Below are positions 1 to 64,000 of a stretch of DNA of 64,000 nucleotides, piece by piece. The stretch is taken from positions 29,937,395 through 30,001,394 of the forward strand of contig NC_135250.1 in the NCBI RefSeq assembly GCF_964204865.1, in the 5' to 3' direction. Origin of the DNA: Styela clava. Lineage: Eukaryota; Chordata; Ascidiacea; Stolidobranchia; Styelidae. Made by a program: the position numbers and the translations under genes. The notes beneath the pieces were generated by a model. It did not search any database. It worked only from the letters and a program-made list of their open reading frames with translations, and was not told the origin of the DNA. Positions within the stretch are counted from its first letter, which is position 1. Each line of letters starts with the position of its first letter.

Positions 1-172
1 TTTACAATGCCCTAACAGCTAGCTTTTGCTAAGCGAACAACGCATGTCATATGATCAATACCCAAAATTTTTGTGCTTGCAGCTACTAGAAAGCCTATAT
101 TAAATAAAGGTGCGCGATTTCACTCAGTTATTTGTATCTGGCCCTACTGCATTAAAAGTTGTACACCCCTGG
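1..172 (-). mobile_element. hAT-like element, terminal part, cut by window start
   Basis: The segment ends in TTGTACACCCCTGG. This is the reverse complement of the CCAGGGGTGTGCAACCTTTAAT terminus (spaced here as CCAGGGGTG then TGCAACC) seen at about 43442, 52620 and 55396. Inside are the matching GTTATTTGTATCTGGCCC and ATGTCATATGATCAA stretches. Only one end is in the window. Confidence 0.6.
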
Positions 173-451
173 GTTATGGCCATCTATAGCCTCTACTAAC
201 GCTTGGCTATGAAGTCTTGGTGGTGCTTTGTGTCGCCGATAAATCGTAGACTCTATAAATCACGGACACACCGTTTCCATTCCAAATAAGAGAGGCAGTA
301 ACATACCGTATAATTAACCATTACTAACGACCAATTCCGTAACGTTTTAATTTTTATAATTGCTATTCAGGAAGTTGTTAAATGCTGTTTATTGGTTTTA
401 TCGTAAAATGCGGTAAATTTCGAGTAAAGCTAGTTAGACCAAAGGCGTAGT
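173..451. other. Unassigned intergenic sequence
   Basis: AT-rich, with no open frame or repeat that I recognise, between the hAT end and the 42-bp minisatellite. Confidence 0.5.
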
Positions 452-2175
452 ACGTCATACTGTTGAACCGTTATTTTGGTTTTGGACTTTGGTTCGTCAT
501 ACTGCTGAACCGTTATTTTGGTTTTGGACTTTGGTTCGTCATACTGTTGAACCGTTATTTTGGTTTTGGACTTTGGTTCGTCCTACTGTTGAACCGTTAT
601 TTTAGTTTTGGACTTGCTGAACCGTTATTTTGGTTTTGAGCTGTGATTTGTCATACTGTTGAACCGTCTTTTTGGTTTTGGACCGTAGTTCGTCATACTG
701 TTGAACCGTTATTTTGGTTTTGGGCTTTGGTTCGTCATACTGCTGAACCGTTATTTCGGTTTTGATCTGTGGTTCGTCATACTGTTGAACCGTTTTTTTG
801 GTTTTGGGTTTTGGTTCGTCATACTGCTGAACCGTTATTTTGGTTTTGGACTTTGGTTCGTCATACTGTTGAACCGTTATTTTGGTTTTGGACTTTGGTT
901 CGTCATACTGTTGAACCGTTATTTTAGTTTTGGACTTTGGTTCGTCATACTGCTGAACCGTTATTTTGGTTTTGAGCTGTGGTTTGTCATACTGTTGAAC
1001 CGTCTTTTTGGTTTTGGACCGTAGTTCGTCATACTGTTGAACCGTTATTTTGGTTTTGGGCTTTGGTTCGTCATACTGCTGAACCGTTATTTTGGTTTTG
1101 AGCTGTGGTTTGTCATATTGTTGAACCGTTATTTTGATTTTGGGCTTCGGTTCGTCATACTGCTGAACCGTTATTTTGGGTTTGAGCTGTGGTTTGTCAT
1201 GCTGTTGAACCGTCTTTTTGGTTATGGTCGATGGTTTGTCATACTGTTAAACCGTCTAAATTGGTTTTGGTCGATGGTTTGTCATACTGTTGAACCGTCT
1301 TTTTGGTTTTGAACTGTGGTTTGTCATACTGTTGAACGGTCTTTTTGGTTTTGATCTGTGGTTCGTCATACTGTTGAACCGTTATTTTGGTTTTGGGTTT
1401 TGGTTCGTCATACTGCTGAACCGTTATTTTGGTTTTGAGCTGTGGTTTGTCATACTGTTGAACCGTCTTTTTGATTATGGTCTGTGGTTTGTAATACTGT
1501 TGAACCGTTATTTTGGTTTTGCGCTGTGGTTCGTCATACTGTTGAACCGTTATTTTGGTTTTGGGATTTGGTTCGTCATACTGCTGAACCGTCTTTTTGG
1601 TTTTGGGCCGTAGTTCGTCATACTGTTGAACCGTCTTTTCGGTTTAGGACCGTAGTTCGTCATTCTGTTGAACCGTTATTTTGGTTTTGAGCTGTGGTTT
1701 GTCAAACTGTTGAACCGTCTTTTTGGTTTTGGGCCGTAGTTCGTCATACTGCTGAACCGTTATTTTGGGTTTGAGCTGTGGTTTGTCATGCTGTTGAACC
1801 GTTATTTTGATTTTGGGTTTTGGTTCGTCATACTGCTGAACCGTTATTTTGGGTTTGAGCTGTGGTTTGTCATGCTGTTGAACCGTCTTTTGGGTTATGG
1901 TCGATGGTTTGTCATACTGTTGAACCGTCTTTTTGGTTTTGGTCGATGGTTTGTCATACTGTTGAACCGTTTTTTTGGTTTTGAACTGTGGTTTGTCATA
2001 CTGTTGAACCGTCATTTTGGTTTCCGTCGTGGTTTGTCATATCGTTGAACCGTTTTTGAGGGTTCGGGGCCGTGATTCGCCATATTGTTAAACCGTTTTT
2101 TTTTATTGGTTCTGGGCTGTAGTTCGTCAAACTGTGGAAACGTCTTTTGGGTGTAAATCGTAGTTGGTCATCTTC
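452..2175. repeat. Minisatellite, 42-bp period, about 40 units
   Basis: Tandem units carry the constant parts CGTCATACTGTTGAACCGT and TATTTTGGTTTTGG plus a variable spacer (ACTTTGG, GCTGTGG, ACCGTAG or TCGATGG). The variants alternate in a higher-order way. One unit near 601-640 lacks about 12 bp, and units after about 2050 decay. Because 42 is a multiple of 3 and the unit lacks stops in several frames, long pseudo-ORFs appear on both strands (14-residue repeats such as NRYFGFGLWFVILL on + and TVQQYDKPQ... on -). These are by-products of the period. I see no start context, splice site or flanking exon that would make this a gene. Confidence 0.93.
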
Positions 2176-2286
2176 TTAAAGTGTTTCATTGGCTTGGTAT
2201 GATCACGAGCTATTCAACGTTAAATGGATAGAATTCCCCCACGCACCCGTACTTAGTCAAAATCGTTTTTATAGCTATTGAGAGAA

Positions 2287-2327
2287 CGGAGAGAAGAGAG
2301 AGAGAGAGAGGAAGAGAAAGAGAGAGG
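2287..2327. repeat. GA-rich microsatellite
   Basis: Imperfect (AG)n run with GAGAGAGAGAGAGG and GGAAGAGAAAG blocks, just after the minisatellite tail. Confidence 0.85.
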
Positions 2328-2789
2328 GTTTTTAACAAGGTTGACTGACTCCTTATATATGTACACGAATTTAAAAATGGTAAAACATTTTTTTCATGAA
2401 TTCGAGTAAAACATTAATAATTTGGGTTAAATGAGGTCCAGTTGGCTTTAAATACAATTTATAATAAAGAGACAAAAGCGATAGTTTTTAGTAACTTTTT
2501 CCATCGCGCAGTGAGGAAGAGGCGATTCTACAACAAGGATAAAAATTCAGTAAAATGAACAACTTTGTGTCAAACAGTCACACTTTATAAGCAAAAAAAT
2601 GTAGTCAGTGTGACATAAAAAAAAATAGCTTTTCATAACATGAGGTATCTCTAGCTAGCATTCACAAAATGTGTATTTTGGAATTTCGAATTCAGTTAAG
2701 TTGTTTTTAAATATTAAATTACAGAAGACTTCCAAAGGTGCAAAGCATCTTCAATTTTGTAAGATAAAAACCAGTTGTACACTCAACGT

Positions 2790-3095
2790 ATTATCGCTTA
2801 TCTATCGCTCAAAAGTTTAAACCGTTGATCGTTTTGTAGGAAAAAGTTTATAATTTCGGAAATTACATAAAATTCAATTCGCCGGGGCAGCTATTTTTTT
2901 TGAAAACTGAGGTTAAAAATTTCTGATTTGGAAGATAAAAATAAATAATTGTTATTTCGACCACAGCAGTTTGAACCTGTAGTTGTGAACTTGCAGAATT
3001 TTTTTAAAATTTCATTATTCAGAATATTTAATGTATAGTCGAAATCGCTTTATATTTAGCGTTAACAGATGTATAATTAATAAGTTTATTATTGT
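2790..3095 (+). repeat. Diverged direct duplication, copy 1
   Basis: Shares ordered blocks with 3440-3690: AAAGTTTAAACCGTTGATCGTTTT versus AAAGTTCGAACTGTTAACTGTTTT (spaced blocks), then TTCGACCACAG, TAGTCGAAATCG and AGCGTTAACAGA. A short upstream match also links about 2225-2275 and 3400-3445 (TAGAATYCC, TAAGTCAAAATCG). No coding sense is visible. Probably an old interspersed repeat present twice. Confidence 0.6.
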
Positions 3096-3439
3096 CGTTT
3101 AAGAAATCACAAGACAAATTCAAAACAAAAACTAACATGAGTCTGCAGCACAAGATTTTAAATAAGTTTAAACTAAGAGAAAAAAAAGTAATAAAATCTT
3201 TGCATAGAATTTAAAACAAGAAAAACCTAAAAGCCGGGGAAAACCAATAGACACACAGTAGTTCTGGAAATAGTTCACAATATCATTCAGCTTTCCTTCT
3301 GTACGATTTCAGTGGATAAATTTTCATTTATTGTCACATGCAATGTCAAATCGAGCAATCATTTTAATTTGAGATTTTCATTTGCTCATTATACTATTCA
3401 GTGTTGGGTAGAATCCCTCACACGCTGGTATTAAGTCAA

Positions 3440-3690
3440 AATCGATAACCTATCTACAAAAGTTCGAACTGTTAACTGTTTTCAGAAAAAAGTCTATAAT
3501 TTTTTAAAAGTGAAATGAAAAAAATTTCTAACTTAGAGGAAGAACATAATTTTTAGTTCGACCACAGGAGTTTGCACGCAATGACTAACTTTTTTTTTTA
3601 ATTTTCTACTTCAGAAAATTTAATTTTGTAGTCGAAATCGTTTTTATATCAGCGTTAACAGAATGTATATTTAATAATCGCAATTCACAA
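3440..3690 (+). repeat. Diverged direct duplication, copy 2
   Basis: Second member of the pair with 2790-3095, in the same block order, with small indels and point differences throughout. Confidence 0.6.
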
Positions 3691-3939
3691 ACCCCAGACT
3701 TTACAACGTAAGATTAAACCAAATAGAAGTCTGATAAGAAAACCTTAAGTGTTAAATTTCACCTTTTCGAAACTTGAGGAGTTAAAATTGCTTAGTAATT
3801 GATACTTATGGCATTTCTATCTAAGGCCTGAGGCGATTCTCTGGGCTAAGTAAACGCTATCTTTGGCTGACTAAGGAATTTTGTTGTTTTGAATGAGAAA
3901 TGTACAGATGTTTGTGTCCGTGCGCAGAGGTGTCATGTT

Positions 3940-4225
3940 AGTAGTGATTTATTGTTTAACGGTGATTATTTGAAAAAAAAGTGTAATCAGACGGAAGACA
4001 AATTGGTCATTCCGTAGTGTATGTACCAGGTTAAGGTTAGGCCATAATTTTATTCCGATTTTCCTTATTTTAGTTCTATTACGAGTTCGTGGACTGTCTG
4101 TTAAGTGAGTAGTTGAGTGAATATACCCCTGTCTATAGGTTTCAGTCCCTTTAGACAACTTAATGTAAGGTAAAAAAAAACTAGTTACTTCCACATTGGT
4201 ACACACACACTTCTGGAGCGCCGTG
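3940..4225 (-). mobile_element. Family II MITE, reverse orientation
   Basis: Contains, in reverse, the family II core: the block around TATACCCCTGTCTATAGGTTT, the CGAACTCGTAAT block, and an end reading CACACTTCTGGAGCGCC, the complement of GGCGCTCCAGAAGTGTG. Compare 15455-15652 and 32638-32854. Repeated at 4340-4558. Confidence 0.6.
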
Positions 4226-4339
4226 TATTTAAGATAATAAAATGTGTTTGTGACCGTGAGTGGATGTGTCATGCTAGTAGCGATTATTCATTGTTCAACG
4301 ATGATTTTTTGATTGAATAGCGCAATAATTCGCAATCAG

Positions 4340-4558
4340 ACGGTAGACAAATGTACCAGGTTATAGTTAGAGCATAATTTTGGTCTGATTTTCCTAACTT
4401 ATTTTAGTTCTATTACGAGTTCGGGGACTGTTTGTGTTAGCCAAGTGAATATACCCCCTGTCCATAGGTTTCAGTCCTTTATACAACTTGATGTGAAGTA
4501 GGCGAACAAAATTAGTTCACTTCATATTGGTACGCATTTCTGGAACGCCGACAAGTGT
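4340..4558 (-). mobile_element. Family II MITE, second adjacent reverse copy
   Basis: Same order of blocks as 3940-4225, ending TACGCATTTCTGGAACGCC. Both copies are preceded by a similar AATCAGACGG(A/T)AGACAAAT sequence, so the pair may be a local duplication and not two insertions. Confidence 0.6.
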
Positions 4559-4950
4559 GCGACTACAAGGATAAGTGTGGCAAACGTGGGACAAGTATAA
4601 GACAAACAGGCCCAGTGGGATGCAAGCAAGACCAGTGTAAGACAAGCAAACGCTCTGTTGTTAAACAGTAATTATTTGAGATAATAATGTTCACAATGAA
4701 GCGGTTAGGATGAGAAGGTGAATATCCGGTATCAATTTAAATAGTATTTCATGAAGGGCTATTGGTCTTTTATATAAATATAGATAGTAGGTTGTGAATA
4801 TGAATGTATATATGGTATTTGAAAGAACTCTTCGTATTAGGATATTGGCATATAGACAGGTTAGAAATCGGGAGGGATGTACATTCCTGATCGTCGTTTG
4901 AACAAGCCTTCTGCGTGTGTGAATATGGTCTAGCCCAGCCCTTATAAGTA

Positions 4951-5184
4951 TACTCCCGAAGTATGTGAACCAAAATGGCGAACACCGAAACGTAGTGTGA
5001 GTACCAGGTTAGGATTAGGCCATAAGTTACGGTAAAAATACTACGGGAGTCACTTGGCTAGTCCCCGAACTCGTACTAGATCTAAAATAAGAAAAATTGG
5101 AATAAAATTATGGCTTATTCCTAACCTGGTACACATACTACGTTCCGGTGTCCGCCATCTTGGTTCACATACTTCGGGAGTACC
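4951..5184. mobile_element. Family I MITE, long form
   Basis: Inverted ends TACTCCCGAAGTATGTGAACC and the complementary copy before 5184, with AAAATGGCG and CGCCATCTTGG inside each end. The middle reads GGACTAGCCAAGTGACTCCCG in reverse. The flanks CCCTTATAAGTA and CCCTTATAGGTA resemble each other, longer than the usual 8-bp duplication, so the true boundary is uncertain. Confidence 0.8.
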
Positions 5185-5278
5185 CTTATAGGTATACGAG
5201 CTCTTGCATATCAGTAGCTGCTTGTAGAAAGCCTTATTCTGAATCAAAGCTTCAAACAATATTATAAGAAAAGACCTC

Positions 5279-5455
5279 CATGTATAAAGTTGGCACACTC
5301 ATACCGATGGTATTATTGATGTAACAAATTTCAAAAATTTTTCAAGAGCCCTTGAAGGTGTGAGTTATGAGACACTTATGTGTTCTACACGAGAATTTGT
5401 TGTTTTACCAGATAATGCAATGAGTATGGAGTATATCATCTTCAGCAGGGCTTCC
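5279..5455 (+). other. Open segment with coding-like composition, unassigned
   Basis: A frame open from about 5285 reads TDGIIDVTNFKNFSRALEG and then CSTREFVVLPDNAMSMEY before running into a hAT-like end (CAGGGCTTCCCAAAC) near 5455. It has the look of a short exon or a decayed transposon ORF, with no clear acceptor or donor on both sides. I do not recognise the family and make no functional claim. Confidence 0.2.
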
Positions 5456-6170
5456 CAAACTTCTATGTTCTTGACCCTTTCTAATATATTAAAATTTTTT
5501 GCGACAGCTGTCAGGTCGGCGTATTTATGCAAGGGTGTCGCTTCTCTGATCCTATTTATTTTTTTGAAATCGTGAGATTTCCCCCTTTTTTTATAATTGT
5601 GTTTCGAATCAATTTCAAAAAGTACAAGAGATAAAGTATTTCATGTGAAATTTGTGTATTCTCTGCGACTCCTAAGTTCGTTGTACGCTCCCCTATGGGG
5701 TCGCGATCCCAGTTCGAGAATATCCGATCTGTAATATATACCCTACAAAGGCAAGTTTGTTTAAAAGCAGTCTGGAGACATATAAACTGAACGTAGAAGG
5801 AAAGTTGTTAAGAGAGTTAAAAGCGATCTTTCAGAAGGGTTTCGTATAGATAAAGCATCAGTTTCAATTAAAAAAAATTATATTTCCTTCATTTCTAGTT
5901 ATGAGTTCTTTAGGTTGTAGATCAAGAAATCGAAATTGAAAGAAATTATTGGGTATATTTGGCCATGCATGATGTTTATCACTCTTGTCTCAGCCCACAA
6001 CACGCCCCTTTTGAAATGTTTTTTCTTTTTTAATTGAACCATAAAAGCTGATTTTTATAATTCTCGTCTAATTACCCTCATTTTGTCGTTAAATATCGGA
6101 TAATAACAATTGTCAGACCAATTCTGCGTTTGTTTTGCTAACATGAAAGGAAAAAAAAGATCCGATGGTT
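5456..6170. other. Repeat-derived intergenic sequence
   Basis: Begins with a hAT-type terminus (CAGGGCTTCCCAAACTTCTA) and contains TTCTTGACCC and GGGGTCGCGATCCC remnants. No gene seen. Confidence 0.4.
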
Positions 6171-6173
6171 TAG

Positions 6174-7226
6174 CGCAGTGGTTCCCAGCCTTTTATGGCT
6201 AAGGATGCCAAGTATGACTACTTACAAGTATTCGATTCTCATCCGATTCCTAAATTTTCGATTCCGATTCCGAATCTCGATTCCTTGACATATCTTTCCG
6301 AGAAAACATACTCACCTAAGCAATACCATATGAAATCAAACAAGAGAGCGATGTTCATAATCTGGACGGACAAAAAAGCCAAAACTAAGTAGTATTTGTA
6401 TCCAATTTGTCACAAGAGACATGATCATACAAAAAACGAATCCCTCAAAACCCACAAAGATTTTTAAAATAATCAAACGTAAAGGCCTTTTAGCGAAAAA
6501 TAAATACATAGTGAAGTTTGCGGCGTCGTAGCAACTCAACATAGCAGTGAAACAGTTTACACATATATGTGAAGGAATTGCCACAAAACGTTAAATATTG
6601 TTTTCAATCCAAGTTTTAACCTCAAGAATCGATGCTACTCGATTCTGTGAAGAATCGATTCTGTAATCGAATCCGGACTCGATTCCGCCATCGCTATTTA
6701 TGACTCGTAGCACCCTACCGGAGGGTTTAAGCACTCATGGCCCCTGTTTATCATTCCAGTGGTATTTAAAGTGTTATTTTGATTGGTAGATTCCAAATCC
6801 CATTATGTTCAAACAATTCATAAACAACAAAGCAAGAACGCTCTTTGAAATAACCTTTTCAACCAATGAAACTAGAAAATCAAGAAGTTTTCTTGTAAGG
6901 GAAAAAAAGTAAAATCAGTTTTAGGGGCTCCCGAAGTATGCGAACCAAGATGGCGGATATCGGAATGTAATATGTGTACTAGGTTAGGGTTAGGCCATAA
7001 TTTTAGGTATAAATACTACGGGAGGCTCTTGGCTAGTCTTCGAACTGATAATAGGACTAAAATAAGGAAAATTGGAAAAAAATTATCGCCTAACCCTAAC
7101 CTGTTACCCATGTTACGTTCCGATGTCCGCCATCTTGGTTCGCATACTTCGAGAGCACCCAGTTTTGTGACCAGCATCGTGGGCCCTTTCGGCTGCTTTG
7201 TGACACCCTTGGGGGCCAAGCCAGCC
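6174..7226. mobile_element. Decayed hAT-like element with nested insertions
   Basis: Starts GCAGTGGTTCCCAGCC and ends in TTTTGGAACCTCTG, with the internal phrase CCTACCGGAGGGTTTAAGCA. The latter is shared with the better copy at 32446-32892. Inside are a second element rich in CGATTCCGATTCC and GAATCGATTCTG blocks (about 6220-6705) and a family I MITE (6924-7159). Confidence 0.55.
6924..7159. mobile_element. Family I MITE, 236 bp
   Basis: Inverted ends GGGGCTCCCGAAGTATGCGA and its complement ending CGAGAGCACC. The 8-bp flanks are CAGTTTTA and CAGTTTTG (one mismatch). The length of 236 bp is identical to the copies at 41961, 50504 and 56827. Confidence 0.88.
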
Positions 7227-7283
7227 CCAGTTTTGGAACCTCTGTTATATTCAACAACAATATGCTTCCATATTTTTATTCAG

Positions 7284-7320
7284 TTGTAAAGCCTATAAAC
7301 TTAACAGTTAAACACACAAA
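7284..7320 (+). promoter_or_regulatory. Probable 5'UTR acceptor and short leader of the MS4A-like gene
   Basis: The strong acceptor-like string CATATTTTTATTCAG ends at 7283, 37 bp before the start codon. The leader could be joined to an upstream non-coding exon or, if the organism trans-splices, to a spliced leader. The RING genes have an acceptor at almost the same distance. Confidence 0.4.
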
Positions 7321-10300
7321 ATGCCTTTATTTGCACCCGTGGACGTTTACCGACTTTATTTGCCGAAGAATATTTCGGATAAATATACAGTGAAGTTTAA
7401 AGCCATCGGGGTAAGTTAATTTATAGATTTTGAAGTTGGGCTCAAATATGTGAATAAAGGCCCTGGTTTTATAAAAAGATGTGACGGAGTGGCGCATCGT
7501 GTTAGGGGTTAGGGATACGCTCACCACCGCACTTCTGATTACCCTGCGTGAGTTCGCAGGTTCGAATCCCATGCCTAGATTGTTATACGCGAGAGGATCG
7601 TAGTCGTGCGTGAGTAGGGTGGTTCACGTAACCATCAAGTCCATGCTTAGGAAAACAAATTAATGGCTACCTAATACTGTAATTCGACATTTGATTATGC
7701 CGTCTTATTGATTTTTCTCATCCCCGGGATAAATATGTAAATCCTTAAATCCTATCATATCCGAAAAACCCTTGGTGTTTTCATCATGGTGACCGTACAT
7801 TTGAACCCACGTACATTTGAACCCATGTGTATACCCGCGGGTTCAATCTATATGCGGGTGCTAAAACCCATGGGTTAGGGTTAGTATGGGTTCAAATATC
7901 CGTAAAACAAAAAAATTCCATAGGTGCAATAGTATGCAGGTGCAATTGTCGTGGGTTCAGATGTACGTGGGTTCAAATGTAATGGAACCTTTCATCATTT
8001 AGTTTCAGGTATTTTATGCGCCGCGATAGATAATCAAAAGACAACAAACGTAAGCAAAAAAAATAAATGTATTATAGCTTATTCACGTTAAATGTATGTG
8101 GTCAATGCAAATGCTACTTTGTGGAGGTCCTTGGCCGTGGCCCTATAGGGGGATTTAAGCCCCCAGTTTGAGAGGCACACCTTAACCAAAAAGTCTGTTC
8201 TTCTTGCACAGGGTGATCTCAGTAAAAAAATATTCCTGGTCAATTGGAATTGATATTCTAGAAAGAGCATAACTTTTGTGCAAAGCGTCCTTGATTACTG
8301 AAATATTCGGGTACCGTCATACGAGACTTGCTTGTAAAGCGAAATGGTCGAATATTTCATAATATATTGTCCCCGGTATGATGTCCCAGGATCGTTTTAA
8401 CAAGAGGGCGACACTCAAATATATGGACACGTGGACTAGAGCGAAGCAGGGTTTACCTTTGACGTTACCGGTACCGTACCCTCAAAAAGTTCCGGGTTTT
8501 CAGTCGCAAGAATTTTCACAGTCAGCCGTCACGCTTGGCGGATTAAAAACCGTGTTCCCATAATTAAAAATTAATACAGCGCAATTTTGGATGAAATATT
8601 AGATCTCATAAGATTCATAGAAAATTCAGGAATAAATGAAAATAATAGCCTTCTGGCAAAAAAATCAATCTTGAACCACTGGAAATTCCAAAGCAATTGG
8701 TCCAGTATTCGAACAGAAAAGCGATTTTTTAATGATAATGACGAAAGAAAATAACAATAACAACAAAATTTTGAAACGATCGTTATGGCCACTAAACGTT
8801 TCCAATTAATCAATGCAAAGAACTGAATATACGCCCCGTGAATATTATCAACTTGCAAACGAATCTCAAAATTATATCTTTCGTCAAGTCCTCACAACGA
8901 TTAAAAACATTTGGACAGCAAACGCGTAATATTTTTAGTCACTGTGCACAAAACACACCTGTTATAAATGCCATTGAAAAACAAGAGAGCTATGCTCAAA
9001 TACATGGACACGTAGAGCCATTTTGCCAATTTCCGAAAATCATAGCATAGTCTTCTTTTCGGCATAAAAAACTTCCCACTTTCGGTAAGCACTAGACTAG
9101 ATCCACCGGCAAACGCAAAGCACGAAATCGGCTGATGTGCGTCCGCAGAACGTTCGGTGACGTCATAGCAAACAAAAAAACGCTTCATCAAATTACCGGA
9201 ACTGATAACGTTTCTGCGGTTTCGATGCGACGACATAATCACTTTCGCATTCTTATTGGTTTCGCGCAATTTGTGACTTAAAAAAACACAATTATTTCTA
9301 AATTTAAAAGATTTTTTTTCACAGCTGTGCGACCTTGAATCTAATCAGAATTTAGATCGATCTTTTGTGGAATTCGAAAAAGTCAAAATAAACTATTTCA
9401 AAGAGAATTTGATCGAAGCCGGGTCACGCGCAGTCACTCAGAAGGAACGAAGACTCGACTTTGTGCAAAGTTACCGACAATCATTGAAATCCCAAGATCT
9501 ATGTGCACTCACACAGAAGTAAAGGAGGCTTACTTTCGTACAAATTTTGGGTAAACCCTGAAATTTCAAGAGTTGCGTTCACTCACTAAAAATAGGGAAA
9601 TGAGACTCATCTCTGTGCAAAATTATGGTCGACCATTTTGATTCCAAAGCTATGGAATCTAAGTGGAACATGAATGTGTAACAGACGTCCCTCGGGCCAC
9701 AAGCCGGCCCGCCAAGCCATTAGTGTGTCCCTTGTTTTTTCCATCAAGCATAAAAACCCTAATCCAACATTTTATGTTCGAAAAGGCGCTTGCTCGCATG
9801 AATAAAAACGCTTCAGTTGCTCTTGTCGATGCGTTAATGCTTTCGTCGTTCTGAATTCTCTTCTTTTGTCACTCCTGCTAATATTTTTTTTTGTGTGGCC
9901 CAAAGTAGATATCTGAAGTTGGTAATATGGCAGACCGACTAAAAATGTCGCACGCCCCTGCTATATGGTTGTACGACGTTTTGTTACGTATCAGTGGCGT
10001 AGCCATGAATATACTTACGTCACATTTACTGACTCGGAAACGACTCTAAAGGGATTTACGAATACTCACACAAAAGTAAACCAGACAACCATATTTATTC
10101 TTCTTTTCTAATTTCAGTTCATTCATATTATAATCGCCACCATCTCAATCGTGATTGAAGGAGGGGCGGTCGTCTTCTACATCAACAGGATGGCTTATTA
10201 TCCAAGCATCGCTCCAGGAATATGGGCGGGCGCACTGGTAAGTCTATAATCTAGACTTTTTTATTCGACTTGTTTAGGATAGGATTTATCCTGAGGGAAA

Positions 10301-13300
10301 GGAGAACTAATCAAACGGCTTAATCATTTGACGAACCTTGGCCTCTGGTCCGGTTACCAGTACATGTCGGGCACGCAATTAGTTAGCCAAGTATTTGTTT
10401 TATGAAGCATGAATTTCAACGTTTTTCGTTGCGAACGCAAACAAGGATTTATTCCGAAGGAAAAGAAAATCGATACTGCGCATATCATATATATGGCGTA
10501 TAAGCATTGATAGCTACTGTGGTTTGAACCTTTCAACTTTCTTGAATAAATTCATAAAATATGATGGTTTACGAGTGAATTGTCAATTACTAACAAAATT
10601 AAGAGTAAATAGCCCAACGCAAGCTGATTCAAAACATTTCAGTTATTTCACTATACTCAGTTTTATAAATTGCTGTTCTTTTACAGTTTTTATTTGCTGG
10701 AATATTTGCAATTTTATCAGCGGGAACTGGAAAATATTGCCACGTAAGTTATGTATTACACATTTCTAGAATATTGCAATATTTCCACTGAAAAATAAGA
10801 ATTCGACTTCTGTATAAGACTTAGGGTTGCCATACCGTCCGGAAAATTCCGGAATTTAGGGTTAAATTTTGCGTCCGGGAAGAATTTAAAAAATGTTCAA
10901 ATGCCCGAAATCCGGAATTTTACTGCATCTGCAATCGTACTGTGCACACTGCTAATAAAGAACATTGTTATTTCGTACCGTGCGCATATTTTTTACTACG
11001 AGGTCATGAAAGTAGTCATGAACTGTCCGGAATTTTGCTTTTTCAAATATGGTGACCCTAGTTTAAGTACGTATGTGTACCTGTGAGACTACACATGCGC
11101 ACTCCGAGAGTAGCGCTGTTTCCCCTACCCCTGACCCCAAAACAATCCAACCTATACTATACCATTGCAAAATTCCCGATACCACTTTTGAGAGTGTTAT
11201 GGAGAGTTGGCGCTTCGAAACTGGTTTAGGTCAACATGTTCAAAACCATCATTTTCATTATAAATATACAACCACGTGTCGTTTTTGTTGACCCTATTGA
11301 TGATAGGTCATTGACACGGATATAAACAAGGAAATCGATGCTCGGAAGACCGAATGTTAATTTAAATAGCTAACATATGCCCGATACTTTAACCACCTTA
11401 CCAAACAGCTTATTGCTCAAATTTATTACTTAACTTTGTCTAGATTTTCACAATATCTTCTAATCACCCATATCACCAAATAATTCATTTTCGTTTTCCA
11501 ATATCGCACAGTATAACTGGTAGTCTCGGGGTGCTTTTTTCGAACCTAAATTCATTTTTTAACATTCTGAGTAATAGCCAGCATCACCTTACCCAGTAAC
11601 TTATATCTCGAAAATTATGACATACCTTCGTCTAGATATCCACAATATCTTCCAATAACCCAAATCACCAATTCATTTTCGTTTCTCACTCTCGCACTGT
11701 AGAAGTAGGCTGTTTTTTAATTTTAATTTTTTTTTTTATCAACTTCCCAGGTAATAGCCAGCATGGTGTTCGCAGTTTTATCATTCCTCGGTGGATCTGT
11801 TGTCATCTGCTGCAACGCCTATTTTGCAAGATTGTTTATGATCGAGAGAATGGTGAATATGCTATTGTTTTTATCTGTGAATTTTTTGTGCACTCCCTAC
11901 TTTTCTCTTTTGAAAAGGTTATAGATAATGCAAAATCAGTGTTTCTCAGCCCATGTGTCGCGACCCAAAATGGGTCGCCAGGGAATTTCCTTTGCCAGTA
12001 TTTGAGCCTATCCGTGAGTCGCAAGATTTTATAAAATTCATTTAAAAAAAAAATTCGGGTCGCTTGAAAGAAAAAGGCTGCGACTGCTTCAGCGTATGAT
12101 TAGACTTTGAATTTTCAGGTTGTCATGGAAACGGTGGTACGAAAGTTGTTCCACACATACATTTCAGGTATACACAGGGGGAGCAAAAAATATCTTACCA
12201 TTTTTTACATTAAGAATGTAGAAATATGACAACATTTTTTTGACCCAGTGTGCAAAATCAGTTCATTGAAGCATTTTTTTTAAATATTTATATATCATAA
12301 GCACTTCGCAATGAATGCATTTCGTGTAGAACAAGTAACAAGCATTTTATTCCGACTCATTACTTCTAATGGTGACATATATAATACGTTTCGAGGTTAA
12401 TTGAAGTCGAATAAAAATCCCTACTGTTGATTCAAAAAAAGCGGTCAGCACAATTTAATCTAGACATATTCGTTGCTGGTTGTTTGATCAATAGTGTGAA
12501 CGAAGTTGCCATTTACACGATGCCAAAAATTAGACAAATTATGGGATAATCGATACAAAATCGTCATAAGATCACGTAATGTGCACGGTATTTCTTTGCC
12601 ATGATAAACATGTTCTTAAATCGTTAGAGTCTCCAGGGTGGTCCAAACCCAGCCCCGCGGGCCACATGTGGCCCGCCGCTTCATTATATTTGGCCCGCGC
12701 CGCATTCGGAGAGTAATCAAAATATCGTATTTTAAATTGCTTCCCATAAAATAAATCAGAAAAATCGTTTGACGTATTGTTGTTATCACCACTGTGACTG
12801 AATTGACTAGTATGATGGCTATAGCTGAAGCAACTAGCAAGTTAAAGATGTGATGGGCAGTCTAAATTGTTACCTGAATTTCTATCGTTTTGGTCGGGAA
12901 TATTTGCTAACAATATAGGCATGATAGAAAACTAAAAATTGAATGCGGATTCCATTAGCCTAAGTTGGTAATGTCTGATAACTATGTGTTTACACAATGG
13001 AAGTGCTTGTTGGACACGTTTAGTTTCAAAATTTTGTTGTTATTGTTATTTTTTTTGTCATTATCATTAAAAAATCTCTTTTCTCTTCGAATACTGGACC
13101 AATTGCTTTGAAATTTTCAGTGGTTGAAGATAAAATTTTTCTCCAGAAGGCTATTACTTTTTTTCTCGCTATGACGTCATCAAAATTATTGCCATTGGGT
13201 GGCGCTACGTGTCCATATATTTGAGCATAGCTCTCTTGTCTTGTATTGCACTGTTTACCTATTCCTGGTACAATTGTGGCCCGCGACCAATGCCAAAATG

Positions 13301-16300
13301 ATTTTGTGGCCCGCGGAGCTAACAACCTTGGACCACCATGCGTTAGACTCAACTTTGGTGGTAACGTGTAGGCTAAAAATTTAATGATCACTTTCTATAC
13401 CCGCCAATTTCACAGAGGGCAGGCAATGTCGAAGATTTCGGTCCAAGTAATAAATATAGCTTCTTGCCTTGTAGTTACTAGAGATGTACCGATACCACTT
13501 TTGTTGCCGATACCGATACCAGCTAAAAAAAACGATACCGATACGCCGATATCCGAAAACGACCGATATTCCGATACTGATATTCCGATATCGATACCGA
13601 TATTCCGATACTATGTAATTATCACCTCAATTGTGCAGGGCAGACGGTTTAAAACAATAGTCTTTGAGCATTATTAATAGTGCACATTATTTCGGATCAA
13701 TTTCAAGAATAGTATTCTAACCTATTTTTTAAAACATTCTGAATCATATTGAGAAGCTAAATATATCGGAAATATCGGTCTAAACTTAGCCGATACCGAT
13801 ACCGAAAAATTGGCCGATATTGCTGATACCGATACATCGGTACATCTCTAGTAGTTATTACTCATATAGCTCGGAGTAAAACGCTTAAAACAAGAAAATT
13901 AAAGATTATCTAGTTGGTTTGGGTTAGGAATATAGATCGTCCTGTAAACTCAAGTTATCAAATCATTCGTAACCTCAACTGAATAATTACTGGTTTGTTA
14001 TTTTAAAACGTGTTTTTTTTCTCAATCTCATATTTTTGGATTAGTGGCGGGGTCTTAGTACAAAAGACCCCCATTCCCCACTTAATTTATAAAAATTTGT
14101 GAAAAATTAGAAGCTATGGGAGAAATACTATACCGTGTTAAAAACGTCATATATAACCTTTGCACGGCTTCAACATAAGTTTGCCTGAAGTTACTAAATT
14201 ATTTCGAACCTTATAATTACGTACTGTATTGAAGTGTTAACACATGCTTACAGTTTAAAAACGCAGGAAGTTATCAATTGTGTTAAAGTATAATTATAGA
14301 GTTGATGCCCTGCGTTGTTTCAAAACTTGAAAATGGAAATTGTACCCAAATAGTTAATGTTAGATAGTAATAATTATTGAGATACACCTTCGCTTCGAAT
14401 GAGAATATCGTTAGACAAATGGTTCCTATGTTTACCTTGATTCAGTGTGTTCGCATTTCGGATCCCATGTGGGATAATTATGTGTGAGAGGATTGCTGTA
14501 CTCCTCGCCGTCGTAAGGTGGTGATTTACATAATCGCTGGTCGGTTGCGGCTTCTTTCACCAACAAGTCCATGCATCTGGAACAAATAACTGGCTAACTA
14601 ATTCCATACCCGACATGGACTGGTAATTGGACAAGAGGTCGTGGTTTGTCATTTGATAAAGCCGTCTTATCGACACGGGTATACAGTTTATCAATTCATT
14701 GTTTCGACAGAAACCGATCGCTATATCGATGTATGATGAAGACACAAAACTTATTCCTCCACTGTTGATACTGGTTGCCGCCTCGTTCTGTGAGCTCATA
14801 CTTTGCATCACACATTTCGGGATTGGTTGTGCAGCTACTAGGACTTGTTTCTGCTGCGTACAGAAGGTTAGTGCTAGCTATACGATTTCTGAAGTTGACA
14901 GACCCGGAGTGGACAAGATTTTTGTACCAAGATCCAATGATTTTGCCCATCTAGACTCGCGGACCATGAAAGGGTGACGTAAAAGGTTTCATGAAAACAT
15001 TTCATGAGTCATACTTACAGTGATACAAAAGCAAAGATGGAAAACAATAAGCATCGTACCAAAACTGAACTTAATTTAACAAATTCCTTGAACTATTTTT
15101 TTGGCTAAAACAGCAAAATTTGGTTTTAGTTTGGTTATGGCAGCATCTGGCGGGCCAGATTGAAATACCCAACAGGCTGTATTTTGGCCATGTCAGGTCC
15201 AGGCTAAGTATTTTTTGTCATATAAAGCACAAAGTTCAGACATCCAAGCCGTGCTGCTTTGGTCCGCGTACGGTTTATGACATCGACTGCCAAAGACAGA
15301 GCAAAAGGCTTTTAAACCAGTATTTGTCGACTTTCGGTATGAGTTGTGCCAAAGTGGCATATTCAAGAATCAAGATGCTAATTCTATTTGTGAGGATTTT
15401 GAATTAGAATTATTCATACTTAAGAGACTGCTATGTCGAAATATTATCTTTTTAGGGCGCTCCGGAAGTGTGTGTACCGATATGGAGGTAACTAATTTTG
15501 TTCGCCTATTTTACATCAAGTTGTGTAAAGGGACTGAAGCCCATGGGTAGGGGAATATTTGCATGGCTAACACAGACAGTCCCCTGAACTCATAATAGAA
15601 TTAAAATATGGAAAATCAGAAGAATTAACCTGGTACACACACTACGGGAGTACAAAAATTTGTATATATATGTAGTTTTCGTAAGCATACCCTACTTTAT
15701 TTCAGAGAGAAATGAGAGACACAGAAATACGACTAAATTGTAAGTATTCGTTGCTGTTCTGTTTTGTTCATTTTCCAATACATTTTAAGGTACTCACTAC
15801 TCACTGCAGTAGAAATAGAAACATTTAATGGAAAATATACTCGGGAGCAGGCGGGCAAAACTGTAGTGTCGCTCGACCCCTAATACCCCTATATTAACGA
15901 GAGAAAAAAAATTCAGCGACAAAAGTTATGTCATGGTACTGTGTTTACTGTGTGAAATTTTTCTAAAGCATTTTTAGACCTGCTTTTCATTGCTTTGTTT
16001 CCTGCATACACAAATGCTTTATGGAAACGATGGAATATTTCTCAGATCTATCGAACGATTTGGCCTTCGTTATGATAGAATCTGAACGTTGTGTCAGAAA
16101 TTAAGTAGACGCCTCTGATTATGAATAGATGCCCCAAATTGAGTTTAAGCATATGGGTGTCCATAAAAATCATTGCAATTTCGTTATGAAGTCAGTTCTC
16201 AATATATCTTAACCAGGTTTGTTGTTTTTTTAATCAGTAATTGTTTAAGTATTTTCACTTCATTTAATACATCTGTGAGTCCAAAACAATACATGGTATC

Positions 16301-16490
16301 GATAAATTCCCTTCGCAATTTTAGATTTCAAGACTTTATATACATTATTTTATATTCAGATCCTCGTCCTTTCGTGAGAACGGTATCGAGTCACGTGACG
16401 AGAGCTGACAGCTTCAAATACCAAGGACCATACGACACAGTAACAACGAATTATTATCCATCCTACAGTAGGCGAGAATTCAATGTTTAA
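7321..16490 (+). CDS. Four-pass membrane protein, MS4A/CD20-like (7 exons)
   Basis: Exons 7321-7410, 10118-10237, 10687-10743, 11751-11852, 14711-14866, 15706-15739 and 16360-16490 join in frame to 229 aa. All junctions are GT-AG, the first five in phase 0 and the last in phase 1. Hydrophobic segments fall at about residues 28-50, 65-84, 90-112 and 137-162. The order is a short N-terminus (MPLFAPVDVYRLYLP...), VKFKAIGFIHI leading into TM1, a loop, IWAGALFLFAGIF in TM2, and LLILVAASFCELILC in TM4 followed by FGIGCAATRTCFCC. This matches the MS4A plan, including the xWGG/xWAG-like TM2 entry and the Cys-rich end of TM4. The tail is cytoplasmic and Tyr-rich (YDTVTTNYYPSY). MS4A proteins are plasma-membrane or endosomal adaptors or channel regulators; a specific role is not inferable. 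Exon 5 could instead start at 14687 (+8 aa), but that acceptor is poor and lies inside a SINE. TMEM176 or MARVEL-type proteins are alternatives. Confidence 0.72.
7479..7757 (+). mobile_element. tRNA-derived SINE (intron 1 of MS4A-like gene)
   Basis: Head GTGGCGCATCGTG and a perfect B-box-like AGGTTCGAATCCCATGC, then the family body (GTCCATGCTT, GCCGTCTTATTG) and tail CCCCGGGATAAATATGTAAAT. The middle is shortened compared with 19101-19433. Confidence 0.85.
7787..7989. mobile_element. Palindromic element with TTTGAACCCA repeats
   Basis: TTTCATCA target duplications sit at 7779-7786 and 7990-7997. Both ends carry ACATTTGAACCCACGTACAT-type sequence in inverted order, and the centre holds GTGGGTTCA, GGGTTAGGGTTAG and GGTGCAATAGTATGCAGG. 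Fragments of the same family occur at 30039-30146 and 36463-36556. Confidence 0.8.
8396..8810 (+). mobile_element. Family III element
   Basis: Opens AACAAGAGGGCGACACTCAA then ATATATGGACACGTGG. The body has AAATAATAGCCTTCTGGC, a GAACCACTGGAAATTCC block and CAATTGGTCCAGTATTCGAA, then an (AAC)n-like stretch. It closes with AACGATCGTTATGGCCACTA then AACGTTTCC. Same order as at 43000-43380. Confidence 0.7.
8977..9190 (+). mobile_element. Family III element, partial
   Basis: Start ACAAGAGAGCTATGCTCAAA then TACATGGACACGT, with the TCCGCAGAACGTTC and GACGTCATAGCAAACAAA blocks further in. The distal end is missing. Confidence 0.65.
9191..10117. other. Rest of intron 1 of the MS4A-like gene
   Basis: Intronic, bounded by the exon 2 acceptor TTTCTAATTTCAG. 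It holds a hAT-like remnant at about 9680-9960 (CGGGCCACAAGCCGGCCCG and TAAAAACCCTAATCC), related to 58399-59162. No exon seen. Confidence 0.5.
10823..11059. mobile_element. MITE with TAGGGTTGCCATA ends
   Basis: Starts TAGGGTTGCCATACCGTCC and ends ATATGGTGACCCTA. Internal GTCCGGAAAATTCCGGAATT is echoed in inverse near the right end. The target duplication is not clear. It lies in intron 3 of the MS4A-like gene. Confidence 0.65.
11930..12110. mobile_element. hAT-like MITE remnant in MS4A-like intron 4
   Basis: CAGTGTTTCTCAGCCCATG near the left with CGCGACCCAAAATGGGTCGC, and TTCGGGTCGCTTG to the right. Typical hAT-type terminus, right end decayed. Confidence 0.45.
12630..13340. mobile_element. 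hAT-like element with a nested family III insertion
   Basis: Ends CCAGGGTGGTCCAA and TTGGACCACCATG, with GTGGCCCGC repeats just inside both ends. The flanks CGTTAGAG and CGTTAGAC give a probable 8-bp duplication. A family III copy on the minus strand fills 13010-13243, so it inserted later. Confidence 0.7.
13010..13243 (-). mobile_element. Family III element, minus strand
   Basis: On + it runs GGACACGTTTAG, TCTCTTTTCTCTTCGAATAC, GACCAATTGCTTTGAAATTT, CTATGACGTCATC, ACGTGTCCATATATTTGAGC and AGCTCTCTTGT. This is the reverse of the 8396 copy. Confidence 0.75.
13479..13850. mobile_element. hAT-type MITE with TAGAGATGTACCGATACC ends
   Basis: 372 bp between GTAGTTAC (13471-13478) and GTAGTTAT (13851-13858). 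The ends TAGAGATGTACC and GGTACATCTCTA are perfect complements, and the interior is full of CCGATACCGATA repeats. Elements with these ends and 8-bp duplications are widespread in animals. Confidence 0.88.
14438..14686 (+). mobile_element. tRNA-derived SINE, head-truncated, abutting an exon
   Basis: Contains CGGATCCCATGTGGGATAA, GTGTGAGAGGATTGCTG, ACAAGTCCATGCATCTGG and TAAAGCCGTCTTATCG, then breaks off 25-40 bp before exon 5 of the MS4A-like gene. The promoter head is missing. Confidence 0.75.
15020..15195 (-). mobile_element. hAT-like MITE fragment (same family as 47726)
   Basis: Contains, in reverse, the CCGCCTGATGCTGCCACAA, AACTAAAACCAAATTTTG and TAGCTCAAGGAATTTGTT blocks also found at 27950-28256 and 47726-48028. 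Confidence 0.6.
15455..15652 (+). mobile_element. Family II MITE
   Basis: Starts GGGCGCTCCGGAAGTGTGTG then TACCGATATGGAGGTAACTA. The middle is TACATCAAGTTGTGTAAAGG, AGTCCCCTGAACTC and the end CACACTACGGGAGTAC. It lies in intron 5 of the MS4A-like gene. Confidence 0.75.
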
Positions 16491-16547
16491 AGACTTGGTT
16501 ATCACTTGCTCCGGACGAAATTTAGGAATATGTCTTTAGTTTCTCTG

Positions 16548-16805
16548 CAGGGGCGTGTCAAACTTTTCTGATGCCCGGGGCGAATTTGTGATACTGATGC
16601 CCCCTATACCTGACTCCAAAAATAATTTGGGAGATAAACAAAATATAGATGTTGTTATACATGAGAATTAATAAACTAAAGGTCAAGTAAGAGTAAAAAT
16701 GTTTGTATTATTTCAATTTTAATTATCAAACTAAGTAACAAACTCACCGCTACAACGTGCTGCCTGGAGCGGCCGACCATATGCTCCCCTCTAGAGACGC
16801 CCCTG
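16548..16805. mobile_element. hAT-like MITE just downstream of the MS4A-like gene
   Basis: Ends CAGGGGCGTGTCAAACTTTT and AGACGCCCCTG, with GATGCCCGGGGCGAATT inside. It contains a possible poly(A) signal, AATAAA near 16670, that could serve the gene 180 bp upstream. Confidence 0.65.
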
Positions 16806-17014
16806 ATTTTAGTGATTCATGCCGCACACTAACGCAAATATATTTCTGTAAGGCTTGGTCTGCTATCTTTACTCTTGCTATAGAATCATTTGCGTACATA
16901 TTCGCCGGAACAGCATAGAAGAAGGACGAGTACTTGGCCCGCAGAAATGAATTGATCGGAAGTACAGGGAAGTGGCCAGTAATTTTCAAATGGGGGGGAG
17001 GGGTTTGAAATTTC

Positions 17015-17124
17015 GGTACTCCTGAAGTATGCGCACCAAGATGTCGCACAACCTGAACCTTGACCTGGTATACATCCTGAATTCAGGTTGTGCGCCATCT
17101 TGGTGCGCATACTTCAGGAGGTCC
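17015..17124. mobile_element. Family I MITE, short form (110 bp)
   Basis: Perfect 8-bp duplication GAAATTTC on both sides (17007-17014 and 17125-17132). Ends GGTACTCCTGAAGTATGCGC and the complementary copy. The centre is CAACCTGAACC ... GGTTGTGCGCC, so the element is almost one hairpin. Confidence 0.93.
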
Positions 17125-17295
17125 GAAATTTCTAATTGACAAGTTAGACCGTAACAGCTAGCGCGTTTGGAAAACGTAGCTTTTCAAGAGTCTTAGGGGT
17201 CTAAAGATCGATTCAAGCTATAAAAATGCTATGTAGGATCATCCCCCACCCCTGGCTACGTCTTTGGACAAGTTATCTTTTGTTGTTCTTTTTGT

Positions 17296-17406
17296 GGTGT
17301 TCCAGAAGTATGCACACCAAGATGTCACACAACCTAAATCCTAACCGGTACAAACATACTATGTTCAGGTTGTGCGCCATCTTGGTGCGCATACCTCTGA
17401 AGGTTC
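17296..17406. mobile_element. Family I MITE, short form (111 bp)
   Basis: Perfect 8-bp duplication CTTTTTGT (17288-17295 and 17407-17414). Ends GGTGTTCCAGAAGTATGCAC and CATACCTCTGAAGGTTC. Confidence 0.93.
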
Positions 17407-17414
17407 CTTTTTGT

Positions 17415-19100
17415 TCTGTTTGTGATATATCATTTTCCCTAACGCGAGCTAACACTTTACGGCCTACGCGACCGTTGCCAAATTCCTACACTATGATTTT
17501 TTTTTATAAAATTCGAAATGCAACATGAAATTTTTATGTGTATTATATTAATTCTATTTAAGACACAATTCATAGCAAATTCACATCAGGCTTTACTTTC
17601 GTTCAAGCATTTTTATGGCAAATGCCATATAAATATACGGACCTGCAGTTTAATGCACAATACCCTAGTTCTAATAGCTCCTAAATGTATTGTGCACTAC
17701 TCTTTGTAATATGCCTGCCCGACAATAAGGCTAGGAATAGCTAATGTGTTGATTTTCTGTGTACCTTATATGCTGTAAATTTCTTCTGCATTTGTTTTAT
17801 TTAAATATATTCTATATCGATCATTCTTTTATTATTATTAAACTTGTGAAGTTGCAAATTATGTGTATACGTGATCTTTAAGATTACACAGTCAGTTATC
17901 TATGGGCAGTAATAAACAAGAAAGCGATGTTTAAATACATGGACACTAAAACCAAAACAAAGCACCCTACCTTACTTTTCACATAACCGGTATCCGTCAA
18001 AATACTTCCGATTTTCCTATAGCAAAAGAGGGCATGAGGGAGGTCGCTGAACCACGACAAATAAATTATAATAATTTCGAAGAGGACATCACGTCAAATT
18101 TAGAACGGAAAACGAATCACATAGAGCCAATGTTCCCTCTATTTTTTTTGTGATATATGTGCGCAGAAATTTTGGTGTGTGCGCACTTTTTTGGAACTGA
18201 CTAATATTTGTGCAAAAACCAATGAAGAAATTTTGGCGTTTTAACCGGGTAATAAGTGTGCTTATTAAGAAAATTTTGGTTATTCAATAAGTTTTTCTAT
18301 AGATTGTAAATGCTTTAGTGAAGGCTATATGTTATCAGTAGATAACAATAAACATAAAGGCTGAAAAAAGAACAAAAAAACATTTTTACATTACATCGAA
18401 ATACGTCTGTGCGCAGTAAATCTATGCGTGTGCGCAGCCTCTGAAAGCTGTGTGCGCGCACACCTTAGAGGAAACACTGGAGCCCACAGAAAGATTTGAA
18501 ATTATAAAAGTGATAACCTTCTAGCGAAAGATACAACTTTTAACCACTGAAAATTTCAGAGAGAGAGAATTATTGCCACAAAACAAAGTCAACATTATTA
18601 TAAACATAATACAATAACGAAAATATTTCAGCAGTAATAACAGTGGTTGATTATTGCTTTGTGCGGGTCAGTGTGCAAGACCGATTAAAGGCATCTAGGC
18701 TCCCGACCCTTGTGTATATAAGCCTATCATGGCATAAAATAGTACCACAGGTGGATGCAAACGAGAATAAATATAAATATATAACATATAAATAAGATAA
18801 AGAAATGAGTCGATAATTTAATGGTATTATGAGGGGTATTATTATTAATTAAGGGCTATTTAGGATTTTGAGAGGTCATGTATTGGTTGAAGCCGGACAA
18901 AGCAGTTGATCCAGTGGTTAATGAGAAAAGCTATTCTTTTCATGCGGTAACAACAAGAACAAAAATACAAACAAGAACAACAACATAATAACGAAACCAT
19001 CCATTGGTCCACTTCATGTACAAGAAAGAGATAATCAGGCGTCATTTCACTCATTTTGTGTAGCTGTTTGTATGTAGTCTAATTCTCCAAATAGTTTTTA
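17415..19100. other. Intergenic sequence, mostly unassigned
   Basis: AT-rich. A family III remnant starts near 17915 (ACAAGAAAGCGATGTTTAAA, TACATGGACAC) with further blocks near 18510-18560 (GATAACCTTCTAGCG, AACCACTGAAAATTTC). A run of GTGTGCGCA/TGTGCGCGCA at 18150-18470 looks like another decayed repeat. No gene seen. Confidence 0.45.
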
Positions 19101-19433
19101 GCTCGGCGTTGTGGCGCATCGTGCTAAACGTTAGGAATACGCTCGCCACCGCATCTTTGATTACCCTTCGAATCCCATGCAGGGATGGTTATGTGCGAGA
19201 GGATTGCTGGACTCCTCGCCGCCGTAGGGTGGTTCACGTAACCGCTGGTCGGTTACGGCTTCCTCCACCATCAAGTCCATGCCTCCGAAAACAAATACGG
19301 TAACTGGCTAACTAATCCCATACCCGACCTGGACTGGTAACCGGGCGAGAGGCCGTGGTTCGCCATATGATTAAGCCGCCTTATCGGCTTTCCTTTCCCC
19401 CCGGGATAAATATGTAAATCCTACCCTATCCTT
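19101..19433 (+). mobile_element. tRNA-derived SINE, near full length
   Basis: Head GCTCGGCGTTGTGGCGCATC, a B-box region shortened to TTCGAATCCCATGC, then AGAGGATTGCTGGACTCC, CACCATCAAGTCCATGCCTC, CATACCCGACCTGGACTGG, TAAGCCGCCTTATCGGC and the tail CCGGGATAAATATGTAAATC. The tRNA-like head suggests RNA polymerase III origin. Confidence 0.88.
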
Positions 19434-19952
19434 ACCTATGGCGTCTTTCACAGTTGCTGTGGGCCTTACTGTGTTTGTTAGATCAGAAGACCCAGAATTT
19501 CAGATAAGTTATTTATTGAAAACGGCAACTCAATACACGAAACATCAAAAAAAAAAAACAGGCACAAGAGAAAAGCAGCCGGCCCTGCATCTGGAAACAA
19601 ACAAAAAAGCTATGCTCAATTATGTGGACAGTCAGAAGAAAGTAAGTGAGTACGTTCATTTTAACTAAATACTTTATCATAAATTCCTAAAAATTATTTG
19701 CGGTAACTACCAGTAGAGGTCTTACTACTTACTGAATACAGCGCGAAACACCGCAAAACAGAGGGAAACCAGCGCAAAACAGAGGGGAACAGCGCAAATC
19801 AGGAGACGCAGTCATTACCACCTCCTGCCACGAAAGAACCACGGCGCCATTCGCCATGGTTTTATGGCGCTATTTCCGGTAAATTTACAAGGTTATGTAC
19901 CGGATTATAGGTCATCATGCGAAATTTTATCTACCTTTTTGGTGCTTTAGAG

Positions 19953-21141
19953 CATAGGTTCTCAAAGTGCTCCGTACGGAGCCCCAGGGCTCCGCGAGAG
20001 TAACCCAGGGGCTCCGCGAGCTATTCGATTACTTTTCAAAATACTGACTTGGCTAATTTAAAACTGTTCCTAGAAGCAATAACAGCTTTGATGAAATTTG
20101 ACAACAACATAGCCTCGAAATATGGCAAAGGGGCGGAATTAAGAAATGACATTATTTTTATAGGCAGGAGCGCAGCCAGGATTCTTAAGAGGGAAGAGGT
20201 TCAAAATTGGAATCGGAAATTTACGCGCAACATTCTTGGCAATTAAAAAAAACGGATAACGAGATTTCTGTTGCCTAAAATATTCAATTCATGACCGATG
20301 CGAGCATCTAAATTCTAAAGTGTCTTGTCGTAATAATTTAATTGTGCTCATCGTTACTCACGTTCGATTCGAAATTACTATTAGGATTACTAAAATGATA
20401 AAATACTATTCTAAAATAATATAAACTGCGTGATAAACTGCTAACTATAAATAAATTGGAGTCGTATTTTTGTGATCTTGGGATTTGTTAAACTTGATTT
20501 GTTCTTTCGCACTCGAGATTATTTTCAAGCAAGATGTCGCCGTTTGAAAAATCACAAGGTCTTGGCAAAATACGAACGATTGAAATTTATTTTAGTGCAT
20601 GCGGCTCTGTCGGTAGTTTCAGAAAGGAAAAATGGTACACCAGGCGCATAATTAATTGACTGTGTTTCAATTTCGCAGTTACTACGATGAATAACCGAAA
20701 ACCTAACATAACACCAAATTTATGATTTACGATGTCTATAACAGCGTTTTTATTCTGACGTGAGTCTGCTGAAACAAAAACTTATGGTGTTATCTTCCAT
20801 TTTAAGTTTTAGTTCTAATATTTTAGAATGCCGCTTTTTAATCAAGAAATTTGAATTGCGGATTTACCTCTTTATTAACTATTATTTTTAGCATTTCGTC
20901 GCCGATGATTATAATATGGTAACATGTTTTTCACATTGAACTCATAATTCCCCACGAGATTTATTTATGACTTCTATTGACCCTAATAAAAGTGTTTAGT
21001 ATTTAAATTGAGTAAAAGTACGTTTAACTTACTCAGGAATATTATTCGGAAAGTAACAATTTTAACATTTATTATGGGGCTCCGTGAATAATAGTCAACC
21101 TTTTTAAGGGCTCCGCAACACCAAAAGTTTGAGAACCCCTG
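19953..21141. mobile_element. hAT-like element, first of a tandem pair (1,189 bp)
   Basis: Starts CATAGGTTCTCAAAGTGCTC and ends AAAGTTTGAGAACCCCTG. The 8-bp flanks are CTTTAGAG and CTCTAGAG. GGGGCTCCGCGAG lies inside the left end and GGGCTCCGCAACAC inside the right. No intact transposase frame. Confidence 0.88.
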
Positions 21142-21149
21142 CTCTAGAG

Positions 21150-22601
21150 CATAGGTTCTCAAAGTGCTCCGTACGGAGCCCCAGGGCTCCGCGAGAGAAA
21201 CCCAGGGGCTCCGCGAGCTATTCGATTACTTTTCAAAATAATGACTAGTTTTGTAACTGTTCAAAGAAGCAATAACAGCTTTGATAAAATTTGACAACAA
21301 TATAGCCTCGAAATATGGCAAAGAGGCGGAATTAAAAAATGACATTATTTATAAGCTGGAGCGCAGCCAGGATTCTCAAGAGGTGGGGATTTGAATCGGA
21401 AATTTCCGCGCACCATTCTTTGCGATTATAAAAAATGGATAACGAGATTTGTGTTGCGTAAAATATTCAATGTATGGCCGATGCGAGCATTTAAAGTGTC
21501 TTGTCGTAATAATTCAATTGTACTCATAGTTACACAAGTTTCATTCGAGATTACTATTAGGATTACTAAAATGAAAGAATACTATTCTAAAATAACATAA
21601 AATACGTGATAAACTGCCAACTATAAATAAATTGGAGTCGTATTTTTGCGATCTTGGAATTTGTCAAACTTGATTTGTTCTTTTGCACTCGAGATTATTA
21701 TTAAGCAAGATATCGCCGTTTAAAAAATCACAAGATCTGGGCAAAATACGATTGAAATTTATTTTGCATGCGGCTCCGTCGGTAGTTTCAGAATAAAAAA
21801 AGGTAAATCGCGCACACAATTGACTGTGTTTCGATTTCGCAGGTACTATATATACGATGAATAACCAAAGAAAACCCAACATAACACCAAATTTTGTGAT
21901 TTACAATGCCTATAAGAGCGTTTTTAATCTGACGTGAGTCTGCTAAAACCAAACTTATAGTGTGATCTTTTATTTTAAGTTTTAATATTTTAGAATGCCG
22001 TTTTTCAATCAAGAAATTTGAGTTGCGGATTTACCTCTTTATTCTTAATTATTATTTTTAGCATTTCGTCGCCGATGACTATATGGTAACAAATTTTTCA
22101 CATTGAACTCATAATTCCCCACGAGGACAAAAAAGCAATTATCGTCGTCATTGTGAAACAAAACATGTATATGCCGAAGAAAATTTTTGATTTAGGGAGA
22201 ATGAACACCGGCGTAAAGATGTTTAAAAACATGCCATGCTGACGAAAACTATCGGTGATTGTAACAAAATGCAATCGCGCACGCTAATAGCGGCCTTTTG
22301 AGTCTTCCGAAAATTTCAAAAGGGAAAAGATTCGACCCCTAGTTTATCAATATGTTTGTCAAGTGTCAAATTTACAGCTTTAGTAAGAGTATATATAATT
22401 TATCTTTAAAATTTTGATTTATTTATGACTTGCATTAACCCCATTAAAAAAAAGGTTTAGCATTTAAATTAAGTTAAGTACTTTTAACTTACTCAGGAAT
22501 ATTTATCGGAAAGCTACAATTTTGACATTTCTTTTGGGGCTCCGCGAATAATAATCAACCTTTTCAGGGGCTCCGCAACACTAAAAGTTTGAGAACCCCT
22601 G
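21150..22601. mobile_element. hAT-like element, second of a tandem pair (1,452 bp)
   Basis: Same ends and same interior order as 19953-21141, flanked by CTCTAGAG at 21142-21149 and 22602-22609. It carries about 280 bp extra between about 22120 and 22400 (starting GACAAAAAAGCAATTATCGT), absent from the first copy, so the first copy is an internal deletion derivative or the second has an insertion. No intact ORF. Confidence 0.86.
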
Positions 22602-22605
22602 CTCT

Positions 22606-22716
22606 AGAGTCTAGAAGTATGTGCAGCAATATGTCGCACAACCTGAACCCGCTACACACACACACACACTATTTTCAGGTTGTGCGCCATCTTGGTGCAC
22701 ATACTTCTGGAGGCCC
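22606..22716. mobile_element. Family I MITE, short form, at the edge of the hAT pair
   Basis: TCTAGAAGTATGTGCAGCAA to CACATACTTCTGGAGGCC, with CGCACAACCTGAACC and a (CA)6 run in the centre. Its left boundary overlaps the hAT target duplication, so it landed exactly at that site. Confidence 0.7.
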
Positions 22717-23059
22717 CTTTCTACCTAACCCTAAAGCCAACCATATCCATATGGAAAATGTTCTAAATTATGGTACCCAAAATGTGTCACCAGCAGGGGC
22801 GGACCTGCCATTACAGCATTACTGGCTACATACGTTGGTTTGTGTTTTTAATTTGCTGCCGTGGTACTCCAACTCAAAACAAGGTGCCCCGAACTCATTG
22901 CAAAATTTTTTTCTGCTTCACACTGTTTCCCTCTGTTTTGCGCTCTTTCGCTCCTGTTTTGCGCTGTTCCCCCACTGTTTTGCGATGTTTCCCTCTGTTT
23001 TGCGCTCTTTGCGGTGTTTCGCGCTGTATTCAGTAAGTAGTAAGACCGCTACCAGTAGC

Positions 23060-23902
23060 CGTATCGGAGAACTAACAACTCGACTACACGGCTAAATAAC
23101 CAGAGACAACTCGATTGCCAGGGATAGAAGTAACGGTACGAGGACTGTCGTAGCTTTTCCAGATCATGTGGCGATGATGCATCCTTCATGATTCTGTTCC
23201 AGCGTGAATTGAAATACTTGAATCAAGTCACGCCTGTATTACCAGATCAGGTACTGCAGTCTCGCGTTTTTCATAAAAAACTTTTGCACGCGGTCCATCG
23301 ACGTTCGCAGAGCACGAGATCCGCCGATATGCTTTTACGGAACCACCACAAGGTGGCAAATTTTAATTTAGGGGAACAGACACTATTCAATCTTGAACAT
23401 TATGTAGACTTTTAATTGACGTTCATGCTATTTTGCACTGGTTTAATCTCAGTTCATATTCTACCGCAAAGAATTCTACATTAAAACAAAACTTTTTGGC
23501 ATTCACATTTTCAACTCCACAACTGAAAATCAATAACAAAGATTCAAGTTGCCAGAAGTATAAAAGATTTTCAACAGTGTTTCATTACTACAAATTACAT
23601 GTATATCATCCAACTCCATAAATATATTATTCAGTAGTATGTCAGTCATAAATTACAGTAAACACTCATATTTAAATTTTATATCTAATATCTAATACTA
23701 GAGGATTTTATTCGGAGCAATCGCTTTCAAATATCTGGCAACGCAAAGTCCAACATCTGTGTAGTTTGTGCAGTCATCAATAATGAAACGATTTATCGTA
23801 AGATATTGGTAAAACATGTCACGTATTATCAGTGGCGCTGCTTTACCTGTTTGTGTGCGCCGATAAAACTTATTAATTCTTTAAAATAAAGAATAATCGT
23901 GC
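23060..23902. other. Upstream region of the Rab39-like gene
   Basis: No recognised repeat. One modest open frame (23188-23415) has no homology that I recognise and no splice context. The promoter must lie in this interval, but I see no convincing TATA box. Confidence 0.4.
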
Positions 23903-23953
23903 ATGAGGGCGGCACAAAGACTTAGTTTAGGCTGTTGTGGACCGACTTTTTCG

Positions 23954-30373
<6,420 letters not shown>

Positions 30374-32189
30374 TGTTGTTTTGTGTTTTTATCGACAGAA
30401 TTTATGGTTCAGTGAGCAAGGTATAAAACAGAATTTCATGAGTTACGCTTGAATAAGCAAGGATTATTCAGGGTACAAAACAAAACTGTTTTTAGTATTT
30501 GCTTAAACATGAGAGCAATGCTCAAATATAGGGTCACGATTCAAAAATTATTTTTCCCTACCCCCTCACCTGTAGTGTATTAAATAAGTTGGACAATGCC
30601 AAATAGTAAATCCCAGTCCTTTATGTATTTTCTTAATTATTAGTGGAAAACATAAATCACACGATTTCGAAAGAATACATGAGATCAGGGAAACATCGCC
30701 TTTGCATAACAATGTCGACTATAATCGTAAGACCCGAAAAACGGCGAACTTGCATCTAAATGTTTAGCATTTTTAACATAAACAAGGGTTGCGGAAAATT
30801 TTAATATATTAAAAGGGGTGATATTTTAAGTTTTGGAAACCCCAGAAGGGCAATGCCAAACCAGTCTTCTAACTTTTTACAAATCGTTGGCCGCTCCGCA
30901 TTTGGATCGGAGCTTTGCAATGCCTTAATTAATTCTGCATCAAATATGTCACATTACATTAGTCGTGGAATGATTTTGACCAGGCAATTATTATTTTTAA
31001 TTGCCTTATGAATTTTGCAGGCATTGTCAAGTTCGGGAGGAACTGGTCCTTAAAGTAAAAAATAGTGGTTCTTGTTTTTAATTAGCTGTTTTGTGCAGAG
31101 TATTGATCAGAGTAAACATTTTAAAACACTCAAAAACAAATCGAGATGTTGCATTACATTAGCCATGAAATGATTTTGTTCAGCCAATTATCATAATTGA
31201 TTATCATAAATGAATATTGATTACCTCATTTTTAATCAATCAGAATAGCGGTACATATGTCTAGGTGTTTTATCTGTGACTGTAAATCTATAAAATATGA
31301 AACTGAAAGTGTTTTTGCGAACGCTATTGAAGTAGCGTCAAATTTTCTTTGCCTGTATGATGAAAATCATTATTGAAAATGTCGTCCTAATCATGCCTGA
31401 CTACCGCCCCTTCCTATCTGCCTTTTGACTGACTAAGGATAATGCAGAAAGAATCATAAATGGCTATACTGAATTTTTCAAATATCAAAACATCATACTT
31501 TTACGGATTTTATTCTGTATCGATTTACGGATTTTATTCTGACCAAAGTCAGACTTCTTCAGACAAACAGTTTACAACAGTTGTTGTACTTGTACCTGTG
31601 AAAATTTATAAAGTATGATACAATACTTTTAAACCAACAATGTACAAATAAAATCTTAATTTTGAATCATATTTGTTTATCATATATAGCGTTACCCTAC
31701 TGTGTAAATATTGCTCAATTAAATTAATTAACCGTCCTTAATTAACGTGCTTTTCAATCTTTCATACTTTTTTTCTCATATTGCACTATATTGCTTGGTA
31801 CTCTTTTATACTTACCTGATCCGACTTTGTTTTTTATTGCTGGTTTCACCTGTTATTTAGATTAGCCATGGGTAACTCAGTGAAAGTTCTACCTATCATA
31901 TATTTGACATGGATAAGATTGGGCAAGTCTGATTTGCGACAATTGCTAAAATTAAATTTTTTCTATTTTTGAGAGGGTGCTTGTGACTTTGCGCATAGAT
32001 GACTCTCGCATGTTATTTAGATTATGGGCATCTCCATAGGAGCGCTTCTCAAACTGTGTTCCACAGTAAACTGCTGTTCTGCGAGCTTCTTTGAAGCGAA
32101 CAGGGATCAGAATTGCGACTAATTGGTTGAATTGCTAAGAATTGGTCGTCATGACGATCTCGGTCGTACTTTGACGACCCTGGGTATTA
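30374..32189. other. 3' flank of Rab39, no further gene
   Basis: Includes the probable 3'UTR; a canonical AATAAA lies at 31647-31652, about 1.27 kb after the stop. Repeats of a TTGCATTACATTAGYCRTGRAATGATTTTG-like phrase occur near 30950 and 31145 (described, not continuous). No ORF of note. Confidence 0.45.
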
Positions 32190-32197
32190 AATTTGTC

Positions 32198-32301
32198 AGC
32201 GCTCCAGAAGTATGTGCACCAAGATGGCGCACAATCTGAACCCTAACTTGGTACTATTTTCAGGTTGTGCGCCATCTTGGTGCACATACTTCGGGAGCTC
32301 C
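32198..32301. mobile_element. Family I MITE, short form (104 bp)
   Basis: Perfect AATTTGTC duplication (32190-32197 and 32302-32309). Ends AGCGCTCCAGAAGTATGTGC and CACATACTTCGGGAGCTC, with CAAGATGGCGCACAATCTGA inside. Confidence 0.92.
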
Positions 32302-32445
32302 AATTTGTCTCCCAACTGGCGACAAACAGGCCTTGCTATCTAAACAGCAACCGTTGTTTGTTGATGAATTACATGCTTGTCTAATGCTTAGTTTAGATCA
32401 GCACAGTTAAAGCCAGTCCTGCCCAGTCCTACACATCACTTGTAT

Positions 32446-32892
32446 CAGTGGTTCCCAACCTTTTTAGACTCGTGACCCCCTTACCGGAGGCTTCCATCAC
32501 CAATGGCCCCCTGTTATCATTTCTGTGGTATTTACAGTGTTATTTTAATTGTTAGATTCCAAGTTTTATTATGTTCACCAAATTTTGCGTCTAAAATTGT
32601 GGCCCCTCCAACCCCAACCCCTCTGTGGCATCCTTGGGGGCGTTCCAGAAGTATGTGTACCAATATGGAGGTAACTAATTTTGTTGGCCTACTTTACATC
32701 AGGTTGTGTAAAAGAACTGAAACCTATGGACGGGGGTTATATTCACTTGGATGACACACACAGTCACCGAACTCGTAATAGAGCTAAAATAAGGAAAATC
32801 GGAATAAAATTATGGTCTAACCTAACTTGGTACACACTACGGGGGCACTTCCTTGAGGGGAGGGGGAACGGGCCCCCATTTGGGAACCACTG
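32446..32892. mobile_element. hAT-like MITE interrupted by a family II MITE
   Basis: Ends CAGTGGTTCCCAACCTTTTT and TTTGGGAACCACTG, flanks ACTTGTAT and ACTTATAT (one mismatch). A family II copy (32638-32854) splits it at GCATCCTTGGGGG. Confidence 0.88.
32638..32854 (+). mobile_element. Family II MITE nested in a hAT-like MITE
   Basis: GGGGCGTTCCAGAAGTATGT, CAATATGGAGGTAACTAATT, CATCAGGTTGTGTAAAAGAA, CCGAACTCGTAATAGAGC and CACACTACGGGGGCAC. A later insertion than its host element. Confidence 0.82.
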
Positions 32893-33295
32893 ACTTATAT
32901 CTTTTTTTTTACCTCATTTCTCTGTACAGAATTAATATTTTCAATAAAAATAGGTGTTGTCGTGTCTCTATCAGTGTTATTCGTTCATATTTTCATACTT
33001 TTTTTATCAAATTTTCTGTGATAACCATATTATGTTTCCGTTTTATTTCCATGACTGTGTTTTGAAATTCATTTAGTTTGTTCCAGCAGTATTTCACCTT
33101 CAATCATGGCTTCTCCCCGGAAATGACCAGAATTAAATTATTGACTCGTTGATATAAGGATGTTTTAAATAAGTTTCAGTTGTTTCATAATGTCCTATAT
33201 TCTATTTGCGATAGTTTAAGTTGCAGGCGACAAAATCGTGTTAGGCTTGAATGCATTCTCATCAAAAATAATGGGAATTCTGACTGAATATAGAA

Positions 33296-34862
33296 AAATG
33301 AAAAAAAAATTTGAATTTTTACCCTGTTTAAAAATATTACTTTAAAAGGGCATCAAAGCGTTCGTCTCTTGGTTTGCACACAAAAGTTTCAGATTCCCAA
33401 TTCCGTCTTAGTATTCAAGTTAACTTCTGACTTAAGTTTTATGCTGTTATGACGCTATTGATATAATTGAGTAGAGAACGGCCAACCTGAAATTTCTCTT
33501 TTTTTGATATAATTATAACCCTTACATACCAATGACTGCGAATGCCTGTTATGTTGATGTCCCACCTTTTCAACCTAACCCAATACGAACATCATAAGAA
33601 AATCAGTGAGTGACAGGTCCATATTGGTTAATTGTTTGATATCTGCCATTTCAGGGGGCGTTATTACTCTTCATATGTTTAATACTTTGCAGTATTTCTT
33701 CATTATAGTTTTATGGTACATTTTATTACCTCTCAGATGATCAGATTTTATTGATAATATTTTAACAAATTTGCACTATAACAAAACAGCATACAAGGCC
33801 ATGTATCTGGAGAATTTTATTGGCCTATTTTTCCCTGACTCATATCTTATCGATAAATTTTGGTCCCGGGTATAATTAATCCGTTTTGTCGACTTTACCT
33901 AACAAAGCACCCACTTTGACTCTAAGCAAGGGTTCTTGAACCCTGACCCCTCGGCCAAAACTGTTCTCTAGGGGGCAACAAGTAAAACCCTTCGCTAGTT
34001 ACCATTTTTGCTTCCATTTGACGGCTTTTATATTATTAAACATATCGCATTTAACATAACTGATGGAAATCTGGTAGAAGCAAAACAAATCCCATATTCG
34101 ACATGGACTGGTAACCTATATGGTTAAGTCGTCTTAACAACTTTCCTCTCCGTCGGAATAAAAAAGAAATCTGCATCAAAATTTTTATAACAGCAGGGGT
34201 CACAAGCGTTGTGGAATCTTTGAGAGGGGTCACAGCTCTTAAATGTTTGGAAACCACTGCTCTAAGCCACTTCAAATAAAGTTCGTTGACCATCTTACAT
34301 AGGTTTCAATTTTATACATTTCATTCATTGCACATCGTTTTTTCAATGTCCTAAACGTTATTTTTTTGTGTAAATTTTCCATGTTTTGAACTGTGTTTTA
34401 TTTCATTTTTATCTTCATAAGCTGGTGAATAAGCACTGTTATTATTTTTTGTTGTAAATTGTTTTCAAAATAAAATATTGGAAATCGTAGATTGTGAAGT
34501 TTTTCACGTTTGTAAATCTCAGTTCATGGACGGATTGGCGCACGAGATCGTAGCCAGCACATTATTTTGGGGAGGAAGGGCGACAAAGACGTAAGAATTT
34601 ATGACTCGATGCGAACGCCGTAAAATTGCATTTGAAAAAATATATATTTTGGAAAAAAAATGAGGGGGAGGGTGCATTTTTTTTGTAATACGACGCCTTT
34701 TGCTCTGAGCAAAGCTAGATAAAAGCACTGGTATCTAAAAGCACTGGTATCTAATAATATCTTAGAGTCTCTCTACAGACTTACTTAGCTGTCGAACTTA
34801 TCCAACCTGCAAAAGCGCGCCTATCCATTTGTCTCGGTTGGTTCATTTGGAGAAAAAAATAT
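33296..34862 (+). repeat. Tandem segmental duplication, unit 1
   Basis: About 1.57 kb nearly repeated at 34893-36448. Shared landmarks in order: TTGAATTTTTACCCTGTTTA, GGGCATCAAAGCGT, CGTCTCTTGGTTTGCACACA, ATGACGCTATTGATATAATT, GCATACAAGGCCATG, GTATAATTAAWCCGTTTTGT, CATGTTTTGAACTGTGTTTT, GGTGAATAAGCACTGTTATT and CTGTCGAACTTATCCAACCT. A SINE fragment at 34080-34165 has a counterpart in unit 2, so it predates the duplication. No gene seen. Confidence 0.88.
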
Positions 34863-34892
34863 TGACAGGAAAAGTCAGTTTTCAGTAAATCG

Positions 34893-36448
34893 ATCAAAAA
34901 TTTGAATTTTTACCCTGTTTAAAAATATTACTCTAAAAGGGCATCAAAGCGTACGTCTCTTGGTTTGCACACAAAAGTTTCAGACTCCCAATTCCATCTT
35001 AGTATTCAAGTTGCTAAATTCCGACTTAAGTTTTATGCTGTTATGACGCTATTGATATAATTGAGTAGGAAATGGCCAACTTGAAAGTTCCATTTTTTTT
35101 TTAAATAACTATAATCCTTACATATCAATGGCTGCTTGACTGTTATCATGAGAGAATCAGTGAGTGACCAGTCAATTGTTTGATATCTGCTATTTCTGGG
35201 GGTGGTATTACACTTCATATCTGTTAACAATTTGCAGTATTTCTTCATCCTAGTTTTACGGTACTTTTAATTTTTATTACCTCTCAAATAATCAGTTTTT
35301 ATTTATTTTATTTGAACATATTTGCACCCAAACTAAACAGCATACAAGGCCATGCGTCCGTGTAATTTTACTGGCCATTTTACCTTATCGATTTGGGAAT
35401 TTTGGTTCAGGGTATAATTAAACCGTTTTGTCGACTTTTCCCAAAAGAGCACCCACAAGCCAGGGTTCCTAAATCCCGACTCCTCCATCAAGTAAAGTAA
35501 AGCCCTTGCTAGGTACCATTTTTGCTTTGTTTGACAGCGTTTATATTATTAAACATAGCGTATTCAACAGAACTGATGGAAACGTGACAATGCAAAAAAC
35601 TAATCTCATACCCAACATGGGGATAGTAACCGGATGATAGGCCATGCTTCGTCATATGATTAAGCCGTCTTGTCGGCTTTCCTCTCCGATGGGATAATAT
35701 TGCTACAAATATTTTTACGAACATATGCTGACCATCTTACACCTTCATTTCACATCGTATTTTTAATGTCCTAAACGTTACTTTTTTTGTGTAAATTTTC
35801 CATGTTTTGAACTGTGTTTTATTTCATTTTTTCTTAACGAGCTGGTGAATAAGCACTGTTATTAGTTTTTGTTGTAAATTGTTTTCGAAATCGAATTATT
35901 GGAAATTGTAGCTTGTAATTTTTGAAGGTTGTCACGTTTGTAAATTTCAGTTCAGTAACGGATTGACGCGACGGTCGGCGCAGAAAAACGTACATAGCTA
36001 GCCCAACATTTTTGATAGTCAGTCAGTAGGTTATTTTATCACAAACCGAATGTAAACATTGACGAACAAAATTGAAAAAAATAAAAAAAATTACATTTCA
36101 GTGTGAAGGGAGACGCGATAAACCAGAGATGGTTATCGAGCAGCGTCACCTTTGAGGCAGTGAGTCTAATATTAAATCATAATGAGAAAGAAGTCAAACC
36201 TAGAATACTAACAAAAGCCGGACTTGAGACGCCGTTAAGCGACCCGGTAACCCGGATCGTTTTTTTTTGAATAATGACATAATACTATGCTTACTCTTGC
36301 CTTTTGCTCCGAAGTCCGAACAAGGCTAGATAAATGAAACCACTGATATCTACAATATCTTAAAGGATCTCCATACAGACGTACTTCGCTGTCGACTTAT
36401 CCAACCTACAAAAGCGTGACTTTCCATCTATCCTCGTTGGTTGATTTG
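34893..36448 (+). repeat. Tandem segmental duplication, unit 2
   Basis: Counterpart of 33296-34862, with the SINE fragment at 35599-35702. Substitutions and several indels separate the units; unit 1 has an extra GGTCACAAGCG...GGAAACCACTG hAT end at 34195-34262 and unit 2 an extra segment near 36000-36240. Confidence 0.88.
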
Positions 36449-37345
36449 GTGGAAGGATTGTTCCATTACATTTCGACCCGTACTTTGAACCCACGACAAT
36501 TGGACCTATGGAAATTTGTTCCTACGGATATTTGAACCCATACTAACCCTAACCCATTTTGTGGCAATTTGTGACAAACTCGTAGGGCGACTTTAGGTCA
36601 AGTCTCTGGGTATATTTTGTCTTCATATATTGGTAAGAGCTGAAAATACTGCCTCGCACATGTGGGTCGTTGCAAAAAGCAATATAATTTTTAATTGGTT
36701 TTTCTAACAGCAATGGATCTTCGTCCGCAACGCTCAACCAAAAAAAAGAATTGATTTTTAGTTTGAATCCATCAGACTCTTTTCATATCGTTGCGGACCC
36801 CTGTGCAGTCATCACGCACCCCAGTTTGGGAAACTCTGGTTTGGGTAGCCTATTTCCTCCTATTTCAAATAAGCATTTCAATTGTTGTATTGTAACGAGT
36901 TTAATTCAATATAACAATCTACCAAGTTGAAAAACCAAGATGAGTTCTTATAACACACAATACATGAAGATAGAGAGGATCGACACGACCATTACATCTT
37001 GTGACATGTTGCATAAACGTTAATTCAGTTTTTGGTTCAATGTAGGTTTTGGCCCAATTAGTAACAACGTGTTATAATTTACAGCGATTTTTCCGGATTA
37101 GAAAATTTTTTTTGACCAGTTGGGATTTATTAGATTCATCATTTTCATGGTTACTGTTATAATTACTAATATTCCCTACAGTGGCATCGGGTTGATCCCG
37201 ACTTGGTAAATATCGATATAAAGCATAAGCAATTTTATATGCTACTGTACATGTGTGCCAAGTTTCATGCTTGCATCCAAAAGTGCATGATTTTACCTCT
37301 TATCCGTTAGACTAGGAAGCATTCCTACCTTCGGAAAAGGTTGAG
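36449..37345. other. Intergenic, no gene
   Basis: A fragment of the TTTGAACCCA element lies at 36463-36556 (CGTACTTTGAACCCACGACA). The rest is AT-rich and unassigned, apart from CACCCCAGTTTGGGAAACTC near 36820, a hAT-like end. Confidence 0.45.
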
Positions 37346-38864
37346 TCAAAGTTCGAAAATAAATCGAGAAACTAGCCCAATCAAATTATTTATAGCGGTC
37401 AAAGTAAGCAACCAACATACGAGATGTAGGAATGTATTTCGCCCTTTGTTATAGTGAGCCGCGATGAGCCAATTTATAAAAATGCCAAATCTCTCCCCTA
37501 GCGGCAATTCTATTCCCAAGAAATAGGCAAGAGGCGTCATTGTTATAACCAAAACGAAGTTCAATTTAGATTCGTATCTGAGACGAAGGTCGGCTGTGGG
37601 GGTGTTCACCAACGTAGTCCATGCACAAAACCAGACGGTGATGAGGTAAACCTTTACGAAATTGTAGGTCAACGAGATCAGCCACGGAATCCACCCCTTT
37701 TTCTAAAGGAAATACTCCATTTGAATACTGAGTAACCACGGAATAGTTCTTTACGGCCTATTAATAAATATATGTCAGAAGAAGTCGTGAAATGACTCAA
37801 CAACTATTTAGAAATGAAAGTATTCAACGCTCCTGAAGTATGTGCACCAAGATGGCGGACAGCATAACGTAGCATGTCTACCAGGTTAGGATAAGGCCAT
37901 AATTTGATTCAAATTTTCCTTACTTTAGTTCCTTACTTTAGTACTTTAGCAAATATAAATATATTGAAAGGCGTATACTAAGTATTCTTTATGCTTCGTG
38001 TTAGTACTATATATATATACAAGCCCTGTTAGGTCGTACTAAGCGTTCATACGTTCGTCACCGCACCTCAGATGATCCTGCGCGGGGTCGCAGGTTCGAA
38101 TCCCATGCGGGGATATTTATGTGCGAGAGGATTGCTGGACTCCTCGCCGCCTCGCTTTCTTTACCATCAGTTCCATTCTTTCGAAAAACAAATAACTAAC
38201 TAATCCCATATACCCGACATGGAATGGTAATCGGACGAGAGGCCGTGGTTCGCCATATGGTTAAGCCGTTTTATCGGTTTTCTTCTCTCCGGGATAAATT
38301 TTTAAATTCTATTTTATATTTCTTGTAGGCAACAACTGAATACCTGATCTTTTTCCTGAACATTGAGCAAACGGATAATTGTGTAATTAACTTGAATTGC
38401 ATCGTGATCATAAGATGTCTGGGAATAGTCAGTGTCATTACAAGCAGGACAATACGTTCTGAAAATAAAAATAGAAGGCGTATAACTATAATAAAACAAG
38501 AGAGTTATGCTCAAATATATGAACATGCGGAGGTCCTAACTTTTCCAGGTCCTGTGAGGATCATCAATTATTATCCATGATTGAGTAATACCAAGTTAAT
38601 ACCAACGGACCCGAGTCACTCTTATATTACCGATTAGGTACCAATGTCTAACGTTCCCCATAAAAAAACTTCCCACTTTTGCTAGTCATAAGCAACGATT
38701 TTTCCTTAACTGACAAAAATATGAAAATCCTACCCATCTGGTCCTACTTGCTCGAAAGTGCAAACTTTGCAAAAGGTGTGCTGGCATCGAAGCATTCGAG
38801 GTTCCCTCAGTCCAGTTGTTTCGAATCTTGTTTTACAAGAAGAGCAACTCAATATTTCATCCAT
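37346..38864 (-). CDS. RING-finger membrane protein, copy 1 (3 exons)
   Basis: Exons (minus) 38734-38864, 38344-38458 and 37346-37702 join in frame to 200 aa. The RING-HC ligands are C7, C10, C27, H29, C32 and C35 in exon 1 (CSSC ... CQHTFCKVC), then CPAC at 47-50 in exon 2, so the finger is split by intron 1. A linker TSYDHDAIQVNYTIIRLL follows, then exon 3 with hydrophobic stretches at about 93-112 (YNFVKVYLITVWFCAWTTL), 152-170 and 175-192. The conserved RYESK and MTPLAYFLG motifs lie between the first two. RING-HC domains recruit E2 enzymes; with membrane segments this predicts a membrane-anchored ubiquitin ligase. No B-box or coiled coil is seen. The start has A at -3 and G at +4. Intron 2 carries a SINE on the opposite strand, and intron 1 is mostly a family III fragment. 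The family is not one I can name. Confidence 0.78.
37829..37935. mobile_element. Family I MITE, half copy
   Basis: ACGCTCCTGAAGTATGTGCA, CAAGATGGCGGACAGC and GGTTAGGATAAGGCCATAAT, then it breaks off at TAGTTCC. Intron 2 of RING copy 1. Confidence 0.7.
38024..38320 (+). mobile_element. tRNA-derived SINE in intron 2 of RING copy 1
   Basis: Perfect GTCGCAGGTTCGAATCCCAT, GAGAGGATTGCTGGACTCCT, CATACCCGACATGGAATG-like body (shifted by TA) and CCGGGATAAATTTTTAAATT tail. It ends about 23 bp from the exon 2 donor. The tRNA-like head is eroded. Confidence 0.82.
38492..38733 (+). mobile_element. Family III fragment in intron 1 of RING copy 1
   Basis: AACAAGAGAGTTATGCTCAA then ATATATGAACATG, and further in AAAAAAACTTCCCACTTTTG, a phrase also in the copy at 8977-9190. 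It fills nearly the whole intron. Confidence 0.6.
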
Positions 38865-38899
38865 TCTTTATTTATCTATTCGGACAGAAATTAATTGCT
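38865..38899 (-). promoter_or_regulatory. Conserved leader with acceptor upstream of RING copy 1
   Basis: In gene orientation GATAG then CAATTAATTTCTG and AGATAAATAAAG, 33 nt from the putative AG to the start codon. Similarity to copies 2, 3 and 5 stops at the AG. Confidence 0.45.
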
Positions 38900-39097
38900 A
38901 TCAGTGATTCCAAACCAGAGGGGTAATTTTGGCAATTTTTACAGGGTAATCAGGACGGGGTCTCGTGCTGTTACATACCTGAATAACTTCTAGTTTGCGT
39001 GGCTAAACAATTATTGGATATATCATTCCTGACCCCCACCTGATTGCTTCATAAAAAAATTACGTCACTGCGACTGCAAAGTTACTGAATGGAATAC

Positions 39098-39313
39098 GGG
39101 TACTCCAGAAGTATGTATGTGAACCAAGATGTCGGACACCGGAACGTAGTATGTGTACCAAGTTAGGGTTAGGCCGTATGTTTTTACGGTTCGGGGGAGT
39201 TTGGGGACTAGCCAAGTGGCTCCTGTAGTATTTGTACCTGGAATTATGGCCTAACCTTGTACACATACTACGTTTTGGTGTCCGTCATCGTGGTTCACAT
39301 ACTTCGGGATTAC
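39098..39313. mobile_element. Family I MITE, long form, diverged
   Basis: GGGTACTCCAGAAGTATGTA with an ATGT duplication, CCAAGATGTCGGACACCGGA, GGACTAGCCAAGTGGCTCC and an end ATACTTCGGGATTAC. Confidence 0.78.
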
Positions 39314-39719
39314 TGTGAATTGTGCGTATGTATATACACGCTTGGTCTAATAAAGCGTCTCCTGAAGTGGGCAAAACGCCCCTTGGTGGGCGTTTTCGAT
39401 AACTGTACGATCACTGAAGAGAAATTGGGGGGCGCTGACTGTCGGATTGGGCAATTATAAATAAAGTTTTAAACTATTAACTTTAAAGGATAGAGTATTA
39501 AACTACACTAGTGATAAATAGAAAATAAATTTATTTCAAAGTTTTAGCTAGCGGGGAGGGGGGGGGGAGTTTATTAGTCAAAAAGTAATCCAGGAGAGAG
39601 TTGAGGAAAAAAAAATTGGGGAACATCGCTCTAATATGTGTCTACCTCCTAGCATTTCCCCCTATAGTTTCTGTTATATATATTATAAAGGGTGTTTCAA
39701 AAGTAATGCAAAATTAACA

Positions 39720-39945
39720 GAAGTTAAGATGAAATGCTACCAAAAACATTTAACGACAAACATCTTTTAACAGTATTGAATTACGGTGAAATGCCATTCT
39801 AAATATTTAACGAAAGACAACTTTTAGCACTATGGAATTACGGTGAAATGCCATTCTAAACATTTAACGACTGCCACTTTTTAACAGTATTGGAATACGA
39901 TAAAATGCCATTTAAACATTTTACGACTGACGCTTTTAACAGTTA
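39720..39945 (+). repeat. Short tandem array, about 57-60 bp period, 4 units
   Basis: Units contain ATGCCATTCTAAA(C/T)ATTTAACGA, then CTTTTAACAGTATTG and GAATACGGTGAAATGCC-like phrases, with drift between units. Confidence 0.75.
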
Positions 39946-39954
39946 CGTTCCTCT

Positions 39955-40215
39955 TTCCTCTTGGACAAAATGACCTTCATTCATCATTTTTTACTTTAAA
40001 CATACTTGCTGAACGCTAACATTTCAACGACTGATCGCGACTCGAATAATTTCGTACGCTAATGAACTGTTTGTAAGGAGCATAGCTCAGACACACTGGG
40101 TTTATTAATTAATATTTGACTCAATTATGCAACTGAATAAACAACGCTCGATACCGAGAAAATGCTCTCGCCTAATTTATTGGTTTTAACGATGGATATT
40201 GCTCGACCTTTGACC
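39955..40215 (+). repeat. Family V interspersed repeat, first of a direct pair
   Basis: ACCTTCATTCATCATTTTTT, ACTTGCTGAACGCTAAC, CGACTGATCGCGACTCGAAT, TTTATTAATTAATATTTGAC, TGAATAAACAACGCTCGATA and TCGACCTTTGACCCC. Repeated almost exactly at 40862-41125; related sequences at 47100-47300 and 51205-51400. Confidence 0.85.
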
Positions 40216-40861
40216 CCAGAAAAATTCTTCATATAGTTTAGGTTAGGTGTGTGCAACTCTTTATCGCAATGGGCCAAACAAAAAAAATGGTGACGCTGAG
40301 GGGCAGATAACACTTTTGAATACGAACTGTGGACTTCAATATGGGTGTGCATGCATGTACGCAAAAGTGCAAGTGCAAAAACGCACAGGAGTTATATATG
40401 TGAATTGTATTTATGCATATACACGCTTGCTTTAATATGTGTCTATCTCCTAGCTTTTTTCCCCTATAATTTCTAGTATATCGCAAGAGTGGTCAACCTT
40501 TTTTCGTCCGCTATCGACTAAAATCTTCCAAATAACTCGCGATCGACTGATTGGTTATAAGGTAATACACAAAAATGAACAGGTACTGAATATGCAGATA
40601 ACTGTACACACGCATACAAAAAATTCCACCGCTGCCAATAACCTCGGCATTGTGGCCACATTCCTGATTGAATAGACACAAAACTTTGTATTTTTCATGT
40701 TCCATTCATTTGTTAATCGTCCTGTTTTAAGACACTCAACAGGTGATACATGAAACGGATACGAGGCAATTTTGGAGGTATGTTGTTGAATTTACCAACA
40801 TCAGACGCGATCGACGTGTTGGCCACCCTTGATATAAAATATTTATATCTTTTTCCACCTC

Positions 40862-41125
40862 GACAAAATAACCTTCATTCATCATTTTTTACTTTGAACA
40901 TACTTGCTGAACGCTAACATTTCAACGACTGATCGCGACTCGAATAATTTCGTACACTAATGAACTGTTTGTAAAGAGCATAGCCCAGACACACTGGGTT
41001 TATTAATTAATATTTGACTCAATTATGCAATTGAATAAACAACGCTCGATACCGAGAAAATGCTCTCGCCTAATTGTTTAATTTTAACGATGAATTTTTT
41101 CTCGACCTTTGACCCCGGAATGATT
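40862..41125 (+). repeat. Family V interspersed repeat, second of a direct pair
   Basis: Same block order as 39955-40215 with few substitutions. Each copy is followed by GTGTGCAACT(C/T)TTTATCGCAATG and GGGCC, a hAT-like end, so the unit is probably part of a larger element. Confidence 0.85.
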
Positions 41126-41960
41126 CGTCCTGTAGTTTAGGGCAGGCGTGTGCAACTTTTTATCGCAATGGGCCAAAACGGAAAAATATGGTGGGACTGA
41201 GGGCCGGATCATCGAACAACCTATAGGTTTTGCAGCTACTCGAAGTTAAGCTAGCCAGTGCCCAACTGTAAGCTGATTCCGTCAGTTTTGAAATATATAC
41301 AGCTCACAGAAGCATTCGTGATGCCGAGAAAAGGACTACGCTTATGTTGACGCACCGGGAAAAACGTTTGAAACACTTTTTGTCTGCGCTAACCTTTCAA
41401 AGATTCAGTGGGTGTAGCCGGCGGTGAGAGTGTTTTTTTATAAACGGGTTCCCTTTGTATCAAACTTACAAACAACGGGTACTCCCATTCAGAAATATAT
41501 GTAACTCACTTGACATATATGACTCATATGTAACTTTACTCGACGAGTCTTGTATGTCGTACAATATATTATCACAATTCTACAATTTATAAAATAGAAT
41601 TAAAATTTATAATGGTAAAATGTAGACAAATATACATGGAATTAGCGTGGTCTATGAAAGTTTGAAAGCCACTCTAGTCACAAAAGTTGGAGTTGGCTTG
41701 GTCTGACTTCGGTCAGGCTATGGGAAAATGCGTTTATGGATGGAGCTTGTTAAATAAGAGAGAAAGAGAGAGATTTCGTTATCACAAACAATGTCAACAC
41801 AATGATACAATGTCACGTGTTTTTGTCAGCAACCAACAACAAACAAATATATAATTTTAACAATATTTGGTCGATTGTTATTTGTGAGGGTCGGTATACA
41901 AGATCGGTTAGGTCACCGTGCCTCTTGGCTCATAATAATATATAGTATGAGAACTAATTC
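41126..41960. other. Intergenic, no gene
   Basis: Contains the hAT-like phrase TGAGGGCCGGATCATCGAAC and a short GA-rich run near 41757-41772. Nothing else recognised. Confidence 0.45.
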
Positions 41961-42196
41961 GGTGCTCCCGAAGTATGCGAACCAAGATGGCGGACATCGG
42001 AACGTAACATGGGTAACAGGTTAGGTTTAGGCGATAATTTTTTTCCAATTTTCCCCATTTTAGTCCTATTATCAGTTCGAAGATTAGCCAAGAGCCTCCC
42101 GTAGTATTTATACCTAAAATTATGGCCTAACCCTAACCTAGTACACATATTACATTCCGATGGCCGCCATCTTGGTTCGCATACTTCAGGAGCCCC
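41961..42196. mobile_element. Family I MITE, 236 bp
   Basis: GGTGCTCCCGAAGTATGCGA to CATACTTCAGGAGCCCC, flanks ACTAATTC and ACTGATTC (one mismatch). Opposite orientation of the internal asymmetry to 6924-7159. Confidence 0.92.
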
Positions 42197-42419
42197 ACTG
42201 ATTCTTTTTTTGCATATATGTCCTCAAACAGATAAAATATACTTTTCTCGAACGTTGATTAAGATAAAAAGTAAAAACATAAATCAAATAGAAAAACAAA
42301 AAAATCATAAAATAAGAAAAATATATAGGAAGACTACAATCAAGGGAGGGCCATAGGGGCAGCTGCCTCGGTCAACACTCGGTTGTAGGGAGCAACATTC
42401 TAATTCCTAAATATGTAGG

Positions 42420-42840
42420 TTTGTTTTTGGACACGTCAGTGTACATAACGATCGTTTCAGTATTATGTTCTTGTTATTATTATTCTCTTTCGTCATGTTG
42501 AAATCGCTTTTCTCTTCGAATACTGGACCAATTGCTTTGAAATTTTCAGTGGTTAAAGATTGATTTTTTCGCCAGAAGAGAGATGGAGAGAGATAATGAT
42601 TTATTTCCGAATATATCAAAAAATGTAAAATTACAATAAATGGAAAAGAACAATTATAGAATATAATCGGGAGTGGGCGGGCAAGACTGCAAGGTCAACA
42701 ATGTCGACCGAACCCTAAAGGCTTGTACTTATTCCGAAAATTTCTGTGGACTTCAGGAGATTCGTTTTTTATGTGTCAGAATAAAAAATAGCGACACCTT
42801 GTTACGTGTCCATATATTTGAGCACAGCTCTCTTGTTTCT
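42420..42840 (-). mobile_element. Family III element, minus strand, interrupted
   Basis: GGACACGTCAGTGTACATAA then CGATCGTTTCAG, CTTTTCTCTTCGAATACTGG, ACCAATTGCTTTGAAATTTT and GATTGATTTTTTCGCCAGAA, with the other end ACGTGTCCATATATTTGAGC then ACAGCTCTCTTGTT at 42803-42837. Confidence 0.65.
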
Positions 42841-42997
42841 AGTTTGGAGGTTTTATCCAGGGGCATGCAACCTCTAATACAGGAGGGCCAGTTACAAATG
42901 ACTTGGAGAAACCGCGGGCCGCACTTTTAATAAACATGGGCCATCTAGTAGTTTTAGACACAAAAAATGTTGATTACATGGAGGGCTCGAAAGAAAT

Positions 42998-43385
42998 TTG
43001 ATAAAAAAACAAGAGAGCTACGCCCAAATATATGGACACGTCTGTTCGCAGTACCATACGGTTTACCGTACCGTCAGATCACAGTCTACAAATATATTCA
43101 CAGTCAGACACAAAATAGCGTCCGATGTCCGCAGAACGTTCAGTGACGTCATAGCAAACAAAAACAAATTTCACAGAGCTAACAGAAATACCTGAAATAA
43201 AAAAAAGTAATGGCCTTCTGAAGAAAAATTTTATCTTCAACCACTGAAATTTTCGAAGCAATTGGTCCAGTGATCAAAGACAGAAGCGGTTATTTTATTA
43301 TTTCCACTAGGTGCCCAAAAAGTGTCCAAGAACAACAAGAACAACAAAACGATCGTTATGTCCACTAAACGTGTCCAAAAATAGA
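42998..43385 (+). mobile_element. Family III element, near complete
   Basis: AACAAGAGAGCTACGCCCAA then ATATATGGACACGT; TCCGCAGAACGTTCAGTGAC; GTCATAGCAAACAAAAAC; TGGCCTTCTGAAG; CAACCACTGAAATTTTCG; GCAATTGGTCCAGTGATC; and the close CGATCGTTATGTCCACTAAA then CGTGTCC. Confidence 0.75.
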
Positions 43386-43441
43386 AAATAGCTTTCCAGC
43401 GGCTTTCCAATTCAAATGCGCTGAAAATTCGAAATACATTA

Positions 43442-43808
43442 GTCCAGGGGTGTACAACCTTTAATACAAAAGGGCCAGATACAAGTAAATGGGTGAATCC
43501 GCGGGCCGCAACTTAACATAAGCTTCTAGTAGTTGCAGGCACGTAAATTTTGGTTATTGATATTATGACATGCGTTGTTCGCACAAGCTAGTTGTCAGGG
43601 CATTGTAACGTCATAGGCATAGATAAATTGGACTCAAGATTGGAATTACTCACACATACCAAATTAAATTAAATTGAAAACTTGTTTCCCGGGCGCACAT
43701 CATTCAAAATTACCATTACTCCGCGGGCCGCATAAGTTTTCCTTGAGGGACGCATAAGTTTGTCATGAGGGCCGCATTTAGCCCGCGAGCAGCAGGTTGC
43801 AAACCCCT
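43442..43808 (+). mobile_element. hAT-like element (CAGGGGTGTACAACC family)
   Basis: Ends CCAGGGGTGTACAACCTTTA and GGTTGCAAACCCCTGG, with CGCGGGCCGCA near the left and TAGCCCGCGAGCAGCAGG near the right. About 370 bp. A partial relative lies at 42852-42975. Confidence 0.8.
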
Positions 43809-43936
43809 GGTCGAATTCCATCGAATTATTTTTAAAGTTAGGTATAGGGGATATGTATTATTAGCAGAAAATCGTCAGGACAGCACAAAAGTTTGGCACA
43901 GCCCTGCCTGCAATCGAAATAGGTTGAGTCAAAGTT

Positions 43937-46466
43937 TTAGGGTCTTCCGAACAAATACCTATCGAACTCATCTGAAACTGAAACAAAAAGAAACCAAAAT
44001 ACGAAATTTTGCAAAGACGGCCACATGTTAATTATGTTAGCCGACAAGCTCCAAAATATAAAAACAAGAACCATTTCAAACTCCGGAAGTTGCATACCCA
44101 AATAATAGGCAAAAGGCATTTTCGACATTTCATAAATAAAATCCCATTTCGATTCGTATTTGCGCAGGAGGTTGTTTGTAGTTGTGATCTTCAATGTGCG
44201 ATACATGCAAAGCCAGACTGTGATGAGATAAATCTTTACGATATTGAAAGCCAAGGGTCGCAGCCATGGAACTCTCTTATCCTATAAAAAAATATACTTC
44301 ATTTTGAATTCAGTACTAAGATAGACAGTAAGCAGGTCATTTTTTTCAAGCAGTAATTACGAGAAATTGATGATTTACAGTTTTACCGGGGAAGGGGAGG
44401 ATATATCACTACGGCCTATAATAGATAAGATAACTTTATTTCGACTCCATAATCAGCATAAAAGGCGATAAGGTAATTGATAAAAAAATAAAAACTTATT
44501 TTGAAATCAGACTATGTGCCGTGATTGTATACACAGCTGTCTTATTGACTATAACTGCTTCAAGTCTCGTGCCAATCTGGCAATACAAATTCCTAATTCA
44601 TTTAACGTATGTTTTATGTACGTTGAGAAGATAAACAACTGATTACTAGGGCTGGGCATTTTCGAATACCTGATGATTTCAGAATCGAATCGAATATTTT
44701 TTTCGAATCGAATCTCGTAACTTTCCTATTATATTAGGTCCTCCAGACACATAAATCACTGAAACATAGAGTGCGTCACTAAGGCAGATTGCTGAGCGTT
44801 CCACACACAATAAAAAACGTCTTCAACTTGTCTTTTTTTTAATAAAACATACTTTCGCCTTGCTATCTGTTATTTATAGCCTATTTATAGCCTGGGGGCG
44901 CAGCATGAAAAGTTTGAGAACCACTGTCCTAGGACCCTTGATAATAAAGTCAATTGTATATTGTATAGACAACGGTTGAATACCTGTTCTTTCTTCTGTG
45001 CAACGAGAAAACGGACAATCGTATAATTAACTTGAATTGCTTCGTGGTCATGAGATGTCACGAAAGGATCGATTACATTACAAACTGGACAATACGTGCT
45101 GAAAAAAGACGTCGATTGAAAGTAATTCAAACCATAATAATAAAAAATGATAAGGAAAGGGCAATGTCCAATACATGGACACAGAAAGAGGGGGCTAAAA
45201 AGCTCGGCAGTGTGGCGCATCGTGCTAAGTGTTCACAATATGCTCGCCCCCGCGCCTCTGATTACCTTGAGTAGTTCCGCAGGTTCGAATCCCATGCGGT
45301 GATAGTTCTGTGCGAGAGGATTGCTGGACTCCTCGCCGCCGCAGGCTTGTTCGCGTAACCAAACCTAACATTTTCATCCTAACCACAGCATAAATATAGT
45401 TTCGAATATTGCTCGGGGATGGTAGTTTAATCATAAACACAGGCTTGTCAATTGAAACGCCCCGTGGGATGCTATGGGACAGCTCAAATTTGTACTTCCC
45501 ATGGGACACGTGGGACACAAAGTAACGTATGACTTTGGTGTATCGATGGTAAAACATTGGTTATGGATATCGTGTCGTGTCCATATATTTGAGCATAACT
45601 ATCTTGATAGTTATGAAGTGCAAATATATTAGCATTAGAAATACTTTGTGGGGTAATGGTCACATGTATATTAGTTATGAATTTAAAGTTGTCAAGGTCA
45701 ATAAATTTTGTTGTTTCGCATATCTCTTTGTACATGTTGTCCTATTTAGCAAACGCTAAACCTAAATTTAACAATTTTTATTGAATTGCATTCCATGTGA
45801 TTGGATTCCATGTGATTGGATGTGACAGGCATAAATTGTTATCGGATGGGACAGAAAAAGGCGCTCCGGAAGTATTCGTACTATGATGACGCACAACCTG
45901 AACCCTGAACTGGTACACATACATTGTTCAGGTTGTGCGCCATCTTGGTACGAATACTTCGGGAGCACCTAGAAAAATATGTTCCACGGACAAGCCTGTA
46001 CAAACCTATTGTCGAAAAACCGCCACCCCAAACCACATTTTTGTGGCTTGTTGTTTTTATTAATTTTTCGGGATAGGGCGCTCCAGAAGTATGTGCCCGA
46101 AGATGGCGGACATCGAAACGTAGTATGTGTACCAGGTTAGGGCTAGGCCAAAATTTTATTCCAATTTTCCTTATTTTAGTGTTATTACTGGTTCGGGGAC
46201 TAGCCAAGTGACTCCCGTAGTATTTGTACCTGAAATTATGCTCTAACCCTAATCCGGTACACATACTACGTTCCGGTGTCCGCCATCTAGGTGCACATAT
46301 TTCTGGAGTACCCGGGAAAAATATGAAAATCCTACCCAGCTGGCCCAATTTGCTCGAGGGTGCAAACTTTGCAAAAGTTGTGTTGGCATCGAAGCATCCG
46401 AGGTTCCTTCAGTCCAGTTGTTTCAAATTTCGATCGACAAGAAGAACAGTTCAATATTACATCCAT
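43937..46466 (-). CDS. RING-finger membrane protein, copy 2 (3 exons)
   Basis: Exons (minus) 46336-46466, 44984-45098 and 43937-44281 give 196 aa in frame with GT-AG introns. The RING ligands are CSSC (7, 10), C27, H29, C32, C35 (CQHNFCKVC) and CPVC (47-50); His at 29 is the single RING histidine. The linker HDHEAIQVNYTIVRFLVAQ is followed by hydrophobic segments at about 93-112 (FNIVKIYLITVWLCMYRTL), 151-169 (EMVLVFIFWSLSANIINMW) and 172-185. Between them lie RKYESKWDF and EMSKMPFAYYLG, the most conserved part of exon 3. It ends DRYLFGRP. This is the cleanest member of the copy 1/2/4 clade and a good reference for the family. Intron 1 (1.2 kb) holds a SINE, a family III end and two family I MITEs. 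Predicted membrane-bound E3 ligase; activity is inferred from the RING only. Confidence 0.82.
44640..44935. mobile_element. MITE remnants in intron 2 of RING copy 2
   Basis: Left part TAGGGCTGGGCATTTTCGAA and GAATCGAATCGAATATTTTT matches 59213-59542. Right part AAAAGTTTGAGAACCACTG is a hAT-like end. They overlap the intron boundary region but no exon. Confidence 0.6.
45202..45360 (+). mobile_element. tRNA-derived SINE, 3'-truncated, in intron 1 of RING copy 2
   Basis: GCTCGGCAGTGTGGCGCATC, CCGCAGGTTCGAATCCCATG and AGAGGATTGCTGGACTCCTC, then it stops at CGCGTAACC. Confidence 0.85.
45860..45969. mobile_element. Family I MITE, short form (110 bp)
   Basis: GGCGCTCCGGAAGTATTCGT to CGAATACTTCGGGAGCACC, flanks CAGAAAAA and TAGAAAAA. 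Both ends share the TATTCGTAC variant, so they were homogenised or share a recent ancestor. Confidence 0.9.
46077..46313. mobile_element. Family I MITE, long form
   Basis: GGCGCTCCAGAAGTATGTGC, GAAGATGGCGGACATCGAAA, GGACTAGCCAAGTGACTCCC and ATATTTCTGGAGTACC. Its right end is 23 bp from the exon 1 donor of RING copy 2. Confidence 0.85.
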
Positions 46467-46530
46467 GGTTAATTTATTTGTCAGGGCGATAATTAATTGC
46501 TATTTCACAAAAAATACATAAATTACCTTT
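46467..46530 (-). promoter_or_regulatory. Conserved leader and pyrimidine-rich acceptor, RING copy 2
   Basis: In gene orientation AATTTATGTATTTTTTGTGA, AATAG, then CAATTAATTATCG and ACAAATAAATTAACC. The putative AG is at 46500-46501, 33 nt before the ATG. The same block occurs at copies 3 and 5. Confidence 0.5.
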
Positions 46531-46753
46531 TTTGAACTTAATGACGGTATTAATTTATATTATAATTGATATATATTCAACTTTCTGTTTACTGTGACTT
46601 CAAAACTTCGTTCATGTGTCTTAACATAATTATAGGCCAGTGAAAAAGCGTTCGAAATTCATTGGGTTCTGTCCTAGTGTTAGGTCTTTGTTAGGGCTGA
46701 AGTAAAACTTTTTCTGATGTATTTTTAAAAATCTCTATCAAATATCTACCTCC

Positions 46754-47310
46754 ACTACAGTGATTCTCAAACTTTTTAAGTCGCTCTCCTTATTAGAATT
46801 TGTCAAGTTTCGCGCTCTACCTCAAAAATAGCCAACTAACAATAGACTACAAATAACAAAAGGCGTAGTAAGTATGTTTTATTCCAAAAACACGTTGAAA
46901 ATACGCGTATAAAATAAAAATAAAATGTAAATTTCCAAAATGAGACGAGCAAGATCAAGTCTGTTAAATATTTTATTTTCAATTATATTGGTATTGAAGT
47001 TTCGTTCAATAGTATACGTGGTATATTTTCACTTCAAAAACACCCTTTCTGTGTTAATTTTTTGCTTCACTGAACCAGTTTTTCTGCCCATCTTAATTCA
47101 ACGACCGATCGCGACTCAAATAATTTCCTACACTGATGAACCATTTGTCAGGAGTGTAGCGCAAAGACTGGGTTTATTAATTAATATTTGACCTAATTAC
47201 GTAACTGAATAAACAACGCCACACATACCCAATACCGAAACAATGCTTTCACATTTTTGTTTGGTTAAATACGATGTATGATTTCACGACCTTTGACCCC
47301 AAGACAATTC
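46754..47310 (+). mobile_element. hAT-like element carrying family V sequence
   Basis: CAGTGATTCTCAAACTTTTT start, GTCAAGTTTCGCGCTC, then at 47100-47300 CGACCGATCGCGACTCAAAT, TTTATTAATTAATATTTGAC and CACGACCTTTGACCCC. A 5' fragment of the same element is at 56740-56826. Confidence 0.65.
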
Positions 47311-47725
47311 GGGTACTTATAGTTGGTCAAAACCCCAATGCATATGCCTGACTCCCACCTCCCTACTTCATCCAAAAATTACGTCACTACGACGTCACAA
47401 TCACGTCATAGAGCTTGCCAAAAAAAGTTCGGATGAGCAACTGGAAGTACTTATTGTACCAAACTACTCTAGACTCCCCCCCCCCCTCCCCACAAAAAAA
47501 ATTCTTGCTCATTGTCGAACTCGATGATAATATACATATATTTTATTTCGTCATGCATGAAACATTGTCAACAAATAGGAATAATGTTAAATTAAAATAA
47601 ACAAAGACACACAATGTTTCCCAATTAACGAAAAATCGTGGAAGACTATCAAGTCATCGTGTCAGCGACACCTGTATGCTGAATTACAGCAGCAGATTTA
47701 GAAAAGGAATTTGGTTTATAACGGT

Positions 47726-48028
47726 CATGGGCAAACTACAACCCGCGGGCCAAATCCGACCCTTTGCGTTATTCAATCTGGCCCGCCTGATGCTGCACAA
47801 CCAAAATAAAACCAAATTTTCATGTTTTAGCTAAAAATAGCTCAAGGATATTGTTGAGAGTGCGGTTAAATTTAATTTTGTCAGGAGACTTATTGCTTTC
47901 CACTTCTGCTTTTGCAACACTATAAATATTGTTCATAAAATGTAACATTTTACGTCACACTTACATGGCTCGCCAGTCTACATGGGAAAATTTTTTGGTC
48001 CCTGATCCGGAAACCTTGCTCATCCCTG
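47726..48028 (+). mobile_element. hAT-like MITE, about 300 bp
   Basis: CATGGGCAAACTACAACCCG to CTTGCTCATCCCTG; the interior is CCGCCTGATGCTGCACAACC, TAGCTCAAGGATATTGTTGA, ATGGCTCGCCAGTCTACATG. Flanks contain TTTATAAC on both sides. Confidence 0.78.
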
Positions 48029-48339
48029 ATTTATAACATATAATACCAAACAACAACAATAGATTAGAAATAAAGACGGAAATGGCAACACGTGCGCCCT
48101 CATTTTAGAAAATATATGTAGTGTCCTTACGTAAGTTATACATTAACATGGCATTGAATGAATTTTTACCTGACGAGCATATTTGATTTGGGTTCATTTT
48201 TTGTTTTGTGGGGGGTGGGGCTCACCTTGTACCAGCGATACACGATTAAATAAATTTTCTCAGCGAGCCTTGTACACAGCGAAGTAATTTTGCATATTAT
48301 TTTTATTGAAATTATACATGGCCATACTATTTATAATGA

Positions 48340-48385
48340 TGAGACAAGATGGCGGACATCGGAACGTACTATATGTACGAAAAAA
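48340..48385. mobile_element. Family I MITE fragment beside RING copy 3
   Basis: ACAAGATGGCGGACATCGGA then ACGTACTATATGTACG, a terminal fragment 18 bp beyond the stop codon of copy 3. Confidence 0.65.
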
Positions 48386-48402
48386 AAGAAAGGAAGAAGG
48401 TT

Positions 48403-50305
48403 CTATCTTGGGAAAAGTTTGTAATAACCTCTAATTATAATCAAACCCCATGAAAAATTTACAAAAATAATCAAACAAGCCTTCCAAAAGGGAAGAGATG
48501 AAAAGTTCAAAATAGTCCTTTTCACAGTTGGCCATATACAACTTTGAATTGCACTCCCAAAGTACCAAAAAACAATAACACTATCCCACTCGTCCTCAGA
48601 CATTTCTGCTACGATGAAATGTGCAAACGGTCTTTTTGACATTTCCCAAGCGAAATTCCCCATTGACTTGAATCTCAACTCAAGGTAGAAAAGTGTTGAG
48701 TTATTCAACGTGTGGATAGTCCAAAGTATGACGTTAATAATGTAGAGCGTTACGAAATACTATATTTCCGTCCTGCAAAAAAAAATTTAAATTAAAAACT
48801 CGATGCAACTATACAATTTACAATTTGGTACGCCTCTAGTATTTGAACCAATATGGCGGACACCGGAACGTAGTATGTGTACCAGGTTAGGGGTAGGCCA
48901 TAATTTCAGGTACAAATACTACGGGAGTCACTTGGCTAGTCCACGAACTCGTAATATAACTAAAAAAGTAAAATTGGAATAAAATTAGGGATTAACCCTA
49001 ACCTGGTACACATACTACGTTCCGGTGTCCGCCATCTTGATTCACATGCTACGGGAGTACTCACAAAGTTTGCTGGGATTTATTCGCAACTAATGGAACT
49101 TTCAATTTCGAATTATCAGCACTTACAAATGGGAAAACCACAATTTACAATTTGGTACGCCTCTAGTATTTGGACCAAGATGACGGACACCGGAATGTAG
49201 TATGTGTGCCAGGTTAGGGTTAGGCTATAATTTTATTCCAATTTTTCCTTTTTTAGTTCTATTACGAGTTCGGGGACTAGCCAAGTGACTCCCGTAGTAT
49301 TTGTACCTGAAATTATGGCTTAACCCTAACATGGTACACATACTACCTTCCGGTGTCCGCCATCTTGGTTCACATAGCTCGGGAGTACCAAATTTTCAAA
49401 TAAGATAAATGAAAACTACCTCTTTCTCATGAGCTCTGAGAAAAGGGATAATTGTATTATTCCTTTGAATTTTGCCAGGAGATGTTTCCGAATGATGAAC
49501 TTCATTGCAGACTGGACACATTGCTCTACAAAAACCATATATATATATATATATAATAGTATATTATGCAGTTCAAGAGTCCTGCTGCACACTGATACAA
49601 TTGTATTTCTGATACGTTTTGTTTGACCATTCTTCTTTTCTTGTCATTGTTGTAAACTGCTTATCTGAGGAAGTCTGATTTTGGTTAGTCGAAAGGTTAC
49701 AGAAATATATTTGTGTTAGTGTGCAGCGAGACTCTTGAATCACTTAGGATAGTTGTGTTCACTCTTGCTACAGCATCCTTGCATTATACGCATACGGATA
49801 CACCGTCGCAAAAGCATAGAGGAAGGATAAGTAGTTAGTCTCGCAGAAACCCAATCGATCAAGTGCAGTTTCAAATATTTTGTGGAATTGTGGAGTCTGC
49901 CTTGGAGTACCACGTCAGCAAAATTGAAAACCAAAGGCGGGTAAAATATGGCTGCCGTAACCACAGCATGTCGGCTGTAATGGTAGGGGCTGCACTTATG
50001 GTGAAAAATATTGGGTAAGTAGGAACATTTTTCTTATGGATACAGTTTTGATGGATTTTGGGTTTGGTTTCAGGTTTAAGTAATTATAATTCCGCATGAT
50101 AAACTAAAATCTGGTGCATGACTTTGTGAATATACCTTTGTGATACTCATACCCGCGATAGACACTCTATTTACCTATACGGCCCTATCAAGTCCTCAAT
50201 ACATCTCCTGCAAAATGTGTGCTGACATGAAAGCATCAGCGGTTCTTTCGGTCCAGTTGTTTCGAATTTCGATCGACAAGAAGAGCACTTCAATAATTCA
50301 TCCAT
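48403..50305 (-). CDS. RING-finger membrane protein, copy 3 (3 exons)
   Basis: Exons (minus) 50175-50305, 49420-49525 and 48403-48759 give 197 aa. The RING has CSSC (7, 10), CQHTFCRRC (27-35) and CPVC (47-50). The linker differs from copies 1, 2 and 4: TSPGKIQRNNTIIPFLRA. Exon 3 has hydrophobic runs at its start (YFVTLYIINVILWTIHTL), middle (SVIVFWYFGSAIQSCIW) and end (FWKACLIIFVNFSWGLII), and conserved RFKSMGNFAWEMSKRPFAHF. The acceptor of exon 3 is a choice: the AG at 48773-48774, at the family position, would hit a stop after 12 codons, while the AG at 48760-48761 (ATATAG) keeps the frame. I chose the latter; it has a weak pyrimidine tract, so the copy may be impaired. It forms a clade with copy 5. 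Intron 2 contains two family I MITEs. Confidence 0.7.
48827..49062. mobile_element. Family I MITE, 236 bp, first of a close pair
   Basis: GGTACGCCTCTAGTATTTGA, CCAATATGGCGGACACCGGA, ACGGGAGTCACTTGGCTAGT and CATGCTACGGGAGTACT. The left flank CAATTTACAATTT is the same as for the next copy at 49154. Confidence 0.85.
49154..49389. mobile_element. Family I MITE, 236 bp, second of a close pair
   Basis: GGTACGCCTCTAGTATTTGG to CACATAGCTCGGGAGTACC, internal GGACTAGCCAAGTGACTCCC (opposite orientation to the first). Both members carry the unusual CGCCTCTAGTATTTG end. No matching target duplication is visible, so the pair may come from local duplication or inversion. Confidence 0.85.
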
Positions 50306-50372
50306 GGTTTATTTACTTGCTAGGCTTGTAATTTAAATGCTATTTTACAATAAATACATAAAGATAAAATAA
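50306..50372 (-). promoter_or_regulatory. Conserved leader and acceptor, RING copy 3
   Basis: In gene orientation TTTATCTTTATGTATTTATT, GTAAAATAG, then CATTTAAATTACAAGCC and AGCAAGTAAATAAACC. AG at 50340-50341, 34 nt before the start. Confidence 0.5.
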
Positions 50373-50454
50373 AACAATACCTCTTCCATTTCTTCCTTTA
50401 CTATTAATTCTGTTCTGTCGATATTATAAACCTGCGATCACTTATTAATATTTC

Positions 50455-50855
50455 GGCGCTTCAGAAGTGTGTGTACCAATATGGAGGTAAATAATGTTGT
50501 TTGGGGGCTCCCGAAGTATGCGAACCAAGATGGCGGACATCGGAATGTAATATGTGTACTAGGTTAGGGTTAGGCCATAATTTTAGGTATAAATACTACG
50601 GGAGGCTATTGGCTAGTCTTCGAACTGATAATAGGACTAAATTAAGGAAAATTGGAAAAAAATTATCGCCTAACCCTAACCTGTTACCCATGTTACGTTC
50701 TGATGTCCGCCATCTTGGTTCGCATACTTCGGGAGCACCGTTGTTTGCTTACTTTACATCAAGTTGTGTAAAGGGAATGAATCCTATGGGCAAGGGGTAT
50801 ATTCACTAGGCTAACAAAGACAGTTCCCGAACTCGTAATATAACTAAAATATATA
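50455..50855 (+). mobile_element. Family II MITE split by a family I insertion
   Basis: The left part GGCGCTTCAGAAGTGTGTGT and ATGGAGGTAAATAATGTTGT (to 50503) continues after 50747 with CTTACTTTACATCAAGTTGT, GGGAATGAATCCTATGGGCA and CCGAACTCGTAATATAAC. The right end is interrupted again near 50855. Confidence 0.85.
50504..50739. mobile_element. Family I MITE, 236 bp, nested in family II
   Basis: Perfect GTTGTTTG duplication (50496-50503 and 50740-50747), ends GGGGCTCCCGAAGTATGCGA and TTCGCATACTTCGGGAGCAC. The clearest insertion event in the window. Confidence 0.95.
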
Positions 50856-50964
50856 AACCTCCTGAAGTATGCGCACCAAGATGGCGCACAACCTGAACTC
50901 ATGTTGTGTACAAGGTTGAGGTTCAGGTTGTGCGACATCTTAGTGCGCATACTTCAGGAGTACC
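50855..50964. mobile_element. Family I MITE, short form (110 bp)
   Basis: AAACCTCCTGAAGTATGCGC, CAAGATGGCGCACAACCTGA, GGTTCAGGTTGTGCGAC and CATACTTCAGGAGTACC, inside the right part of the family II copy. No clear target duplication. Confidence 0.85.
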
Positions 50965-51630
50965 GGAAATTTTCCGATTACGCTTATATTGTGTTAGATA
51001 GGATTGGATGTTATCGAATATTGACTCATCTTCCATCCCTAACCCGACCTAACCTTTGAAAAAAAAAAAACAGGTGCGAAAAAAACAGCGGCAGGGCAAT
51101 ATCAGGAAGGTACATAACTTTATTCTAGCATTTTTATTCTAATATTCTTTACTTGAAAAACACTGAACTTTTTTACAATCTAATCAGTTATTCCACGACT
51201 TTAAACGCTCAAATTGAACGACCGATCGCCACTCAAATATTTTCGTACACTGATGAACCATTCGTTAAGGGCCCAGACAAATATTTGACTCAACTACGTA
51301 ACTGAATAAACAACGCGCACTACCGAGATAACGGCATCGTTTTATTTTTGCTTTCATTTTAGCTCTATATATCGATGGATATTTCCTCGACCTTTAACCT
51401 CAGTCTGTACTGGTTTAGTTTGGTACCATGTACTTCTAGTTGGCATGGCTCATAAATTTGTGCATTAAACTTAAATGCATATGCTCAAACGCCACCTCAC
51501 TACTTCATCCGAAAATTACGTCACTATGACGTCAAACTACGTCATAAAGCTTGTCAAACAAAAACTCGGGTTATGCTACGCCAACTGGTACTAAACTACA
51601 CTAGACCTAAAAAATCTTCCTGCACTTTAC
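50965..51630. other. Repeat-derived intergenic sequence
   Basis: Family V sequence at 51205-51400 (CGACCGATCGCCACTCAAAT, TTTCCTCGACCTTTAACCTC), then TACGTCACTATGACGTCA-type sequence near 51520 shared with 24260-24310 and 47385-47410. No gene. Confidence 0.5.
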
Positions 51631-51631
51631 G

Positions 51632-51782
51632 TCATCAAGTCCATGCTTCCGTAACTGGTTAACTAATCCCATACCCGACATGGTCTGGTAACCAGACAAA
51701 CGAGAGGTCATGGTTTGCTATACTATTAGGCCGTCTTATAGGCTTTCTTCTTCTTCGGGATAAATATGTAAATCCTATCCCA
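51632..51782 (+). mobile_element. tRNA-derived SINE, 3' half only
   Basis: CATCAAGTCCATGCTTCCGT, CATACCCGACATGGTCTGGT and GATAAATATGTAAATCCTAT. Head missing. Confidence 0.8.
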
Positions 51783-52257
51783 TCCATTACGCTACGTGAC
51801 CAGGCAAAGTTGTGACGACGATGGTATCGTATAGTGTGACAGATTGCATACCAGCACTATTTCGTTTTGGCTTTCGTGCCCATATATTTGAGCATTGTTC
51901 TATTCTATTGTTTTGTTACGTATGTTTCTGTTTTCGGATTAAACAAATGCAGCATATTTCCTCTATCTTTATCTCTCTTCCTCTCTCACTACTATTGCAG
52001 GATTTTTGATGCTTATTTTTGGATTGTATTTGGTACTGCCGTAAAGTGTGCACCAGGTTAGGGTAAGGCCATACCGTTTTTCAAATATCGTGAAAAGCAG
52101 ATGACCAGTTCTTGTTTTTTAGAAATTGGAAGACCATATGTTTAGTATGATTGTTTAATCCTAACTCTGGTTACCATACACACCATACTGACTGGTAACC
52201 GGGCCAGAGAGGTTTAATACGTCTTGACCACTTTCCTACCCCCCTGGATTAATAGGA

Positions 52258-52527
52258 TGAGATTTGCATATTTATCCCGGGGAGAAGAAGGCCGATAAGC
52301 TTAACCATGTGGTTAAACACAAATTCTCGTCCGGTTACCATTCCATATCGGGGATAGGATAGGTTATTTTTTTTTCGGAATCATAGACTTTCACCTACGA
52401 CGGCAAAAAGTCCAGCAATTCTCTTGCACATAATCATCCCCGCATGAGATTCGAACCTGCGAACCCACGAAGAGTAATCAGAAGTGAGGTGGCGAGCGTA
52501 TTCCTAACGCTTAACGCGATGAGCCAT
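52258..52527 (-). mobile_element. tRNA-derived SINE, minus strand, near full length
   Basis: In reverse: GGCTCATCGCGTTAAGCGTT, GCGAACCTGCGA-type B box as CAGGTTCGAATCTCATGCGG, AGAGAATTGCTGGACT and the tail CCCCGGGATAAATATGC. The only long minus-strand copy here. Confidence 0.82.
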
Positions 52528-52619
52528 GAGTATATTATCAAGACTGCAAAATTTAAAAAAAGGTTGAGAAGCTCGAGGAACAATAAATTGGTTAACGTTT
52601 TTGGTCTGTATTGCATAAA

Positions 52620-53050
52620 CCAGGGGTGTGCAACCTTTAATACTTGAGAATCAAATACAAATAACTGGGTAAAAGCACGACTGCACTTTCATTTAACATA
52701 GGTTTTCTAGTAGTTGCAGGCACACAAATTTTGGTAATTGATCTTATGACATGCGTTGTGCGCTCAAGTTCAAGTATAGACTTTGGAATTACTGGTATGT
52801 AATAGATAAATCTTTTCGCTGACCGCACGGTCGCACATCATTTCAAATTGGAATTTTCCCGCGGACCAAACTAACGACAACAATTGGTTAATATTACTAT
52901 GCCTATGCGAGAGCAATATCTCGGTATTCCGACCATGTGGGTTTTATTTACTCAGATACACTGTTAAGTCAAATATTAACAGTTCAAAGGTGTAAGAAGT
53001 TATTCGAGGCGCGCGATCGGTCGTTGAATTTGAGAGTTTGAAATAAGGAA
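52620..53050. mobile_element. hAT-like element and family V remnant
   Basis: Left end CCAGGGGTGTGCAACCTTTA with AATAACTGGGTAAAAGC and CATAGGTTTTCTAGTAGTTG, right part decayed at about 52870. From 52925 a reversed family V sequence follows (GCGCGATCGGTCGTTGAAT). Confidence 0.6.
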
Positions 53051-53079
53051 GCTGATTAGAATGAGAATGGTAGAGTTAA

Positions 53080-53245
53080 GGGCATTCCCGAAGTATGCGA
53101 ACCAACATGGCGGGTAGCGGAACGTAGTATGTGTACCAGGTTAGAGATACGACATAATTTTATTCCAAGTTTCCTTATTTTGCTTCTATTACGAGTTCGG
53201 GGACTGTCTATGTTAGCCAAGTAAATACACCCCCAGCCGAGCTAA
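53080..53245. mobile_element. Chimeric family I / family II MITE
   Basis: It begins like family I (CATTCCCGAAGTATGCGAAC, CAACATGGCGGGTAGCGG) but continues into the family II interior (GGGGACTGTCTATGTTAGCC, AAGTAAATACACCCCC). Shows that the two families share central sequence. Confidence 0.7.
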
Positions 53246-53294
53246 CTGAGCAAAAGATAAGTAGAATCAAACAATTTGAGTGGTGAGGCAATTA

Positions 53295-53656
53295 AGACAG
53301 GAGCTTGCAACCAGCGGCTTGCAGGCCAAATACGACTCGAAGTGCCAATTTTAACTAGAGTGCTGCCCACGAAGCAAGTTTTTAATTCAACTTAATGTGG
53401 TGCGTGCTATATATACTAATGCTAATCCTTTTGCGATGCAAATCCTATATCTAAGACCAATTTGTTGTCTATGCCCGCGGCGTTGCAATGCCTTACAAAT
53501 AACTGGTGCGAAGCTAACAGAGCATGTCATAAGATCAAAAACCAATATTTTTGTGCTTGTTCTACTAGAAAGCTTTTTACAAATAAAATTGTGGCTTTCG
53601 ATTCCACCCCGTTATTTGTATAGGGCCCTCCTGTATTAAAGATTGCACACTCCTGA
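53295..53656 (-). mobile_element. hAT-like element, minus strand
   Basis: GCTTGCAACCAGCGGCTTGC left and TTAAAGATTGCACACTCCTG right, with TGTCATAAGATCAAAAACCA and TTTTTGTGCTTG inside, as in the fragment at 1-172. Confidence 0.65.
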
Positions 53657-53825
53657 ATTAAAGGATTGTAGCATAAGATATTTAAGGGTAATGACTTCGC
53701 GATATGAAAGTTCGCCTGTTTTTTTGTCGCCGTAGATTATAAATTTCAAGCCTGAATGTCAGTCAGTCGACGGAATTATTCTAAGCATAGATATAAAATG
53801 ACGTACCCGTCGAATGTAAAATTTC

Positions 53826-54043
53826 CGGCGCTCTAGAAGTGTGTAATATCGATATGGAGGTAACTAATTTTGTTCGCCAAGTTGCATCAAGTTGTGAGAA
53901 GGAACTGAAACCTTTAAGCAGGGGGTATATTCACTTGGCTAACACAGACAGTCCCCGAAATCGAAATAGAACTGAAAAAGGAAAATCGGAACAAAAGTAT
54001 GACCCAATCCTAGCCTGGTACACACGGGATTACCCTAAAAAGG
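53826..54043 (+). mobile_element. Family II MITE upstream of RING copy 4
   Basis: CCGGCGCTCTAGAAGTGTGT, CGATATGGAGGTAACTAATT, TTGCATCAAGTTGTGAGAAG, GGGGGTATATTCACTTGGCT and ACACGGGATTACCC. It ends 50 bp before the start codon of copy 4. Confidence 0.8.
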
Positions 54044-54093
54044 CGCGCTGCATAAAAAGTTTTAGAAACACTGGTCTAACAGATAATTAAACC

Positions 54094-57000
54094 ATGGATG
54101 AAGTACTGAAGTGCACTACTTGTGAAACGAAATTCGGACCAACTGGACTGAAACAACCTCGAATGCTTCGATGCCAGCACACATTTTGTAAAGTCTGCAC
54201 ATTCGAGCTAATAAAACCATATGGGTAGGTTTTTCATGCCGCTTTATATTTTTATTATGAATAATTATCCCCGTCCTCCCACTAAAAAATCATCAAAGTA
54301 ATCACCCAGTTGAGGTGAGGGTTAGAGTTGGAAATGATTCGATATTTGCAATTCTATCGCAATCTGCATTCGTAACCCTAACCCAGACCTTAACTGATTA
54401 ATATGAGTTTTCATATATTAGCGAGGCGGGGATAACTTGAATATTATTGGACACGTTGGTGGATTTAATATTATGTTGTTGTTGTTGTTACTTATCGATC
54501 TCAATCGGTGAGTATGTTGATAGGTATTTGTCTGTCTGTTTGTTACTTATCGATCTCGATCGGTAAGTATGTTGATAGATAATTGTCTGTTTGTCTGTTA
54601 GACACATTCATATGTTACGCGATATCTCACGAAAGCGAGGTTGAATCTGCTCCAAATTTTGTACATCATATCTCGGACCAGAAGCGTATCATATCGTATT
54701 ATATCGTATAATTAGCGAGTTATTAATTAATTAGTGATGGGACACGCGGTGTCGCTATTGAGCCAGAGCGAAGGAACCGAAACAGCAGTTTCAGAAGATC
54801 GATAAGTCGGCGGTCTCCGATCTGTATTTAGTTCTTATCCTTGTTCTTGTTCTTTGACACGGAATTTCATCGTTATGAAAAAGTCGCTTTTCTTTTTGAT
54901 TACTGGACCAATTTGAAATTTTCAGTTGTTGAAGTTGGGTTTTTTCTCTAGAAGGCTATTACTTTCATTTATTTCTAAATTTCGTATTAAATCTGATAGT
55001 TCGTTCAAAATTTCGTTGTGTTATTTCATCCATGGGAACACTGGTTGTACGGGTTGATACTGTAAATTCTTGCTACGCGAAACTCTGAATTTTTTTGAGG
55101 GTACCGGTAGCGTCAAGAGTAAGAACTACTTCGCTCTGGTTAACATGTCCAAATATTTGAGCATTGCTCTCTTGTTTAGCATAGGTATATTATTTCTTTT
55201 AGTTTTTATTACATTGAATCGACGTACTTTTTTTTTTTACAGAACGTATTGTCCGGTTTGTAATAAAACCGATCATTCTGTGACATCTTATGATCACGAT
55301 GCAATTCAAGTTAATTATACAATTATCCGTTTTCTCGATGCTCAGAGGAAAGAACAGGTATTCAACTGTTGCCTACACAAAATATACTTTACTTTAGGGG
55401 TGTGCAACCTTTAATACCGGAGAGCCAGATACAAATAACTGGGTGAAATCAAGCCCCATCTTTATTTAACATAGGTTTTCTAGTGGTTGTATACACAAAA
55501 AATTATGACATGCGTTGATTGCTTCACACAAGCTTAGCTTTTGGGGCAGCTATTCCCAAATTTTTTGGTCGTGCGACGCCAAATTATCAGGGAAAAAACT
55601 CATGGCAAGCTTACACGAAAAAAATACAATACGTAACAAAAAGTAAACGACATAGAACGGTAAAATGAATTCATTGATTAACATATTTATAAAACATTTA
55701 TAATAAATACAAATATTATAATATTCAATTAATATTATTTATGTTCTACACAATTCTGTTAATTTTCGGGGCGCACTTAGCAATTCCCATCCTTCGAGAA
55801 TCGCTATGTTAGGACATTGTAACATCATAGGCATAGATGATAAATTGGACTCAGGTATAATTTGCAACGCCTAAGGGTTGGAATTGATCGCACATACCAG
55901 ATTGAACTGAACTAAAATTTCGTTTTTTGAGCCCCCAATTTTTTCTTTGTGGCCCGCGTTTGGCCCGCGGGACGCAGGTTGCACACCCCTGTTCTACTTC
56001 ATTATAGGAAACCAATAACATTACTAACCCTTTATGTCACGCACAATTTTTTTGGCTTTTGGATATCGTTAGGCTCGTCCGCGGGATTTGGGATCGCTGT
56101 TGAAATCTCATGAGAAACGTCCCACGGAAGGGGATGGGATAGCATACATTTGATTTCCCATTGGACACGTAGGACACAAATACCGCATGATTTTTCTTGT
56201 TAGTTTTAAAGAGCAAAATATATTCAGCCTTAACAACAGACTCCGTGAATGGGCTGATGGTCACATGTATAACAGATATGAATATAAAGTTAACAAAGTC
56301 CGAAAATATTGTTGTTTTGCATGTCTCTTCGTAGATGTATTCCTATTTAGTGGACGATAAACCTAAATTTAACAATTTTCATTGAATTATATTCCAATGG
56401 AATGGGAATGGGACAAAAAAATATGTTCCATGGACAAGCCTGGCAATAGGGCTTGGCATAGTAAATTATCCGAATTAGTTCGGACGAAAATTTCGAATCG
56501 TCGCCATTTTGTTTTGTTTTTACCCGCCAAAGGTTCGAGGTGAATTAATTTTTTAATTTTTAATATGCAATCCTGACATACGATTTTTTTCTTCCTAGTG
56601 AGTTATTGAAAATATTTTTTTTTATTGTGTGTTTACATTCAGCGAACTGCTTGAGTGGTGGATTTTATATTTTAGTAATTCATGAGTTGAGAGAACCCAT
56701 TACAATTAAAAATCACCTACAATTACATATCTTTTGAATCAGTGGTTCTCAAACTTTTTAGACCGCGCCTCCTTTTTAGAATTTGTCAAGTTTCGCGCCT
56801 CATCTCAAAAATAACTAGCTTTATAGGGTGCTCCCGAAGTATGCGAACCAAGATGGCGGACATCGGAACGTAACATGGGTAACAGGTTAGGGTTAGTCGA
56901 TAATTTCTTTCCAATTTTCCCTATTTTAGTCCTATTATCAGTTCGAAGACTAGCCAAGAGCCTCCCGTAGTATTTATACCTAAAATTATGGCCTAACCCT

Positions 57001-57554
57001 GACCTAGTACACATATTACATTTCGATGTCCGCCATCTTGGTTCGCATACTTCGGGAGCCCCCTTTATAGGCTTTAAAAATCTATCGTTACTCAGTATTT
57101 AATATGAAATATTTTTCAGGAAAATCAAAGGCTACTTTCTCTAATCTTCAATATCGTAAGGATTTATTTCATCAACGTCTGGATTTGGACGTGCGCTGAA
57201 GTGGCTTTTACACCCCCAGAACACTTTTATAGCAGATACGAGTCTAAATTTGGATTTGTTTGGAAAATGACAAGAATGCCGTTGGCATATTGCTTTGAAA
57301 TACAATTGTCGGGAAAAGAGGTGGCGCTCGTTATTTTATATTGGATCTTTGCGGTTAACGTTAACAACATGAGGCCAGTTTTCCGAAATTTCACGTTGTT
57401 GGTTCTATATTTCTGCATTTCACCAAAATTATCTGCGTATTTGTTCGATTACTTTTGGATCTTTGACTCAACATTTTTCCATCGCAGGATTGCTTCCGGA
57501 AATATACGAAAAAAATATTTCCTCACTTCTTGTGGACATACATACATACATTGA
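54094..57554 (+). CDS. RING-finger membrane protein, copy 4 (3 exons)
   Basis: Exons 54094-54224, 55243-55357 and 57120-57554 give 226 aa. The RING ligands are CTTC (7, 10), CQHTFCKVC (27-35) and CPVC (47-50), then the linker TSYDHDAIQVNYTIIRFLDA, identical in most positions to copies 1 and 2. Exon 3 carries FNIVRIYFINVWIWTC, RYESKFGFVWKMTRMPLAY and ALVILYWIFAVNVNNM. Relative to copy 2 (ending YLFGRP) the reading frame runs on past the family stop into about 30 further residues (from FWIFDSTFF to GHTYIH), encoded by sequence that lies 3' of the stop in copies 1 and 2. This is the only copy on the plus strand. The start codon context is AAACCATGG. Introns are swollen by a family III/MITE composite (intron 1) and by hAT and family I elements (intron 2, 1.76 kb). 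Predicted membrane E3 ligase; expression unproven because the upstream block shared by copies 2, 3 and 5 is missing. Confidence 0.8.
54455..55176 (-). mobile_element. Family III element with a nested TIR element, RING copy 4 intron 1
   Basis: The outer parts are TTGGACACGTTGGTGGATTT on the left and, from 54885, GAAAAAGTCGCTTTTC, GATTACTGGACCAATTTGAA, TGTCCAAATATTTGAGCATT and GCTCTCTTGTTT. Inside, 54489-54815 is bounded by ACTTATCGATCT and AGATCGATAAGT and starts with a roughly 60-bp unit (TTACTTATCGATCTCRATCG) repeated twice. Confidence 0.7.
55396..55990 (+). mobile_element. hAT-like element in intron 2 of RING copy 4
   Basis: GGGGTGTGCAACCTTTAATA left and CAGGTTGCACACCCCTG right, TGGCCCGCGTTTGGCCCGCG inside the right end. 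The longest version of this family here (about 595 bp). Confidence 0.82.
56827..57062. mobile_element. Family I MITE, 236 bp, inside a hAT fragment
   Basis: Perfect CTTTATAG duplication (56819-56826 and 57063-57070), ends GGTGCTCCCGAAGTATGCGA and CGCATACTTCGGGAGCCCC. Its right end is 57 bp before exon 3 of RING copy 4. Confidence 0.95.
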
Positions 57555-58081
57555 AGGGGGGTTGCAACTCCACATGGGAGCGCACAACGAATTTTATGTG
57601 TCGCAAAAAGTACACCAACATATCAAAAATATCGATTGTACTTTTTTGGACTCTTGCTCCGAATGACACAATTATTAAAACTATTGCGAAACACTAATCT
57701 CACGATTTTGAGAGAATACGTGGGAGCAGAGAGGCGCCACGCTTGCATAAAATGCCGACCTAGCGGGGGTCGCAGGTAGTTTTTTCGCGTGAAAGTTTGG
57801 GAATCTTGCTCATGCTTTATTGCAATCCTTGTAACGTTATTCAATAAATTCTATCCATAAATGCACGTGCTTATAGCCAGAACAGCGTCGTTGGTCTGAG
57901 GCCACTGTATGCAGGGAGACCCGCTAATTCTAAGCGTAATTTATTAAATTTTGACATTTCAAATTGTATTCTTGTATAATTTTGATCATATTGCATGACT
58001 TCACAACAAATAGGGCTTGTTAAGTAAAATTAGTCAATCCTTTATACCCAAATGAAAAGTAACAGAAAATTAAAAAATTTT
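57555..58081. other. 3' flank of RING copy 4
   Basis: No gene. A phrase at 57697-57760 (CACGATTTTGAGAGAATACG, GCTTGCATAAAATGCCGAC) resembles 30660-30720 downstream of Rab39, so it is probably a repeat. Confidence 0.45.
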
Positions 58082-58193
58082 GACCTCCAGAAGTATGTGC
58101 ACCAAGATGGCGCATAACCTGAACATAGTATGTGTACCAGGTTGGGTTCAGATTGTGTGTGCGCCATCTTGGTGCACATACTTTTGGAGCACC
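58082..58193. mobile_element. Family I MITE, short form (112 bp)
   Basis: GACCTCCAGAAGTATGTGCA, CAAGATGGCGCATAACCTGA, CGCCATCTTGGTGCACATAC and TTTTGGAGCACC. Confidence 0.88.
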
Positions 58194-58398
58194 AAACTTT
58201 TTGACCCCAGACTTTTTATAAAGATTTTTGAGGTCAAAAAATCTCCCACAAAAATTGAGCAAACGTTGTTTATGACCTGTTGAATTTTCGTCATCAAAAT
58301 TTGTTTTTCTCATCGTCCGAGCTAGAGTTTTACAACCCGGAGTTGGGATAGATCGTGAATTTTCTGTGTCTCCATTGCCCTGTTTGACTGTTTAGAAC

Positions 58399-59162
58399 AG
58401 AAGTTTGCAACAGGCGACCCGCGGGCCACAGCCCGCCCTGCCCAGCCATTTAGTGTGGCCCCTGTCAGCATTCAGCTTTACCTCATCAAGCATAAAATCC
58501 TAATCCTATATATATATATTTAAAACAGCGCTTACCGTATTTGCTCGTTTTGTAGCCCGGGCCCATATATTTCTTAACCAAACTCACTAATCGGGCCCTT
58601 ATTCAAACCGGCCCTTATTCAAGCACGGGCGCTTGTTATTTTTAAAGTAAAATTATACACAAAATATATTGTCATTTCCAGTTCTCAAGTATGATTTAAA
58701 CGAGAATAACGAAAATTTTGACTTTTGGACGCCTAAGGCGTGAGTGTTATCTACCAGCGCTTAAAATTCAACAGCGTTGTGACAAAAGCGCTTCTTATTT
58801 CCTATTGTTCTCTACCACTGAAAAATCAGCTTTTACATCAGGCGGGTATTCAAGCACCGGCCCTTATTTATTTTTATGTCCTGTTCACACGGGCGGCCAT
58901 TCCAACGGGCCCTTAATTAAGATCGGGCGGTAAAACAAGCATATACGTACGTATATACATGGCATATACATGAATAAAAACACATTATGTTTTTTTCTCT
59001 TGTCGCTTCGTTAATTAAATCTTTCCCAGTTTTGCCCGGTGGAATTATTACTGTAAGGCTGAACGATAACCGCATGCTGTCGTCTTCTTGTCTCTCCCAC
59101 AAAATATTTGTGTCTGAAGTTGTTTATATGGCCCACTAACAGAGCATTCTGCACATCCCTGG
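58399..59162. mobile_element. hAT-like element with a nested palindrome
   Basis: Starts AGAAGTTTGCAACAGGCGAC and CCCGCGGGCCACAGCCCGCC; the end is GAGCATTCTGCACATCCCTG. Inside, 58552-58925 is a second element made of inverted CGGGCCCTTATTCAA, CGGCCCTTATTCAAGC and CCCTTAATTAAGATCGGGC blocks. Confidence 0.65.
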
Positions 59163-59212
59163 ATTATAATCTAAACTGTGAGGTGTTTTACCGACGTCCC
59201 ACGGGCCACAAC

Positions 59213-59542
59213 TAGGGCTGGGCACTCCGAATCGAATATTCGAATAGTATATTATTCGAATCAGTTCAGAGCAAAATTTCGAATCGCCGCTATCTTGTTG
59301 TTTTCTTTCCGCCAATTTTCTGTAGTGAGTTATTGATAAAAAAGTGTTTTTCATTGTGTGTGAATTAAGAATTTATTCATGTTTTCAGTAATACATTTGT
59401 TGACAGGACCAATTACAGTGAAATAGTAGCATATAATAACATATCTCTCATTGACTCCCAAGTATTCGAGATTCGATTCGACTCGAAAAAAATATTCGAT
59501 TCGATTCTGAAATCATCAGGTATATGAAAATGCCCAGCCCTA
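59213..59542. mobile_element. MITE with TAGGGCTGGGCA ends (330 bp)
   Basis: Perfect GCCACAAC duplication (59205-59212 and 59543-59550); ends TAGGGCTGGGCACTCCGAAT and GAAAATGCCCAGCCCTA; AT-rich interior with ATTCGATTCG repeats. It interrupts a hAT-like remnant whose halves are ACGTCCCACGGG and CCCGGCCCGGCAAGCC. Confidence 0.93.
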
Positions 59543-59890
59543 GCCACAACCCGGCCCGGCAAGCCATTTTGTGCGGCCCTTGTCAACACTCCGAATTTTC
59601 GTTCAAGCATAAAATCCTAATTCTATAGGCAATTTTTGAAAAGGCGCTTACATGGATAAAAATACACAATGTTTTTTTCTCTTGTCGCTGTGTTAAATCT
59701 TTCGCTGGTATGCCCGATGGAATTATTACTCTGAGGCTAAGCAATAGCCGCATTCTCTTTGGTTGCCTTTCTCGCTTAATGTTTGGAATCTTCGCCCGTC
59801 TGTTTGACGAGTGGTGAGTAATCGGGGCTTCTGTTTCAGAAGCACAAGAATTTGTTATTTATATTTTCCAATTTTATACCACAACCTTTT

Positions 59891-61600
59891 TTTAAAATCC
59901 TGGCTCACACCTAACTGGTTAATATTATACTCGACATGATCTGGTAACCGAACGAGATTGAAGGGTTCACCATAGGCTTGCACGTAATTGACAAAAATCA
60001 ATTCCGTAATTACGGCCAAATCGATTACGTAATGACCCCGTAATTGCGATATTTTATTCACACTTTTAAACCTATCATAACAACCAATTTAATCCACTTC
60101 TATTCCGAATGGGACATCGACAGTTGGGACAGTTTGGTTTTCATATTTCCGCCAGTACTACACGCCGGCGACAGATGCTAAAGACAAATATCAAGGAGTG
60201 AATTCAAATTAATTTTATTCTGATTTTTATCTTTTGTGTTAGCTTTGATTTTCCTTTATCAACTTTATCACCCAATTTTATGCGATCAATTTTATCATTA
60301 CCAACACTGGTTAGTGGTAATATATTTATGAAACGAAAGTTGACTTTTTTTAAATCGTATTAACGTATTAATACGAGTTTCGTATTAAATAAAAATTCCG
60401 GGTTTCTAATTTATAAATCTCGTTTGATTATACTTGCGCTTGCCTCGCAACGAAGACTTGTTATTGTACCGTTTTTTTACATTATCCGACTTTACTACCT
60501 AGTTAGCATTTTATAATAATTATTGATGCCGACTTATTGACGATATTCCGATTACCATGCTTCATTTTACATAAAATCATTTGGCGGCCTAAATGTTATA
60601 ACATTATTTGCGCATAATTTAAATACCGTACTTATATGACATGCCTTCTCCGAAAATACAAAGTTATATCGCAAAACAATGCATTTGGTGACATTTATTT
60701 TGCACTCTCGAAAATATTAATTTACTTTTCTAACTCAAGTCGACAATCCTATCGGCTAAGATTGACACAAGTTTGGTCGAGTGCCGGTGGTATTTGAGTC
60801 GACGATAAATCAAAATAAGTTGCCGCATTTGGTAAAGACTTAAAGATATTGTAAAGACATATTTGGCCGAAATAGTGCGAGGCATTGTGAAAACAAGGCC
60901 AAGTCCGGACAGATATATAACGATAAAAGCGGTAACAGAACATCAAGATTTTGTAATAGAAAATGGATCTCGCGCAGAATGAACATGGGAATCCCGACTT
61001 TTTGTTGTTTCTCTGCCGTCTGAATCGCTTTACCGATGCCGAAAAGACTAAGTTGCGTTGGTTCATTACGCAATTTCTCTTCCGTCGTCATATTGCTGTT
61101 TGATAAGCGCGACATTAATTATCACGGCATTTACAAATAGACCATGTTTGGTAAGTTGTCTCTTACATTCTTTAGTCATTTCACCCGAAGAAGTTGAAAC
61201 CAGGTGTGTTGGCGTCCATCGGTCTCAACACAATTCTATCCCATATCTACGCTTAATATGTACATTTGCCATGCTAGATAAGTTGATAATAGGTTAGTAA
61301 ATGGCAACGCGTTATGCCTTCTCCATCTGCGTAACAAGAGAGATAAAAACGGCTGCGAATACCGGAACTCTAACTTCTTCTACCGATTAAACTTTAATTT
61401 TTTACAATCGGCTGCTCTAAAGAGAGCTCGTTTCAATCGCGAAAGCGCTCCACCAATAATTACGAATTTACGTAATTCGTAACTTCGCTTCCGTAACTCG
61501 AAATAATTCCGTAATTCCGTAAATCCGTAAATTACGTGCAAGCCTAGTTCACCATATGATTAATTCATCTTGTCTACTTTCCTGTCCTCCTGAATTAATA
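59891..61600 (+). mobile_element. SINE 3' part split by a 1.57 kb insertion
   Basis: TCACACCTAACTGGTTAATA, CTCGACATGATCTGGTAACC and GAACGAGATTGAAGG lie left of the insertion; GTTCACCATATGATTAATTC and ATCTTGTCTACTTTCCTGTC continue to its right, joining into the usual SINE body. Confidence 0.8.
59973..61546. mobile_element. hAT-like element with TAGGCTTGCACGTAATT ends (1,574 bp)
   Basis: Perfect GTTCACCA duplication (59965-59972 and 61547-61554). Ends TAGGCTTGCACGTAATT and AATTACGTGCAAGCCTA; subterminal CGTAATTACG-type repeats on both sides. Minus-strand open frames at 60749-61115 are short and interrupted; no transposase domain is recognisable. Confidence 0.9.
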
Positions 61601-62254
61601 AATAAAATTCGGAATCCTAATGAATAGGTGAATATATTATCAAAACCACAAAAATAAATTTTAAAAACACGCAAAATATAATGATATAATACAGATACTA
61701 CTACTAATATATATGCCGTGGTGTAAGAAAATTGCTGAGTGCAGTATATCAACATCTACAGTATGTTCTCTTGCCTTTCCATTTGAGGGTCAGGGCGAAA
61801 GTATTTCGAAATTTGAGGGGTTTTAATTACTTTTCTATTGGCGATAAAACTATTTGTAACCTACGCGTTATGTATTTGACAGACAATCTACACTTATAAA
61901 TATGCCATATTCTATATTTCTAGAATACAATTATACTTGAGTTAGAAATTACAGTGTGGTATCACACATGGGGGGGGGGGGCACATTTGGCTCACCAGGC
62001 GTAGGTTGCACACCGCTGCTTTACGTTATTATGAGCTTGAATAAGAAGAATAGGAAAGAATAAGTGAAAAAAGATTTATCAGAATCTTGGGCCCATGTGC
62101 GGATAATGGACCTGGATGATATTTTGACACATTGCTATTGCTAATTAGACACTCTGTATTTTTTTAGAAGCTTGTGTGAATCTGCAACTAAATTAAATAT
62201 CCCCCAAATAGTTCAATAAGTTATGTCCAGGACAAAGTTACCTGATGGAATACG
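61601..62254. other. Intergenic, no gene
   Basis: A hAT-like right end lies near 61970-62025 after a G10 run (GGCTCACCAGGCGTAGGTTG, CACACCGCTGC). Otherwise unassigned. Confidence 0.45.
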
Positions 62255-62491
62255 GGTACTCCCGAAGTATGTGAACCAAGTCCGGCGGACACCGGAACCT
62301 AGTATTTGTACCAAGTTAGGGTTAGGCCATAATTTTATTCCAATTATCCTTATTTTAGTTCTATTACAGGTTCAAAGACTAGCCAAGTTACTCCCATAGT
62401 ATTTGTAACTAAAATTATAGCCTAACCCTAACCTGGTACACCTACTACGTTCCGGTGTCCGCCATCTTGGTTCACATACTTCGGGAGTACC
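62255..62491. mobile_element. Family I MITE, 237 bp, next to the stop of RING copy 5
   Basis: Perfect GGAATACG duplication (62247-62254 and 62492-62499). Ends GGTACTCCCGAAGTATGTGA and CATACTTCGGGAGTACC. The right duplication ends 3 bp from the stop codon of copy 5 (62502-62504). Confidence 0.94.
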
Positions 62492-62501
62492 GGAATACGA
62501 T

Positions 62502-63505
62502 CTACTTTGGGAAAAGTTTGGAACAACTCACTATTAAACCAAAACCCCATACAAAATTTACAATAATAACCCCACAAGCCTTCCAACAGGGTAGAGACCA
62601 GAAGTTTAAAACAGTCTTTTTTACAGTTGGCCAAATGTAACTATAAATTGTAAGAGCAAGGAACCAAAAAGCGAAAATACAACCCGATTCGTCTTCAGAC
62701 ATTTCTGGTTCGGGGAAAAACGCAAGCGGTTTCTGAACATTTTCCAAAGAAATTTTGCCACTGATTTATATCTGAGCTTCAGGTAAAATGGCGTTGAGTG
62801 ATTTATTGTACGAATGATCCAAAGCAATACATTGATAAAATAGAATGTTGTGAGGTCCTCAACTATATTTGGTTTCTGAAAAAAAAAAATACCTAATCAT
62901 AAGTTCAACAATTTCACATTGTACACGTGGCTCTTTCTATTAAATTCTGGTTGCGATTTACTTAGCAACTAATGAACTAATCTAAAGATTAGGATGGATC
63001 GTAAATGATGAGAGGCCCCTAGTGTTCCCGGCCCCTAGTGTTCCCGGCCCGGGTTGTCTTATCGGCTCCCCTCTCCCAAGAATACATATGATAATTGTTT
63101 TTAGGTGGACAGTTTTTAAATAATATGAATGAAAACAACTACCTGAGCATCAAGCAACCGGATAATTGTATTATTCATTTGAATTTCTCCAGAAGGTGTT
63201 GCCGGACGATGAACTTTGCGACAGACTGGACATATTACTCTGTAAAAATGATATGATAGTAGTTTGAAAGAAAATTCGTTTTCACGTTTTTTGGTGTTTT
63301 TTATGGTTTTTGGATGTTTTTTCACGTGTTTGCAAGATTTTCTGTGGCTTTTGACAGTTTTTGGTGGTACTTACTCATACGGTTCTATTATATCACCAAT
63401 GCAACCCCTGCAAAACGTGTGCTGACACGGAAGCATTCTCGGTTCTCTCGGCCCAGTTGTTTCAAATCTTGTTTGACAAGAAGAGCACTTTAATATTTCA
63501 TCCAT
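62502..63505 (-). pseudogene. RING-finger membrane protein, copy 5, frameshifted
   Basis: Exons (minus) 63375-63505, 63143-63239 and 62502-62875. The RING is intact: CSSC (7, 10), CQHTFCRGC (27-35), CPVC (47-50), with linker TPSGEIQMNNTIIRLLDAQ and good GTAAGT and GTAGTT donors. Exon 3 starts KPNIVEDLTTFYFINVLLW and matches copy 3 through LRYKSVAKFLWKM. It then loses the family frame near 62725-62735, where 8 bases stand in for 9 in copy 3. The family frame resumes as KPLAFF, EMSEDES and FWKAC-like CWKACGVIIVNFVWG to the stop. In the shifted frame translation ends at 62621, giving about 160 aa that keep the RING and the first hydrophobic segment. Shortest introns of the five (135 and 267 bp), so probably close to the ancestral layout. 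Either a recent pseudogene, a truncated ligase, or a sequencing error. Confidence 0.72.
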
Positions 63506-63570
63506 AGTTTATTTACTTGCCAGGCTATGATCTTAATGCTATTTCACAAAAGAAGACATGAAGATAAACT
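63506..63570 (-). promoter_or_regulatory. Conserved leader and acceptor, RING copy 5
   Basis: In gene orientation TTATCTTCATGTCTTCTTTT, GTGAAATAG, then CATTAAGATCATAGCC and GGCAAGTAAATAAACT. AG at 63539-63540, 33 nt before the ATG. Confidence 0.5.
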
Positions 63571-63683
63571 AAAAAAAAATATAAAAACAAGCAAAAACTC
63601 CTCAAAATACATTTTTTTTTAAATATAGCTCCGAATTTTGACACAAAACTCATTTATTTGTTGAAATTGAATCCGATTTTTCT

Positions 63684-63790
63684 TTTTTAGTTCTATTACG
63701 AGTTTGAGGACTGTCTGTGTTGGCCAAGAGAATATACCCCCTGCCCATAGATTTCAGTCCCTTTATACAACTTGAAGAAGAAGTTAGAGC
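63684..63790 (-). mobile_element. Family II MITE fragment
   Basis: GTTCTATTACGAGTTTGAGG, ACTGTCTGTGTTGGCCAAGA, ATATACCCCCTGCCCATAG and CCTTTATACAACTTGA, then it breaks off. The rest of the window to 64000 shows no gene. Confidence 0.7.
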
Positions 63791-64000
63791 CAAAGAAAAC
63801 ATTTAGGTAGTAAGTTCTTATACTAATTTCCTGATTTGCTTCCTGTTATTTTGCTTATTTTGCGTTAGGTTAGTAGAATAAGCTGATTCATGTTACTTCT
63901 CACCGGTGATTTTCCTACCCCTTCCCTATACAGGTGTGAACCCCCTCTTAAAATTTCAAACACCACTCTAATCTTTAGATGTGACACCATACTTTACTTC

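Follow-up and report, generated by a model that had tools for sequence, protein, structure and literature searches.

Gene structure and copy number

The window analyzed here, a 64,000-nucleotide stretch of contig C1 of the ascidian (sea squirt) Styela clava, holds five genes (A to E) built on one three-exon plan, with GT donors, AG acceptors, and introns in phases 2 and 0. Exon 1 is 131 bp in all five and encodes RING ligands 1 to 6; exon 2, which measures 115, 115, 106, 115, and 97 bp in A to E, respectively, begins just upstream of CPxC. These dimensions agree with the initial annotation (131 bp with six ligands, then 97 to 115 bp). Gene A (minus strand) would be spliced from exon 1 at 38734 to 38864, which includes the start codon, exon 2 at 38344 to 38458 (CPAC, carrying ligands 7 and 8, plus a post-RING stretch), and exon 3 at 37346 to 37702, a hydrophobic C-terminal exon with the stop codon. 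The spliced protein scores 25.3 bits against PF00097 (cutoff, 21), and its annotated counterpart, P0001 (LOC120334811), is 98% identical across 77% of A. Gene B, also on the minus strand, has exons at 46336 to 46466, 44984 to 45098 (CPVC), and 43937 to 44281, the last again hydrophobic, C-terminal, and closed by a stop. Gene D, on the plus strand, has exons at 54094 to 54224, 55243 to 55357 (CPVC), and 57120 to 57554; its hydrophobic exon 3 extends 34 codons farther than that of its annotated counterpart, P0002. Similarity from copy to copy is far above chance (A against B by tblastn: exon 1, E = 6e-21; exon 3, E = 2.5e-18).

The remaining two window genes, both on the minus strand, look damaged. 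In C (exon 1, 50175 to 50305; exon 2, 49420 to 49525, CPVC), a frame entered through the better acceptor of exon 3, TTTTTTTTTGCAG (exon start, 48772), meets a stop after 12 codons, and the sole opening, of 118 codons, depends on a poor AG located 13 nt farther downstream (exon start, 48759); exon 3 at 48403 to 48759 stands only if this poor acceptor, ATATAG, is used (model pLDDT, 75). In E (exon 1, 63375 to 63505; exon 2, 63143 to 63239, CPVC), exon 3 at 62505 to 62875 changes frame near 62740 and is broken in this assembly, with the frame entered from the acceptor ending at a stop after 84 codons. All five of the three-exon loci proposed between 37346 and 63505 are present, with the third exons of C and E as the exceptions to the plan.

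The cluster extends beyond the window edge, where four further clean copies (F, G, H, and I) follow the same plan, with intron phases 2 and 0, up to C1:30021766; exon 3 of I begins at C1:30021377 behind the acceptor TTTTAG. The cluster totals nine tandem genes over 47 kb, seven of them clean (all but C and E), so that an expansion "within 26 kb," as first described, was too small an estimate. Proteins of the family are predicted at about 190 to 225 amino acids, and five (P0001 to P0005) are annotated in uniref/nr. Among these, the paralog P0004 (LOC120334795) finds no close counterpart in the assembly (62% identity at best in exon 3), and some cluster copies look to differ between individuals. 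Genome searches with C, P0005, P0004, and exon 3 of B gave exon 3 matches at E ≤ 1e-3 confined to the C1 cluster. With query C, a genuine member such as exon 3 of A reached no better than E = 0.83, and divergent copies may therefore have escaped detection. Outside the cluster, C1:29203883-29204104 resembles exon 3 but contains two stops (E = 0.014, query C).

The RING domain and its E2-contact residue

The eight zinc ligands are present in all nine cluster copies in the C3HC4 pattern C-x2-C-x(n)-C-x-H-x2-C-x2-C-x(n)-C-x2-C, which is also found in P0001 to P0005, and the PF00097 gathering score is reached by all five window copies (A to D as spliced proteins, E by exons 1 and 2), bearing out the earlier assignment to the RING-HC consensus. 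For query C, the closest solved structure is the TRIM32 RING (5fey_A; E = 5.9e-6), with an alignment running into the post-RING stretch. Judged by sequence, the cluster RING is a genuine C3HC4 domain, nearest to TRIM32-type RINGs. Among solved structures, the RINGs of TRIM32, TRIM2, and TRIM3 come nearest in sequence to that of C. Unlike these TRIM proteins, the cluster has a hydrophobic exon, and Pfam found no B-box in spliced A to D or P0003 to P0005 and no NHL in A to D.

A hydrophobic residue at the E2-contact position, between ligands 1 and 2, is expected of RING-type E3 ligases. Here, the position is Ser or Thr in eight of nine cluster RINGs and Phe in F, whereas it is Ile or Val in all 10 loci examined among split-RING relatives on contigs C8, C10, and C6. 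The linchpin position is N in A to D, R in E, H, and I, and Q in F and G. The proline of the CPxC loop, which also commonly contacts the E2, is retained in every cluster copy, and some RINGs function without the canonical residue at the E2-contact position. In BRCA1, the matching residue, Ile26, defines the E2 site, and the substitution I26A abolishes in vitro activity, according to PMC9910797. Because Ser or Thr occupies this position in the cluster and Ile or Val in the relatives, ligase activity cannot be assumed, and the label "E3 ligase" given in the initial annotation is not established.

These data leave room for pseudo-ligases, whose RINGs would hold zinc and dimerize but would have lost recruitment of the usual E2. 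The proteins would then act as membrane adaptors or, toward other RING ligases (the split-RING proteins of C8, C10, and C6, for example), as dominant-negative partners. The polar contact residue, the BRCA1 precedent, and the full set of zinc ligands point in this direction; the retained CPxC proline, the continued constraint on exons 1 and 2 (see below), and the activity of RINGs that lack the canonical residue argue against it. We regard this explanation as possible, although on balance doubtful.

Relatives with a split RING

The split RING had been taken as the mark of the family. The phase-2 cut after ligand 6 is, however, also found in gene groups on C8 (three loci), C10 (six loci), and C6 (one locus), and two of these groups end differently from the cluster, on C8 in another membrane-rich exon and on C10 in ZER1-like repeats. 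The C8 genes resemble the cluster in their intron phases (2 and 0), in a RING 26 to 44% identical across exons 1 and 2, and in a single membrane-rich last exon, but this exon is longer (about 200 amino acids) and showed no relationship in a comparison of profiles, which were thin, and Ile is retained at the E2 contact. On C10, the phase-2 cut is followed by a phase-0 intron in the one gene examined; these genes differ from the cluster in retaining Val at the E2 contact and in having further exons that resemble ZER1 weakly (PF22964; E = 3.6e-6, short of the cutoff by 0.7 bit). A literature search for ZER1/ZYG11 combined with a RING finger and armadillo gave no match.

The hydrophobic third exon

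A WW-octanol scan, which is not equivalent to a trained topology predictor, placed three hydrophobic segments (−4 kcal/mol or better) downstream of the RING in each of A to D (exon 3 of D being shortened to 330 bases, the end of P0002, here and in the neutral-simulation, hydropathy, and omega analyses below) and four at the same threshold in each of P0003 to P0005. The exon 3 part is probably membrane spanning. The full-length structure model was poor (pLDDT, 54). The (R/K)YESK...MPxAY-type motif ascribed to all five window loci held in part: (R/K)YESK plus PxAY occurs in A, B, and D alone (three of nine cluster copies, with E searched by exons 1 and 2), in the literal form MPxAY in B and D and as MTPLAY in A, whereas the motif positions diverge in C (RFKSM...RPFAH) and E (RYKSV...KPLAF).

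The third exon had also been said to fit no known family, and this view was upheld. It is without a match in Pfam or the PDB; the four exon 3 sequences compared with Pfam had none at E ≤ 10 and thus none to DUF1232, a feature of RNF170. Among non-Styela proteins, profile A1 matched none at E ≤ 1 (1300 candidates) and profile A3 none at E ≤ 10 (1049 candidates), in searches that required shared 5-residue words and computed E-values for 5.8 billion sequences. Within these searches, the exon 3 family appears so far in Styela clava alone. The cluster family was not found among the listed titles and abstract openings of papers on Styela clava gene families, ubiquitin, or RING proteins or on ascidian TRIM/RING expansion, nor did searches for tunicate RING finger E3 ubiquitin ligase family expansion or tunicate E3/TRIM expansion in innate immunity return a match.

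Rates of evolution

Exon 3 evolves faster than the RING. Among 28 pairs examined, 11 of them undefined through dS saturation, omega (dN/dS) was higher in exon 3 than in exons 1 and 2 in all 17 pairs with both values defined; several of these have dS above 1, pairs share branches, and exon 3 of I was taken one codon late. Omega ranged from 0.58 to 1.04 for exon 3 among A to D, and from 0.30 to 0.59 for exons 1 and 2 (among A to D, G-H, and G-I), with 0.17 for H-I. The contrast is weak per pair, with H-I alone of the 17 passing 95% of bootstraps (294/300; next, A-B, 282/300). Hydropathy of exon 3 is weakly kept: changes were milder than neutral at 5% in two of six pairs, and the smoothed profile beat neutral in one of six.

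A dN/dS near 1 across copies, combined with a lack of transcript support for every copy, had been named as a sign against the family, and on the dN/dS part the outcome is mixed, since the open frames outlast neutral simulation despite the exon 3 values. At an assumed, not fitted, rate of 0.25 changes per site and with indels uncounted, the chance of a stop-free exon 3 was 0.044 to 0.064 per copy (A to D), with a product for four open frames of ~6e-6 (C in its poor-acceptor frame) or ~1e-4 without C. That the genes are decaying tandem relics of no present function, their open frames left over from recent duplication, would fit the frameshift in E, the poor acceptor in C, and the high omega and loosely kept hydropathy of exon 3. 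Against this stand the seven clean copies, whose pairwise dS runs from about 0.2 to more than 1, the low neutral survival, the constrained RING exons, and the five annotated proteins, and we consider such decay improbable.

Comparison with described membrane RING families

The candidate length range of the profile searches should span RNF183-type proteins, which are about 200 amino acids and thus of similar size. The RNF183 family (RNF183, RNF186, RNF182, and RNF152) has an N-terminal C3HC4 RING followed by one or two C-terminal membrane segments, as given in PMC7313026, the same order as in the cluster. The cluster proteins, in contrast, have three or four hydrophobic segments by the WW-octanol scan, a RING split by a phase-2 intron, Ser or Thr at the E2 contact, and a tandem expansion, and neither profile linked them to this family by sequence. 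The cluster ligand order is likewise not the C4HC3 of the RING-CH domain of MARCH. Despite the shared order and size, descent from RNF183/186/182/152, RNF170, or MARCH is highly improbable given the word-based profile searches, which matched no non-Styela protein at E ≤ 1 (A1) or E ≤ 10 (A3), the segment numbers, and the lack of DUF1232 or RINGv among the Pfam matches listed.

DISCUSSION

The data support a compact, locally expanded family that joins a RING to hydrophobic segments. The reading we favor, at a probability of roughly 60%, is a lineage-specific, diversifying family of membrane RING proteins, arrayed in tandem and derived from a cassette, that brings ubiquitylation to membrane partners. 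The N-terminal split RING (exons 1 and 2) would lie on the cytosolic side, and the three or four hydrophobic segments of exon 3 would anchor the protein in the membrane and select a partner or target. An ancestral two-exon RING module, used also on C8, C10, and C6, would have been joined at the phase-0 intron to a membrane exon, with multiplication to nine copies after the joining. Most likely, the proteins would direct ubiquitylation to membrane partners, either as ligases with an altered E2 preference or as one partner in a RING pair, and the membrane exon would be diversifying fast in the manner of recognition or conflict genes. A role for the cluster in defense or recognition may be envisaged.

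A wider version of this reading is unlikely to hold in full and is offered tentatively: the two-exon RING cassette would be a plug-in module feeding at least three unrelated C-termini, with one branch being a copy-variable, fast-diversifying membrane RING system of recognition or conflict (host-microbe or self-nonself) whose RINGs have been retuned off the standard E2 contact.

Ancient, conserved families account for many of the membrane RING proteins described. A lineage-specific tandem set in which a constrained RING is paired with a fast, unmatched hydrophobic domain, seen next to sister groups that combine the same RING exons with different C-termini, would clearly exemplify how a chordate reuses a ligase module at the level of exons. 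The cluster would also make it easy to test whether RING families can act as ligases when the standard E2 contact is missing and, should the differences in copies between individuals prove real, would be a candidate recognition locus in tunicates.

Gene models and extent of the RING gene cluster

Splice-site inspection of the window recovered the five three-exon loci of the initial annotation, here genes A to E (plus strand for D, minus for A, B, C, and E), with the exon 1 and exon 2 sizes reported there. The 131-bp first exon ran from the ATG to two bases inside a codon (phase 2) in all five; exon 2 ended in phase 0 and measured 115, 115, 106, 115, and 97 bp in A, B, C, D, and E, respectively. 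The exon 3 models were clean in A, B, and D (118, 114, and 144 codons) but not in the other two genes. In C, exon 3 read from the better acceptor hit a stop after 12 codons, and 118 codons were open only via a poor AG with pyrimidines at 7 of 18 upstream positions; in E, the frame shifted near 62740, and the acceptor's own frame stopped after 84 codons. Thus, three of the five window copies are clean. The motif ATAGCA, which resembles a splice acceptor, was conserved ~40 to 45 nt 5′ of the ATG in A, B, C, and E; in B, C, and E, a run rich in T preceded it. Ascidians trans-splice, and the motif might belong to an intron in the 5′ leader or to a site of spliced-leader addition.

The window occupies C1:29937395-30001394 of a 376.6-Mb genome. 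Further copies were sought by genome searches with gene C and the annotated family proteins P0005 and P0004 as queries, plus local tblastn. Four lay to the right of the window on the same contig, C1: F (30006169-30003863, minus strand, exon 2 of 115 bp), G (30009012-30011159, plus, 97 bp, matching P0005), H (30014494-30016840, plus, 133 bp, matching P0003), and I (30020254-30021766, plus, 133 bp). Each had a 131-bp exon 1, phases 2 and 0, and an open exon 3. The cluster, previously described as five genes in 26 kb, is indeed a compact tandem set but comprises nine genes over about 47 kb. Exon 3 matches at E ≤ 1e-3 were confined to it (queries C, P0005, P0004, and B exon 3), in a survey that is not exhaustive because only the best candidates were scored; the true member A reached only E = 0.83 with query C. 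An exon 3-like stretch ~0.77 Mb to the left (C1:29203883-29204104, L031; E = 0.014; 31% identity to C) contained two stops and may be a relic or a chance match.

Several other features were noted in the window. A 42-bp minisatellite (618-2150; about 36 copies, 83% matches, more rows from 453) has long open frames in either orientation and gives spurious ORFs of the LLNRYFGFGLWFVI type. A repeat with inverted halves, its core resembling AACCAAGATGGCGGACACCGGAACGTAGTATGTGTACCAGGTTAGGGTTAGG, is interspersed through the window (for example at 41961-42196, 46077-46312, 49154-49389, 56827-57062, and 62256-62491), and the introns of B, C, and D contain copies of it. A Rab/Ras-type GTPase gene has an exon at 27192-27566 (plus; PF00071, E = 3.4e-15), and glycosyltransferase family 17 was matched weakly at 60752-61087 (minus; PF04724, E = 0.0046, under the cut-off).

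Protein counterparts and the C-terminal exon

With the gene A protein as query, three proteins were retrieved at E ≤ 1 (94 candidates), all uncharacterised and from Styela clava: P0001 (LOC120334811; 98% identity over 77% of A), P0002 (LOC120334799), and P0003 (LOC120334794); these protein matches are the basis for the species name. P0004 (LOC120334795) and P0005 (LOC120335053) came up in two profile searches, which yielded no protein beyond these five (E ≤ 1, 1300 candidates; E ≤ 10, 1049 candidates). Residue differences numbered 3/154 between A and P0001, 5/207 between G and P0005, and 7/192 between D and P0002, which is 34 codons shorter at its end. No close copy of P0004 was found in the assembly by genome search (top exon 3 match, 62% identity); P0004 is either a copy missing from the assembly or a very divergent allele.

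In a hydropathy scan of exon 3, A to D each had three hydrophobic segments scoring −4 kcal/mol or better, with weaker extra segments in A and D, and P0003 to P0005 each had four. The earlier failure to place exon 3 in a known family was borne out: Pfam returned no family at E ≤ 10 for four exon 3 sequences and nothing meaningful for seven members (best E, 0.48), and a PDB profile search returned one chain at chance level. The predicted structure of C exon 3 (moderate confidence, pLDDT 75) had no outstanding fold match, which does not by itself establish a new fold.

The split RING and its relatives

All five window copies exceeded the PF00097 gathering score, and the best solved sequence matches of the C RING were the RINGs of TRIM32 and TRIM2/3. 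According to PMC9910797, the BRCA1 residue matching C1+2, the E2-contact position two past the first zinc ligand, is Ile26, which defines the E2 site. In the cluster this position was Ser in A, B, C, E, G, H, and I, Thr in D, and Phe in F, whereas all 10 relatives examined on contigs C8, C10, and C6 carried Ile or Val; the loss is therefore a feature of the cluster. The linchpin position, next after ligand 8, was Asn in A to D, Arg in E, H, and I, and Gln in F and G. The RING of the proposed E3 ligases stands, but the loss of Ile or Val at C1+2 makes standard E3 action uncertain.

These relatives were found with a C8 RING as query, which matched three loci on C8, six on C10, and one on C6, plus the cluster and weaker matches. 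In 10/10 of these loci a phase-2 GT site closed exon 1 just past ligand 6. A CPxC exon followed within a few kilobases in all three C8 and all six C10 loci; none was found at the C6 locus. The split RING, initially taken as the cluster's own mark, is therefore a wider module of which the cluster is one user. The C8 genes (1.82-1.84 Mb; L028:1680-3978 and L061) resemble the cluster in their phases, 2 and 0, and in a membrane-rich last exon, found in two of three loci (39% identical), but this exon had no detectable relation to C1 exon 3 and no Pfam match above the cut-off. The C10 group (at least six genes; 6.61-6.68 Mb; L026, L027, L062) shares the phase-2 cut; unlike the cluster, it has further downstream exons common to the copies compared, two of which weakly resembled ZER1-like repeats (PF22964; E = 3.6e-6 and 0.023, both below the cut-off). 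When exons 1+2 were placed in a small unrooted tree, C8 and C10 grouped away from the C1 copies at a support of 1.000; some inner branches were weakly supported. A TRIM-type gene on C2 had its RING within a single exon and a B-box-like stretch, judged by eye.

Rates of change and interpretation

The initial annotation had set a dN/dS near 1 across copies, together with a lack of transcripts, against the family. By the Nei-Gojobori method, omega among A to D was 0.58 to 1.04 in exon 3 and 0.36 to 0.59 in exons 1+2; the longer D exon 3 gave nearly the same values. Eight copies have a usable exon 3 frame and form 28 pairs, 11 of them saturated at synonymous sites, and exon 3 had the higher omega in all 17 pairs with both values defined, although pairs are not independent. 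The cleanest pair, H-I, gave 0.17 in exons 1+2 versus 0.77 in exon 3 (294/300 bootstraps agreeing); the other 16 fell below 95% of bootstraps, with A-B second (282/300). In some pairs, gene conversion could also have lowered dS in exons 1-2. The fast but partly constrained change of exon 3 is compatible with relaxed as well as with diversifying selection; evidence that hydrophobicity is kept was weak (2/6 pairs). Open frames as a neutral leftover are unlikely, a simulated neutral exon 3 remaining open with a chance of 0.044 to 0.064 (assuming 0.25 changes per site).

In our reading, the cluster encodes membrane RING proteins of a new family that is specific to this lineage. These proteins would most likely control membrane partners via ubiquitin, acting as ligases with altered E2 choice or as partners to other RINGs, with the fast exon 3 likely selecting the partner. 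The pace of change, the copy differences, and the broken copies are the whole basis for our guess that the family has a role in recognition or conflict.
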